A DNA stretch of 64,000 bases from Crambe crambe. Lineage: Eukaryota; Porifera; Demospongiae; Poecilosclerida; Crambeidae. The DNA is taken from the NCBI GenBank assembly GCA_963924555.1, contig OZ004588.1, forward strand, positions 1,674,001-1,738,000, written 5' to 3'. The number at the start of each line of letters is the position of its first letter. The stretch's first letter is position 1. The position numbers and the translations under genes are program-made. The notes under the pieces are model-generated. The model was not told the DNA's origin and searched no databases. It saw nothing but the letters and a program-made list of their open reading frames with translations. Shown here one piece after another: positions 1 to 64,000 of the stretch.

Positions 1-1404
1 TATAGGTACGTATAATCAGTACGTCTTCTGATTGCCCCTCCCTCCCTCTATATATTGTCCCATCACACTTTGTCCCTAGCATGGATAGTACTGAGAGAGA
101 ATTCGTAGCCTCATGGCCCACCACTGTCAATCTATGGTATGTTTTGAGATAGACTATTCTGTTTTCGACTTCTGGTGGTGAGACCCTTTACCCATTTTTG
201 ATGTTGTACAATCATTTTGAACCTTCTCTTGCTTAAATTCATGTAGTCGTTTGTGACATTATATAATGAACTTTGGTAGCATAATTGCAAACCACCAAAT
301 TATCCATCCACATGGAAATCTGTGCATCATAATTATGACTTTAGCTTCTCCAGGTTGGAAAAACTTGCACCTCTGTACTGACATCAGTGTCACATTGATT
401 AATCCCTCTCTCCCTTGATAGGGTTCTTGTACCATCTGAATGTCTGGGAACCTACCCACATGCAAATTCAACTCCCTTCACCCTTAGATACGAGTTGCAT
501 GCATGAAGGAAGGACTCGGTATTGTTGGTACATCTTCTAATTTCCCCTCCCCTATATATTGTCCCATCTCTGTTCATCAGTTGTGGAGTGAATACGAGTT
601 GCTTGCATGAAGGAAGGACTCTCTGATTGGTATAATTGGTACATCTTCTAATTGCCCCTCCCTCCCTTATATATTCAGTTAGTCCCTAGTATGGAAGCAC
701 TGATGGAGTTAATAGATGTGAACACCTCATGGCCCACCACTGTCATTCTATTCAACTTTCTAATGTAGAGACCCTTTACCCAGCTAATGTGTATAGAGTG
801 GCAGTACAGGAACTTGACTTTAAATGTTGAGGTGTCTCTCCAGAGAGGTTGTAGCACTTTCAGTCGATATGATCGTTCCTTTCTGTTTCCCTTTCTATTA
901 TCAAGCCAGTATGTTTTTAGGTTGAGAATGAATTTATTTTAGGAGGGTGTGCTCTAATATGAATCCATGCATAGTCCCACTTGAAGCCCCTCTCCCTTAG
1001 TAGCAAAGCCATTAAGAGACCACCTCTATTTAAAGACTACATTTTCCGCTGTATAGCTACATGAATTCTTATCACCACATCATCTCAAGAGAGAATGCAA
1101 GTATCAGACATCATGCAATAAGCTTCAGTCCCAAGTTGTACGTATCAATGGGGCATACAGACAATACACTTATTAACCCCCTTTGCTTGGTAAAGTCTTG
1201 ATGAAGTAATTTGAATTAATTACATATGGTGGGCATTATTATGTGACAGTATCAGGTAGAAATCCTTAAATCATGCTTTTAATAATGAAACTATCACAAG
1301 CTTTTAAGGCATTATTTGTGGTGTGAATGACCATCAATCCCTTACTTGGTCACTTCCTTCCACATGTAATTTTCTTTTGATATATTTTTTGAGCATTGAT
1401 GTTG

Positions 1405-1406
<2 letters not shown>

Positions 1407-1454
<48 letters not shown>
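1407..1454. repeat. (CT)n microsatellite
   Basis: About 24 CT units. Present at the equivalent place in the duplicate (56447-56483), shorter there. Confidence 0.95.
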
Positions 1455-1459
<5 letters not shown>

Positions 1460-2404
1460 TTGTGGTCGATGTACCAACATGTGGAATCCAGCTCCCCCCT
1501 TTAGAATACAGAAGGTATCAATTTGCATCCCAGTCAGAGGTACATAATATTATAATCAATACATCTTCTGATTGCCCCTCCCTCCCCTTATAATGCTGTC
1601 CTATCTCACTTTATCCTCTGCATGCTGCATGCATGGATAGAGTTTGTAGACCTGAGCACCCCTGTCATCTGGATGACTATATTCTGCACTTGTGACTTTC
1701 TATAGCCTAACTTGCTAAGGAAATGGAGTGGTGTATCCTCATAATAGCACTTTCAGTCAATATGAGTTTCTGTTTCAATATGAATCCCTTTCTATTGTCC
1801 TGTATCAAACCGTATTAGTTGAGCTTAGCCTAGGAGGGTGTGTGCAGGCCGAGCATGTTTAATATCAGCTTGTCAGTCATGAGTCACAAAATCAGTCTGT
1901 TTCAGCTGCATGCAAATGCAACAATTTTGGACCTAATCAGCTGATTAAGATCTTTAAGTAAGCAGTGGTGTCATCCATGCATGTGTGAAAGTTTCAGTTC
2001 CAGACAGATCCTGTTATTCCATAGAAGACTGCAAACTGAATAAAGTATCTGATAAGCATTTTTTTTCCATTCTGAGACATTGCAGTTTTTATCAAAATAT
2101 GCAGTAAAATTGTATGCTCTTTGTATATATAGAACCTTCCTCCATTTAAAGATCAGACATGTGTTAGTGAACTGGAAGTGCCAGAATTGTATGCTCAGCT
2201 GGTCACTACTAAAAGAAGTTTTGAAGTCTGGGGGTTGGAGATAACATGGGAAATCCCCCTCCCCCTCAACACAATGCATACACATAATGTGTTGCTGCAA
2301 TCGATGTTTTTATCAATTTTTTGCAAAACACACCCCCACCCCACCCCCTCCACATTTTTTTCATTGTTCTAGCTAATCACTGTATGTTGTGTATGCAATT
2401 ACAG

Positions 2405-2467
2405 AATGAAGTCCTCAAGGAAGAGGAGCAATTGTAATCATCCCTCTAAGAGACCAAACCCTTACAG
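2405..2467 (+). other. Candidate basic mini-exon, copy 1
   Basis: Between ATTACAG and TACAG|GTAACC. Reads MKSSRKRSNCNHPSKRPNPY. Compared with later copies it has lost bases after the acceptor, so its entry phase differs. See the copies at 14752, 57539 and 59758. Confidence 0.4.
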
Positions 2468-3940
2468 GTAACCATCAATCCTTTTCAATTTTGTCTGTTG
2501 GATCAAAGCAGGTTACTTTCTTTTCACTCCTTTTGATGTGGTTGATAATGTATTTCAACCCCACCCCCCTTCTCTTTGTGATAGTATGTTGTATGTACTG
2601 GCATGTGTGTGAATTCATGTCCTCTATGCCTCCCCTTCAGAAAGTGCCAGTGCTTTTAGTTCATGTGGAATAGGCTCAAAAGATATAAATATACCAATGC
2701 TTGGTGTTGATATGCCACCTATGTGCAGTGCATTCCAGGTACATATAATCAGTACGTTTTCTGATTGCCCCTCCTCCCCCTATATATTGTCCCGTCTCAC
2801 TTTGTCCCTAGCATGGATAGAGTTCGTAGACCTGAACATCTCATGGTTCACCACTGTGAATCTAAATATAGATCGATGGTATAGTTTGAGATTGAACTAG
2901 TTTTGAAACCCTTTACCCATTTAGCCTAGTTGATTAATTTTGTGACTTTACCAATTATTCTCAAATGTAATAATATTTGAAGTCCTTAATTGCCTAATCA
3001 CTTCTGTACTGGTATTCACATTGATTAATTCTCACTCCGGTTCTTCTACAATCTGAATCTCTGGGATCCCTTCCTCCCTTCTGAACATGTTGCAAGTTGT
3101 TTGCATGACGGAAGGACTCTCTCTGATTGGTATAAGTGGTACATCTTCTAATTCCCCCTCCCTCCCCTATATATTCAGTTTCTCCCTAGCAGGGAAGTAT
3201 TGATGGAGTTAGTAGATGTGCCACCACTGTCGTTCTATTCTGTACTTATGACTCTCTTATGTTTGAGACCCTTTACCCAGCTGATGTGCAGCACAGGAAC
3301 TTGACTTTGAATGTTGAGGTGTCTCTTCAGAGGTTGTAGCACTTTCAGTCCATATGATTGTTTACATTCTGTTTCACAATGGCTCCCTTTCTATTGTCCA
3401 GTATCAAGCCAGTATGTTTATTTAGGCTGGGAATAAGCTCTCTAATATGAATTCCATACATAGTCGGAGCATGTTTCAACTAGCCTTAAACCCAGGGTGA
3501 TTGAAGTCACGGGAATGTAATTATTGTGCATTATTTAGAACCTAGATGCTGTTTTACTCTTGAGACGTGATAAGAATTCATGTAGCTATGCAGTGAAACT
3601 TGCATTAAGTGACCACAGATGGGCTAAGAAATGCAGAATAGAGGTGGTACTTTTCTTGATGGCTTTGCTTCTAGTTCGGTTAATTTTGGAGGGAACCCTT
3701 CCTCTGGTTTTTAACTGGCTTGGATACAGGTTTAGCATGATAAGCGTTAGGGGGTTGCTATGACTCCATAGTTTAATTGCTACTTTAGTGTGGCAAGGTG
3801 TCAGAAATGCAATTACATACTAGGGTATATAATATGTCAGACATCCTATTGTGCATAATATTGTGTCAATATGAGGATTCATTATCCTTACAGTATTTAC
3901 TACTACACACCCTTCCACACTTAATCTTTCATCATTCTAG

Positions 3941-4251
3941 CTAAGGCAGTTCCAAATAAATCACTTGTTTAACGGATTTTTTCTCCTTTCTTATAGGCAG
4001 GCAGGACGAGATAAATTTAGATATAAAGTACCTCAGTATACTATGCATCATACTGTAATGGCATCTCAGTATACTATGTATCATGTTTATATGGTCATGT
4101 GTTCTAGTATACAAAGAAACAGCAGTATACTGGGATTCTCTAGTACACAAAGATAAACAGCAGTATACTGAGGATATACAAGTTTAAATTTATTTCAATT
4201 CTGTCAGCAGGGAAATCCGTTAAACAAGTAATTTATTTTGAACTGCCTAAG
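3941..4251. mobile_element. Foldback MITE
   Basis: Arms of about 38 bases: GGCAGTTCCAAATAAATCAC with TTGTTTAACGGATT at the left, inverted as AATCCGTTAAACAAGTAATT with TATTTTGAACTGCC at the right. The spacer holds imperfect repeats of CAGTATACTATG. Non-coding. Confidence 0.7.
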
Positions 4252-5247
4252 CACTGTATGTTGTACATGTGATTACAAAATGAGGTGATGAAGTCACAAG
4301 AAAGAGGAGCCATTGTAATTAACTCACCTTTATCTGTTCAAGCAGCCATTACTTGGTCACTTTCCTTTCACATGTGATTTCTGTTTGATGTAGTTTCAGA
4401 CCATATCAACCACCTCCCCCTCCCCTTGAGCCTTTTTGAGGTTGTATTGTGGTTATAATTGTATGTACTAGCATGTGTGTGGAATCATGTCCTCTATGCT
4501 TTCCCCTTTAGAAGGTGCCAGTACTTTATGTGGAACTGACCCAAAAGACATCACTTTTCATGTTTGGTGTTGATATGCCATCTATGTGCAGTGCATTAGG
4601 TACATATAATCAGTACGTCTTCTGATTGCCCCTCCTTCCCCCTGTATATTATACCATCTCACTTTGTCCTAATGCTGAGGGGGAGTTTGCACATGTGAGC
4701 ACCTCATATTGCCCACCACTCATTCTGGGTTGTCATGCTAGCACTTTTAATATTTTTCACTTTTTGTGAAAATAAATGTAACTGTTGATGTTGATCCATA
4801 ATTATGTAATCAATGGTGATATAATTGTATGCTCTATATAGAACAGGGATTCATACGGGGGTGGGGTTACATGAGGGCTCAGTGTCTGAATAATGCTCAC
4901 CCATGGTAGTAATATTGGATAATACTCGCCTCTTTCTAGTTCTGGGTTCCCATATTACATTGGTTCTTAATAGTGCTCACCATGGTTGGACCCCTTTCCC
5001 ATATTACATATTGGTTCTTAATGATGCACACCCTTGGAGGTATATAATACATTGAATGCTGCTCACCCCTTCCCTGTATTACATTGATGCTCACCACCTT
5101 TCCCATATTTAATGCATGGTATTTGATTGGACCGTATTGCATTCTTAATATATGCTAGCTGAGAAGAATAGGTGTGTCTATATAGTGCACTGTAACATTT
5201 GGTTTGGTGTTCTGAATTTCATGTTGCAAGACTATTGCAATCCACTA

Positions 5248-5412
5248 CAGTAGTTTGCAGAACAGTTGTCATGCATCAGGCAGGGATAGGTGGTGGCTTT
5301 GAAGTATTTGTGGCTGGGGAACAATACAATGTTTTCATAGCCCTATTGTTCTTAGCCACTAGCTACTCCAGAGCCACTGCCTTATGCATGACAACTGTTC
5401 TGCAAACTACAG
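5248..5412. mobile_element. TA-flanked MITE (pogo/mariner type)
   Basis: 165 bases with ends CAGTAGTTTGCAGAACAG and CTGTTCTGCAAACTACAG, flanked by TA on both sides. The inner arms continue TTGTCATGCAT. It sits directly next to half of a second palindromic element (5190-5237; full copy at 57285-57446). Confidence 0.75.
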
Positions 5413-6110
5413 TATACTGCGTGTTGTGCAACTGTCACTTGCACTTATAATAACACCAACCACTTCACAGTACAACTTTTCCACTGAGTGTGCACAAGTA
5501 CATCACAACTAGAGAATCACTTTTTCTCCAGCAGAACAACAAAGTGAAAAGTGTAATTTGTTAATCAGCCAGTGAGTTGTGTACAGGTTATGCTCAATGT
5601 TCCATTTTCTTTCCTCTGGCATAATGTAATCAGTCTATTTAGAACTAGTGAAATTACCCTTCCACAGTTAACCTCATCATATTGATGGGGAGACCCCCTA
5701 AATTAGTGTTAGTTGTGTGTTGCTGTGTATTACTTACCTTATCATGTCATGTGTTTCCAATCACAATCCTGTTAATTTCCTCTGGATACCACATGCACAT
5801 CCACTGGTTTGTGTGGAAATTCTTACTAATTGGGCATTGCATATACAGTATGTCTAGAAGGTATGTTATCAAGCGACTTTAAAAAAAGGGAGTATCTTAT
5901 AGTAAAACACCAGGTAAGGGGTTGATCCTGTGGGTAAAAATGTATGGACAGTAATTCCAAGTACTCAGAGTACTTATGTTGTATACAACATAATGAGCCC
6001 TTTAATGTGTGAGATAATCCCCACACACTTACCTCATCTGTTTCAATTCCGTCACATCTCCCAATCAATATGACAGGCTATCAGTATGTCTTCTTATTGT
6101 CCCTCCCCCT

Positions 6111-6139
6111 CCCCCCCCCCCCCCCCCCCCCCCCCCCCC
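6111..6139. repeat. Poly-C run
   Basis: 29 uninterrupted C; the length in an assembly is unreliable. Confidence 0.9.
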
Positions 6140-8086
6140 ATCTCACTTGTATGGATAGTGGTTGAGAGGGGGTTTGTAACCTGAACATCTCATGGCGTAT
6201 CCCTGTTGAATGTTGATATAGAGGTTGACTTCGACTATTCTGAACTTATGATTTTCTAATGTTGAAACCCTTTACCCACTCTAGTGTATTGAGCAGTTGT
6301 GCAGGAATTTAACTTCAAATGTTAAGTGTGTTGTCTGAATTTTTGAATGTCTTGATCAGCACTCTCATGTGTCTGTGCATTTTTAGAAGTATGAGTATTA
6401 TGATGCTAGTGTGTGTGACAGTCCCAGACAGATTGGACACAACCCTTTAGAGCATATCCCCCATTGGTTGGTATGTACGTATGTGAAATTCCTGCCAGGT
6501 TGGGACTGTCATAATTAATGACTACAGCACATACGTAAAGTATGACATAGTGTTAAGATATCATGTGACAGGTGAGTTGCATAACCTCTCTACAAAGGAC
6601 AAAAGGTTGTGTCCCAAGTGTGTCAGGTTCCACTGCAATAATCTCTATCCCAGTCCCAATATGTCTTCTGACTGTCCCTCCCTCCCCCAATAATTACATT
6701 GTCCCATCTCACTTTCTCCCTAGCATCACTTTGCATCTAGTGAACACTTCATGCCCCACCCTTTTCTTTCTAGATGGTTTAACTTTCTATTGATTATATG
6801 AGGCTTTATATCATCCATTTAAAATTAATTTGAGTGTAGCTTTGATAGAGATTTAGGTGTGCTACTTTATGGATTCATAATACGAGCATGTTACTGATGG
6901 CCTTTTCCCCATGGTAGTTTCATGGTAATTGTTGTCAACCATGTAGTGGAGTAAATCCATAATGGACCTTGCAGTTTTTATTCTCTATTCATATGTAATC
7001 AATGGTCTTTAATTGTATGCTATATATAGAACAGAGATTGATACTGAGGGGGAGGCTCACCCATGGTAGTAATATACAATGGATGATGTTCATGCACCCC
7101 TTTCCCATATTACATATTGGTTCTTAATGATGCTCACCCTTGGAGATACATTGAATGCTGCTCACCCCTTCCCTGTATTACATTGATGCTCACCACCTTT
7201 CCCATATTGATTAGTAACACATTGGATGTTGCTCACCCACCTTCCTGTATTGCACCACTGTCATTCTAGAGGACTATTCTGCACCTAATGTTGAGACCAT
7301 ATACCCACTCTTTCTAATGGTGAAACCCTTTACCCACTCTAGCCTAGGTTGTCATACTTTCAGTTGATATGGGCATTCACTTTCTGTTTTTAATATCTGT
7401 AGTTGTACCCAAGGTAGTTTACAAGTCATGGGAATGTGAATTGTAAATCAGAAAGTACACAACTAGGTAACTGTTACTTGTTCACCATGTAAAATTGATA
7501 ACCAATAATAGACCTCTTTAGATGTGAAATAGGGACACCCTCTCTAATAAGGACACTTTGTTACGTCCAAAATGTGCTCTTTTAGTACAAATCAACCCCT
7601 GAAATAAGGCCACCCTTCTACAAAGGCCATAGACTTTGGCAAGCAAGGGGTTAAGTATGTGGCACTATGCAACCCAGCTGTTACATGACATCATAACATT
7701 TGGATTAATGATGTCATAAACTTATGCTTCAAGTATTCCGTATTCTGATTATTCAAATTTGCTACCTATTATTCCTGATTATGTATTCATATGTGTTGGG
7801 TGTGCATGATAATGAGATAATGCTGAGCATAACCATTGAAAGCCCCTTCCTCTGGTTGTGAACTGTCTCTGATTGCTCTTCTTCCTCCCCCTATATATTG
7901 TACCATCTCACTTTGTCCCTAGCATGGATAATGTTGAGAGTTAGTAGACCAGAACACCTCACTTGATGTTGAGACCCTTTACCCACTTTACCTTAATTAA
8001 TGTGTATAGAGTTATAAAATGTTGAGGTGTGTATCCAGAGAGGTTGTCATATTTTCAGTTTCAATATGGTCCCTTTTATTATGTAT

Positions 8087-8169
8087 GGGGTTTTTGAATA
8101 GACCATTGGAAAGTTTTTAAATCATTTTGGTGGTAAAAAGGTTCTACTGGTATCTATAGAAGTTCAAAT

Positions 8170-8200
<31 letters not shown>

Positions 8201-8362
8201 GGTGGTCATCAACCCTTTAAGGGAGTTGCTACCCACAATTTTGGTGATTTTCGAAATATTTTGTCGAACTTCTAGGCTTCATACATGCCCCTAGAACCTT
8301 TTTTTTTTTACCACCAAAATGCAGCTTTTTAAAGAGCTTTCCAATGGTCTATTCAAACCCCC
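8087..8362. mobile_element. Foldback MITE, GGGGTTTTTGAATAGACC family
   Basis: Left arm GGGGTTTTTGAATAGACCAT continues through TTGGTGGTAAAAAGGTTCTA; the right arm is its inverse and ends ATGGTCTATTCAAACCCC. T runs and a C run (8172-8200, 8358-8380) lie in and beside it. Partial copies are at 17831-17885, 22008-22145 and 63845-63890, always next to the same array block. Confidence 0.75.
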
Positions 8363-8888
8363 CCCCCCCCCCCCCCCCCCTAGTCCAACCATGACCAAGA
8401 TAGCAAAAATATTTTGGAAATTTGTACAACTGATATCTCAAAATATTATATACATTTATAACCCTTCATACTTATCAGAGAGTGCGGTAGCACTCTCTAT
8501 GTAGGATGACTCGGATGGCCGTGTGCGCCGCCTATAGACTAATACAAAAGTGAAATTTTAGTTCCCCCACTTAGAGCTACTGCAGGGGCGGATCCAGAGA
8601 AGGTTTGACTAAGTTTGTCTGAACCCCCCTTTTTTTAGGGTCGACTATAAGGACTGAAGGGCGGCTAGCCTTTATGATCCATGGTCTCTGCCTGCTCAGC
8701 AGAAGTCTCGTGTAGCCAGGACTAGCTCACTAACTCTTAGTACATAGTTCGATCGATCGTAGTATTCTAATTAATGCACGCTCACGTGTACAAAACATTA
8801 TTAGTCATTTTTTTGGTGAGAATTTCATTTGTTCAGTTCGTTGTTAAAAGACAAAAGCCTGTAGGTCAGCTAGCCAGCCATACTTAGA

Positions 8889-11800
8889 GATGACACATCA
8901 AAGGAAGTTAGACTCCTTTTTTTATCCAGCCAAGGTAACTTTATCTCTTAAGATACCTAGCCATTATCCATAAATAAGTCGTAGCTCAGCTCAGATTGAG
9001 GCATTATCTAACCACCATTGTTTTAACGTTTTTAACGTTTCAAATGTTAGCCACTGCTACTGTTTACAGCAAACGTCAGAAAACCACAGCCCAAGCCCTG
9101 AGCCCCAGCTCAGTTTCTACATCTATGATTGATTTGCTTCTCTTGATTTATCTTCTCCACCTGCCAATCTCCATAGTGACTATGTCACTGCCCTTGTCTC
9201 TCCCACTGATCTTCCATCTTCTCAGTGTGATGATGTGCATATGTTGAGTATGATATTATTGATGATCCTCTTGATAGTGATGATTCTCCGCCATGTAGTA
9301 TTGAGCATGATAATATATGCGATGATTCTGTGTGGTATCATGATGTGGAGGAATCTTTGTCTCGTGCAGGTGCCTTGCAACCCTGTAATATTGATATATG
9401 TGATGATATTGGCTTATTATTGCGTTCAATGCCGCAATCAGTAGTTCGTAATTTACCTCTAAAGAAAAAAATATTCCCTTTAAGGGTGCAGGCACATAGT
9501 AACCAAGGCATGCGCTAGTACTAGCACTAATTAACCACAAACACTACCGCGCTAAAATAACAGATAGTAAACACAATAGCAGCTGCTGCTTTGGCACATA
9601 TAAAATCCATGCTAGCATGAATAATGAACAAGTCATTGCAACTCAGGAACTATGCATGGGAATGAGCCAATATTTTGCATATGGCAACTACTTGATAAGG
9701 TCTAAAAAGTTACATTTTGCTTTAGTTTATAGCTAGTACAGAATGTGCAGGACACTAGATCCTATATGGATAAATTAAAAAGTAGAATGTGAATTGATAA
9801 AAACTAAATGTAATTTTTATGGCAATAAGTATAAGAAGCTGTATATCAAAAATCAGCCATTGATTCCAAGTGGTCATTGAGATGTAACGCAGTTTACCTT
9901 GAGAATGGAATCAGTCATAACATCAGTCATTTTGATTGGTCCTCCTTTATTTTTTGTGTATGTGGTACTATTCTGATACTTAATAATGTGGTGCAAGTTA
10001 GAAATTTCTATCATGAATAGTTTTTAAGCTAATTTTCCCTAGCAACCATGCGTGGGCGGAGTGTGCCTGCACCCTTAAACCTAACTCTAGTTTTTAATTT
10101 CCTAGCAGATTTATAGATGGTTGTAACAGGGCTATAATTACTTGTTAGATAATCCATGGTTTATATATAGTAAGGCTGAAGATGGTCTTTGTGTACTTTT
10201 TGCAAATGTTAAAGGCCTGGGTCAGTTGGTATGTAAAAAATTTGATCGTTGGACTAAGAAATCTACAAAATTTGCTTCTCATAACTCAAAAAAATATCAT
10301 CAGCTTGCTATGACTCAAGTAGATGCTCTTAAAACTAATATGAATAAACCTGGTTCTTCCATTGAAGATCGCATTTGGCAAACTAATAAAGAGGAAGTAT
10401 TAAGGAATAGGTACATTATAAGATCATTAGCTGAAGCTGTTTTGTTTTGTGGTAGGCAGTGCATATCTCTCAGAGGGCATAGAGATGACAGCACGGCTGA
10501 TGTTGGGAATAACGGGAAATTTTCTTGCTCTAGTGGATTTTGCTGTAAAATCTGGAAATAGAATCTTGGGTGATCATCTTGAGTCAGCTGCTAGGAATGC
10601 CATATATACTAGCAAGACTACTCAAAATGAGATTATTGAATGCATTTGGTGAACACCTTAGAGATAAAATACTTAGAGATATAAAGGCAGCAAAATGGTT
10701 TTCTATTCTATGTGATGAGGTGGTTGATGTTGGGAATAAAGAACAAGTGTCTATTGTACTCAGATTTGTGGATGGGCAAACTATTAGGGAGGAATTTTTG
10801 GATTTTGTTACAGTAGAAAGGATAACAGGAGAAGTATTAGCAAATAAGTTTAAAGATATGTTAATTAGTTATGGTTTGGATATTGGTGATTGTCGGGGAC
10901 AAGGGTACGATGGTGCTTCCAACATGTCTGGTAAATCTGGTGTACAAGGGCGTCTTATGGCGGTCAACCCTAAAGCTATATATGTGCATTGCAATTCACA
11001 TATCCTTAATTTATGTATTGTTCAAGCATGTAGCCTACAGGCAATTAAGAATATGAATGCCACAGTGACTGAAACAGCTCATTTTTTTAAATAATAGTTC
11101 TAAACGGCAAAATTTTCTTGAGAAAGTTATTGACAAGACAAGTAGCATAGTTAAAGTTAAAGACCTGTGTCGTACTCGATGGATTTATCGACATGAAGCC
11201 TATGAGAATTTTCATTTGCTTTTTAAATATCTTGTAAAGTAATGGCAGCAATTTCAGAATGAGATTCAACATATGGGGAGATGAATTGGGATGGCAAGAC
11301 AATAATTGCTGCTAATGGTTTATTCAATCTTTTTCATTCATTACATCCTTTGTGGTAACAATGAATGCCATGGCAGTCATTAAACCTGTCAGTATTAAGC
11401 TTCAGTACAGAGCTAGTGACATTGTGTATGCCTACTCTAAAGTCAAAGATGTAATAGATGAGCTTGGTGACATTCGTAAAGATGATAAAATTATTCATTC
11501 TTGGTATGTGCAGTCAGAAGCTGTAGCTGCAGAGGTTAATGTAGTACCTGAAGTGCCATGGATAGCTTCAAGACAGGTCCACAGGGATAACGTTGAGCAT
11601 GCATCAACTGAAGAATATTACCGCAGAATGATAATTTACCCTTTCTTAGATGATTTAATAGCACAAATGCGTGAGCGTTTTGGTGATACTCAAATTATTG
11701 CTTCCAAATTAATTAATCTGGTAGCTACCTTCTGTAATTTATAATGTTAATGATGTTTGTTTTGATGATTTAATTTCTTTTTATAATGATGATTTGCCCA

Positions 11801-12129
11801 ATCCATCTGTTGTTGCCACTGAGATTTTGAGATGGAAGGCTAAGTGGGAGAGACAAGGTGCAGAGGATCGACTTGAATCTCTGGCAACTGCCATCCAGCA
11901 ATGTGATAAGGATTTCTTTCCTAATATTTATGCACTGCTACATCTTGGTTGTACTGTACCAGTCACTTTCAGTGAGAATGAAAGAGCCAATAGTGTACTT
12001 AAAAACCTGAAATCATTTTTACGTAGCACCCAGGGACAAGAACGATTGTCATCCTATAGTTTACCTGTAGATCTCGATGAAGTAGTAGAAAGATTTAAAC
12101 TAAAATGTAATAGAAGAATAAACTTATGA
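8889..12129 (+). pseudogene. Broken hAT transposase, ZMYM1-like/DUF4371 type
   Basis: The N-terminus MTHQRKLDSFFYPAK is at 8889, followed by a donor-like AAG|GTAACT. The main frames are 10142-10561 (WFIYSKAEDGL, a TTF-finger-like segment), 10570-11094 (WFSILCDEVVDV and GYDGASNMSGKSG, the RNase H-like catalytic region, then YVHCNSHILNL), 11352-11744 and 11794-12129 (C-terminal hAT dimerisation region with FSENERANSVLKNLKSFLR). At least three frameshifts and some stops separate them, and a MITE interrupts the coding sequence at 9480-10078. The order and motifs match hAT transposases annotated as ZMYM1-like. Inactive. Confidence 0.85.
9480..10078. mobile_element. TTAA-flanked MITE inside the hAT transposase
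   Basis: TTAA on both sides, with inverted ends GGGTGCAGGCACA and TGTGCCTGCACCC. TTAA target duplication is typical of piggyBac-type transposition. It interrupts the hAT coding frame between KKKIFP and the segment reading FKPNSSF; taking out the element and one TTAA would rejoin the same frame. No transposase is encoded. Confidence 0.8.
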
Positions 12130-14060
12130 ATAATTCCACATCATTATCACTTTACACTTGTATTCTTTTTTTCTATCCGTAAATTTATACTTTACCAACA
12201 AAGGTGCGTGGTTTTCTAAAATTTTCGCCCAGAGTTCAGAACCCCCATTCTAATTTTTCTAGATCCGCCCCTGGCATGGATGAGTTCATAGACCTGAACA
12301 TTTCATGGCCCACCGCTGTCAAACTGAGATTGACTATTCTGTTGCTTTTTTGTTGGTTGTTTTTTTGAAGTGTTGAGACCCTTTACCCATTTAAACCTAG
12401 GTGATACTGAACACGTGCACTCATTTTGAACCTTCTCTTGCTTAAATTCATATAGTCGCTTGTGACTTTATTGATCCTTACCAATTAATCTAAAGTGTAA
12501 TTATTCTTGCATAATGAAGTTTGGTATAGTTTAAGTCCTTATTTACCAAACCACCAAATTGTCCATCCACATGGAAATCTGTGCATTAGCTTTCCCATGT
12601 TGGAAAAACTTGCACCTCTGTACTGACATCAGTTTCACATCGATTAATTTCTCTCATCCTTGATAGGATTCTTGTACCATCTGAATCTATGGGAACCTAC
12701 CCACATACACAATTCAACTTCCTCCACCCCTTCCTCCCTGCTGAACAAGTTATCGGTGAATACGAGTTGCTTACATGAAGTAAAGACTCTCCGATTGATA
12801 TAATTGGTACATCTTCTAATTGCCACCCCCCCTCCCTTATACATTCAGTTTGCCGATGGTAGACATGTCATTCTATTCTACTTATGACCTAATATTGAGA
12901 CCCTTTACCAGCTAATGTGTGGCAGTACAGAGAGGTGGTAGCACTTTCAGTCGATGTGATTGTTTACTTTCTGTTTCACGATGGCTCCCTTTCTATTGTC
13001 CAGTGTCAAGCCAATATGTGTTTTTTAGACTGGGAATACCTTTATTTTAGGAGGGTGTGGTCTAATATGAATCCCATGCATAGTCTGAGCATGTTTCAAC
13101 TAGCCTTAAACTGGAATGTAATTACTGTGCATTATTTAGAACCTTTAGTATTAGATGCTGTGTATTATACAGTGAAACTTGTCATCTTTAGATACTGTAT
13201 CAACATTATCAATACATGTATAAGTTTAATCAATGACCACCTTCCATCCATCCAAGCCAGTACTGTCATGTTGAAGAATAGTGACCAAGTACTCTTCCAT
13301 GTGTCAGAAATGCAATGTACTAGGGTAATATATCAGACGTCCTATTGTGCATAATATTGTGTTGTTTATTAACAATGTGTGAATTACAATTTACTACTAC
13401 ACACACCCACTCCCCTTCCACACTTCATTCTTTTTAGCTAAGCACTATATGTTGTGCATGTGATTACAAAATGTGATGACGAAGCCCAGAAAGAAGAACC
13501 ATCTTAATCAATCTATCTCACCTTTATCTGTTCAAGCAGCCATTACTTGGTCACTTTCCTTTCACATGTGATTTCTGTTTGATGTAGTTTCAGACCGTAT
13601 CAACCATCTCCCCCTCCCCTTCTTGAGCCTTTTTGTGGTTGTATTGTGGTTGTAATTGCATGTACTAGCATGTGTGTGGAATCATGTCCTCTATGCTTCT
13701 TATCCAGCTTTCTCCTTTCCAGTACTTTATGTGGAACTGACCCAAAAGACATCACTTTTCATGTTTGGTGTTGATATGCCACCTATGTGCAGTGCATTAG
13801 GTACGTGTAATCAGTATGTCTTCTGATTGCCCCCCTCCTCCTGTATATTGTCCCATCTTTCTTTGTCCCTAGCATGGATAGTGCTGAGGGGGAGTTTGCA
13901 CATGTGAGCACCTCATATTACCTTCCACTCATTCTAGACGATCAACCCCTTTTCATGCTGAAGATAGAACTCTGCCTCAATACATTTCCACAAATTCCAC
14001 CATTATCATCCACCATTACATAATAATGCCCCAGGAGGAGTATATTTCCCAATACTCTCT

Positions 14061-14074
14061 GTCTGTGTGTGTAT

Positions 14075-14122
<48 letters not shown>
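14061..14122. repeat. (GT)n microsatellite
   Basis: About 30 GT units with GTATGT interruptions near the start. Follows AATACTCTCTGTC in an array block. Confidence 0.95.
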
Positions 14123-14124
<2 letters not shown>

Positions 14125-14751
14125 CACTGTGTGTGTGATTATGTTGTGGTGAATTAGTGTTTTATTCCTCTGACTTGTAGTCCATTCAGAACTGATGAAA
14201 TTGCTTTCCATAGTTGATTGCTCTAATGAAGGAAGGGTTGGGGGTGGACCCCAAATTAGTTGTGTTGCTATGTACTTATCATGTTTTAGAACATTGAAGA
14301 GGAACCACCTTTTCTACTCTCCCAATTAGTGTTTGTGCAGTGGTTCCATCCATGCATAATGTGAAAATTTCAGTTCCATGTTATTCCATAGAAGACTACA
14401 AAGCTGAGGAATAAAGTATGATATCTGAAAAGCCACTTTTTCCCACTCTGAGACATTGCAGTTTTTTATACACAATCAGCAGTAAATTGTATGCTCTTTG
14501 TATAGAACCTTCCTCAATTGATGTGTGTTAGTAGTGAAGTGGAAGTGGTTAGAATGTCTATGTCAAAAAATTTCTGGAGATCTGGGGATCGGAGATAATG
14601 TCTGAGATCCCCCCTCCCCTCAACACAATACGTACACATAATGTGTTGCTGCTATCACTTGTAGTATGTATTTTTTTTGCCATACACACCCCCACCCCCC
14701 GTCTTTTGCATCGTTCTATTTAAGTACTGTATATTGTGTATGCAATTACAG

Positions 14752-14822
14752 AATGAGATAATGAACCCCTCAAGAAAGAGGAGCAGTCACAATCATCCCT
14801 CTAAGAGAACAAACCTTTACAG
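14752..14822 (+). other. Candidate basic mini-exon, copy 2
   Basis: 71 bases between ATTACAG and GTAACC; phase 0 in, phase 2 out. Reads NEIMNPSRKRSSHNHPSKR then TNLY. The Lys/Arg-rich peptide would suit a juxtamembrane or nuclear-targeting stretch; no family was recognised. Confidence 0.42.
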
Positions 14823-16963
14823 GTAACCATCAATCCTTCTCACCTTATATTTGTACTGTGTAATAGTTTCTTTAAGGTCAATTGGATCCTATAAAGGATG
14901 TGCATGTGTGGCAAAATGATGTGTGACAGCGACCCTTACTTGGTTATCACATGTGATTTCCTTTTTGATGTGTTTTTTTAGAGCATTATTATTGCACCTT
15001 CTCCCTCCTCGAGCCTCTTTGTTGTTGTATGTACTAGCATATGGAATCATACTCTTATCCTGCTTCCCTTTTAGAAGGAGCCAGTACATAATGTTTTGTA
15101 TGGCTCAAAAGATATCAATTTTCCATGCTAAACAAGGTGTTGATATGCATGCTGTCCTATATTCAGGTTCACTACTAACTCCTTCATATCCACCAACATC
15201 ATCCACCGTCTCATTGTCACATAATATTATGTTAATTACACATGTTAATATCCCAGGAGAATGCTTGTCCCAATACTCTGTGTGTATTCTACTGCATCGT
15301 AAATGTCACAATATCAGTTTGGCTAAATTGTTACCCTAAGGTGTGTGTGTGCAGACCCACATCATCTGTAGGTGCCTGACAGCACATCAAATCACCTGTA
15401 GGTGTCTGATTGACATGTCCAAATAAGAGCCAGTTGCTACATACATATGGTGGGCATTATATGTGACAGTCCCAGCCAGCACTTTAGATTAATCGTTCCT
15501 CAAATTATGCTTTAAAATTACGAAACAGTCCCAAACTTCCCTATCAGGTAGGGGTTTGTAGACCTGAGCACCTCATGGCCTACCAGTGTCATTGACTTTT
15601 AGGACCTTTTAAGGTTGAGACCCTTTACCCACTAGCGTGAAGTTGACTTCAAAAATGTTGATTCAGAGAGGTTGCCTTATTAAAACTGTCAGGTAATACA
15701 ATTTTTCACTTTCTGTTTCAATGCGGCCCCTTTCTATCATCCAACTACCATAGTATGGTATGAGGGTAGAGGGGAGGGTGTGCTACAATATGGATTCATA
15801 ATCCAAGCATGTTACTGAAGACCTTTTACTCAGTGTTCACTCTATTTTATAGTTGTTCTGAGTGCGTCTGTCTTTCATAAACTTATACTTTACATACTTA
15901 AATTCATGTAGTCGTTTGTGACATTATATAATGAACTTTGGTAGCATAATTGCAAACCACCAAATTATCCATCCACATGGAAATCTGTGCATCATAATTA
16001 TGACTTTAGCTTCTCCAGGTTGGAAAATTTATCTGCACCTCTGTACTGACATCAGTGTCACATTGATTAATTCCTCTCTCCCTTGATAGGGTCTGAATGT
16101 CTGGGATCCTACCCACATGCAAATTCAACTCCCTTTACCCCTTAAGTACGAGTTGCATGCATGAAGGAAGGACTCGGTATTGTCGGTACATCTTCTAATT
16201 GCCCCTCCCCTATATATTTTCCCATCTCTGTCAGTAGTGGGGTGAATACGAGTTGCTTGCATGAAGGAAGGACTCTCTCTGATTGGTATAATTGTAATCC
16301 CCTCTCCCTCCCCTATACATTCAGTTTGTCCCTAGCATGGAAGTGCTGATGGTGTGAACACCTCATGGCCCACCACTGTCATTCTATTATGACTTTCTAA
16401 TGTTGAGACCCTTTACCCAGCTAATGTGTATAGAGTGGCAGTACAGGAACTTGACTTCAAATGTTGAGGTGTCTCTCCAGAGAAGTTGTAGCACTTTCAG
16501 TCGATATGATTGTTTACTTTCTGTTTCATAATGGCTCCCTTTCTATTATCAAGCCAGTATGAATTTATTTATGGAGGGTGTGCTCTAATATCAATCCATG
16601 CACCCTACACACTTACCAACTCTCCAGCAGTCTGTCATGTTGTGTGTTGGACTTGTCAAGTGTGTGTGGACACATACTGTGTGTGTATTAAAACATAATC
16701 AATGCAGTTTTCTATGAGTAGGTTAATATGCCTGTATCCTGTCCACCTTCCCCCTTTAGAAGGTGTCAGTACATTACCTTTCCATGGCTCAAAAGGTATC
16801 AGTATTCCTTTTTCACACCAATAAGGTGTGGATAAATCAACCCCTTTCCATGCTGAAGACAGAACCCTGCCTCAATACATCTTCACATTTTCTACGCACT
16901 CCTTCATATCATCCATCATCCTGTTGTTACCTAATAATGCTCCGGGAGAAGTGAATGTCCCAG

Positions 16964-16967
<4 letters not shown>

Positions 16968-16995
<28 letters not shown>
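16968..16995. repeat. (GT)n microsatellite
   Basis: About 14 GT units after CCCAGTAC; the duplicate at 62901-62969 has about 34. Confidence 0.95.
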
Positions 16996-16998
<3 letters not shown>

Positions 16999-17160
16999 AG
17001 GGGGGTTGTTTAAGCAGAAACAAAAAATGAAAATAAAAAATATAACTTTGGAAATGATCTTGTCCACTGCACTGCTGATTGGGACCAAGTTACAGCCTAT
17101 TTATATAGTAAAGCCTAATACTCTTGATCTGAGTTAGTCAGCATTTGATACCAGTCATCA

Positions 17161-17290
17161 GGGGAGAACCCAATCCGATCAACACTAAACCATGGGTTTC
17201 GGTCCCATTAATCGCCCGACCCATTGGCTAGCTCCCGGAAAGGGAGGGACCACTCCCACTAATGGAGTCTGGTAGCATCAATGATTAGAA
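17161..17290. other. GC-rich structured segment, copy 1
   Basis: Contains potential stems CCATGGGTTTCGG with CCGACCCATTGG, and CTCCC-GGAAA-GGGAG. Conserved almost unchanged in the duplicate at 63137-63270. More GC-rich than its surroundings. A structured RNA or a foldback remnant would both fit. Confidence 0.35.
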
Positions 17291-18577
17291 AGCCTAAGAA
17301 GCTGTTTGTGTGTGTGTGTGAGGATTTTTAAGAGAAAATAAAAAAGAAATTAACATTTATGCAACATTTTATGCAAAGGGTTAAGTATGTGTACCGCCCA
17401 TATGCAACACAGTTGTCATATGACATCATAACGTTTGGGTTAATGATGTCATTAACTTATGTTTCAAGTATTCCAATTTTGCTGCCAATTATTCCTGATT
17501 ATGTATTCATATATGCTGAGTGTGCATGATATGAGATAATGTCGAACATAACCATGAAGACCCCTCCTCTGGTTATGAACTGTCTCTGATTGCTCCTCCC
17601 CCTCCCCCTATATATTGTACCATCTCACTTTGTCTCTACCATGGATAATGTTAAGAGTTCGTAGACCTGAGCACTTCATGCCCCCCTGTCATTCTAGACA
17701 GTTGATATCAACTTGATGTTGAGACCCTTTACCCACTTCAGCTTTAATGTGTATAGAGTGGTAAAATGTTGAGGTGTGTGTCCAGAGAGGTTGTCATATT
17801 AGTTGATATGATTGTTTATTTTCTGTTCCTGTATGGGGTTTTTGAATAGACCATTGGAAAGCTTTTGAATCATTTCTGGTGGTTTTAAGTGGGATCTATA
17901 GGAATCGAATTATTGATCATGAATCATAATATTAATTATCACATAGTTGGTTAATGCCCTCAGCCTCGGAGTTCCACATAGGACGGTTATAATGACCTCA
18001 AGCTTTGCCCTCAGTCACCGTAATAGCAACAACTCTCAGGTTCCTAAACTAGTGAAACTCCTTGACTTTGTGGAATGACTTTTATACTCAAGTGGTTAAA
18101 TGACTGTTGTATAATGTACATACATATGAAGTGTTTCCCTCTGTTTTCCATGTAGATGCTTCAACTTAAGGAATGCAAAGCACAACATTCTGTGGTGATC
18201 TGCAAACTCAGAACTGGGTGCTGTTTGTTTTGTTGACTCCACCTCCTCTCCCCTCCTCTCCCCTGATGTGACACCCACAGAGATTGCATCCCCCCATGAA
18301 GGGATCCAGCTGCTCCTTATTTAAGACCACTTTCACTCACTATCGGATTCTGAAGGTATGCAGAAAAGTTCCTTTCTTATTCTGCACAGTTTCCTGTTTT
18401 GGTTATCTTGGACATGTGTCTTTTGAATATTTGACTTTGATGTGGCTAATGGAATGTTAATACCCTTTGATGGATGAGATAATCCCTACATAACACTCCC
18501 AATCACTATGACCTAAACCTATGGGGTGTCCCTGTAATTAGTCCATGAATGACCTTTGACCTTTCCAATGTACATAG

Positions 18578-18705
18578 GAGAGGGAACAGAAGTGGACGTC
18601 ATCAATGTATTCTCACCAGAGTCTGAAGATGACACTTCAGAAACACTTCTGCCAGCCCATACAGTGATGACTACAGGGCCTAGGGCCACACCCACTTCTT
18701 TTTAA
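18578..18705 (+). other. Candidate terminal exon with stop, Ser/Thr/Asp-rich tail
   Basis: Acceptor TGTACATAG|GA, phase 1, then 42 codons reading EGTEVDVINVFSPESEDDT, SETLLPAHTVM and ATPTSF, closing with TAA. Composition suits a protein tail. A diverged copy starts at about 23471 and stays open for only about 17 codons. Part of the flanking array; no family was recognised. Confidence 0.35.
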
Positions 18706-18883
18706 AATGTACCATCTTTAATTCTATTATGTGTACATATTAATATTATTATTATGTGTGTATGTTGGGTTGAAAGAGTTCAGTGTCATTGTTGGTCATG
18801 TGATCAGTTATATCATCATTCTTGATAATATCCTCCACTCCTAGGCTGTTAATCAATTTTGCGCATGGGCATTGTGATTTCAG

Positions 18884-19058
18884 GGGGTGGGGCAGGCTGA
18901 TTGCATGGTGGGCATTATTTGCATCAGTGATAGCACATGCATTGAATATTCTGACCGAGATGGAGACAGCTTGCTTGTTGAGTGTCTGCAGTCGGCGCCA
19001 TTGAACGAGGTTTCATTCATTCAGATGGAAGTGTTCTGCATTAATAACTGGCATCTGT
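18884..19058 (+). other. Candidate Cys-rich exon
   Basis: 175 bases between acceptor GATTTCAG and donor CTGT|GTAAGT (consensus). The single open frame reads GVGQADCMVGIICISDSTC, IEYSDRDGDSLLVECLQS and VFCINNWHL, with five or more Cys, suggesting an extracellular disulfide-bonded domain. A frameshifted copy is at 53440-53645. No family was recognised. Confidence 0.4.
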
Positions 19059-21441
19059 GTAAGTACCTGCAGCCTTTGGACATTTAGGTTTAACAAGTCT
19101 TGAATCAGTGATAGCGTCCAACTTGTAAACATCATCCATTGTTTCACCTGTAGGTGTCTGATTGACATGTCCAAATAAGTGCCAGTTGCTACATACATAT
19201 GGTGGGCATTATATGTGACAGTCCCAGTCAGCACATTAGATTATTCATTTCTCAAATCATGCTTTATAATTATGAAACAGTCCAAAACTTCTGTCATATA
19301 TAATGGTTGTCCTGTCTCACCTTGTCCCTAGCATGGATTGTGTTGAGAGGATTGTAGACCTGAGCACCACCCTGTTATTATAGATGGTTGACATTGACAA
19401 GTCCTTTACCCAATGTACATAGTACTTTCTAAATGTTGACACCCTTTACCCACTTAAATTTAGCAAGAAATTGACTTTTTTCACTTTTTGTTTCACTATG
19501 GTCCCCTTTCTATCATCCAACTATTAACCCATAAATATATTGTATGAATTTGATTGTATTGAGCAAAGAGGAGAATATGGATTCATAATCTGAGCAGTCT
19601 GTCTTTCATAAACTACTCTGTATAGTTTTTGAATACTGGTTGCCTATGGAGAGCTGAGTTGCTGTTAAGTTTGCCAGTATTTTACATTTTAAGTTGGTGA
19701 GTATTAAGACTAGAGCAGTTGCACTAAATCTACGTAGCCATACCAGCTGTGTGTATGGACAGGTGGTACCATCGTACTGGCAAGCTGTGGACTGCTCCAA
19801 GCCCTTCAGTGTTCCATAAGACCAGGTAGCACTGGCACACTACTTAAAGACCTTCAATTAGAAATACTGTCCTGGCTCTGTTCCTCTGACATAATGTATT
19901 CAGAACTGGTGGGATTACCTTTCCACAGCAGATTGCTCCAACCACATCATAATGAAGGGGAGACCCCCTAAATTAGTGTTGCGTGTACTAACTGATCCTG
20001 TTATGTGTTTCATTATGCACACTATCACATGTTAATTTCCTCTGGATACCACATATGTACATGCATGCACATCCACTGGCTTGACTAATATTTGTGTGGC
20101 AATAGCATACCATGCGCATAATTTCTTATGATCCAGGGACTGATTTTTTTTGGTAGAGTTGTACTATGTCTAGTATTGGACTTTAGACTGAAGTCCAGGT
20201 AAAGGGTCCCTATGGGTATGTTAACCATGTGGTCATTACTTGGGGGAATGATAATACTCTTGAGAGTATTTGCATTGGGAGCATTTAATTTTATATTCCA
20301 TACAACATGTGATATATTAATAACTCACAATCTTCTAGAGAAGAGTAGGGATCTATACATACTAGTATGAGTTACATGATTGCTTGGTGGGTGTGGTTTG
20401 TTTGATTGACTCCACCTCCTCTCCCCTCCCCCTTATACGATACCAACAGAGACTGCCTCCCCTGATGAAGTGATCCAGCTGGAACAACACTATCTTCACC
20501 CAAGGATTCTTGATCAACTGATGGTACATACTTTAGAGTTATTTGGGTGCAGAAAGGTTCCATTTGTATTCTGTGCAATTACCTCCATATCTGAATATTC
20601 CATCTTATGTGGTTAACGGAATGCCTTTGATTGGTGAGATAATTCTTATGTATTATTACCTCAGCCTGTATTAATTCCAGGGTCTTCCCTCACACCTCCC
20701 AATCACTATGACTTGTATGTGAATTGATTAGTGCATTGACCCTTTGACCTTTGTCCTATCTCATTTTATCATCACTAGCATGGATAGTGACACATGGGTA
20801 GTGTTGGGAGGTGATTTATAGACCTGAGCACCTCATTGTTATTCTAAATGACACGTGTGTACGTATCATTCTAATGTTGAAACCCTTTACCCACTCTAGT
20901 TCAGGTGTCTAGGTAGCACTTTCAGTCAATATGATTATTCACTTTCTGTTTCGGTATGGTCCCCTTTATAAGACATGAGCTTACCTTTGATAGAGATTTG
21001 AGAAGGGTATGCTATCTACAATCCAAGCATGTAATTGTTAGTGATTATCTTTTTAGTTTTCAGACTGAACCATGTGAATTACAAGTGTTTTTATGGTAAC
21101 TGTTGTCAAGTGAAGTAAATCCATAATGGACCTTGCAGTTTTTATTCTCTATCCATATGTAATCAATGGTCTTCAAATTGTATGCTCTATATAGAATAGG
21201 GATTCATGTGGATGGGTGGGTGTATGATAAGATCTCCCCTCCTAAATTTGCTTTAGTGGTATTGTTTAAGAAGTAATTCTACAGCCTAATGTGTCTATTT
21301 AAACTATCAAGGATGTCATTAAAGCTTGTTCTGGACTCTCAGTGACAATTCTCGTCATATGGACCTAAAGTGTGACAAAAGTGGAAGTATGGCAAAAGTT
21401 GATATGGTCAGGGCAAATGTTTCAGTCTGCATAATGCACCA

Positions 21442-21443
<2 letters not shown>

Positions 21444-21498
<55 letters not shown>
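21444..21498. repeat. (CT)n microsatellite
   Basis: About 27 CT units followed by a short CAACCT repeat. Confidence 0.95.
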
Positions 21499-21501
<3 letters not shown>

Positions 21502-24309
21502 TCAACCTCAACCTTAAAATCCTGTATGAATCCTTGTAAAACTTTCCTCCATTAAAAGATTGGGCAGTAATTTTATGAATTATGTACTCAATGTTTCTCG
21601 AGACAGTCTCAACTGCCCCCATTTAGTTTGTCTCTTTGTGTGTGCTGTATTCTGATTATGTTGCCTATTATTCCTGAGTATGTATTCATATGTGCTGGGT
21701 GTGCATGATAATGAGATAATGTTGAGCAAAACCCTTCCTCCTGTCTCTGGTTGCTCCTCTCCCTCCCCCTATAATATTGTACCATCTCACTTTGTCCCTA
21801 CCATGGATAATGTTGAGTTTGTAGACCTGAACACCTCATGGCCCACCCCTGTCATTCTAGACAGTTAACATGTACTCGATGTTGAGACCCTTTACCCACT
21901 TTACCTTAGTTAATGTGTGTAGAGTGGTGAAGTGTGTATCCAGAAGTTGTCATATTAGTTGATATGATTGTTTATTTTCAGTTTCATTATGGTCCCTTTT
22001 ATTATGTATGGGGTTTTTGACCATTGGAAAGTTCTTAAATTAAAAAGCTGCATTTTGGTGGTAAAAAGGTTCTACCAGTATGTACAAGCAAGTCTATAGA
22101 AGTTCTAATTTCAGGTTTAAAAAAAAATTTTTTTTCATGGTCATGAACCCCTTAAAGCTAAAGGTAAGGGTATCATGTCTGAGTCAGAATTCAAATAAAT
22201 AGTCCATAGTCATGCACTACTGTCACTCTATAGTCTTATAGTGGTCCCTTGATGTGGTCATTGCTTCCATCAGTAACAAATGATAATGGAAGCAATTTCC
22301 TCTGAGAATGCATTCAAAAAAAAATGAAACTTGAAAGTACAACTACCATGACTTCCCACATTTTACATCCTATAAACGTAGCACTCTGCACATACATCCC
22401 ATTCCTGTCACTGTTAACAAAAATAACACTCGATGTTATTCTTCAGCTTCTATGGTATACTGATGGATACACATAGTACATTCAAACCCAATCACATGAC
22501 CAATTGTACCTAATCACATGATTGGATTGCAATACAATGTCCTATGCCTTTGAAGTGGCTACAGGACAATAGCAGTTGTCTAGAGATTTGGTCAGATAAA
22601 AGATATTGACCAGGAAACAGTGAACCCTGACACACTATGTACTAATTACTATAAGACTATGGCATCCATAATATGCTTTGAAGTTTCTACCTTAATGAGG
22701 TCTCTAATGAGGTCTTTAAAACAGGGATAAATGACCAATACCTGTCTGGGCTCCATAAGCACCAGCTTCGACTCATTTTATAGTGTCATTGGGTTTCTTG
22801 TGTTTTTAAAAGAATGCAATTATTTTGCATTAACTTTAATAGTGATATCACATAATTATTATTATTCATGATCAAATAATTACATTCTTTAAAACCACCA
22901 GAAATCCAACAAGACTGCTGAAGGTTTGACAGTATCATTGAGTCTACATTATACTGTAAGTGCCGAGTTCCACTGCTATAATGACCTCAAGCTTTGCCCT
23001 CAGTTACCATAATAAAGTGGTTCAATGACTGTTATATGATGTACATACATATGAAGTGTTTCCTCTGTTTTCCATGTAGATGCTTCAGCTTAAGGAATGT
23101 AAAGACAATGTTCTGTGGTGATCTGCAAACTCGTAGAACTGGGTGCTGTTTGTTTTGTTGACTCCACCTCCTCTCCCCTCCCTCTGATACAATACCCACA
23201 ACTACCTCCCCAATGAAGCTGGTCCTTATTAAAGAGCACTTGCATTCACTGAAGGTATGCAGAAAACTCACTTCATAGTTTAGACTATTTTGGTTATCTT
23301 GGACATGTTTCTTTTGAATATTTGACCTTGATGTGGTTAATGGAATGCTAATTACCCTTTGATGGATGAGATGATCCCTACATAACGCTCCCAATCACTA
23401 TGACCTAAACTATGGGGTGTGAATAGGTATCAGTCCATGAATGACCTTTTGACCTTTCCAATGTGCATAGGAGAGGGAACAGAAAAGACGACTGTGAAGT
23501 TTGTCGATGTATTGTCACAAGTCTGAAGGAGAGGACACTTCAGAAAGTGATGGAGGTTCCACTTCCACGAGTCCGACTACAGGACCACACCATGTCTTGC
23601 CTTTTGTTTTTAAAGTGTATCATCTTTAATTCTATTATGTGTGTATATTGGGTTAAGAGAGTTCAGTATCATGTGACCAGTTGAGTCATCATTCCTGATA
23701 ACACTTCTGTATTTGGCTGTTCCTTCTCCAAGATCTAATTATGTTGGGGTGCACATCTTCCCTAGGCCAGAGTAAACCAGTGTTGATATCTGTAGTAAAA
23801 AAGGTGAAGAAAAACTCTTGAATGGTTGATCTGAACAGGTCCAGTGCAATACATGATGAATGAGGTAGATTCATCAGATGGTATGGCTCTACAGTGTGAT
23901 ACATGCAAGTGGGGATGAGGATCTTTAGACTTCGTAGGACTTATATTGATGTGCAGTACATATGTATGTACCTGAGTTATGAGTCTTTGTTTTGAGGACT
24001 TGGAAGACTTGTCCAGCTGCTCTGAAGTACCATTGCCTTGCCTGCTCTGAGTCAACATCCTCTATGTGGGTTCACAGGTGTGCTCCCATCCTGCATGAAA
24101 TTTCAATGTACATCAAGTCACAGATTGATCCCACTTCTTCCTTCACTCCCACTTCATACTTATAAGTTGAATGTTGTATTAAATTTTCGTTGAAAATCTA
24201 TTAATTTTAATAAAATATTTCTCTTAATAGTACCTACTAGATCAAGGGTCAGAGGAAATGGTAACTCATTAATTTCTGTCACATTACATTCCACAGTTCA
24301 AGTGCTCAC

Positions 24310-25355
24310 CCTTGGTGTGGAGGAAGGACCTAGACTTGAACACAGCTTCCTGTTTCTTACAAGGATGGAAGAGATGACTAGGACATCTGCAATAAATGCA
24401 AAAAGGATATTAAATATTAGTACAGTGATACATGGTACTCATTGTCTTGTCTGACTGTGAAATGGACTTTTAAGCATGAATCTGCTGATAGAACCTAGAA
24501 GTTAACACACACAAATGCACTCAGTACAACATTCAAAGAAATATACGTTATTCTTGGCAATGCATTGATAGGTGAGAGCAGTTCTAGATACAGGACTTAA
24601 TACCGGGTCATTAAGTGTTACTGGGTATGCTACACATGTACACACATGGGATGTTTAGATACAGAGAGGAGATTTTGCTGGGGTAATATAAACCTCACAA
24701 ATTAACCCATGAAAATTTGCACCACAGATTTTACATGACAGAAATCTCTAGTGTTACATGTACATGAGGTTGTCATAAAGAGACTATTTTGTTAGTATTC
24801 ATAAATCAAGCAAGGTTTTACCCTTTTATTCCATGAGATTTCCATTCTCACTGAGCTTGCCTTAGGACACCTGGATAGGAAGAATCCTTTAGGAGTGGAT
24901 TGGACAAATTCAATAAGTGGACCATGGGGCAATTTTCTGGCACAACTCAATGCCACACTCCCAGAGCTGCAAAGAAACAAAATAGCAGATAAAGAGTATC
25001 AAAACATTACATATTTGTGGGTTAGCCTCACTAGGGATTAGGGATTAGGGACTAGGACTAGGGCTAGGGCTAGGGCATCAGTACTACATGTAATATAGAG
25101 CTTCCAAGCCAGAGAAAAAAAGAACAGATCGGATTAAGGGTCTGTATATACACAATCAAACTGGTGGAATGTAAAGACGAGGGAGAAGGACCAATCATCT
25201 CTAGGACATAACATAACTGGTAGTTTTTCCCCTTGCTGATCATCTGGTTATCATGTCTCCATAGCTACATCACCACAAACACTTCATACAACTGCTTGAG
25301 AGTTTCATCATACTTACCTGTCCAGAAGACCAGAACTCACTAGATGCACTACTAG
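24310..25355 (-). other. Candidate spliced exons on the minus strand (24310-24386, 24852-24966, 25318-25355)
   Basis: Three segments have good minus-strand signals: 25318-25355 (acceptor CACCTGCCAG, donor CAG|GTAAGT), 24852-24966 (acceptor TTTCTTTGCAG, donor CTCA|GTGAGA) and 24310-24386 (acceptor TTTATTGCAG, donor AGG|GTGAGC). The DNA here is not part of the repeat arrays. In one frame the middle exon reads LWECGIELCQKIA, faintly like the DOCK DHR-2 helical region, but that frame soon stops; the other open frame reads SGSVALSCARKLPHGPLIEF. A gene divergent from the Roc-COR gene is possible; the identity is not established. Confidence 0.28.
25031..25077. repeat. Degenerate TTAGGG-like tract
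   Basis: Short run of GGGATTA / GGGACTA / GGGCTA units. It resembles interstitial telomere-type repeats but is short and impure. Confidence 0.5.
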
Positions 25356-25527
25356 CTGGCAGGTGAATGCCACAGCCAGCTCAAATACAGGGGAGACTCA
25401 GAGAATCTAGTCTAATCTGAATCATGCAGTATATGCATACCCTTTACCATATAGAGTTTAGATATGACTACCCTTTACCATATTTACCATAATTTTGGGC
25501 GTGGCACCAGGATGTGAAAAGAAAGAC

Positions 25528-26113
25528 ATGGGGAACAAGACGAATAAACAGAAGCATGGGCCCGAGCCCGAGCCAAACTCTTTTCCTTCGAAGTCCGCAG
25601 GGAGCGATCTTTCTTCGGATTCCAACCCCCTAACCTGTGAAGCAAGCCAAAAAAAGACACACAAAGCTGCCTCCTCCCCTCCCCCTCCTGTAAACATTGA
25701 CATTGGACCTTCCAAGCCAAATAAGGAAAGCGAGCCTTCCCCTGATGAGTTCTTCGATCCTCCAGACCTTCCTAGCATAGATGCAGGGAGTAAAAGTTTG
25801 TCGAGTGGACCAGCATTTAAGACTGAACCAAAGTCAGATCAATCTAAGTCTGCAGGGAGTGATCTTCCTTCAGATTCCAGTCCCCTATGCACCCCTGAAG
25901 CTGCCTCCTCCCCTCCTCATCCTTTGAACATTGATAAATCATCTGAACTTCCCATGTCAAATAAGGGGAGTGAGCCTCCCTCTGATCATCCAGATCCTCC
26001 TCTAGACACTGGGAGTAAGAGCAGACCAGCATTTAAGACTGAGTCAAGTCCTCCAAAGAAAATATCACGGCAGGAGAGGCGACGAGCAGAAAGGGCGAAA
26101 CGCAAGTTCAAAG
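25528..26113 (+). CDS. Exon 1: disordered Ser/Pro-rich N-terminus with internal duplication
   Basis: 195 codons from the ATG at 25528; the frame is open upstream to a TTG at 25495, but this is the first in-frame ATG. The product begins MGNKTNKQ. It is rich in Ser, Pro, Asp and Lys and shows no fold. Two copies of a roughly 70-residue segment are visible, each starting SAGSDL, passing through AASSPP and ending PAFKTE. The C-terminal 20 residues are strongly basic (QERRRAERAKRKFK), a possible nuclear-localisation or membrane/RNA-contact patch. Gly2 would allow N-myristoylation, but residue 6 is Asn rather than Ser/Thr, so this is weak. The exon ends at the donor AAAG|GTATTA, phase 1. A minimal upstream ORF (ATG TGA) lies at 25512-25517, out of frame, 10 bases before the start. 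Confidence 0.68.
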
Positions 26114-29100
26114 GTATTACACACTCATACCTGTGACTTCTCCCTTCTCCATAGGAGTACAGAGGGACTGTAATGGCTGTGGTTTATTACTGCTGGAGGG
26201 TGTATCTATGGGTATGAAGTATACATGTGTCTGACCTCCCATGCAAATTCAAGACAGTTTTGCTAACATGATGCAGCCCAAATCAACTTGTCTCACCTTT
26301 GCCCCAAAACTAACTTTGCTAAATGCTAAATTGATAGAGTTAGAGGAAATGATAAGGTCTTCTTTGTAGCATAAACAGCAGTAGGAGCCTCCAAAAGTGC
26401 AAACCAATTTAAGTTCTACAATTCTTTATGCCAAATACACCAATATGGACATAGCTGTTAAATTATAGTAAGCCACCACCTATTGCAACCTCTCTATAGG
26501 ATCTTAGGGTACAGAAATATCATACTGTATGTCCGGAAAATATTGGCAGTCATCTTGCTCAGACATGGATGACTGATGACTCCCCCAGTCATTCCTCTAG
26601 TTGAGTTATAATGACTCCACGTAATCTTTATGGGAGACATTGTATTACTGTCCACACAAGCATTTCAATAGCTGGCTCCTCTTTTACTCTGGTCAAGACA
26701 AATACCCTCAACATGTTCTCCCAGTGCAACACACAAACTGAAAGCAATCACAAAAATGCCTTAAGTGGTAGGTAGTAAGTGATAGGACTGGTAGGGTGTG
26801 ACTTCCTTCATGCACTGTGTGATCACCTGCATAAGTGGGGATAAGGTGCCCCCAAACTTGTGTGCTGCATTATGGATTGTGATAATTGGCATGGTTAGGG
26901 GGCACTACAATGCACCATCGTCTGGCTGGTAGGTGGGGGAGGGGTCTCAACCCCACCCCTGGATCAATGGATCCAGCCATGTACTTATTACAAGATGCCA
27001 CCATGTTGGTATATAGGCGAAGGGTGTATGAAGTGTCTGCTATTTCATAAACCTCATGCAAATATAAGTCAACTCTGACTTCTTTTTAGTGTTAAAACAT
27101 AATCTAACACACCAGCAACAGGACTCCTAAAGGCAAACTAGTACATTTCCCTTATACCATGTACACCAATATGGACAAGTCCAATGTTATAGAAAGCCAC
27201 ACCTATTGCAACCTCTCTATAGGAACTAAGGGGACAGAAATATCATACTGTATATATTGCCTGGAATTAATAGGCTCCTGCAGATTATGCTCAAATTTAT
27301 ACACAAGATTCTATTCTCAGATTCTCACTCTAGCCTATTATTCTTTCAATTGTACCCATTATTCCCAAAGATTCTCCTATGGCAACAGGGCTGGATTCGG
27401 ATTATTAAATAGATGGGGTTGCATGACTAGGACTAGGGCCACACACTGGACCATGGGGGAGGCATAATTATTTGGAGGACCATGTATGTTGGCTTCACTG
27501 ATAGTTTGCCACATTTTGAGCTTTTAAATAATAATCCAAGTAGAGTAGTCTCCTATACCATAGATACATTTGTGTATGGTGTTACATTCCTGTGGGTTGT
27601 TATAAACTAATGGTTTGTAACCTCAATACATAATCAAACCATGATAATAACATTGAGGTGCATGCCTATACCAACTATCCCTAATAATGTAGCAGTTATT
27701 TTTGCTGGCTTCTTCAAGCTTCTTCTTCAATCTTGTTCAGCTTCTTGCCCTATTCCACCACCTCTAAATGGCATGTGTGGTCAGTCATATGCTAGCATTT
27801 GTGTAGGTAAGGGGTGGACCATACCAAAATTATGACATCTTTGAAGTGACATATGCATGGAAATCAGTTTTTATGTACTAAGTTATAAAAGTGTGTCCTT
27901 GAAAGTGTTCTTACCACTTTGATTAAGTATGAAGTATATATAATTATTATGAAGTATTATCATTGTCAAAGTAGAAATGCACATGATCAAGCAAGTAGGT
28001 ATGGTAAAAATCACTGTGCACCGTTTTAGGGGAGTGGGGGCCAACCACCCCCCCCCCCCCCCCCCCCCCCGAATAATTTTTGAACTTTGTGGATGTCACC
28101 ATCTTATTCACCCATAATCTCGACTGTGGGGTGTGTTGGGGTGTGCCAAATTAAACAGCTGTGGGTCCCTTTCCATAGGAGCTGCTGAGTCAGTTTGGGG
28201 AGTCCAAAACTCACGGATTTTCACCTGCTGAGCAATATGTATTGATATATTTTCACTAAGTTATGGTTAATATGGGTACATCCCTGCTGATATCTATTAA
28301 TTAGTGTGTCATTGATATTTTGTTTGTAGCTCCTCCACTGAGCTTAAGTAATGTTGTTGCAGTCCTAAACAAACTTTCGTGGAGCCGTGTTGGTGAAATA
28401 CTGACAATCCCCCAGACTAAGTTAAATACTATCAAAGACGAGTGTGATACGGATGAGGAAAGACTTTTAGCCACTGTTAACTATTGGCTATTAAATGATC
28501 CGAATGCGTCCTGGAGGAGACTTATGTGTCAGCTTGACTGGAACCATTCAGATATAGCAGACAGGATACGGAAGTATGCAGAGAAACTAACAGGTTAGTG
28601 AGAGCTTCAAACATATTGACATATGTACATGAATAGGTTGCATGTGCAGTTAAAACATTGCTGCTGTTCTGTTCCACAGGACTCAGTTGTATTATCTCTA
28701 ATCTCCATGACGTTTTACATAATTACATAATTATATCTGCTGAGTCAGCTATATCATTGTAACTACTTGACTGCTGCACATGCTGAGACCCATGCCCAGT
28801 TGTTAAGAGTAGAGACTCAAAGTCTGTAGTACATGTAACAAAGTTTAATTTTTTGCTTGTCAATTTCATTGCACTATTCCAACAAACCCTATTATAGTCT
28901 ATTTACATTCACTCTGACACCTTGAAGTTAGTGAGTTATGTATGTAACTCTTTACTGGTATAAAATAGAGTCTTATAGTAGCCACCATTAGAACCAACAT
29001 GTATATAATCAGCTCTCTGCTGATGTCTGAAATCAGTCTGGAATCAACAAAGTTATACTGTAGTTCCAGAAATTTCCTAGTTGAAATATTTCACATTTTT

Positions 29101-32100
29101 ATTTTTTAATTTCGGAAACATTATATACAACATCCAAAAATTTTCAATAATGAATTGTTATTGCATCCAGATGTGTGTGAATTAGAGTTCGACTAGTTAC
29201 TGCATGTATGTATGTAATGGCAGAGTCCGTGGCTGAGTCACAATGTGAGATGGATTCCTGCATCAGAGGCTATCATGAATACAGAGCAATATGGACAGCA
29301 GCTATTGGAGTCTCTTTGTTGTATTAGGGGAACCTACTAATACAATAGATCAATACGCTGTTGCTGTAATTAGAAGTGGACTAGTTGTTGGACATTTGCC
29401 TAAGAAGATTTCAAGAGTTTGCTCACTTTTTTGAGGAGAGGAGGTACCATATATTGTATAGTCACCAACACCAGGAGATATTCCACAGACCTCCCTCAAG
29501 GTGGACTAGAGATCCCCTGTACTTTGCATTTTGAAGGGATCAATTCTTTGAGAAGACGCTTAAAAAAATGCATGCCCAATCTCAATTCATAATCAGTACT
29601 TAAATCATTGTTTTCATCTGCTAAAATTATATTATAAAAGTTACAGCGGTTTTTTTTTATATTTCGTTAATCATCAAAGGACAATACAGATGAAGAATTA
29701 CGGTAGTCTTTTATTCGGTATGGTACGATTATTTTTGCGCATGTACAACAATATCTACGGACTTCGATTCACAGCTGCTTTTTCACTGGCTTGCATACTA
29801 TTCTTTGCCTTCATTTCTTCAGGTATAGCCCTCTTCGCAATCGTGGCGACTTCTTAAGTGATGGAATCTAGCTAGCTAAGAAGAAAGTGGACCAGAAGGT
29901 TATGTAAATTACATATAGTGCATGCTGTAGTTGAATGTACGAACGTCTACATGTGGCTAAACGGTGGCTTTATATTGGAAATAGAAAAATTTTCGATAGA
30001 CTGATTACTGAAATTACCGAATTTTTATTCCCACCAAGATTATCCCGCTGTAAGGTACACATTAAGTACATCAATCAATCACTGTTCACATCCACTTCTT
30101 CTATCTCTGAATCTTCCACACCAAGTGCTTTATTGTCAACATCAAGTGCTTGACATATCCCAGCTTCGTTCACTATGAATGACGGATTATCAGCAATGTG
30201 CTGAACTGTCTTGACAAGCCATTTGGCACCAAGTTCTTTCATAGCTGGTAAACATAGGTCAGCAGGTTCCAATCTTGATCCAACTGCTCTGCTATTTGAC
30301 TTGAATACCAGTCTTGAAATTTTCGCCGAAGAAAATCCTTCACAGTCTTATTAACAGAGATGTCCACTGGCTGTAATAAATCTGTGGTATTAGCAGGCAA
30401 CAAACAAACATGAATCGAATTCTCTTCAAGAATACCATTAACACATGGAGTGATTTGACCTTTAAAATTATCCATAATCACAAGGGCAGACTTGTCTTCC
30501 CCCAAATTGTCTCTTTGCTTTTAAACATATGGAATGATTATGGCTTTGATGTATTGAAACATCGTTTCTTCATTTGACCAATGTTTGGGTGAATGTATAA
30601 TATCCCAGTCACTCGGAAATTTGAAATGGGGGTGTTGAATGGGAGTGACAACGGTTTGTCTTGACAGTGGAAGTGACATCATTTAGAAATTCAAATGTGA
30701 AAAATTGGCAACACTAAATTTGTTCTTTGTTGTGGTGGCTTTTCACTGGACAAATTTCATCCACACAAGAAGTGAATTCGCCCATGGTCTGTAGCCACAA
30801 ACTCTTCTAACTTGAACTTGTTATATGCCATCACAATACCTCGAGCAGCAGCAACAACAATACATGCAGATACAACACCTCCAGCTTCTCTCAGTTTCAG
30901 CAATATGGTTGCACAACCATTGTCATAGGGTGGAATGTCCCCCGCTTAGAATGACCCGGGGGTCAGGGTGAAGTGACCTGGGGTCACTCTAACCTAGGCT
31001 GGAATGACCCCCCTGTGTCACTCAGCCCTAGGGTATATTGACCCCTCTAGGATGTAGTGACCCCCTGGGTCACTTTGCCCTTTGGTATAATGACCCCTCC
31101 CTCCCCGTCTCTACATAGGATGTGGAATTAGACAATCAAATCAATTACTTTGGTGAACATCAAAACCACTTGATACTTTTTTTTTCTTCCATGCTGCTGC
31201 TGGTGCTGTGACACATTGCTTATGAAACCACTGAGTCTTGGCATGAGCTGCAACTGATAATCAGTTACAAAAATCTCAAAGGTAATTGCTGCCAAACTTG
31301 AGCTTTTTTCTGGTTTTTCTGCTGTGGAAATGATGTCAGTGCCGATTTTCTAACAGTTGAAAAGATGCTTCCGAAACTTGTGTAATATATGCAACAGAGC
31401 AAACAATCACTGCCATTACCCTGAATTTTTGTACATTGACGAAATATATATCCAGTGGAGTAGGAATAGGAAATTTATCTGGGGGAGGGGGGCAGGGAAC
31501 TTTATGATATTGGTGTGACCCTTCAGAGCTGCAACGTGGATGGGAGGATTCTTGAACTTGTTAATCACAGTAATAGCAACAAAATTCAATCCTTCTGTCA
31601 TTAAATTGCATTAGATAACAGTCAGCAAGCAGCAGTGAAATTGCTGACATCACACTGCAATGACATGTAATTGCTTGGTGCTTGGTCGTACTTTCAATAT
31701 ACTGTTCATATTTTGGGGGGGGGGGCAGTGCCTCTCCATCTATAGTATTGGGGGGCAGTGGCCCCCCTGCCCCCCCTCTCCCCCCCATTCCTACTCCACT
31801 GTCTGATATCATATATATAGTCTTGCGGGCCAATCCTTTACCAAAATACACCTCCCGCAGCACTGATATCAACGGAAACTGTTGATATTAAATTAGCCAG
31901 GGGCTGCTAAAAAAACTGTAAAGAAATATTGTTCTGTGATCATGAAGTGCCGAATACTTATTAGAGCATGCGCAACTCACATGTACACTTTACTTATGTG
32001 GGGGTCACTTGACCCTGAGGGGGGTCATTTAACCCTAGATTAGAGTGACCTCCGGGTCACTACACCCTAGGGTAGAATGACCGGGGGTCACTATACCCTC

Positions 32101-35100
32101 CAACATCGTATCTAAATAGTCCCCCAGCAAAAGTGGCCTACCACGCTTTCTTTCAGGAAGCTCATCCACTCATTATTATCTGTTTTCCGTTTCTCTCTCA
32201 CACTTTCAAGGTAGTCCTTGATCGAGATGGTACTACTGTTGATTTTCACCCTCAACGTTCAAGAGAAATGTGCAGCAGCTGCTGAAACTCCATGCTGACT
32301 GCATATCTGCCCATATCAGCACAATCCTTAGGACTATATTAATAGAATTGTCATCTTTTTCCTAAGCTAGCTTAGCTACCTACGTAAGTATATACTTCAT
32401 ATATGGACCACGTTTTTTCTGTTTCTTAGCTTCAACCATCACTTTGTCCACTTCCTTATTAGCGAGCGCTACTGCCCTCAAGGTCATAATGTTGGATAAA
32501 GATCCACTGGGGCTTGGAAGTCCATCCTTAGCCTTGAAATACTTCCGTAAAGACATGTCTCGAGTATGTCAGAGCCACGTGTTACCATAATTTAAATTTT
32601 CATACAAATATAATTTCTGGTAAGTAGTTTTATTCCGACAATTTAATTTCGGAATACTTCCAACTTCCGAAAATATTTAATTTTTGAATTCTTCTGGAAC
32701 TACAGTAACTAGTATCACAAGTGCTAAGTAGATTTTTCAGAGCTATCTAGATCTTGGGATTAGTAGGTGAATGCACTGCACATACAGAAAGATAGCAAAG
32801 AGCATTATAGAAATGTGCGATAGTCACTGAAAGAACAACAAAGAGGTTCTATGTAACTGAAGTGTAATGTATGGAAATGAGTTATCTCATGTATCCAGCC
32901 TCTTGATTGCAACACTGAGATCACTAGCATATGTTAGGAAAGGCTATCGTAGAGGTTTTGTCCCTAGGACCAGAAGAGGTGTGATTGAGTGAATTAGACT
33001 CTTGCTCTCTAATACAATTTCTTTCTTATTTCTTGGCTAGCAATAGTCATGCAAAATGTTAAATTTTAGGGTCAGTCAGTCCTATTGAAGAGAGCTGCAA
33101 GAAATGTGAACAAACTACGTATAGTAGTAAGAGACTTGCTGTATTCTATATTCTGGGGGAAAGTTTATTATTTTGGACAACATCTAGGGGATGAAATTTC
33201 CTCTACACCTCCCCCCCCCTTATGGTTAGTTAGACACAAGAATTAGGTAGTTTGAGATTTCCATGCAATGGTTAACAGTGACTTCTAAATGTTTGACCTC
33301 GTAACTTCCCCTCTAAGTCGAAAATCCTCTTATCTGTATGCTTTGGTACATTATGAAAGAGCCAACTTTGGAAAAGCTGGACCATCCACAGCTACTTTAA
33401 TTAGGTATTGTGTCTCTGAGAGTTTGAGTTGAGCATTTGCATGTGATGATTATTTTACGTATACACCATAGAATATGTGGTTCATGATTGGAAGGCTGTC
33501 AGTTCAGCAGACTAGATCCACCCTTACATGCTCTTACCTGTACAGAAACTATTATGTGTGTCTATAATTGATTTTGTATTTAAAATCATTGAGTGGGAAA
33601 TGGGAGTGGTTATGGGAGGAGTATTTTAGTTCCTCCTCAAAGACGAATCACATCCCTTCATTTTTTTTCTAGATTTACCTACTGAGCATACAAAGTCACA
33701 AAAATGGCATACAATATGAGTACATAATTTGTTTACTGTGCGATGAAGACATGTGAGCTTGACCAAACCCATTTCTTGCATGTTAGTGATGCAATTCTGT
33801 AATCAAGTGGATTGCTGCATGAAACATGGAAGTGAGGGGATCATGCTTTTTGCTAAGTAGGAACCTCACCTTTTAAATAGCCTAATAGATCCGTTGATAG
33901 CATAAACTTCCCCTCCCCTCCCACATTGATTATTAATTGTATTATCCTCAGACATATACACTAGTCTGGCATAGCGGCGACCCTTACCAACCCAAGGGAA
34001 GGAAAAGGCATTAGCATCAACGACTTGTGTCTCACGTCAAGATTTTGACGCCACCAATCAGATCACTTGATGCATTTTTGTGACGTACACGTGACGTATA
34101 ATAATGAACGCGCAGCCTTTAAGCTTTTCAATGCTCAAGATCGATTGCAGAGACATGGAAGATAAGTATTGTATCGGCTGCGGTGAGCTGACGCAGAAGG
34201 GATCTAGAAGAATCATATCTGACTCCACTTTGTGGGAGGAAGCATTGAAGAAAATTTGGAAGAGACAAGGGCCAAGAAGATGATAGATTTATGTAGAAAA
34301 TGCTTTAATAGCTATGTCAAAGTTAAGAAAAAACTAGAGGTATCTGATCAAAGTTTTAATATAGCAATCTATTTATATTTAGCAACTTCACTACAGGTCA
34401 TCCACCAGAATTTGAGCAAGGCTCTTGATGCATGCAAAATTATGATTATTCCGCACACGTGATAATCTTGTTGTAAATTAACATTCATGGAATTCCAAAG
34501 TGACAAGTCGTTGATGCTAATGTCCCCAGACCCTTTTCCTTCCCTTGGGTTGGTAAGGGTCACCGCTACGCCAGACTACATATACACACCCACACACAAA
34601 CATCCCAGTGCCTCACTCTCTATATGGAACCCTCCATGGTGCTTGATTAGTACTATAAATTCTGTGGGTGTGTCTTATCTGAAGTAATAAAAGTGTTTAT
34701 GTCCTCTCCAGATCCCAGCCTCACCTCTCACAGTTTGCTGGCTGCTCTGGAGACTGTGGGGAATGCAGAGAACATTAGTGAGATTGATAATTCTGAAGGT
34801 AACTTGGAGCGTGTACTTCAACTACCACTCTCTAAGAGGAGGGAAATGAGATTGCAATGTTCAGCAGAGGCTGATTATCGCTATCAACTGATGGAATATT
34901 ATCTAAAATGTCATGAGTGTCCTGGGTGGAATCACCTGGCTGGGAGACTTCTCTACTGGAAACAACACAGCGCTCTTGAGAAAGTGAAGGGGAATGTTAC
35001 AGCTGATAAAGGTAAGTGTGTGGTAGATGACACATACTAAGTGAGGCAAGGGTGAATATAGTCATGTGATTGGTCAACAGTGGATGAATAAATGACTCTC

Positions 35101-38100
35101 CTAGTTCAAGACTATATATGTACAACACTAACAGTGTCCACAGTCCAAAATACACTTTTCCTAGTTAAGAACAAGTTTATTATAATGTTTTTCCAGTATT
35201 TGCTAGTCCCATGGTTTCATATAGTACAGAGAGAAAGGGGAGATATCCCCCTCTGATTGAAATTCTCCCCTAAGAAATATTTGTGTCTTAAAAATGGTAA
35301 TCCTGAAAAGGAAGCTATCTTTCCTTCCACAGCTAATTGTTGTAAAGTGGATTTATTTCACAGTCACAACTTTACTTTGAATTTTAAGTCCACATGACAG
35401 TAATCAATTTGGGTGTGGTAACTTTTTTCTCACAAGCATGCCAGTCCACCCTCTATTCCAAATTCCTGTATGAAACCATGCCCAGTGTGTCCACCACTAT
35501 GTGGAGGTTCCAGTGTGTCCACCACTGTGTGGAGGTTCCAGTGTGTCCACCACTATGTGGAGGTCCTAGTGTGTCCAGCACTATGTGGATGTCCCAGTGT
35601 GTCCACCACTATGTGGAGGTCCCAGTGTGTCCACTACTATGTGGAGGTCCCAGTGTGTCCACCACTATGTGGAGGTCCCAGTGTGTCCACCACTACGTGG
35701 AGGTCCCAGTGTGTCCACCACTACGTGGAGGTCCCAGTGTGTCCACCACTACGTGGAGGTCCCAGTGTGTCCACCACTACGTGGAGGTTCCAGTGTGTCC
35801 ACCGCTACGTGGAGGTCCCAGTGTGTCCACCGCTATGTGGAGGTCCCAGTGTGTCCACCACTATGTGGAGGTCCCAGTGTGTCCACCACTATGTGGAGGT
35901 CCCAGTGTGTCCACCACTATGTGGAGGTCCCAGTGTGTCCACCACTATGTGGAGGTCCCAGTGTGTCCACCACTATGTGGATGTCCCAGTGTGTCCACCA
36001 CTATGTGGAGGTCCCAGTGTGTCCACCACTATGTGGAGGTTCCAGTGTACTTGTATATAGCAGTGGAATTGATGTGTATGTGTTGTCTACTCATAATTAT
36101 GTTCATTTGGAGGAAATGTATTGAAGTTTTGAGAACTACATAAATGTGGTCTGTGGCATGTAGTGTTGTCGGTCAAATGTAAACAGTCTCTATGGCATGA
36201 CATCTTGTAACTATACATTCCTTTTTGACATTAAGCATGCGTGCCATTGTGGATATCCCAGGGTTGCAATTGTAATGTGTATAAGGAAGAATCTTAGGCT
36301 TTTGGGGGAGAGTTAGTACGTAGGGGATGTCCCATTCAGCCAAGAAAATAAGCAATCAGGAAGTTACGCAATAGTAGTGTAGTGATCAAAATAACAACCT
36401 GACACGACATTCTAATCAAGTATATCAGGTACATGCATAACACCAGTAAAGGCATGTAGTCTTAGTGTTCACAATACGTAGTCATCCTGAAGAAAATCTA
36501 ACCAAAATGGACTATATTAATATGCTCAAATTTCAGCTCTACAATGCTATACATTCCTATTTGACATGAACTTTCACATTCTCCCAGTGTAATATAATGT
36601 ACTGTTGCCTCTGTATTACTTTTTTCCTGATGCAGTGCATTGGTTTTCAGTAAATCTAACCAAAAGTTGTTTTTAGTGTTGATACAATATTGTAACAGTT
36701 CCCATTGGTTGGTTATTTCCACTAATTCATCAGTAAATTTTGAGAGAGGAAACCCTACTGTGATTACCCCTGTTAAAGCAGCTGAATTGAAGACAATTTA
36801 TATATCTCAAATTAAAGAACTCTATTCGTTGCTCGAGGTTGGGGCTATAACAGATGGTGACTTTCAAAAAGTATTTTAGAACTGATGGATAAATTGTAAG
36901 GCTATGTTGCTTTTGATATTACCATACATTCTAATCTTAGCACCCACTAAGATTATGGAGCAAGCAATTGCTTAAATGGAAAGAATAAATTAGGGGTCTT
37001 AATTTGTTATGCACTATTCTATTTAAGAACTGCTTTCTCGTGGTGGGTTTTACCCAAAACTGGCAAGAACTAGACTAGCTGTAATTTGAAATGATCCTGC
37101 TACTTCAGTCTGGTCATAATGCTACGTCAGAATATCAGTCTCTAAAAATATATTATTACATATAACCTGCATGTTTAATATAATTTACACAATCTAGTGG
37201 AGTAATTGAAGCAAATGCTTCAGCGAATATGATTCTAGGTGTGTTTGTGGATTGATAACTTAGTTCATTATCTCTAAGATGACTTCACTTGACTAAATGC
37301 TTCCTCAATGGGGTTCAAGTCAGGGGAGTAAGGTGGTAAAAATCGTACTAAAGCACCAGTGGCTGAAATCAATTGAGTTACTGCTTCTACATGGTGGATA
37401 GATGCATTATCAAGTATGACTACAGAACAGGAATTGTCACCACCATTGAATGGAAGTAGTATAGGAAGTAAGCACCATTGTACAAAATTCATGAAAACAT
37501 CCGAGTTCACATTTCCCTCTGCAATATAAACATCTTCTATTCCCCGAAAAGTCAGTATCCCTATGGCCAACAACCTCTTACCATATACAGTAAATTTGTG
37601 GGAAACAGGTGTCATGCCTTGAAGACCATATCCATATTTACGTATTGTATCACGGTAGTTTGATCCTGTTTCATCAATGAAAATGAAAGTTTTGGGGTTA
37701 AATTCCATTATTTCAGAGATATATTTTGCTCTCTGAACATCACACCTTTGTCTTGCTACTAGACGCATTTTCTGTCTTGTCATACCCAGTCTTTTGATGG
37801 TACGGCAAATAGTAGCACAATCATACCGGGATCCTGTTATATGTAACAGCTTTTGTTGTATCTCACGAAGATACATGCTGGGTGTACTCAGCAGCGTCTC
37901 TAAAATGGTGATTTCCTCAAACTCACTCATTTGTGGTAATGGACCATGCCTTTGGCATTTAGGTGATACATCCTCAGTTGTATAAAAAAGATAGATGTAT
38001 CTCTCAATTGACCTGATGTTTACATACAGTTCCCTAGAAATCTCTTTTATTGTCTTCTTTTGTAGAAGATACTTCCAAATTATCCGCAATCTAAGGTCTT

Positions 38101-40717
38101 TTGAGTATCCTTTTGGCATTTTGACTGCTTCTTGTACTGTACAGTAGTTATTTTGAATTTGAATTCTGAGCATGCTCACCTGTGTCTGCTAGCTAGATAG
38201 TACATACAGTGTACACAAGGGCTATGGTACTACTGAATTTCACTACACTATATATATTGGTGTCTTAAATTTCATTCTTGTTTGCAGTTAAAATTTGCTA
38301 CTGAATGGAATGGGTATTTCTGCAAAGTGCAGATTTTAGCTGCCGAAACCAAATCATGCACTACAAGTAGAAGTCCTGGGTTCCTGGGTTAGAAGTCCTG
38401 AGAACATAGTTTCTTACAATTATATGATGTAAATCTGGGCCATGGGGACCATGATATTTTTTGTAATTATTAAACAAGTTCAACATAAAATTATAACCCT
38501 GATTATGCATGAGATTCACAGATCTATTTCTATTCAGCTTACTACATTGTTGATTTAGGTGCTTGAAAACTACATAAATGTGGTCTGTGGCATGTAGTAT
38601 TGTTGGTCAAATGTAAACAGTATCTATGGCATGACATCTTGTAACTATACATTCCTATTTGACATTAAGCATGCGTGCCATTGTGGATATCCCAGGGTTC
38701 CAATTGTAATGTGTATAAGGAAGAATCTTAGGCTTTTGGGGAAGAGTTAGTACGTAGGGGATGTTCCATTCAGCCAAGAAAATAAGCAATCTGGAAGTTA
38801 CGCAATAGTAGTGTAGTGATCAAAATAACAACCTGACACGACATTCTAATCAAGTATATCAGGTACATGCATAACACCAGTAAAGGCATGTAGTCGTAGT
38901 GTTCACAATGCGTAGTCATCCTGAAGAAAATCTAACCAAAGTGGACTACATTAATATGTTCAAATTTCAGCTCTACAATGCTATACATTCCTATTTGACA
39001 TGAACTTTCACATTCTCCCAGTCTAACATAATGTACTGTTGCCTCTGTATTACTTTTTTTCCCAATGCAGTGCATTGGTTTTCAGTAAATCTAACCAAAA
39101 GTTGTTTTTAGTGCTTATACAATATTGTAACAGTTCCCATTGACTGGTTGGTTATTTCCACTAATTTTTTTAAAGTTCTACTTACCTGATGACTATCCAC
39201 ATGTGAAATATACCACAATACAATTTAGTAAGCAACCACAAAATTAAGTGAGTGATTGTTCCAGGAAATTCTGTATACTATTCCGTGTTCACTTGCGTTT
39301 CACATCCATATGGAGTATACGTATGCCTGGGGCATTTTGTATTGTAGACATATATATATATATTACAATTTCAATGAGTCATGACCTGAGAGTCAGCTCA
39401 CTCACTCTACTTGCTCACTTAATTAAGATATCTGTAATTTAGGTCCTTATTTATAGGAATTGTGTAATCTGTACGGCATATCTGATTATTGTATGTGACC
39501 ACATGAATTCTTTTGCCAACAGATACAGTTGTTAGTACAACTGATAGTAATTTTGTTTGAGTGATTTTAGTCCACTGAGGTCCCAGTGTACTTTTAAATA
39601 GCAGTGGAATTAATGTGTATTACACAGAAGATACTTTTTGTGCTCTGTGTTGTTTCCTGCCCATATATTAGCTAGCATATATTCATTTGTTAGACAATAA
39701 CATGAATAATTGCCTTTGATATAATGAGGTAACTATATCATGTAGTAACCACTTGCTCGGCATACAAGTGATCAGGTATCTAAGTGTCTACTTAGAGACC
39801 AACTTAGAAACCTGTGATTGTCATCAGACTATATATACACAGTTTATACTACTGTCTAAGTCATTAGATCACTCCAGTGAGTGACTACTTGGTTTAAAAT
39901 AGACACCTCGGCTCTGCCTCAGTATCTATTGTAAACCTTGTAGTCACTCACTGTCATGATCTAACCTATACATAGAGGAAAATGTTGATGACTGTCATAA
40001 ATACTGTAGATTGTCAGTGGTATGTTGTGTGGTTGGTCAGGTATAAACAATCTCTATGGCATATATCTGTTAGTTCTGACTTGATTATTTTTGTGACTGC
40101 CATCATGTCACATTGTATTGCTATTGGTCAAGAATATCTAGGCAAGTGTGCTTTAAGGTTTCTTTGTTTTCATATGATTTCCTTGTTTGGATGACTATTT
40201 CACCTTTTTATTTTCAATGAAGATACCTGATGGAGGTTTTAATATAGGAATTGTGAACATCCAAATAGCAATTATTAAAGGGGGTGGTAAGATTGTTCCT
40301 ATTCTGTTTCATTAAAGTGGCATTTTTAGTTTAAGCAATAAGCTTCTCTATAGTCATGGCTATGAGATACTGTATATGGAAACGATACATACCTACATCA
40401 GGTCAGAGCATGCATACTACAACAGGGGTCAAAGGTCGGATATCTAATGTTGGTGGCAATCTTCAAACTATAGGAGTTCAGTTTTTCTTCTTTTTTCTTT
40501 TCTTTTTGTGTATTTGTGTAAGAATATTATTAATGGGGTCATATCTATCACTCCATTGATTCTTTTGCCAACAGATACAGTTCTTAGTACAACTGATTTT
40601 GTTCGGAGGGTTTTTTGTGGTTTTTCTATTTTATGCTTAAGTCCAATTATGCACTCCTTGTTGTGTACATATGGCTAGAGGGTGTGAACCAGGATAGGTA
40701 AGGTTGTGCATCAGTGT

Positions 40718-40748
<31 letters not shown>

Positions 40749-43700
40749 GGGGGGAACAGCTGCAAGTTTAAGGAAGAATTATTATTAATATGGAAATGTC
40801 CAACACAAGTCTTTTTATGTCAAAGCAATTCCCACTATATAAAGTACCTGTCATTCATCTCTTGATGTTAACACTAAGTGCATGCATACACCTCATATTG
40901 TCTTTAGAGCATAAACTATAGTTGACTGAAGTAATACATGCTCATACTATTTCCATTTGTTCCTGTTACTTGTTGAATGGACTTATTTAGTTGCTCAGCT
41001 CATGTTTTATTCTCTATGTTCTCTCCCACAGACCCCTCCCTCACCCTCACTAATCTCACTCAGCTGCTGGAGGATGTGGGGAGTTTGTATTATGTGACTC
41101 TTGGTCTAGACATCCCCTACTCAGTGTATAGTAGAATAAAAGCACAAGAGTCCAGTGAGTCTGAACGTAGGAAGGCTTGTTGGAAGTGGTACCTGAACAA
41201 CCACCCATGCCCTTCGTGGCATCACATTGCTAATGCTCTATATATGAGATATGAGCATGGAGTGCTAGAAGTGTTGAAGAGTCGCTACCTTAAAGGTGAG
41301 TGTGGTTCTCTGTGATGATTACTGGAATGGTTGATTTGCATGTGTCCTATCCCCAACTATGTAAAAACATCATCCTATATGCCACTGTTATTAATTAAAT
41401 TTCTTCTCTCATAATCGATTGTTGTTGTTATTGTTGTTGTTGTTGTTGTGATTGTTGTTATTTTTGTTTGTTTTAATTCATTGGGTAGATGATATGAATA
41501 TTGTGTATTAGTCACCTGCTATGGAGTACTGGCATGAAGTTACATATAAAAATACAATACTCTTTTTGCAGAAATATTATTTTCTGCTGGTACTTAAGCC
41601 ACTCTGTTTTTAGGAAAGAAGAATGAAGGAACCATTTGTAGTAGAAAATGGTAGTTCTTATGAAGAGATGCAGTCTTGCTGATATAGCTACTTACATTCA
41701 AGAATGAGCCTTCAACAAGAAAACAGTGTTCTAGCATAGCTGTACTACTCCACTGACAGTTGATAAAATTCTTTTCTCTGCGTACCTATCTCATGGTCTT
41801 ATAGGCACAGCTGTAATAAAATAAGACAAGTACAGCTTGGACATGAAGCAGGTTGCCGAAATTTGTCAGCCTGTGCCTAATTGCTTCAACCAGTTAGCAG
41901 ACATTGAGGTCATGGTGGTTTGACTACTTCAGCTTCAAGGTTGGATGAGCAGTGCTTGTACATAGCAGAGGATCATCATGGGCTCTAACTGAACTACATT
42001 AAACATCTTTACATACTAAGTGCTATATATATTGTGAGACAATCGGTCATTTTCCGAGGGCCATGTTTGTTGTATGTTTGTGGATTAACAAATCTACATG
42101 AGGTCTTTCCATATGCAGGGTAACTTACCATGACAGTAGCAATAAATTTGAAGGCTCTCAATATACTGCTCTGAAAGCCTTGCAAATCTGGCAGAAAACA
42201 GCTATTGGGCCTCTGAATACCTTCTTATCAAACTAACAGCATTACATAACCACATACCTCAATATCTACAAACACATTACAAGCATGCATGACACTTTTA
42301 CAAGCTATTTGAAATGAGATTACAAGAAGATACAAGATGTCAGTCAAGGTGAGTCTGGTTCTCTGTGATGATTACTGGAATTGTTGATTTGCATGTGAGT
42401 CTTCTCTCCTGTCCTCAAAGAAGTAAAATTATCTTCCTATATGCCACTGTTATTAAAGAAAGTTTAAATCGGTTCTCTCATAATTGATTGTTGTTAGTTG
42501 TTATTATTATTATTGTGATTGTTGTTGTTATAAATATTTGTTTTGATTCATGGGGTAGGTTGTATGAATGTCATATATTAGACATCTGCTATGGCTAAAG
42601 TACTGGCAAGAAGTTGCGTATAAAAATACAATACTCTTCTGCCATCCATATGAATCCTCTGCCCACTCTGTTTTTAGGAAAGAAGGATAAAGGAACCATT
42701 TGTAGTAATAGTCCTCATGAAAAGATGGAGTCTCGTTTAGCCTCGTCCCCCAGGCCCTCCTTTTGTTATGATTGTGGAGGGCCTGGTATGCGAAGTCACT
42801 GGGGGATACAACTGGGGTTGAACCATCTAATTGGGCGTGGGCAGTGTACGAGAGCATAATGACCTGCCCACATATTTGGGCTATGCACTGAAGTGGCTAA
42901 AGGATTGACCTAAAGGCACCAGAAGAACTTTTGCTGATTTGCTACAACAAAAATTAATAACCAATTTGCTATGGCCATAAATCAAGGATTTGCTAAAACT
43001 CATGAAGAATTCTGAGGCCAATCTATTTATAATCCAGCTAAGCCTAAAATCTTGATAGCTTTACTATCTAATGATAGGCAGCTCCGATACTATTTGCTGC
43101 TAGGCTAGCAAAGCATAGCAACACCCGTATTCAGTGGCAGTTTCTCTTTGTTAGGCCTCGTTAGCCATGTGCTCGTGCATGGTTGTAGCACCAATTCGTC
43201 ATGGTGATGTATGCATTATGAATGCGTTTCCTTGGACTCACCCACACTATGAGTTCCTATGGTTTGGCGATATTTTCGAGTACCAGGCCCTCCACAATCA
43301 TAATTAAAAAGAGTGTCGGAAGACAAGATAAATTTTCGATTTATTTTCATGGTCATTAAAATTAATCACATGAAATTTAATTACCTTGTACAAAATGGAG
43401 TAAAACCTTAAGCTATAACAAAGAAAATAAACATGAAAATTGGAAGCATGAATTATTATTTAACTGAAAATTTCCCAATTTATGGTAGCTACTTACATTC
43501 AAGAATGAGCCTTCAATAAGAGAACAATGTTCTAGCATAGCTGTACTACTCCACTGACTGTTAAAGATCGATACTCTGCATATCTAATTCATGTTTTTAT
43601 ATCCACATCAACTGAAATAAGACAAGTCCAAACTTTATTAGCTGATTCCACAGTCTTCTGTGCCTAATTGCTTCAGCCAGTTAACAAATATTGTGGTTAT

Positions 43701-46700
43701 GTTTGACTACTTCAGGTTCAAAGTTGGATGAGCAGTGCGCTATAACTGAGCTAGATTCATTTACAAGTAAAGGGAAAATATCTATTCTGAATAAAGAAGG
43801 AAAGTTAGGGGTGGCCGTGTGTGATTCAAAAAGTTCAGCAACAAGAGAGTAGGATAAGAAAATATAAATAGCTCGTAGTTTGGCTTACTTGACTGAAGTT
43901 CGCTCTCTTAACAGCATTACATAACCACATACCTCAACTACAAGCACATTACAAGCTTATACATGACATTTTTAAGCTATTTTACGAGGACCCCAAGTGG
44001 CATCAACCAGGCCCAAATTTTTGTGAGGTAGAATTAGTGAAAAAAAAAGTTTTCTGCACTAATTTCATGAATTCCATACCCCACAAAATTTCGCACTATA
44101 CGATAATGGAACTTCAGCACAATAATTATAATTTATTAGCACTTTGTTGGCTACAGCAGAATTTGCTATAAGAATCAAAGTAGTTAGAACAGAGTCACTT
44201 AAAATGGAAGCCGAGAAGGGCACTTTTTCTGCGAAATACAGCTGTAGTGGGTTCCGAATAACTTTTTATGTGTTCCACCTGATCGGCTGGATAGTGTGAC
44301 TACTACCTTTAGGCGTTACCTTCACATATCACATAAATATGATTTGCATTAATCATACCCACCAGACTTCCAGCAAGTTTTCTTCTCAAGTGAATAACCT
44401 CTGCCTTCAAACAACACTGACCTCATTTCGGTTTGCTTGATCGACCACATACTGATTTTTAACTGGGTGTAAGTTATGTATGAGCTTGTTTCACTCACCT
44501 GAGTAGCCAATCACTCTAGTATGTCTAACTATTATCTTCTCCAACTAAACCACTAAATTTAATACTCACAAATTTAATGTTGTCATTATTAGGTAATACT
44601 TGCCAAGTATGTAACTTGATATTAAGCAAAGTGACCTCAGGAATAAGGATACAGTAACTTACACCTTCACTTTCTTAGGATGACTGAATAAAGAGCTCAA
44701 AAGTTGCTCCGGACACCATGCATGTGCTGCTGAAATCGTCCAAGGACATTTTGGTGTGTGAAATGTGTCCATATTGGGACAAAATGTCCCAATGCGGACA
44801 CCAATGGTGTCCACAGCACACTTTCATTTTTACAGTGTACCTATTAGGAAGATTTACTCATTGCATGTTAACAACATTACATAACCACATACCTCAATAT
44901 CTACAAGCACATTACAAGCATATACATGACAATTTTGCAAATTTACAAGCTATTTGCAATGAGGTTACAGGAAATCATATGAATCAGCTGCAAAAAGTAA
45001 TAATTATAAGTTCTTCAATGGTTTCGGACTATATACTCAGTTGAGTTACAATGAGCCCTAAATAGTGGTTAGTAGCATTATTATAGTCTGAATTTTTCAC
45101 TGTTTAACAAAAATTGGAATGTGAACCATAATTATTTTTTGTGTACTGATTCTCTTCAAATCCAACACGAAGTTCTAGTCAGTATACTTCAGCACAATAT
45201 AAACTTACCAAATGTTAGAATTCATATGCACAGGCTTGGATAACACTACACATGTATGTTACCTTAGAGATAAGTGTTTAAACTTTGGGTGAGACATGCT
45301 GGGTGAATACCCATGATATCTGCATAATGAGAAACTGGACATCTTACAGAAATGTGTGAGGGTGCTAGTTTTCTCCTTGTTTACCTAAGTGCTGACTGAG
45401 CTTGGCCTTTACGTAATAGTTATAGCACTCCCTTCAGTGCTCTAAGTAATTTAGTGTAGTTTGCATGGGTGGATTTACAAAGGAGCTGTACCACACTATA
45501 TCTATGAGGACAAATCAATCTTGATGACTATAATTGATAATGTTGATTGGCCCCCCCCCAAAAAAAAAAATATTAATAATAAATACTGTAAATGGTAAAA
45601 TGTCAATCAAGTTAATGTTCATGGTACAGTTGGACTAATTTCCTGAGAATCCAAGAATATAGGTGCATTATAGGAGGTGTGACTTTCTCCTCATCAATTT
45701 AGACTTCGTCTTCAATTTTTACAATTTTAATGATATTCATTGAGTCCTGATTAGATTTTTGGTCAATAATCACATTGTTTGGAAACCACACATCCTGTAA
45801 ATCTGTGGATACTATGAAAGTAAGAGTCTTTTTGCTTGTTTTGTAACTGTTCTAGTGTGTTCCAATTGGTGCATAGCTGGATCAGTTGTGCTTCGTTCAA
45901 TTCATTGCGCATTGCATGCATGCAGCACTGTGCTGTATGGGCTGAACTGTATGAGTTTCATACAGCACAGCCTATTCAAAAACGGTGCTGTATGAAGGAT
46001 ATAGCACAGTACTGCTCCTTTGATCCACCCACGCAAAATACAATAATGCATTACACAGCCATGTTCCTGTGAAGACTGCAGCTGAGATTTTTGTCAGAGT
46101 ATTTCTATTTATACAACTACTGCAGGTTACCCTATATGAATCACTCTAAAGTGATCCACTTTCTACCTAGTGGTACTATCATGTGCATACCATGAAACTT
46201 TCCCTGCTGATCTTCGTCGATTCTTGAATAATTTCAAACTTGAAATACAGTCATTTAAAGCAAAAATGGAGAAAGTTCGTGTCTACAATGATTTACCCTT
46301 GCTCTGTACTTCTCACTTGAATGATTTCAAACTCGAACTATTTGTAATCATTTAGAGAAAGTTCATGAGTATCGTGTCTCCAATGATTTGCTGGTAGCTT
46401 TTCTTGCTCTTATTGTAGGTGGGATCCTTGAAAATAATTCCGCGAAATATTTAGAAATAACTATCCTCGAAATATTAGTGCCTCAAAAATAGAGCGCTAT
46501 ACGGTAATACCGTATGGCTGTAAATGTTGGTGGAGAATTTTATTTCGCAGTTTGGCCATTATCGTATAGTATATTGAGAGCCTTCAAATTTATTGCTATT
46601 GTCATGGTAAGTTACCCTGCATATGGTAAAGACCTCATTAATATTGATGATTGAGTATTCAGGCCGAGGACAAGGCTATTCACAGTCATAATTTCCAAGT

Positions 46701-49700
46701 AACTACACCTGATTGGTTAGATAGAATGACTACTGCCTTTAGGCATAGTTACCTTCACAAACGGCTAAATAGTTAACTTTCAGGCTTGTTTATACAACAG
46801 TTCTGCATGTGCTAGCACACAGTAACACATAACATTCATGTTTTGCTTAAGTCATGCCCACCTGAGTTCAATTTTAACCCAACAAGTTTTCTTTTTGAAT
46901 GGCCTGCTCTGCCTTCAAGAGATAGAGTGTGACACTGACCTTGAATGAATGGATTGATTGACCACATACCCATTTTTAACTGGGTATACGTTACTTACTA
47001 TGTATGAGCTCACTTCACTCGCCCGAGTAGCCAATCACTCAGTATGTCTAACGGTATTTTCATACTTCATGTCTTCTTTCCATTACTCCCACTAAACCAC
47101 TAAATTTAATACTCACAAATTTAATGTTGTCATTATTAGGTAATACTTGCCAAGTATGTAACTTGATATTAAGTAAAGTGGCCTCAGTAACGTATACGTC
47201 TAAGGTATAAGCCTCACATCTTCACTTTCTTAGGATGACTGAATAAAGAACTCAAAAGTTACTTCCATGTGCTACTGAAATCATCCAAACATGCCTATTT
47301 AGAAAGGAAGATTTACTCATGGACATGTTAACAGCATTACATAACCACATACCTCAATATCTACAAGCACATTACAAGCATATACATGACAATTTTGCAA
47401 ATTTACAAGCTATTTGCAATGAGATTACAGGAAATCATATGAAGCAGATGCAAGAAGTAGTTCTTTGGAATTATATACTCAGTTGAGTTACAATGAGCCC
47501 TAAATAGTGGTTAGTAGCATTATTATAGTCTGAAATTTTCACTGTTAAAAAAAAAATTGGAATGTGAACCATAATTATTACGTTTTGTGTACTGATTCTC
47601 TTCAAATCCAACGACAAGTTCCAGTCAATATACTCCAGCACAATATAAATGTTAATACATGTTGAATTCACATGGACATGCTCAGTCAGCACTTAAGGTA
47701 AACAAGGAGAAAACTAGCACCCTCACATTTCTGTGAGATGTCCAGTTTCTCATGATTCAAACATCATGGGTATCCACCCAGCATGTCTCACCCAAAGTTT
47801 AAACACTTATCTCTATGGTAACATGCATGTGTATAGGTTTAATCCAACTGAGCTAAGATTGTGGTCATAGTATTTCTATCTATATGCTTCAACCAACTAC
47901 CCTGTATGAATCACTCCAAAATCATCAACTTTCTGTCCAGCAACAACCTAAGTACCAACTTTGTGCTAGTGGTACTATCATCATGTGCATATATAAATCT
48001 ATAAAACTTTTGCCTATTGATCCTGGAATGATTTCAAACTTGAATTATTTGAACAAATTGAGAAATTTCATGAGTATCGTGTCTCCAATAATTTACTTGT
48101 AGCTCCTCTTGTTCTTACTTCTCATTTGGAGGTCCTCGTCTTGGTACTTACTGCAGTCTCACTTGCTTTTTGTCTTGAATCACTTATCTTGAGCTAGTTA
48201 ACAGCATCACATAACAACATACCTCAATATCTACAAGCACATTACATACAAATTTTAATGCGATTACAGGAAGTCATTTAAAGGTTGAATATGAAGAACC
48301 TAATAAGTTATGTTGGCAAGACCATCATCCAAACCCAAGAACTACTTCTAGTTCAGATCATTGATAAAACTTCAGTTATATTGGCTATAGCAGCTCCAGG
48401 ACTTACAATAAATAGAAAACAAAGAAGATTTAGATATTCAACTGGACACATAATTGAAGTTTAGCATCTGTAATGAGCTTTCTAGAAAAGAATCACCTGT
48501 TCCTTGCATTAATGAATTTGAGCATTTAGTTTAACAATAATTCATGAGGTTTGTATGATAAAGCACTAGCTATTGAAATATCAAAATCTCATGGAACCAA
48601 TTAGCTCTTTGTGGAATCAGTGTACATAACATTGTGTGTAAGTGGTTGAACTTTCAATGTTATTACAATTTTCAGGAATGTGATAAGTAAATGTTTGTAT
48701 GGTGTTAGTTTTATAGGAAGGCACTTCAGGAGTTGAATAGCATTATCTGGTTTTCTGTTTTGGTAATTAACCATTGGCTGACACTGAAGTCAGCAGCTCC
48801 AGCTGAAGTGGTACTAGGTAGCTAGCCTGTGAATGGCTAGCAAATTATTGATTGCTGATTGAATACATAACCATTCTTGACCTTCCGTAATTCAGCTGAC
48901 TACTACTAACGTGAGTAGCACTTACTTTCCTAGGTCCAATGCACTTGGCAACTAGTGAGCATAAAGAAAGAAGAAAATAAATTGTTTACTTATCATTCCA
49001 CTAATATAGTAGAATGTTCTTACATGTGCATGCAAAAAAGGTATTCATATAGCTATTAAATTTTCAATCCCATGGTACAAATTATTCATGGTGTATGCAA
49101 TGATGTTCTATGTCAGTTGTGTGCATGACACATACCAAGTAGAAAAAAATTAATTTCAGTGGGTATATTGATATAATTTGATGTTTATACATGCATAATA
49201 GCCTCGTACCCAGGCCCGCTTTTTTCGCGAGGCAGTGGAAAAGTGAAGGGCCTAGTATAAGTTGCATGCGCATGCACTTAATTAAACACGAGATAATATG
49301 TAAAATTTCATCCATGATGAATGGTGTAATCATAAAAACGTATGTAGCATGTGCGCATTCAATCAGTGCATATGCATGCAGCTAAGGTAAAGCGGGGCTA
49401 TTTCGAATGGCGGGGCTATTCCGTAGGGTCAAATATTTTCAAAATTTCATGAGCTTACGAGCTCTATTTTGAAAGATATATTCTACCATTATAGTAGATT
49501 ATATCCTCCAACATTGAGCTCAGTGGTTTCAGAAACATTTGAACCTACGGAATAGCCCCGCCGTTCGAAATAGCCTCGCTTTACTTTATCTATGCTTAAA
49601 GCTAGCAAGTTAGCTAGCTAGATCTGACTCCAGACCTTATCCACATCAGTGAAATAAACTAAGAACAACACCATCCCTCTCAATCCAATATGGTCAAAAA

Positions 49701-52692
49701 AGGTAAGACATGATACTTTGATAGCAGCGACTCTTCTCGTCTAACCAGTTGGTAACGACACTCAAACAGCTTACACAGAATGCTTCTGGGAGTGAGGTGA
49801 GTTGAATCTAGAGCAGAAAGACAGAACAGTCTAGAGCTAGCTGCTGACTCAGCTCTCAAAATTACGATGATGTAATGTTTATTACGATTTGTGTAACAGA
49901 CGTGCCCGAAAGTATAGCGAATCCCCCCCTAATTGGGGGGATGGATCGCATGCACATGCAAGTTATACCAGGCCCTTTGCTTTTCCACCGCTCCGCAAAA
50001 AAAGCGGGCCTGGGTACGAGGCTAACATGCATAATAACATTCATCCGGTTTTTTCATTGACTACCTGTAGGTTCCGCTGAGTCACGTCGACTGTATAACG
50101 AGGCAATGAAGCAGGGACATGTAAAGTCCCAGATCAACAAAGCCCTCCTTTATGGGGCTCCAGGAACTGGAAAATCGAGTTCAATTGACCTTTTCGTTGG
50201 TAACCCTCCAAGGCAAGCCAGAATAAGCACTCCTCTAGCTGCTCGTCCAATTACAATGATACATATGGGTGTAACCAAGAAGGAGTGGAAAAAGCTTTCC
50301 TCAAAAGAACAGAAAAAAATTCTAGCGAGGGCCATATATGCTCAGCTTCATGCCAATGACAAAGATTCTGGCGAGGATTCTGTCTCTGATGAGGGATCTG
50401 GTGAGGATTCTGAATCTGGCGAAAATTTAAGTTCTGATACGACTCTTGAGCACAAAGAAGCTCATAGTAAAGAAGATAAGTCGACACGTGACGTACATCC
50501 ACAAGTACACCCAGCAACTCATTCCAGTCCAACACCTGCTAGAAAATCAAAGAAAGGTTCTCAATCAAAGGAAAAGATTTCACTGCCATCCATTAGCACA
50601 CATGAGGAACTAATGGAACTATTGGACGAGATCTCCAAATCAAATGAAGCCTTACCTGTCTTCCGGAAGGTCAAATTGATCGACTCTGGTGGACAACCAC
50701 AATTTCATGAGGTGTTACCTGTATTTCTTCGTCGCATGTCCCTCTACATATTCGTCTTCAAGCTGTCAGAAGAACTCGCCACCAAGCCCATGGTAGAGTA
50801 TTTTGGGGAGGATGGGAAGCGTGTGGGGACACCTTACCGATCAGCTCAGTCCAACGAGCAGCTATTGAAGCACTGCCTTCGCACTTTGCACACCCACAGA
50901 TCATCTCCCGATACTAAAGGTGAGTGCTCCAAAATCATGATCGTAGGGACCCACAGGGACGAAGAACACCTGTGCACGACCGAAACACGAGAGCAGAAGA
51001 ATAAGAAGTTAGAAAAGCTGTTGCTTCCGATGTTCCGAGAGGAAGTCATCTACTACAAACTGGCAGAAAATAAGTTAATCTTTCCAGTCAATGCCAAAAA
51101 TCCTGAAGAGCTCGATAAGGATACAGCTAGAGATATCCAAAGTGTAGTCCTAACTAAGTGTATGCCTGATCCCATTGATGTGCCCCTTCAGTATTTCTCT
51201 TTGGAAATTATCCTTGAAGAAGTCAGCCTTTCTTTAGATAGAGGGGTATTGAGCAAAGAAGAATGCCTTCGAGCAGCAGATAAGCTTTTCTTTGATGAGC
51301 ATACACTGGATGCAGCTCTCCAGTTCCTAGATGAAATTTCATCGGTCTTTTATTTCCCCGAGGTTCTGGATGGTGTTGTATTCACTAACCCTCAAGTCCT
51401 CTTGGATAAGGTAACTGAGTTGGTGGAGATTACCTATTGCTTGAGAGAAAATGTTGGTTGTAAAACACTTGGTGCACTTTCTGGAGGCTGGCAGAAGTTT
51501 AAAGATCATGGCATTGTTAGCTTAGAGCTTCTGCAAGAGAAAGAGTTTGATAAGCATTATGTGCCTGATATCTTTACTCCTGTTGATCTGGTTAAGCTCT
51601 TTAGAAAGTTGCTCATCATAGCTGACTTTAGTGCTTCAGAGTACATCATGCCTGCTCTCCTTCCTGTTCTTGAAAATAAGAAAGTTCATGATTGTCGTAT
51701 CACTAAAGATTCACCTGTAGCTCCTCTTGCTCTGGACTTCCCACTTGGAGGTCCTCGTCTCGGTACTTACTGCAGTCTCACTTGCTTTCTTGTCTCCAAT
51801 GACAACCAGTTTCCACGTCCTTGGAAAATAGTGCTGCTTCCTCATTCCAACACTCCAGCTTGCCTGAATCGAAACTGCACCCAATTCATGGTACCTGGCT
51901 TTCCTGGCTCTATCACTCTGATTGACACATTTTCTCATGTTGAGATCCATGTGGACACTGCCAAGAAAGTTTGTAGCAAGCTCTGCTCTTTTGTCTCTCA
52001 GGCTGTGTTTGCAGGTCTAAAGAAAGCCATGTTAGTTCTTGGGTACAATAACTCGATCCCTTCAAAAGCACTTCTTTGTCCTTGTGGGGCTAAAGATCCC
52101 CATGTTGCCACTTTCGGGGATGATCTCTGGATCTGCAGTCAAGATAACAAAGTATTTGGAGATCTCACTCCTAGACACCTGCTGTGGTGTGATCAACCAG
52201 ATCATTCTCCTATGAAAGGTTGGTCAAATTATATATATAAAAAAGAGGCTAATGTTACACTTATTGATCTTGTTTTATTATAACTTATTTAGCTAGTGCC
52301 TTAATTCCTTCACTGCTTTGACTTTTGATAATTTTATCTTTATCATGGAATTTGTGATTATTTCATTTGCAGGAGCTTCTGCCTCTTCAACTCCTACTAT
52401 GATGGAAATCATTCGCTTCCCTTCAAAAGATTCCAAAGTGAACTTGGCTCAAGAAATCGGAACTAAGTATTTCGAATTTGGAACTTTCTTGCTTGAAGAT
52501 GCCACTGGTGCTCGTATCAGTGCCTTGAAAAAAGAGTTGAGAGATAATGCAGAAGATATCAATCGCGAAATCTTCCAAAAATGGTTGAGTGGAGATGGGA
52601 AAAAGCCTGTTTCATGGGAGACTCTAATTGCTGTACTTGAAGACATTGGATTGAGCGAACTAGCAAAATCGATAGCAGAAGTCAAACAATAA
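25528..52692 (+). CDS. Predicted six-exon gene: multi-death-domain Roc-COR (ROCO-like) signalling protein
   Basis: Gene model: exons 25528-26113, 28330-28593, 34712-35011, 41032-41295, 50071-52218 and 52373-52692, total 3,882 nt, 1,293 residues plus stop. Each exon is open throughout, each intron starts GT and ends AG, and all five introns are phase 1, so the frame is kept across the whole join. Domain order is a disordered Ser/Pro-rich N-terminus with a basic patch, three death-like domains, a Roc GTPase, COR, a Cys/His-rich tail and a C-terminal death domain. ROCO proteins are GTP-switched scaffolds that dimerise through COR; death domains form homotypic signalling assemblies (family knowledge). 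A cytosolic innate-immune or cell-death adaptor role is inference. Uncertain points: whether the N-terminal and Roc exons are always in one transcript, and whether further exons lie in the 6-9 kb introns. A poly(A) signal follows at 52761. Confidence 0.7.
26114..28329. repeat. Intron 1: direct repeat and C run
   Basis: A segment with CACCTATTGCAACCTCTCTA at about 26480 recurs at about 27205; similarity covers about 26365-26530 and 27080-27270. A pure C run of 23 lies at 28048-28070. Short open frames here lack splice support. Nothing else was recognised. Confidence 0.55.
28330..28593 (+). CDS. Exon 2: death-like domain 1
   Basis: 88 codons between acceptor TTTGTAG|CT and donor CAG|GTTAGT, phase 1 at both ends. 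The product begins APPLSLSNVVAVLNKL and has the layout of a six-helix death fold: an LP-type loop (LTIPQTKLNTI), a helix with Asp/Glu (DECDTDEER), then the conserved Trp motif SWRRLMCQL before the last helix (DIADRIRKYAEKL). Length and Trp position fit the death domain family, an adaptor fold that pairs with other death domains. It falls between exon 1 and two further exons of the same fold. Some subfamily ambiguity (death versus a divergent death-fold) remains. Confidence 0.75.
30927..32099. mobile_element. Nested element with GGGTCA-type subterminal repeats
   Basis: It splits the pogo transposase. Both ends carry about 100-190 bases of clustered, mirrored GGGTCA/TGACCC motifs (30940-31110 and 31998-32095); the outermost bases are AGGGT and ACCCT. 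No transposase of its own is seen. The terminal arrays may be transposase-binding sites, as in some non-autonomous DNA elements (inference). Confidence 0.65.
31453..31801. mobile_element. Third-level nested foldback element
   Basis: Inverted ends CAGTGGAGTAGGAAT and ATTCCTACTCCACTG, each with an adjoining G-rich or C-rich tract, lie inside the GGGTCA element, which lies inside the pogo element. The length of 349 bases and lack of coding sequence fit a MITE. Confidence 0.6.
33962..34578. mobile_element. MULE-like foldback element with perfect 9-bp target duplication
   Basis: 617 bases. Ends TAGTCTGGCATAGCGG and CCGCTACGCCAGACTA begin inverted repeats of about 75 bases, flanked by CATATACAC on both sides (33953-33961 and 34579-34587). 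A 9-bp duplication is typical of Mutator-like elements. The interior encodes a short zinc-finger-like fragment. It lies in intron 2, close upstream of exon 3. Confidence 0.85.
34155..34350 (+). pseudogene. Zinc-knuckle-like fragment inside the MULE-like element
   Basis: Starts MEDKYCIGCGELTQKG at about 34155 and after a frameshift continues TRAKKMIDLCRKCFNSYVK. Two Cys-x2-Cys pairs are spaced like a small zinc-binding domain of the sort found at the N-terminus of some transposases. The remainder of a protein is missing, so this is probably a remnant of the parent autonomous element. The family was not recognised. Confidence 0.45.
34712..35011 (+). CDS. Exon 3: death-like domain 2
   Basis: 100 codons between acceptor CTCTCCAG|AT and donor AAAG|GTAAGT, phase 1 at both ends. 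It starts DPSLTSHSLLAALETVG, nearly the same opening as exon 4 (DPSLTLTNLTQLLEDVG). It carries the matching late motif GWNHLAGRLLYWKQHSALE. The middle contains the loop LQLPLSKRREMRL and the helix YRYQLMEYYLKCHECPG. The shared opening, loop and Trp motif show exons 3 and 4 are diverged duplicates of one domain exon. The exon lies about 120 bases after a MULE-like element in the same intron. Confidence 0.76.
35482..36046. repeat. 26-bp minisatellite, about 22 copies
   Basis: Unit GTGTCCACCACTATGTGG plus AGGTCCCA, repeated almost perfectly with a few substitutions (ACTACG, ACCGCT, GGTTCC variants). The unit contains a short hairpin (CCAC...GTGG). Because 26 is not a multiple of 3 and the unit has no stop in any forward frame, all three forward frames are open and give cyclic peptides such as CVHHYVEVPVCPPLCGG. 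It lies in intron 3, so it is not taken as coding. A single diverged copy of its edge recurs at about 39577. Confidence 0.95.
36132..36728. repeat. 600-bp direct repeat, left copy
   Basis: Begins ACTACATAAATGTGGTCTGT and matches 38570-39164 almost base for base. The pair flanks a transposase. It is too long to be a target duplication, so it represents a tandem duplication of about 2.4 kb. Confidence 0.9.
36725..36895 (+). other. Open frame with SHOCT-like C-terminal motif
   Basis: Encodes KAAELKTIYISQIKELYSLL and then EVGAITDGDFQKV; in the next frame it is followed by ELMDKL and a stop. The pattern (short helix, Gly-x-Ile-Thr turn, helix) resembles SHOCT-type tails. It lies directly beside the left 600-bp repeat. 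A gene fragment is possible but the assignment is weak. Confidence 0.25.
37156..38179 (-). pseudogene. Tc1/mariner (IS630-type) DDE transposase, frameshifted near its end
   Basis: Minus-strand frame 38179-37274 encodes 301 residues: an N-terminal helix-turn-helix (KGYSKDLRLRIIWKYL...TIKEISREL), then the catalytic triad in FIDETGSN, VILDNASIHH and SPDLNPIEEAF, with 34 residues between the last Asp and Glu (DD34E). It stops after QVKSS, but the next frame carries on with LRDNELSYQS, TPRIIFAEAF and NYIKHAGYM to a stop at 37156. One base has therefore been lost near 37280 and the real protein was about 340 residues. It is antisense in intron 3. No clear terminal inverted repeats were found. Confidence 0.85.
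38570..39164. repeat. 600-bp direct repeat, right copy
   Basis: Right partner of 36132-36728, differing by scattered substitutions and a small indel near the end (an extra GACTGGTT). A short third remnant is seen at about 40012-40075. Confidence 0.9.
40713..40754. repeat. (GT)n followed by poly-G
   Basis: About nine GT units run straight into 23 G. Lies in intron 3, about 280 bases before exon 4; a potential G-quadruplex on the RNA sense strand. Confidence 0.9.
41032..41295 (+). CDS. Exon 4: death-like domain 3
   Basis: 88 codons between acceptor CTCCCACAG|AC and donor AAAG|GTGAGT, phase 1 at both ends. Key segments are LGLDIPYSVYSRIKAQE (helix 2-3 loop), RRKACWKWYLNNHPCPSW (helix 4 into the conserved Trp) and HHIANALYMRYEHGVLEVL (helices 5-6), ending SRYLKG. 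This is the most canonical of the three N-terminal death-like modules. The intron immediately downstream has been copied: the donor-flanking sequence recurs at about 42346-42400, and two candidate alternative last exons follow at 41614 and 42678. Confidence 0.78.
41418..41472. repeat. TTG/TTA trinucleotide tract
   Basis: Imperfect run of GTT/ATT trinucleotides. A shorter version is present in the tandem copy at about 42488-42535. Confidence 0.8.
41614..41654 (+). CDS. Candidate alternative terminal exon after exon 4
   Basis: Acceptor CTGTTTTTAG|GA fits phase 1. Joined to exon 4 it adds GKKNEGTICSRKW and then stops at TAG (41652-41654). This would give a short isoform with only the N-terminus and three death-like domains, without the GTPase. 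A second copy of the same acceptor and first codons lies at 42678, so the segment belongs to a tandem duplication. The pyrimidine tract is short and there is no transcript evidence. Confidence 0.3.
42678..42859 (+). CDS. Candidate alternative terminal exon 2, running into a foldback element
   Basis: Same acceptor (CTGTTTTTAG|GA, phase 1) and opening residues (GKKDKGTICS) as the 41614 candidate, but the frame stays open for about 60 codons to TAA at 42857. From about 42739 the coding sequence is the left end of a foldback element, so the last ~40 residues would be exonised transposon DNA. It could equally be a non-functional duplicate of the first candidate. Confidence 0.25.
42739..43303. mobile_element. 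Foldback element with AGCCTCG-type ends
   Basis: Inverted ends: TATGATTGTGGAGGGCCTGG at about 42767 is mirrored by CCAGGCCCTCCACAATCATA at about 43283. The left end starts AGCCTCGTCCCCCAGGCC, close to the ends of the element at 49200-50023, so the two are related families. No transposase is encoded, so it is non-autonomous. Confidence 0.6.
44741..44835. mobile_element. Hairpin-rich insertion absent from the tandem copy
   Basis: Relative to the matching site at about 47290-47310, this copy has about 90 extra bases. They hold two perfect palindromes: ATTGGGACA AAA TGTCCCAAT and GGACACC AAT GGTGTCC. It is probably a remnant of a small foldback element. Confidence 0.45.
46080..46440 (+). pseudogene. 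Decayed COR-exon fragment, copy 1
   Basis: Translates in pieces to sequence related to the late COR region of the Roc-COR exon: KVHEYRVSNDLLVAFLAL (about 46368-46420) corresponds to KVHDCRITKDSPVAPLAL at about 51680-51730. Stops and small indels interrupt it. A second, better preserved copy is at 47830-48180. Both lie in intron 4 on the sense strand. Confidence 0.55.
47830..48180 (+). pseudogene. Decayed COR-exon fragment, copy 2
   Basis: The stretch at about 48096-48170 is nearly the same DNA as 51715-51795 in the Roc-COR exon (shared GGAGGTCCTCGTCT, then GGTACTTACTGCAGTCTCAC), preceded by a copy of the KVHEYRVSN segment. Frameshifts and stops disable it. The upstream part matches copy 1, so a longer fragment was duplicated after it had begun to decay. 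Confidence 0.65.
49200..50023. mobile_element. Foldback element with about 80-bp inverted ends
   Basis: The left end AGCCTCGTACCCAGGCCC is perfectly inverted at the right end (GGGCCTGGGTACGAGGCT), and similarity runs about 80 bases inward with few changes. Flanking copies of ACATGCATAATA on both sides suggest a long target duplication, as made by MULE-like elements. No transposase. The right end lies 48 bases before the Roc-COR exon acceptor, so the element forms the end of intron 4. Confidence 0.75.
49384..49588. mobile_element. Nested palindromic MITE
   Basis: About 55-base arms: GGTAAAGCGGGGCTATTTCG at the left is mirrored by CGAAATAGCCTCGCTTTACT at the right, with a spacer of about 90 bases. 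The whole element lies inside the larger foldback element, so it inserted later. Confidence 0.7.
50071..52218 (+). CDS. Exon 5: Roc GTPase-COR unit
   Basis: 716 codons in one exon. Acceptor CTACCTGTAG|GT fits phase 1 and adds SAESRRLYNEA before the internal ATG at 50106; I prefer the spliced start because phase and sequence fit the exon series. Nucleotide-binding motifs: G1 GAPGTGKS (50154-50177), G3 DSGGQ (50682-50696), G4 THRD (50949-50960) and G5-like NAK (51090-51098). COR follows from about 51170 (YFSLEIILEEV, then a long region ending GGPRLGTYCSL at about 51770). After COR comes a Cys/His cluster starting CPCG (52077) and ending RHLLWC. Roc-COR proteins cycle GTP and dimerise through COR. 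Odd point: a Ser/Asp/Glu-rich stretch of about 75 residues (50358-50580) splits the GTPase between G1 and G3. Donor AAAG|GTTGGT is a weak consensus; without it the frame stops 20 codons later at 52281. Confidence 0.85.
52373..52692 (+). CDS. Exon 6: C-terminal death domain and stop
   Basis: Acceptor TTCATTTGCAG|GA in phase 1, matching exon 5, then 105 further codons and TAA at 52690. After a short Ser/Thr-rich linker (SASSTPTMM) the product shows a full death domain: LAQEIGTKYFEFGTFLL, ISALKKELRDN, EIFQKWLSGDGK and the conserved Trp motif SWETLIAVLEDIGLSELAKSI. Death domains at the C-terminus of Roc-COR proteins are a known arrangement. A decayed copy of the first half of this exon lies about 140 bases downstream of the stop. 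Confidence 0.83.
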
Positions 52693-52760
52693 GCACATTA
52701 TTATATCTATCTACACTTTTCATTACATTCTACTTCTATACCCATACTATAGCACTGTTC

Positions 52761-52766
52761 AATAAA
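52761..52766 (+). promoter_or_regulatory. Polyadenylation signal AATAAA
   Basis: Canonical AATAAA 69 bases after the stop of the Roc-COR gene, followed by a T/GT-rich stretch (TTTTTGTTTGCG) of the kind seen downstream of cleavage sites. It fits the 3' end of this gene. Confidence 0.6.
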
Positions 52767-52827
52767 ATTTTTGTTTGCGTTAAGTATAATATGAACAATA
52801 ATGGTAGGTTATACAATGGTCTTTTAA

Positions 52828-52970
52828 TTCCAGTGTCTTTCTCTCCTCCAACCATGATGGACATCCTGTATTTCCTCCTACCTCTACAAGACTCTAACTT
52901 GACTCAAGATTTATTATAGCTACCTTGAAGACAGAACTAGAGCTCAAATCTGAATTCAACTGCCAAGTGT
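52828..52970 (+). pseudogene. Decayed copy of the terminal death-domain exon
   Basis: Starts with an acceptor-like TTCCAG, then reads close to exon 6 at DNA level: CTCCAACCATGATGGA matches the exon-6 CTCCTACTATGATGGA, followed by versions of the segments encoding SKDSNLTQ and LEDRTRA. It breaks with TTATTATAG and frameshifts, and fades after about 140 bases. It is a tandem duplicate of exon 6 that has lost function. Confidence 0.6.
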
Positions 52971-54640
52971 TGAGAAGACTGGAAGCTAATTCTTTATAAT
53001 AATTTGAATTCTGATACCCAACAAAAGGCAAAACACACAACAAATAAAAAACCATTAACACAGAGCAGAGAACAACAGCAATAGCTACATTAAATACATT
53101 TACTTTTATTAAACAACAATGAGCTTGACCAAAAATAATATGTAGGAAAGAGGACTCAGATCATCCTGAAAAGCCCCAATAACTCAATGCTTTCTTTATG
53201 TCCTCTTTGATGGAGTTAGTGGCCAAAGGATTATGTCTAACAATAACCCAAACAGTTCCCTTCATTACATCACAATTCATTTATGTGGGTCTCTAGTTAG
53301 CACTCTAAAAGAATTATTGTGCACAGATCATGGAAATATAAAGAAGTCAATCACTACAGTTAATAGCACACTCTGTCTGTCTGGACCATGACTCTTTCTC
53401 CTTATTTTGCGCATGAGCATTGTGTTTGGTTTTAAGGGGGTGGGGCAGGCAGGCTGGAATTGCATGGTACATGGTGGGCATTATTTGCATCAGTGGATAG
53501 CACATGCATTGGAATATTCTGACCGAGGATTCTGTTTGAAGATCGACGTGTAGACAGCTTGCCTGTTGAGTGTCTGCAGTCAGCGGCATTGAACGAGGTT
53601 TCATTCAGAGGGAAGTGTTCTATATTAATAACTATGGCATCGGTGAAAGTACCTGCCTAGGTTTTAACAGGTAGTGAAAACTCTTGATCAGTGATATCTT
53701 CCAACTCATCCATTGATCCGCCCATCTTTAGCATAAGACATGTTTCTTGGAGTCAGGTATGATGATGTGCATTTACATTGTATTAGTATATGATGTCATA
53801 TGACTGTTGGGTTGCATACATGCAGTACAGCTTGCCAATGTCTACTTATATGGTACTGTTGCCTTACTGTGACCTTAATCAAGTTGTTTAAATTTACGTG
53901 CTGGGTTTGTGATAATTAGGAAGCATCGAAGGCTCTTGGATAAAACATCAAAGTCTTAAAATATCAAATATGCCAGACATCCTTTTGTGTATAATAATTA
54001 TTAGCAATGTGTGGATTTATAGTGTACACCCTTCCTCTCCCCACCTTAGTTTTAACTGCTCGTTTACAGAGTGGAGTTGTAATTCCAGCATAGCTGGTCA
54101 CTAGATCGTTTACTTTCAGAAAAAAGTTTCTGAGCATCTGGTAGGTTGGAGATATAGTGAGCCCCTTCACCCCCATTACGATAAACTAACATGTTGCATT
54201 TCCATGCAATCACTGGTAGTAGTAAAGCACTGATGTTTGTATATACAGATAGAGCAAACACACACCCCACCCCCTCCATACTTCTTTTTGTTCTAACTAA
54301 TCACTATTATGTTGTGTATGCAATTACAGAATGAGATGATGAAGTCCTCAAGGAAGAGGAGCAGTCGTAATCGTCCCTCAATCCTTCTCGTTGGATCCAA
54401 GCAGCCCTTACTTGCTTTCACATGTGATTTCCTTTTGATGTGGTTTTAAACATTGATATTATGTCTCAACCACCCCCACCCTCTGCTCAAGCCTCTTTGT
54501 GATTGTATGTACTAGCATGTGTGTGGATTCATGTCCTCTATGCCTCCCCTTTATAAGCTGCCAGTGCTTTAGCTCAGAAGGTATAAATATTCCTATTGCT
54601 TAACAATAAGGTGTTGATATGCTACCTATGTGCAGTGCAT
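52971..54640. other. Spacer between the Roc-COR gene and the right array
   Basis: 52.97-53.35 kb shows nothing recognisable. 53400-53700 is a decayed copy of 18860-19130 including the Cys-rich exon candidate. From about 54.0 kb array blocks begin, with a truncated basic mini-exon at 54330. Confidence 0.5.
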
Positions 54641-55441
54641 CACATTTTCATAGGTACGTATAATCAGTACATCTTCTGATTTTCCCTTCCTCCCTCTATA
54701 TATTGTCCCATCGCGCTTTGTCCCTAGCATGGATAGTGCTGAGAGAGAGTTCATGGCCCACCACTGTCAATCTATGGTATGTTTTGAGATTGACTATTCT
54801 GTTTTCGACTTTCTGGTGTTGAAACCCTTTACCCATTTTTGATATTGTGAACCTTCTCTTGCTTAATGAACTTTGGTAGCATAATTGCAAACTACCAAAT
54901 TATCCATCCATATGGAAATCTGTGCATCATAATTATGACTTTAGCTTCTCCAGGTTGGAAAAACTTGCACCTCTGTACTGACATCAGTGTCACATTGATT
55001 AATCCCTCTCTCCCTTGATAGGGTTCTTGTACCATATGAAAGTCTGGGAACCTACCCACATGCAAATTCAACTCCCTTCACCCTTAGATACGAGTTGCAT
55101 GCATGAAGGAAGGACACGGTATTGTCGGTACATCTTCTAATTGCCCCTCCCCTATATATTGTCCCATCTCTGTCAGTTGTGGGGTGAATACAAGTTGCTT
55201 GCATGAAGGAAGGTTTCTCTTTGATTGGCATAATTGATACATCTTCTAATTCCCCCTCCTTCCCCTATACATGTCCCTAGCATGGAAGTGCTGGTGGAGT
55301 TAGTAGATGTGAACACCTCGTGTCCCACCACTGTCATTCTATTCTGTACTTATGACTTTCTAATGTTGAGACCCTTTACCCAGCTAATGTGTATAGAGTG
55401 GCAGTACAGGAACTTGACTTTGAGTGTTGAGGTGTCTCTCC

Positions 55442-55716
55442 CGGTGGGGACGAGAGGGGCTAGAGACCCCATTTTTTTTGCAGGTGGGGGCTGACCCCCC
55501 CCCCCCCCCCCCCCACTTTTTTGGACCCATTATATAATTGACTAGCTGCAGCAGTAAAGTCTACTGTCTAGTCACTAATGATGTTGACTGCATTGTTGTT
55601 TAGCCACATGTATAGAATCAAAATCTTCATGAATATCATTACAAGTCATCGATGTGCAATTTTGAGCCCCCCCCCCCCCCCCCCCCCCCACTTTTTTAGG
55701 TCCTCAGCCACCCCTG
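55442..55716. mobile_element. hAT-like MITE interrupting an array block
   Basis: The conserved block GAGGTGTCTCTCCAGAGAGG is split here by about 275 bases beginning CGGTGGGGACGAG and ending GCCACCCCTG, with TCTC or TCTCC at both junctions. Ends of the CAGGGGTGGC kind resemble hAT elements. Two C runs (55495-55514, 55667-55689) lie inside. Confidence 0.55.
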
Positions 55717-56444
55717 TCTCCAGAGAGGTTGTAGCACTTTCAGTCGATTATTCCTTTCTGTTTCATAATAGCTCCCTTTCTATTATCCAGCCAGTATGTT
55801 TTTTTAGCTGAGAATGAATTTATGCATGTTTCAACTAACCTTAATTAAACCCAGAAAGTGCTGAAGTCACTGGAATGTAGAACCTTGAATATTAGATGCT
55901 CTGTGTCCCCCCCATATCAGATTTTACTCTGGGGCTATCACATGTTTAACGCGCACACACACACACACACACTCTATAGGGTTTCATACGAATCTTCCAA
56001 TAAGGGGGGAACCACTTGAAGCCCCTCTCCCTTCAAAATAATTAGCCATTAAGAGACCACCTCTATTTAAAGACTATATTTTCCACTGTATAGCTACATG
56101 AATTCTTATCACCACATCATCTCAAGAGAGAATGCAAGTATCAGACATCATGCAATAAGCTTCAGTCCCAAGTTGTACATATCAATGGGGCATACAGACA
56201 ATACACTTATTAACCCTTTGCTTGGTAAAGTCTTGATGAAGTAGTTTGAAGTACATATGGTGGGCATTATTATGTGACAGTATCAGGTAGAAATCCTTAA
56301 ATCATGCTTTTAATAATGAAACTATCACAAGCTTTTAAGGTATTATTTGTGGTGTGAATGACCATCAATCCCTTACTTGGTCACTTTCCTTCCACTTGTG
56401 ATTTTCTTTTGATATTTTTTCTTGAGCATTGATATTGTATTTCA

Positions 56445-56446
<2 letters not shown>

Positions 56447-56483
<37 letters not shown>
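56447..56483. repeat. (CT)n microsatellite
   Basis: About 18 CT units, partner of 1407-1454. Confidence 0.95.
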
Positions 56484-56486
<3 letters not shown>

Positions 56487-57284
56487 CTCTTTGTAGTCGT
56501 AATGAACTATATATGTACCAACATGTGGAATCATGTCCTCTATGCCTCTTTTCCAGCTTCCCCCTTTAGAATACAGAAGGTATCAATATGCCAACTTTAT
56601 ATCCCAGTCAGAGGTACATAAAATCAATACGTCTTCTGATTGCCCCTCCCTCCCCCTATAATGCTGTCCCATCTCACTTTATCCCCTGCATGCATGTATA
56701 GTGCCTATGCAGAGTTTGTAGACCTGAGCACCTCATGGCTGGCCGGCTCACCCCTGTCATCTGGATGACTATATTCTGCACTTGTGACTTTCTAAAGTTT
56801 GCCCACTATAGCCTAACTTGCTAAGGAAATGGAGTGGTGTATCCTCATAATAGCACTTTCAGTCAATATGAGTTTCTATTTCAATATGAATCCCTTTCTA
56901 TTGTCCTGTATCAAACCATATTAGTTGAGCTTAGCCTAGGAGGGTGTGTGTAGGCCGAGCATGTTTAATATCAGCCTGTCCGTCATGAATCACAAAATCA
57001 TTGTTTCAGCTGTCATGCAATGTAAGTAAAATTATCAATTTTAGACCTAATCACCTGATTAAGATCTTTAAGTAAGCACCGTGTGTGTTCCAGACAGATC
57101 CTGTTATTCCATAGAAGACTGCAAACTGAATAAAGTGTGTGATATTATCTGATAAGCAACTCTGAGACGTTGCATTTTTCAGTAAAATTGTATGCTCTTT
57201 GTATATATATAGAACCTTCCTCCATTTAAAGATCAGACATGTGTGTTAGTGAACTGGAAGAGGTTAGAATCTCTTCCAGAATTG

Positions 57285-57446
57285 TGTGGATTGCAACATG
57301 AAATTCAGAACACCAAACCAAAATTTACATAGCTTCCTTTTAAGTAGCCCAACTTTAAAGCCACAATTAAGTCCTTTTAAAGGAGGCTATGTAATTTTTG
57401 GTTTGGTGTTCTGAATTTCATGTTGCAAGATCACTGGAATCCACAT
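57285..57446. mobile_element. Palindromic MITE
   Basis: The left arm holds TTGCAACATGAAATTCAGAA followed by CACCAAACCAAAA; the right arm is its inverse (TTTTGGTTTGGTG, then TTCTGAATTTCATGTTGCAA). One arm only is present at 5190-5237, beside the TA-flanked MITE. Confidence 0.75.
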
Positions 57447-57538
57447 TTACAAATCAATTTTTTGGCCAAACACCACCACCTCCACATTTTTTTTTCATTG
57501 TTCTAACTAATCACTGTATGTTGTGTATGCAATTACAG

Positions 57539-57612
57539 AATGAGATGATGATGAAGTCCTCAAGAAAGAGGAACAGTTGTAATCATCGCTCTGAAAGAAC
57601 AAACCCTTACAG
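57539..57612 (+). other. Candidate basic mini-exon, copy 3
   Basis: 74 bases between ATTACAG and GTAACC, same phases as copy 2. Reads NEMMMKSSRKRNSCNHRSER then TNPY. One extra ATG codon relative to the truncated copy at 54330, a 3-base change that keeps the frame. Confidence 0.42.
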
Positions 57613-58727
57613 GTAACCATCAATCCTTCTCACCTTATGATGCTTGTACTGTGTTTCTTTAAGGTCCATAAAGGAATTCCTTTTTGATGTGGTTTTTTTT
57701 AGAGCATTGTTATTGTATTTCAATCACCTTTCCCCCCTACAAGCCTCTTTGTGGTTGTATGTACTATCATGTGGAATCATGCTCTTATCCTGCCAGTACA
57801 TTTAAGTTTTCCAAGTCTCAAAAGATATCAATACGCCATCTTTTTCCATCGTAAACGAAGTGTTGATATGCCACCCCTCCCATGCTGTTCAACCTTCTAT
57901 ACATTTCCTACTAACTCCTTCATATCCACCAACATCCTGTTGTCACATAATTATGTTAATATCCCATGCAGGAGAAATGGTACTGTGTCAGGGCCCACAA
58001 TAACAGTCAGTCACAGGACATTTGTCCAGTCATTTTCTGCCTTTGTCTGACCAATTTTTCTATTATAGTAAAACTGCTATTAGATAATCATGTGTGGACA
58101 ATAATGTAGTGTTACTGTGAGCCCTGTTGTGTGTGTGTCCTACTAGTTGTCCAACTGTCACTTGCACTTATAATAACACCAACCACTTCACAGTACAGCT
58201 TTTCCACTGAGTGTGCACAAGTACATCACAACTAGAGAATTACTTTTTCTTGCTCTTGGAGCAGAACAACAAAGTGAAGAGCACAATTTGTTGAATCTGT
58301 TTTTCTGCCAGTGAGTTGTGTACTGGTTATACTCAAGCCCTTGAGTGTTCCATAAGGCCTGGTAGCACACCACTTAAAGGCCGTCAATTAGAAGTACTGT
58401 CCTGGCTCTGTTCCTCTGACATAATGTAATTGAACTGATGAAAATACTTTTCCATAGGTGATTGCTCCAACCACATCATAATGAAGGGGGAGCCCCCTTA
58501 AATTAGTGTTGTGTGTACCAACTGATCCTGTTATGTGTTTCATTATGCACACTATCACATGTTAATTTCCTCTGGATACCACATATGTACATGCATGCAC
58601 ATCCACTGGCTTGATTAATATCTGTGTGGCAATAGCATATCATGCACATTAGAAACTAATTTCTTAATTTTTTTGGTGGTCCTGTTGTTACATAATAATG
58701 CCCCAGGAGAAGAAGTGTATATCCCAG

Positions 58728-58730
<3 letters not shown>

Positions 58731-58789
<59 letters not shown>
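58731..58789. repeat. (GT)n microsatellite
   Basis: About 29 GT units with one GGT interruption, after CCCAGTAC as in the other array copies. Confidence 0.95.
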
Positions 58790-59757
58790 GTGGTGCAAAT
58801 TTCTTTCTATACTTGATTTTCTTTCATGTATGATATATTTTTGATGTGTTTCATAATATTGAAAAGGAATTTTAACTCTTTTCTTCTCCCCCCAATTAGT
58901 AGTTATATAACTATTTTGCACTCGTGACTTTCTAATATTGAGACCCTTTACCCACTTCAGCATAGAGTCGATAATTATGAGCATTCACTTTCTATTTCAA
59001 TGTGGAGCCCTTTCTATTATCATGTATCAAGCCATATTAATTGAGCTTAGCCTAGGAGGGTGTGTGTAGTCTGAGCATGTTTAAAATAAGTACCTGCCAT
59101 TGGACATTTGAATCAGTGATAGCTTTCAATTGGTAAAGGTCATCCATTGATCCACCCTTGGACGTGTTTTCTTGTAGTTGAAGTGTGTATGATGATAATT
59201 ATGATGATAGTACATTTAACTAGGATGCATACCTATAACTTACCTGTTAACATCAACTGTCAGTCATCAATCACAAAATCAGTCTGTTTCGGCTTCCATT
59301 TAATGCAAGTAAAAATTGATAATTGATTATGGACCTATTCAGCTGATTAAGATCTTTATGTAAGCAGTGGTGTCATCCATGTGTGAAAGCTTCAGTTCCA
59401 GACAGATCCTGCTATTCCATAGAAGACTGCAAAGCTGAATAAAGTGTATATCTGATAAGCAACTTTTTCCTGCTCTGCAGTTTTCCATACACAATCAGCA
59501 GTAAAATTGTACGCTCTATGTAGAACCTTCCTCCATTGATGTGTGTTAGGAAGTGGTTAGAATGTCTATGTCTGGAGATCTGGGGGTTGGAGATAATGTC
59601 TGAGATCTCCCTCCCCTCAACACAATATGTACACATAATGTGTTGCTGCTATCACTCTTAGTATATACATTTTTGGCCGAACACACCCTCACCCCCCACA
59701 TTTTTTGTCTTTTGCATCCTTCTATTTAAATATTGTGTATTGTGTATGCAATTACAG

Positions 59758-59828
59758 AATGAGATATTGAAGTCCTCAAGCAAGAGGATCAGTCACAATC
59801 ATCCCTCTAAGAGAACAAACCTTTACAG
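59758..59828 (+). other. Candidate basic mini-exon, copy 4
   Basis: 71 bases between ATTACAG and GTAACC, same phases as copy 2. Reads NEILKSSSKRISHNHPSKR then TNLY. Decayed further copies lie at about 4270, 13467 and 54330. Confidence 0.42.
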
Positions 59829-60921
59829 GTAACCATCAATCCTTCTCATTTTATACTTGTACTGTGTAATAATTTCTTTAAGGTCAATTGGATCCTATAA
59901 AGGGTGTGCATGTGTGGCAAAATGTGTGACAGTTGGCAGCAAGTGACCCTTACTTAGTTACTTTCCTTTCACATGTGATGTGATTTTTTGGAGCATTGTT
60001 ATTGTAATTCTATCACCTTCTCCTCCTCCTTGAGCCTCTTTGTGGTTGTATGTACCAGCATGTGGAATCATGCATTGCTCTTATCCTGCTTCCCTTTTAG
60101 AAGGTGCCAGTACATAATGTTTTGTATAGCTCAATTTTCCATGCTAAATGTCACAATATCAGTTTGGCTAAATTGTTACCCTAAGGTGTGTGTGTGCAGA
60201 CCCACATCATCTGTAGGTGCCTCACAGCACATCAAATCACCTGTAGGTGTCTGATTGACATGTCCAAATAAGTGCCAGTTGCTACATACATATGGTGGGC
60301 ATTATATGTGACAGTCCCAGCCAGCACATTAGATTAATCGTTCCTCAAATTATGCTTTAAAATTACAAAACAGTCCCAAACTTCCCTATCAGGTAGGGGT
60401 TTGTAGACCTGAGCACCTCGTGGCCCACCAGTGTCATTAACTTTTTGTACCTTTTAAGATTGAGACCCTTTACCCACTGCATGAAATTGACTTCAAATGT
60501 TGATCCAGAGAAGTTGCCATATTAAAACATAATTTTTCACTTTCTGTTTCACTGTTCTATCATCCATCTACCGTAATATGGTATGAATTTGAACTTGGGT
60601 AAAGAGTAGGGTGTGCTACAATATGGATTCATAATCCAAACATGTTCTGAGTGAGTCTATCTTTCATAAACTACCCCCATATACTTTAAATCTTGACATG
60701 TTGTGAATATCAGTTGCCTGTGGAGGGCTGAGTTGCTGCCAATTAAGTTTCCAGTATTTTCAGCATTTAGTAGGACTAGAGCAGTTGCACTGAAGCTAGC
60801 CATACCAGCTGTGTGTATGGACAGGTGGTACCCTTGTACTGGTACTGGCCCTTGAGTGTTCCATAAGCCTGGGGTATAGAAAAAAGAAGGGTGGGGGCAA
60901 AGGAAAAGGCACATAACATAC

Positions 60922-61434
60922 CATGGGCGTAGCCAGGGGTGGTTCGGGTGGTTCGGGTGGTTCCACCTTTTCAAAATGAACAAAAATATTTTAGGTGCGA
61001 GCGCGAGCACACGTACGCGCGTTTGTGAACGATCGATTGATCGATCGTGAGCTGAGAGAAACGAGTGAGGCAAAGCCTCTTATTATTTTCGTCCAGAAAA
61101 GGTCAGTTTACTTATAACTCGGCAGTTAGTGGCTTAGTGCCTGAGACTATGACTATAAAGTATAAATCTTGCTGTAAAAACAGTACAAGTAGCTAGCAGA
61201 TTGTGAAGAAGTGGTGCCATCTTCATCATCTACTCATCTTCATACATTCCCTGCCTTCGTATGCTACTTTGCAGCTGCTAGCTAAGACATTGTTTTGTTT
61301 ATAATTAAAAAACAAACTGACAAAAGAGGATGTGGTTATAGGAAAGTGAGCGTGGTCAGGCCAAAAAAAAATTTAAGCACTAACACGCGGATAATTTCAG
61401 AACCCACTCTCAAAAAACTCTGGCTACAGGCCTG
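60922..61434. mobile_element. Probable hAT-like non-autonomous element
   Basis: Left end CATGGGCGTAGCCAGGGG and right end CTGGCTACAGGCCTG are roughly inverted. The interior is GC-rich, unlike the surrounding array (alternating GCGAGCGCGAGC, a GATCGATC palindrome). It interrupts the duplicated block relative to 15.8 kb. Confidence 0.5.
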
Positions 61435-61494
61435 CATACAGTACTTCAAGCTGCAATAAATAATAAGTATAATTTAATTATAACTTCTATATTT

Positions 61495-61594
61495 CTTTTA
61501 TTTTTCTCTTTTATATTCAGCTTAACAAATTTCTTTTTGAAACCTTTTTTTCAAAAAGAAATTTGTTAAGCTGAATACAAAAGAGAAAAATAAA
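61495..61594. repeat. Near-perfect 47-bp hairpin
   Basis: The arm ATTCAGCTTAACAAATTTCT plus TTTTGAAA is followed after a six-base spacer (CCTTTT) by its inverse, continuing outwards through AAAAGAGAAAAATAAAG. One single-base difference in each outer arm was noticed. Absent from the paired duplicate at 15.84-15.90 kb. Confidence 0.85.
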
Positions 61595-62897
61595 GAATGT
61601 CAGCTGATAATGGAACTATAAACTTCTATATTGTCTGTACAGCTTCTAAGAACAGTTTACTGGAACACTTACTGTTTATTGTGATGAACATAAACAAGCT
61701 GAGAATCCAACATCCCACCACTGTCAATTTATGGTATGTTTCGAGATTGACTATTCTGTTTTCGACTTTCTGGTGTTGAGACCCTTTACCAATTTTTGAT
61801 AACCTTCTCTTACTTAAATTCATGTAGTCGTTTGTGACATTATATAATGAACTTTGGTAGCATAATTGCAAACCACCAAATTATCCATCCACATGGAAAT
61901 CTGTGCATCATAATTATGACTTTAGCTTCTCCAGGTTGGAGAAATTTATCTGCACCTCTGTACTGACATCAGTGTCACATTGATTAATTCCTCTCTCCCT
62001 TGATAGGGTCTGAATGTCTGGGATCCTACCCACTTGCAAATTCAACTCCCTTTACCCCTTAAGTACGAGTTGCATGCATGAAGGAAGGACTCGGTATTGT
62101 CGGTGCATCTTCTAATTGCCCCTCCCCTATATATTTTCCCATCTCTGTCAGTAGTGGGGTGAATACGAGTTGCTCGCATGAAGGAAGGACTCTCTCTGAT
62201 TGGTATAATTGTAATTCCCCCTCCCTCCCCTATATATTCAGTTTATCCCTAGCATGGAAGTGCTGATGGAGTTAGTAGATGTGAACACCTCATGGCCCAC
62301 CACTGTCATTCTATTATGACTTTCTAATGTCGAGACCCTTTACCCAGCTAATGTGTATAGAGTGGCAGTACAGGAACTTGACTTCAAATGTTGAGGTGTC
62401 TCTCCAGAGAAGTTGTAGCACTTTCAGTCGATATGATTGTTTACTTTCTGTTTCATAATGGCTCCCTTTCTATTATCAAGCCAGTATGAATTTATTTATG
62501 GAGGGTGTGCTCTAATATCAATCCATGCACCCTACACACTTACCAACTCTCCAGCAGTCTGTCATGTTGTGTGTCGGACTTGTCAAGTGTGTGTGGACAC
62601 ATACTGTGTGTGTATTAAACATAATCAATGCAGTTTTCTAAGAGTAGGTTAATATGCCTGTATCCTGTTCACCTTCCCCCTTTAGAAGGTGTCAGTACAT
62701 TACCTTTCCATCTTTCCATGGCTCAAAAGGTATCAGTATTCCTTTTTCACACCAATAAGGTGTGGATAAATCAACCCCTTTCCATGCTGAAGACAGAACC
62801 CTGCCTCAATACATCTTCACATTTTCTACGCACTCCTTCATATCATCCATCATCCTGTTGTTACCTAATAATGCCCAAGGAGAAGTGAATGTCCCAG

Positions 62898-62900
<3 letters not shown>

Positions 62901-62969
<69 letters not shown>
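62901..62969. repeat. (GT)n microsatellite
   Basis: About 34 GT units; expanded partner of 16968-16995. Confidence 0.95.
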
Positions 62970-62972
<3 letters not shown>

Positions 62973-63136
62973 AGGGGGTTGTTTAAGCAGAAACAAAAAA
63001 TGAAAATAAAAAATATAACTTTGGAAATGATCTTGTCCACTGCACTGCTGATTGGGACCAAGTTACAGCCTATTTATATAGTAAAGCCTAACACTCCCAT
63101 TGATCTGAGTTAGTCAGCATTTGATACCAGTCATCA

Positions 63137-63270
63137 GGGGAGAACCCAATCCGATCAACACTAAACCATGGGTTTCGGTCCCATTAATCTCCCGACCCAT
63201 TGGCTAGCTCCCGGAAAGGGAGGGACCACTCCCACTAATGGAGTCCGGTAGCATCAATGATTAGAAAGCC
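63137..63270. other. GC-rich structured segment, copy 2
   Basis: Duplicate of 17161-17290; two substitutions were noticed (CGCCCG to CTCCCG, GTCTGG to GTCCGG). Confidence 0.35.
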
Positions 63271-64000
63271 TAAGAAGCTGTTTGTGTGTGTGTGTGTGAG
63301 GATTTTTAAGAGAAAATAAAAAAGAAATCAACATTTATGCAACATTTTATGCAAAGGATTAAGTATGTGTACCGCCCATAGCAACACAGTTGTCACATGA
63401 CATCATAACGTTTGGGTTAATGATGTCATTAACTTATGTTTCAAGTATTCCAATTTTGCTGCCAATTATTCCTGATTATGTATTCATATATGCTGAGTGT
63501 GCATGATATGAGATAATGTCGAACATAACCATGAAGACCCTTCCTCTGGTTGTGAACTGTCTCTGATTGCTCCTCCCCCTCCCCCTATATATTGTACCAT
63601 CTCACTTTGTCCCTACCATGGATAATGTTGAGAGTTCGTAGACCTGAGCACTTCATGCCCCCCTGTCATTCTAGACAGTTGATATCAACTATTCTGTACT
63701 TGATGTTGAGACCCTTTACCCACTTCAGCTTAGTTATAATGTGTATAGAGTGGTAAAATGTTGAGGTGTGTAAACAGAGAGGTTGTCATATTAGTTGATA
63801 TGATCGTTTATTTTCTGTTTCGCTATATGGTCCCTTTTATTATGTATGGGGTTTTTGAATGGACCATTGGAAAGCATTTCTGGTGATTTCAAGTGGAATC
63901 TATAAGAATCGAATTATTGATCATGAATCATAATATTAATTATCACATAGTTAGTTAATGCCCTCAGCCTCAGAGTTCCACATAAGACGGTTATAATGAC

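Follow-up and report, generated by a model that had tools for sequence, protein, structure and literature searches.

In brown algae, the LRR-ROC-COR genes described in PMC11378527, and in the work of Zambounis et al. 2012 cited there, combine a ROCO core with N-terminal modules encoded by symmetric exons. That account presents an expanded family shaped by exon shuffling, with positive selection at four sites per module, and treats its members as candidate immune receptors; the module is a 72-bp phase-2 LRR exon, encoding a ligand-binding repeat, that is itself repeated within the gene. The fungal NWD/HNWD NLRs (HET-D, HET-E and HET-R), as set out in PMC4986451, likewise join a switch NTPase to a hypervariable module, with concerted evolution of the framework, positive selection at four positions per repeat and a link to non-self recognition. 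Nearer at hand is a lineage-specific expansion in another sponge, the TRADD-N proteins of Amphimedon, for which PMC8195603 gives 357 proteins with one to three N-terminal death-superfamily domains ahead of a different signalling domain. In actiniarians, the NG3 protein described in PMC5094078 shows that Death and Roc/COR can be united in one early-branching animal protein, alongside kinase and TIR domains, with Roc/COR and an SH3 domain called by SMART.

Here we describe a multicopy gene from the sponge Crambe crambe, contained in a window of 64,000 nucleotides (the whole stretch of DNA analysed; C11:1674001-1738000 of a 143-Mb genome). Wnt genes are not known outside animals, and 14 Wnt exon matches mark this genome as metazoan. 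Death domains are generally regarded as conserved adaptors. In this family, a few codons on one death-domain face outpace the flanking introns, with the remainder of the domain and the GTPase core fixed. We know of no resolved molecular basis for non-self recognition in sponges, for which the locus is a concrete multicopy candidate.

Gene architecture and domain identity

The gene lies on the plus strand of the window and consists of the following exons:

25528..26113, plus strand: exon 1, 586 nt; start MGNKTNKQK, Ser/Pro/acidic region and basic end SRQERRRAERAKRKFK; phase-1 donor
28330..28593, plus strand: exon 2, 264 nt; first death domain; single symmetric 1-1 exon
34712..35011, plus strand: exon 3, 300 nt; second death-like domain; single symmetric 1-1 exon
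41032..41295, plus strand: exon 4, 264 nt; third death domain, hypervariable cassette; single symmetric 1-1 exon
50071..52218, plus strand: exon 5, 2148 nt; Roc GTPase (P-loop GAPGTGKSS, DSGGQ, THRD) with COR
52373..52692, plus strand: exon 6, 320 nt; C-terminal death domain, type A, with stop

All five introns have GT donors and AG acceptors and interrupt the frame in phase 1, and the six exons join into 1,293 codons plus a stop; splice sites and joined frame therefore confirm the gene structure put forward in a preliminary description of this DNA. The predicted splice sites and frame recur in 25 of 25 fetched copies of exon 2, in 25 of 25 of exon 3 and in 61 of 65 of exon 4, the four exceptions being three fetch-boundary offsets and one copy (L081) with a GC donor. 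Chance open frames are ruled out by this conservation across copies. Exon 3 has length variants among paralogues. Exon 1 is present in all five copies checked, those of the window gene and four neighbours, each with the start MGNK[AT][GN]K[KQ]K and a basic KRKFK end before a phase-1 donor, and with a middle that is not conserved across the five; no Pfam family was found in it. We take its MGNKTNKQK start to resemble an N-myristoylation plus polybasic signal.

The Roc-COR exon has at least 62 copies in the genome (62 of 591 candidates scored), all covering nearly the whole exon. When relatives are counted upstream as far as the next Roc-COR exon, using the best 76 of 119 exon 4, 79 of 127 exon 3 and 76 of 116 exon 2 matches, 61 of the 62 copies are preceded by relatives of exons 4, 3 and 2 in the same order and on the same strand; the single exception is at C11:3722841. 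This regularity bears out the earlier contention that the joined frame is unlikely to have arisen by chance. It also bears on whether the death exons and the Roc-COR exon belong to separate genes, a reading to which introns of up to 8.8 kb in the window gene lend some colour. Set against those long introns are the constancy of order and strand and a compact paralogue in which exons 2 to 5 are separated by only 426, 671 and 556 bp, with GT-AG introns of matching phase 1 (and one stop codon in its exon 5), and we consider separate genes barely credible. The sequence evidence supports one gene, with the architecture [MGNK... basic tail]-Death-Death-Death-Roc-COR-Death, in a large ROCO family; the three N-terminal death domains, Roc-COR core and C-terminal death domain of the preliminary description are likewise supported.

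That description also assigned one death-like domain to each of four exons, which holds by Pfam for exons 2 and 6 and by fold for exon 4, and is likely for exon 3 from its homology to exon 4. Exon 2 (E 4.2e-4, 20.8 bits) and exon 6 (E 1.1e-3, 19.5 bits) each fall under the curated cut-off of Pfam Death (PF00531) when taken alone, and the joined protein, in which the two are summed, reaches 28.4 bits against a cut-off of 22.6. Neither exon 3 nor exon 4 has a Pfam match of its own; exon 3 is homologous to exon 4 (BLASTP E 3e-11 to 1e-9), and the AlphaFold model of exon 4 matches FADD/RIPK1-type death domains, which identifies it, at the level of a predicted structure, as a six-helix death fold of the DD subfamily.

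The AlphaFold model of exon 5 matches the Roc-COR of LRRK2/Roco proteins, and its Roc part matches LRRK2; residues 97-173 form a low-confidence insert that is probably disordered. With E values up to 0.1 accepted, all 57 aligned relatives match Pfam Roc; the window copy scores 18 bits (E 0.0034), under the curated cut-off of 27. G28, G31, G33, K34, D204, G207, T293, H294 and D296 are invariant across the alignment and Q208 nearly so, with P-loop, G3 and G4 (THRD) motifs present. Pfam detects COR in 12 of the 57 relatives and not in the window copy, where it is present by fold. Further Pfam matches on the joined protein were weak and AAA-type, and nSTAND1 appeared weakly in two of 57 relatives. 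NACHT or NB-ARC was not found by Pfam, the fold being Roc-COR, and Pfam returned no kinase, ankyrin or LRR on the joined protein. PDB sequence searches with single exons and with an exon 4 profile were uninformative. The family is that of the ROCO GTPases, with COR directly after Roc. At the end of the COR region, C669, C671, H677 and C688 of exon 5 (residues 669-688, window ~52077-52136) are invariant in the 57 aligned sequences and possibly form a metal site.

Genomic arrays and exon exchange

On C11, 36 copies of exon 5 (34 plus and 2 minus) are spread over 2.25 Mb, from 1.60 to 3.84 Mb, at a median spacing of 55 kb. Within the window extended by 100 kb on each side, the unit occurs five times, always on the plus strand and with relatives of exons 2-5 in order; these five have introns several kilobases long. 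In the C10, C5 and C8 clusters, the starts of exons 2-5 lie at most ~2.5 kb apart. Matches in the genome number at least 116 for exon 2 (150 of 262 candidates scored) and at least 127 for exon 3 (150 of 173 scored), both counts including cross-matches (for exon 2, those to exons 3 and 4), and at least 119 for exon 4 (150 of 252 scored). Stops are rare among the matches listed: 3 of 119 for exon 4, 1 of 127 for exon 3, 0 of 116 for exon 2 and 3 of 62 for exon 5.

A protein search with exon 5 gave at least 947 matches (8,000 candidates scored; best 120 of 947 listed). Outside the 62 exon 5 matches listed, further Roc matches on C17, C18, C14, C8 and C10 lie in open frames of ~600 to 4,000 codons, and Roc proteins look widely expanded in the genome. 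Distant relatives of the exon 2 and exon 4 cassettes, roughly 28-45% identical, are scattered over C9 (~4.32-5.03 Mb) and C5 (~4.98-6.33 Mb), in regions without an exon 5 match among the 62 listed; there the death cassette may precede another core.

The preliminary description held that symmetric exons would allow domains to be gained or lost without a frameshift. Exchange of such exons is supported by two features of the sequences. The C-terminal death exon exists as two phase-1 types among neighbouring copies: type A, identical in the window gene and neighbour g1 and 67% identical in g4, and type B, which follows exon 5 in g2 and g3, both with partial type-A remnants further downstream. Moreover, judged by identity, exons 2-5 of the window gene have their nearest relatives, among the matches listed, in different genes: exon 2 at C11:1867443 and 2324461 (95%), exon 3 at C11:3394696 (92%), exon 4 at C11:2687695 (89%) and exon 5 at C11:1595726 and 3354390 (99%).

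The introns and flanks carry other remains. Intron 4 contains a decayed piece of exon 5 (window 48060-48172, residues ~536-573), and all five copies of the 264-kb region have a similar piece in that intron; a weak exon 6 match lies just downstream of the gene (window 52842-52913). Both are probably fossils of an older duplication. Intron 3 holds an IS630/Tc1-like transposase frame antisense to the gene (window 37274-38188, minus strand; DDE_3 E 4e-25), the surroundings of which align in g2, g3 and g4 and not in g1, as well as a 28-bp minisatellite of 20.3 copies, open in three frames (window 35481-36048), that is also found in the region's four other copies. A DDE_1 transposase fragment lies within the gene in intron 2 (window 30239-30520, minus strand), and hAT-like pieces (DUF4371, hAT dimerisation) lie outside it (window 10549-12129, plus strand).

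Diversifying selection on one face of the third death domain

The third death domain is under strong diversifying selection, concentrated on one face. Its variation falls into three stretches:

41079..41105, plus strand: hypervariable stretch 1, codons 16-24; H1-H2 loop and helix 2
41118..41144, plus strand: hypervariable stretch 2, codons 29-37; helix 3
41247..41252, plus strand: hypervariable stretch 3, codons 72-73; H5-H6 loop

Across 70 proteins of the exon 4 family, many framework positions show the same residue with at most one exception, and residues 19, 20, 22, 23, 29, 33, 36, 72 and 73 each take 10 to 12 or more residue types, at 2.4-3.4 bits of entropy. The commonest residues at variable sites are Tyr, Asp, Arg, Thr and Asn, in raw counts taken with no background. 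In 38 copies from C11, nucleotide diversity is 0.027 in the 5' flank (divergence 0.03), 0.103 over the whole of exon 4 and 0.104 in the 3' flank (divergence 0.108), and in the variable codons it climbs to as much as 0.71 at the first two positions; pN over the 13 most variable codons is 0.49. The three stretches form 35 distinct combinations in the 38 copies. Recombination among the stretches as the sole source of this variety is unsupported, with 34 of 38 strings distinct in stretch 1 and 30 of 38 in stretch 2. Since pS in exon 4 (0.069) lies above the divergence of the 5' flank, and divergence in the 3' flank equals the mean for the exon, turnover of the exon by recombination adds to point change.

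Pairs of neighbouring genes place this variation beside that of the other exons. The dN/dS of exon 4 is 1.8-9.4 in all ten pairs (15-28 nonsynonymous against 1-4.2 synonymous differences), and its flanking introns diverge by 0.7-5%. Exon 5 gives 0.21-0.38 in the same number of pairs, and Roc-COR is under purifying selection; exon 2 (0.53-1.51) and exon 3 (0.63-1.22) show no clear excess. On a tree of the 37 distinct C11 copies, exon 4 has undergone 397 nonsynonymous and 62 synonymous changes (P 3.6e-8 against a neutral nonsynonymous share of 0.763, changes being taken as independent). The 13 most variable codons account for 246 and 12 of these, in parsimony counts that presuppose one tree and for codons picked after inspection of the data. 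Site by site, nine codons of exon 4 have a nominal P < 0.05 for an excess of nonsynonymous change, and codon 23 alone passes Bonferroni (31 sites listed).

The same 13 codons behave similarly in other clusters, with pN 0.39 against pS 0.17 on C5 (four copies), 0.45 against 0.07 on C10 (six copies) and 0.38 against 0.16 on C15 (eight copies), where 5' flanks diverge by 0.009-0.016. For the whole of exon 4 in these three clusters, pN exceeds pS in 158 of 200 bootstraps on C5, 200 of 200 on C10 and 125 of 200 on C15, so that over the full exon the excess falls short of significance on C5 and C15. The 13 top variable positions of any two clusters have 6-8 in common (P 0.003 to 2e-5, ties in small clusters broken arbitrarily). 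Seven of 13 are also common to nine database proteins with another framework, LTQIMEDV (P 3e-4), which are invariant at 51 of 87 positions; these come from 52 newly listed proteins, their framework is absent from the 65 fetched genome copies, and P0205 was left out of the set as 86/87 identical to L081 of this genome. The first two death domains vary at matching places, exons 2 and 3 (25 copies each) being most variable at the corresponding H5-H6 loop and exon 3 also in helices 2-3; the pattern is weaker there, and diversifying selection is seen for exon 4 only.

Could this variability have no function, arising from relaxed constraint, a mutational hotspot, or an artefact of alignment or assembly? 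The many copies, the repeat-rich introns, the long array and a C11 3' flank as divergent as the exon 4 mean are what such an origin might leave behind. Against it, relaxation cannot raise the 13 codons to 16 times the level of the 5' flank and four times that of the 3' flank, as in C11, or to 25 times that of both flanks, as in C10; synonymous change within them is low, and their third bases are mostly kept (NNT or NNC), which argues against a hotspot of mutation alone. Nearly all fetched copies retain intact frames and splice sites, and the recurrence of exact variants in an independent database (28 of 38 C11 copies) speaks against artefact. We regard an origin without function as very improbable.

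How the variation is arranged on the fold can be compared with the interfaces of known death-fold assemblies, for which the account in PMC6168553 assigns helices 1 and 4 to type Ia, helices 2 and 3 to type Ib, the end of H4 with the H4-H5 loop to type IIa, and the H1-H2 corner, together with H6 and the loop before it, to type IIb. The H1-H2 loop, helix 2, helix 3 and the H5-H6 loop, which together account for 25 of 87 residues by the helix limits of the exon 4 model, contain ten of the 11 positions at or above 1.5 bits (P 7e-6, all residues being treated alike regardless of solvent exposure, and with face definitions looked up after the variable sites were known); with all of H6 counted on the varied side, P weakens to 9e-4. 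Helix 1 has a mean entropy of 0.04, the H4-H5 loop 0.09, helix 6 0.18 and helix 4, with one variable position (42), 0.44; the values for helix 2 and the H5-H6 loop are 1.88 and 1.94. Taken with the published interface types, these values indicate diversification over most of one interaction side and conservation of the greater part of the other. In terms of the model, the kept face of the N-terminal death domains would comprise helix 1, most of helix 4 and the H4-H5 loop (types Ia/IIa), and the varied face helices 2 and 3, the H1-H2 corner and the H5-H6 loop (Ib and most of IIb).

The one-sidedness of the pattern bears on its main rival explanation, under which the death domain of each paralogue assembles with itself or its own adaptor and diversification prevents the cross-seeding of co-expressed signalosomes. 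Such insulated homotypic signalling would fit the distinctness of nearly all variant combinations in the array, and it draws on the description in PMC13012725 of human death-fold domains that nucleate each other very specifically and of small sequence changes that can yield orthogonal modules. Under it, however, the two sides of an interface should change together, and the near invariance of helices 1 and 6, of the H4-H5 loop and, for the most part, of helix 4, beside varied helices 2 and 3 and H5-H6 loop, is at odds with that prediction; we judge it unlikely, though the strongest of the alternatives.

Repertoires, candidate function and known systems

Repertoires of the third death domain differ between sets of public contigs. 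The public protein database contains 69 exon 4 relatives, on contigs distinguished below solely by their length. Entries identical to fetched genome copies make up 12 of 13 on contig 1,235,736, 8 of 8 on 1,570,718, 5 of 5 on 249,861, 4 of 4 on 206,794, 4 of 4 on 2,046,707 and the single entry on each of two further contigs. On the unmatched contigs they make up 2 of 18 (1,406,122), 0 of 5 (313,539), 0 of 5 (600,414), 0 of 2 (2,255,888) and 0 of 1 on each of three more. Summed, with contigs grouped after the matches had been seen, 35 of 36 entries stand against 2 of 33. In the reverse direction, the 28 C11 copies noted above are joined by 10 of 27 others with exact counterparts in the database, the comparison having used 65 of at least 119 exon 4 matches in the genome, including 38 of the 39 closer C11 matches. 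One unmatched variant, searched directly in the genome, found nothing closer than 91% (150 of 300 candidates scored). The unmatched contigs may come from the second haplotype, from a different individual or from a sister species.

The preliminary description had suggested a generic platform for clustering death folds. The placement of the unit in a tandem array of dozens and the hypervariability of one of its death exons shift the likely role towards a repertoire. Our preferred reading, to which we assign a probability of roughly 0.6, is that of a ROCO-type repertoire in which the diversified module is the death domain, its variable face serving recognition and its constant face signalling. 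Roc-COR would act as a GTP-regulated, probably dimeric switch, possibly tethered to the membrane by the N-terminus with its MGNK start. The variable face would recognise a putative variable partner, such as a ligand of microbial or non-self origin or the gene product of a polymorphic locus, and binding of the partner would switch Roc-COR; the constant face and the C-terminal death domain might then seed a shared death-domain assembly downstream. With exons in phase 1, recombination within the array would allow new variants to be swapped in without a frameshift. More tentatively, and with somewhat less than even confidence, we suggest that these are repertoire receptors of the sponge, in which ~13 codons on one face make the death domain a hypervariable recognition element, with dozens of germline copies and repertoires that are almost wholly haplotype-specific.

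Selection could also have favoured escape from microbial effectors targeting death domains, by modification or binding, in which case the variation would reflect evasion of attack and not recognition. Microbial enzymes that modify host death domains are known, and solved complexes with such enzymes occur among the structural matches of exon 4, which shows only that those complexes contain death domains. Near-random residues at ~13 positions in three stretches look more like recognition, and the attack sites of microbial effectors on death domains known to us are few and constant; escape seems to us a rather remote explanation, less probable than insulation. Should the repertoire reading prove true, self/non-self recognition in sponges could have its molecular basis in this locus, or the locus could serve as an anticipatory immune repertoire carried in the germline. 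Its interface variants also form a natural library with which to explore the encoding of death-fold specificity.

Among the titles and abstracts listed from open-access literature, with few subscription journals, we saw none on hypervariable sponge death domains or on a sponge death/Roc-COR array. By the domains tested, the family is one of ROCO GTPases and is neither LRR-ROCO nor NLR. Unlike the vertebrate ROCO proteins DAPK1 and LRRK1/2, the sponge protein lacks kinase, ankyrin and LRR domains by Pfam, carries three N-terminal death domains and is multicopy. The TRADD-N proteins of Amphimedon end, in the description of PMC8195603, in ankyrin, LRR or other C-termini and not in Roc-COR, and the term hypervariab occurs 0 times in the main text of that paper. 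Actiniarian NG3 differs in its kinase and TIR domains and has no N-terminal death array in its description in PMC5094078. The fungal NWD proteins pair NACHT with WD repeats, whereas the sponge genes pair Roc-COR with death domains, and do so in an animal. In comparison with the brown algal genes, the diversified exons are not LRR modules, no LRR being found by Pfam; the sponge module is a whole death domain in a phase-1 exon, with one variable copy per gene, the variation lies between genes of a tandem array, and a C-terminal death domain is present. The sponge family thus offers an animal counterpart of the brown algal ROCO and fungal NWD repertoires, built on a different module.
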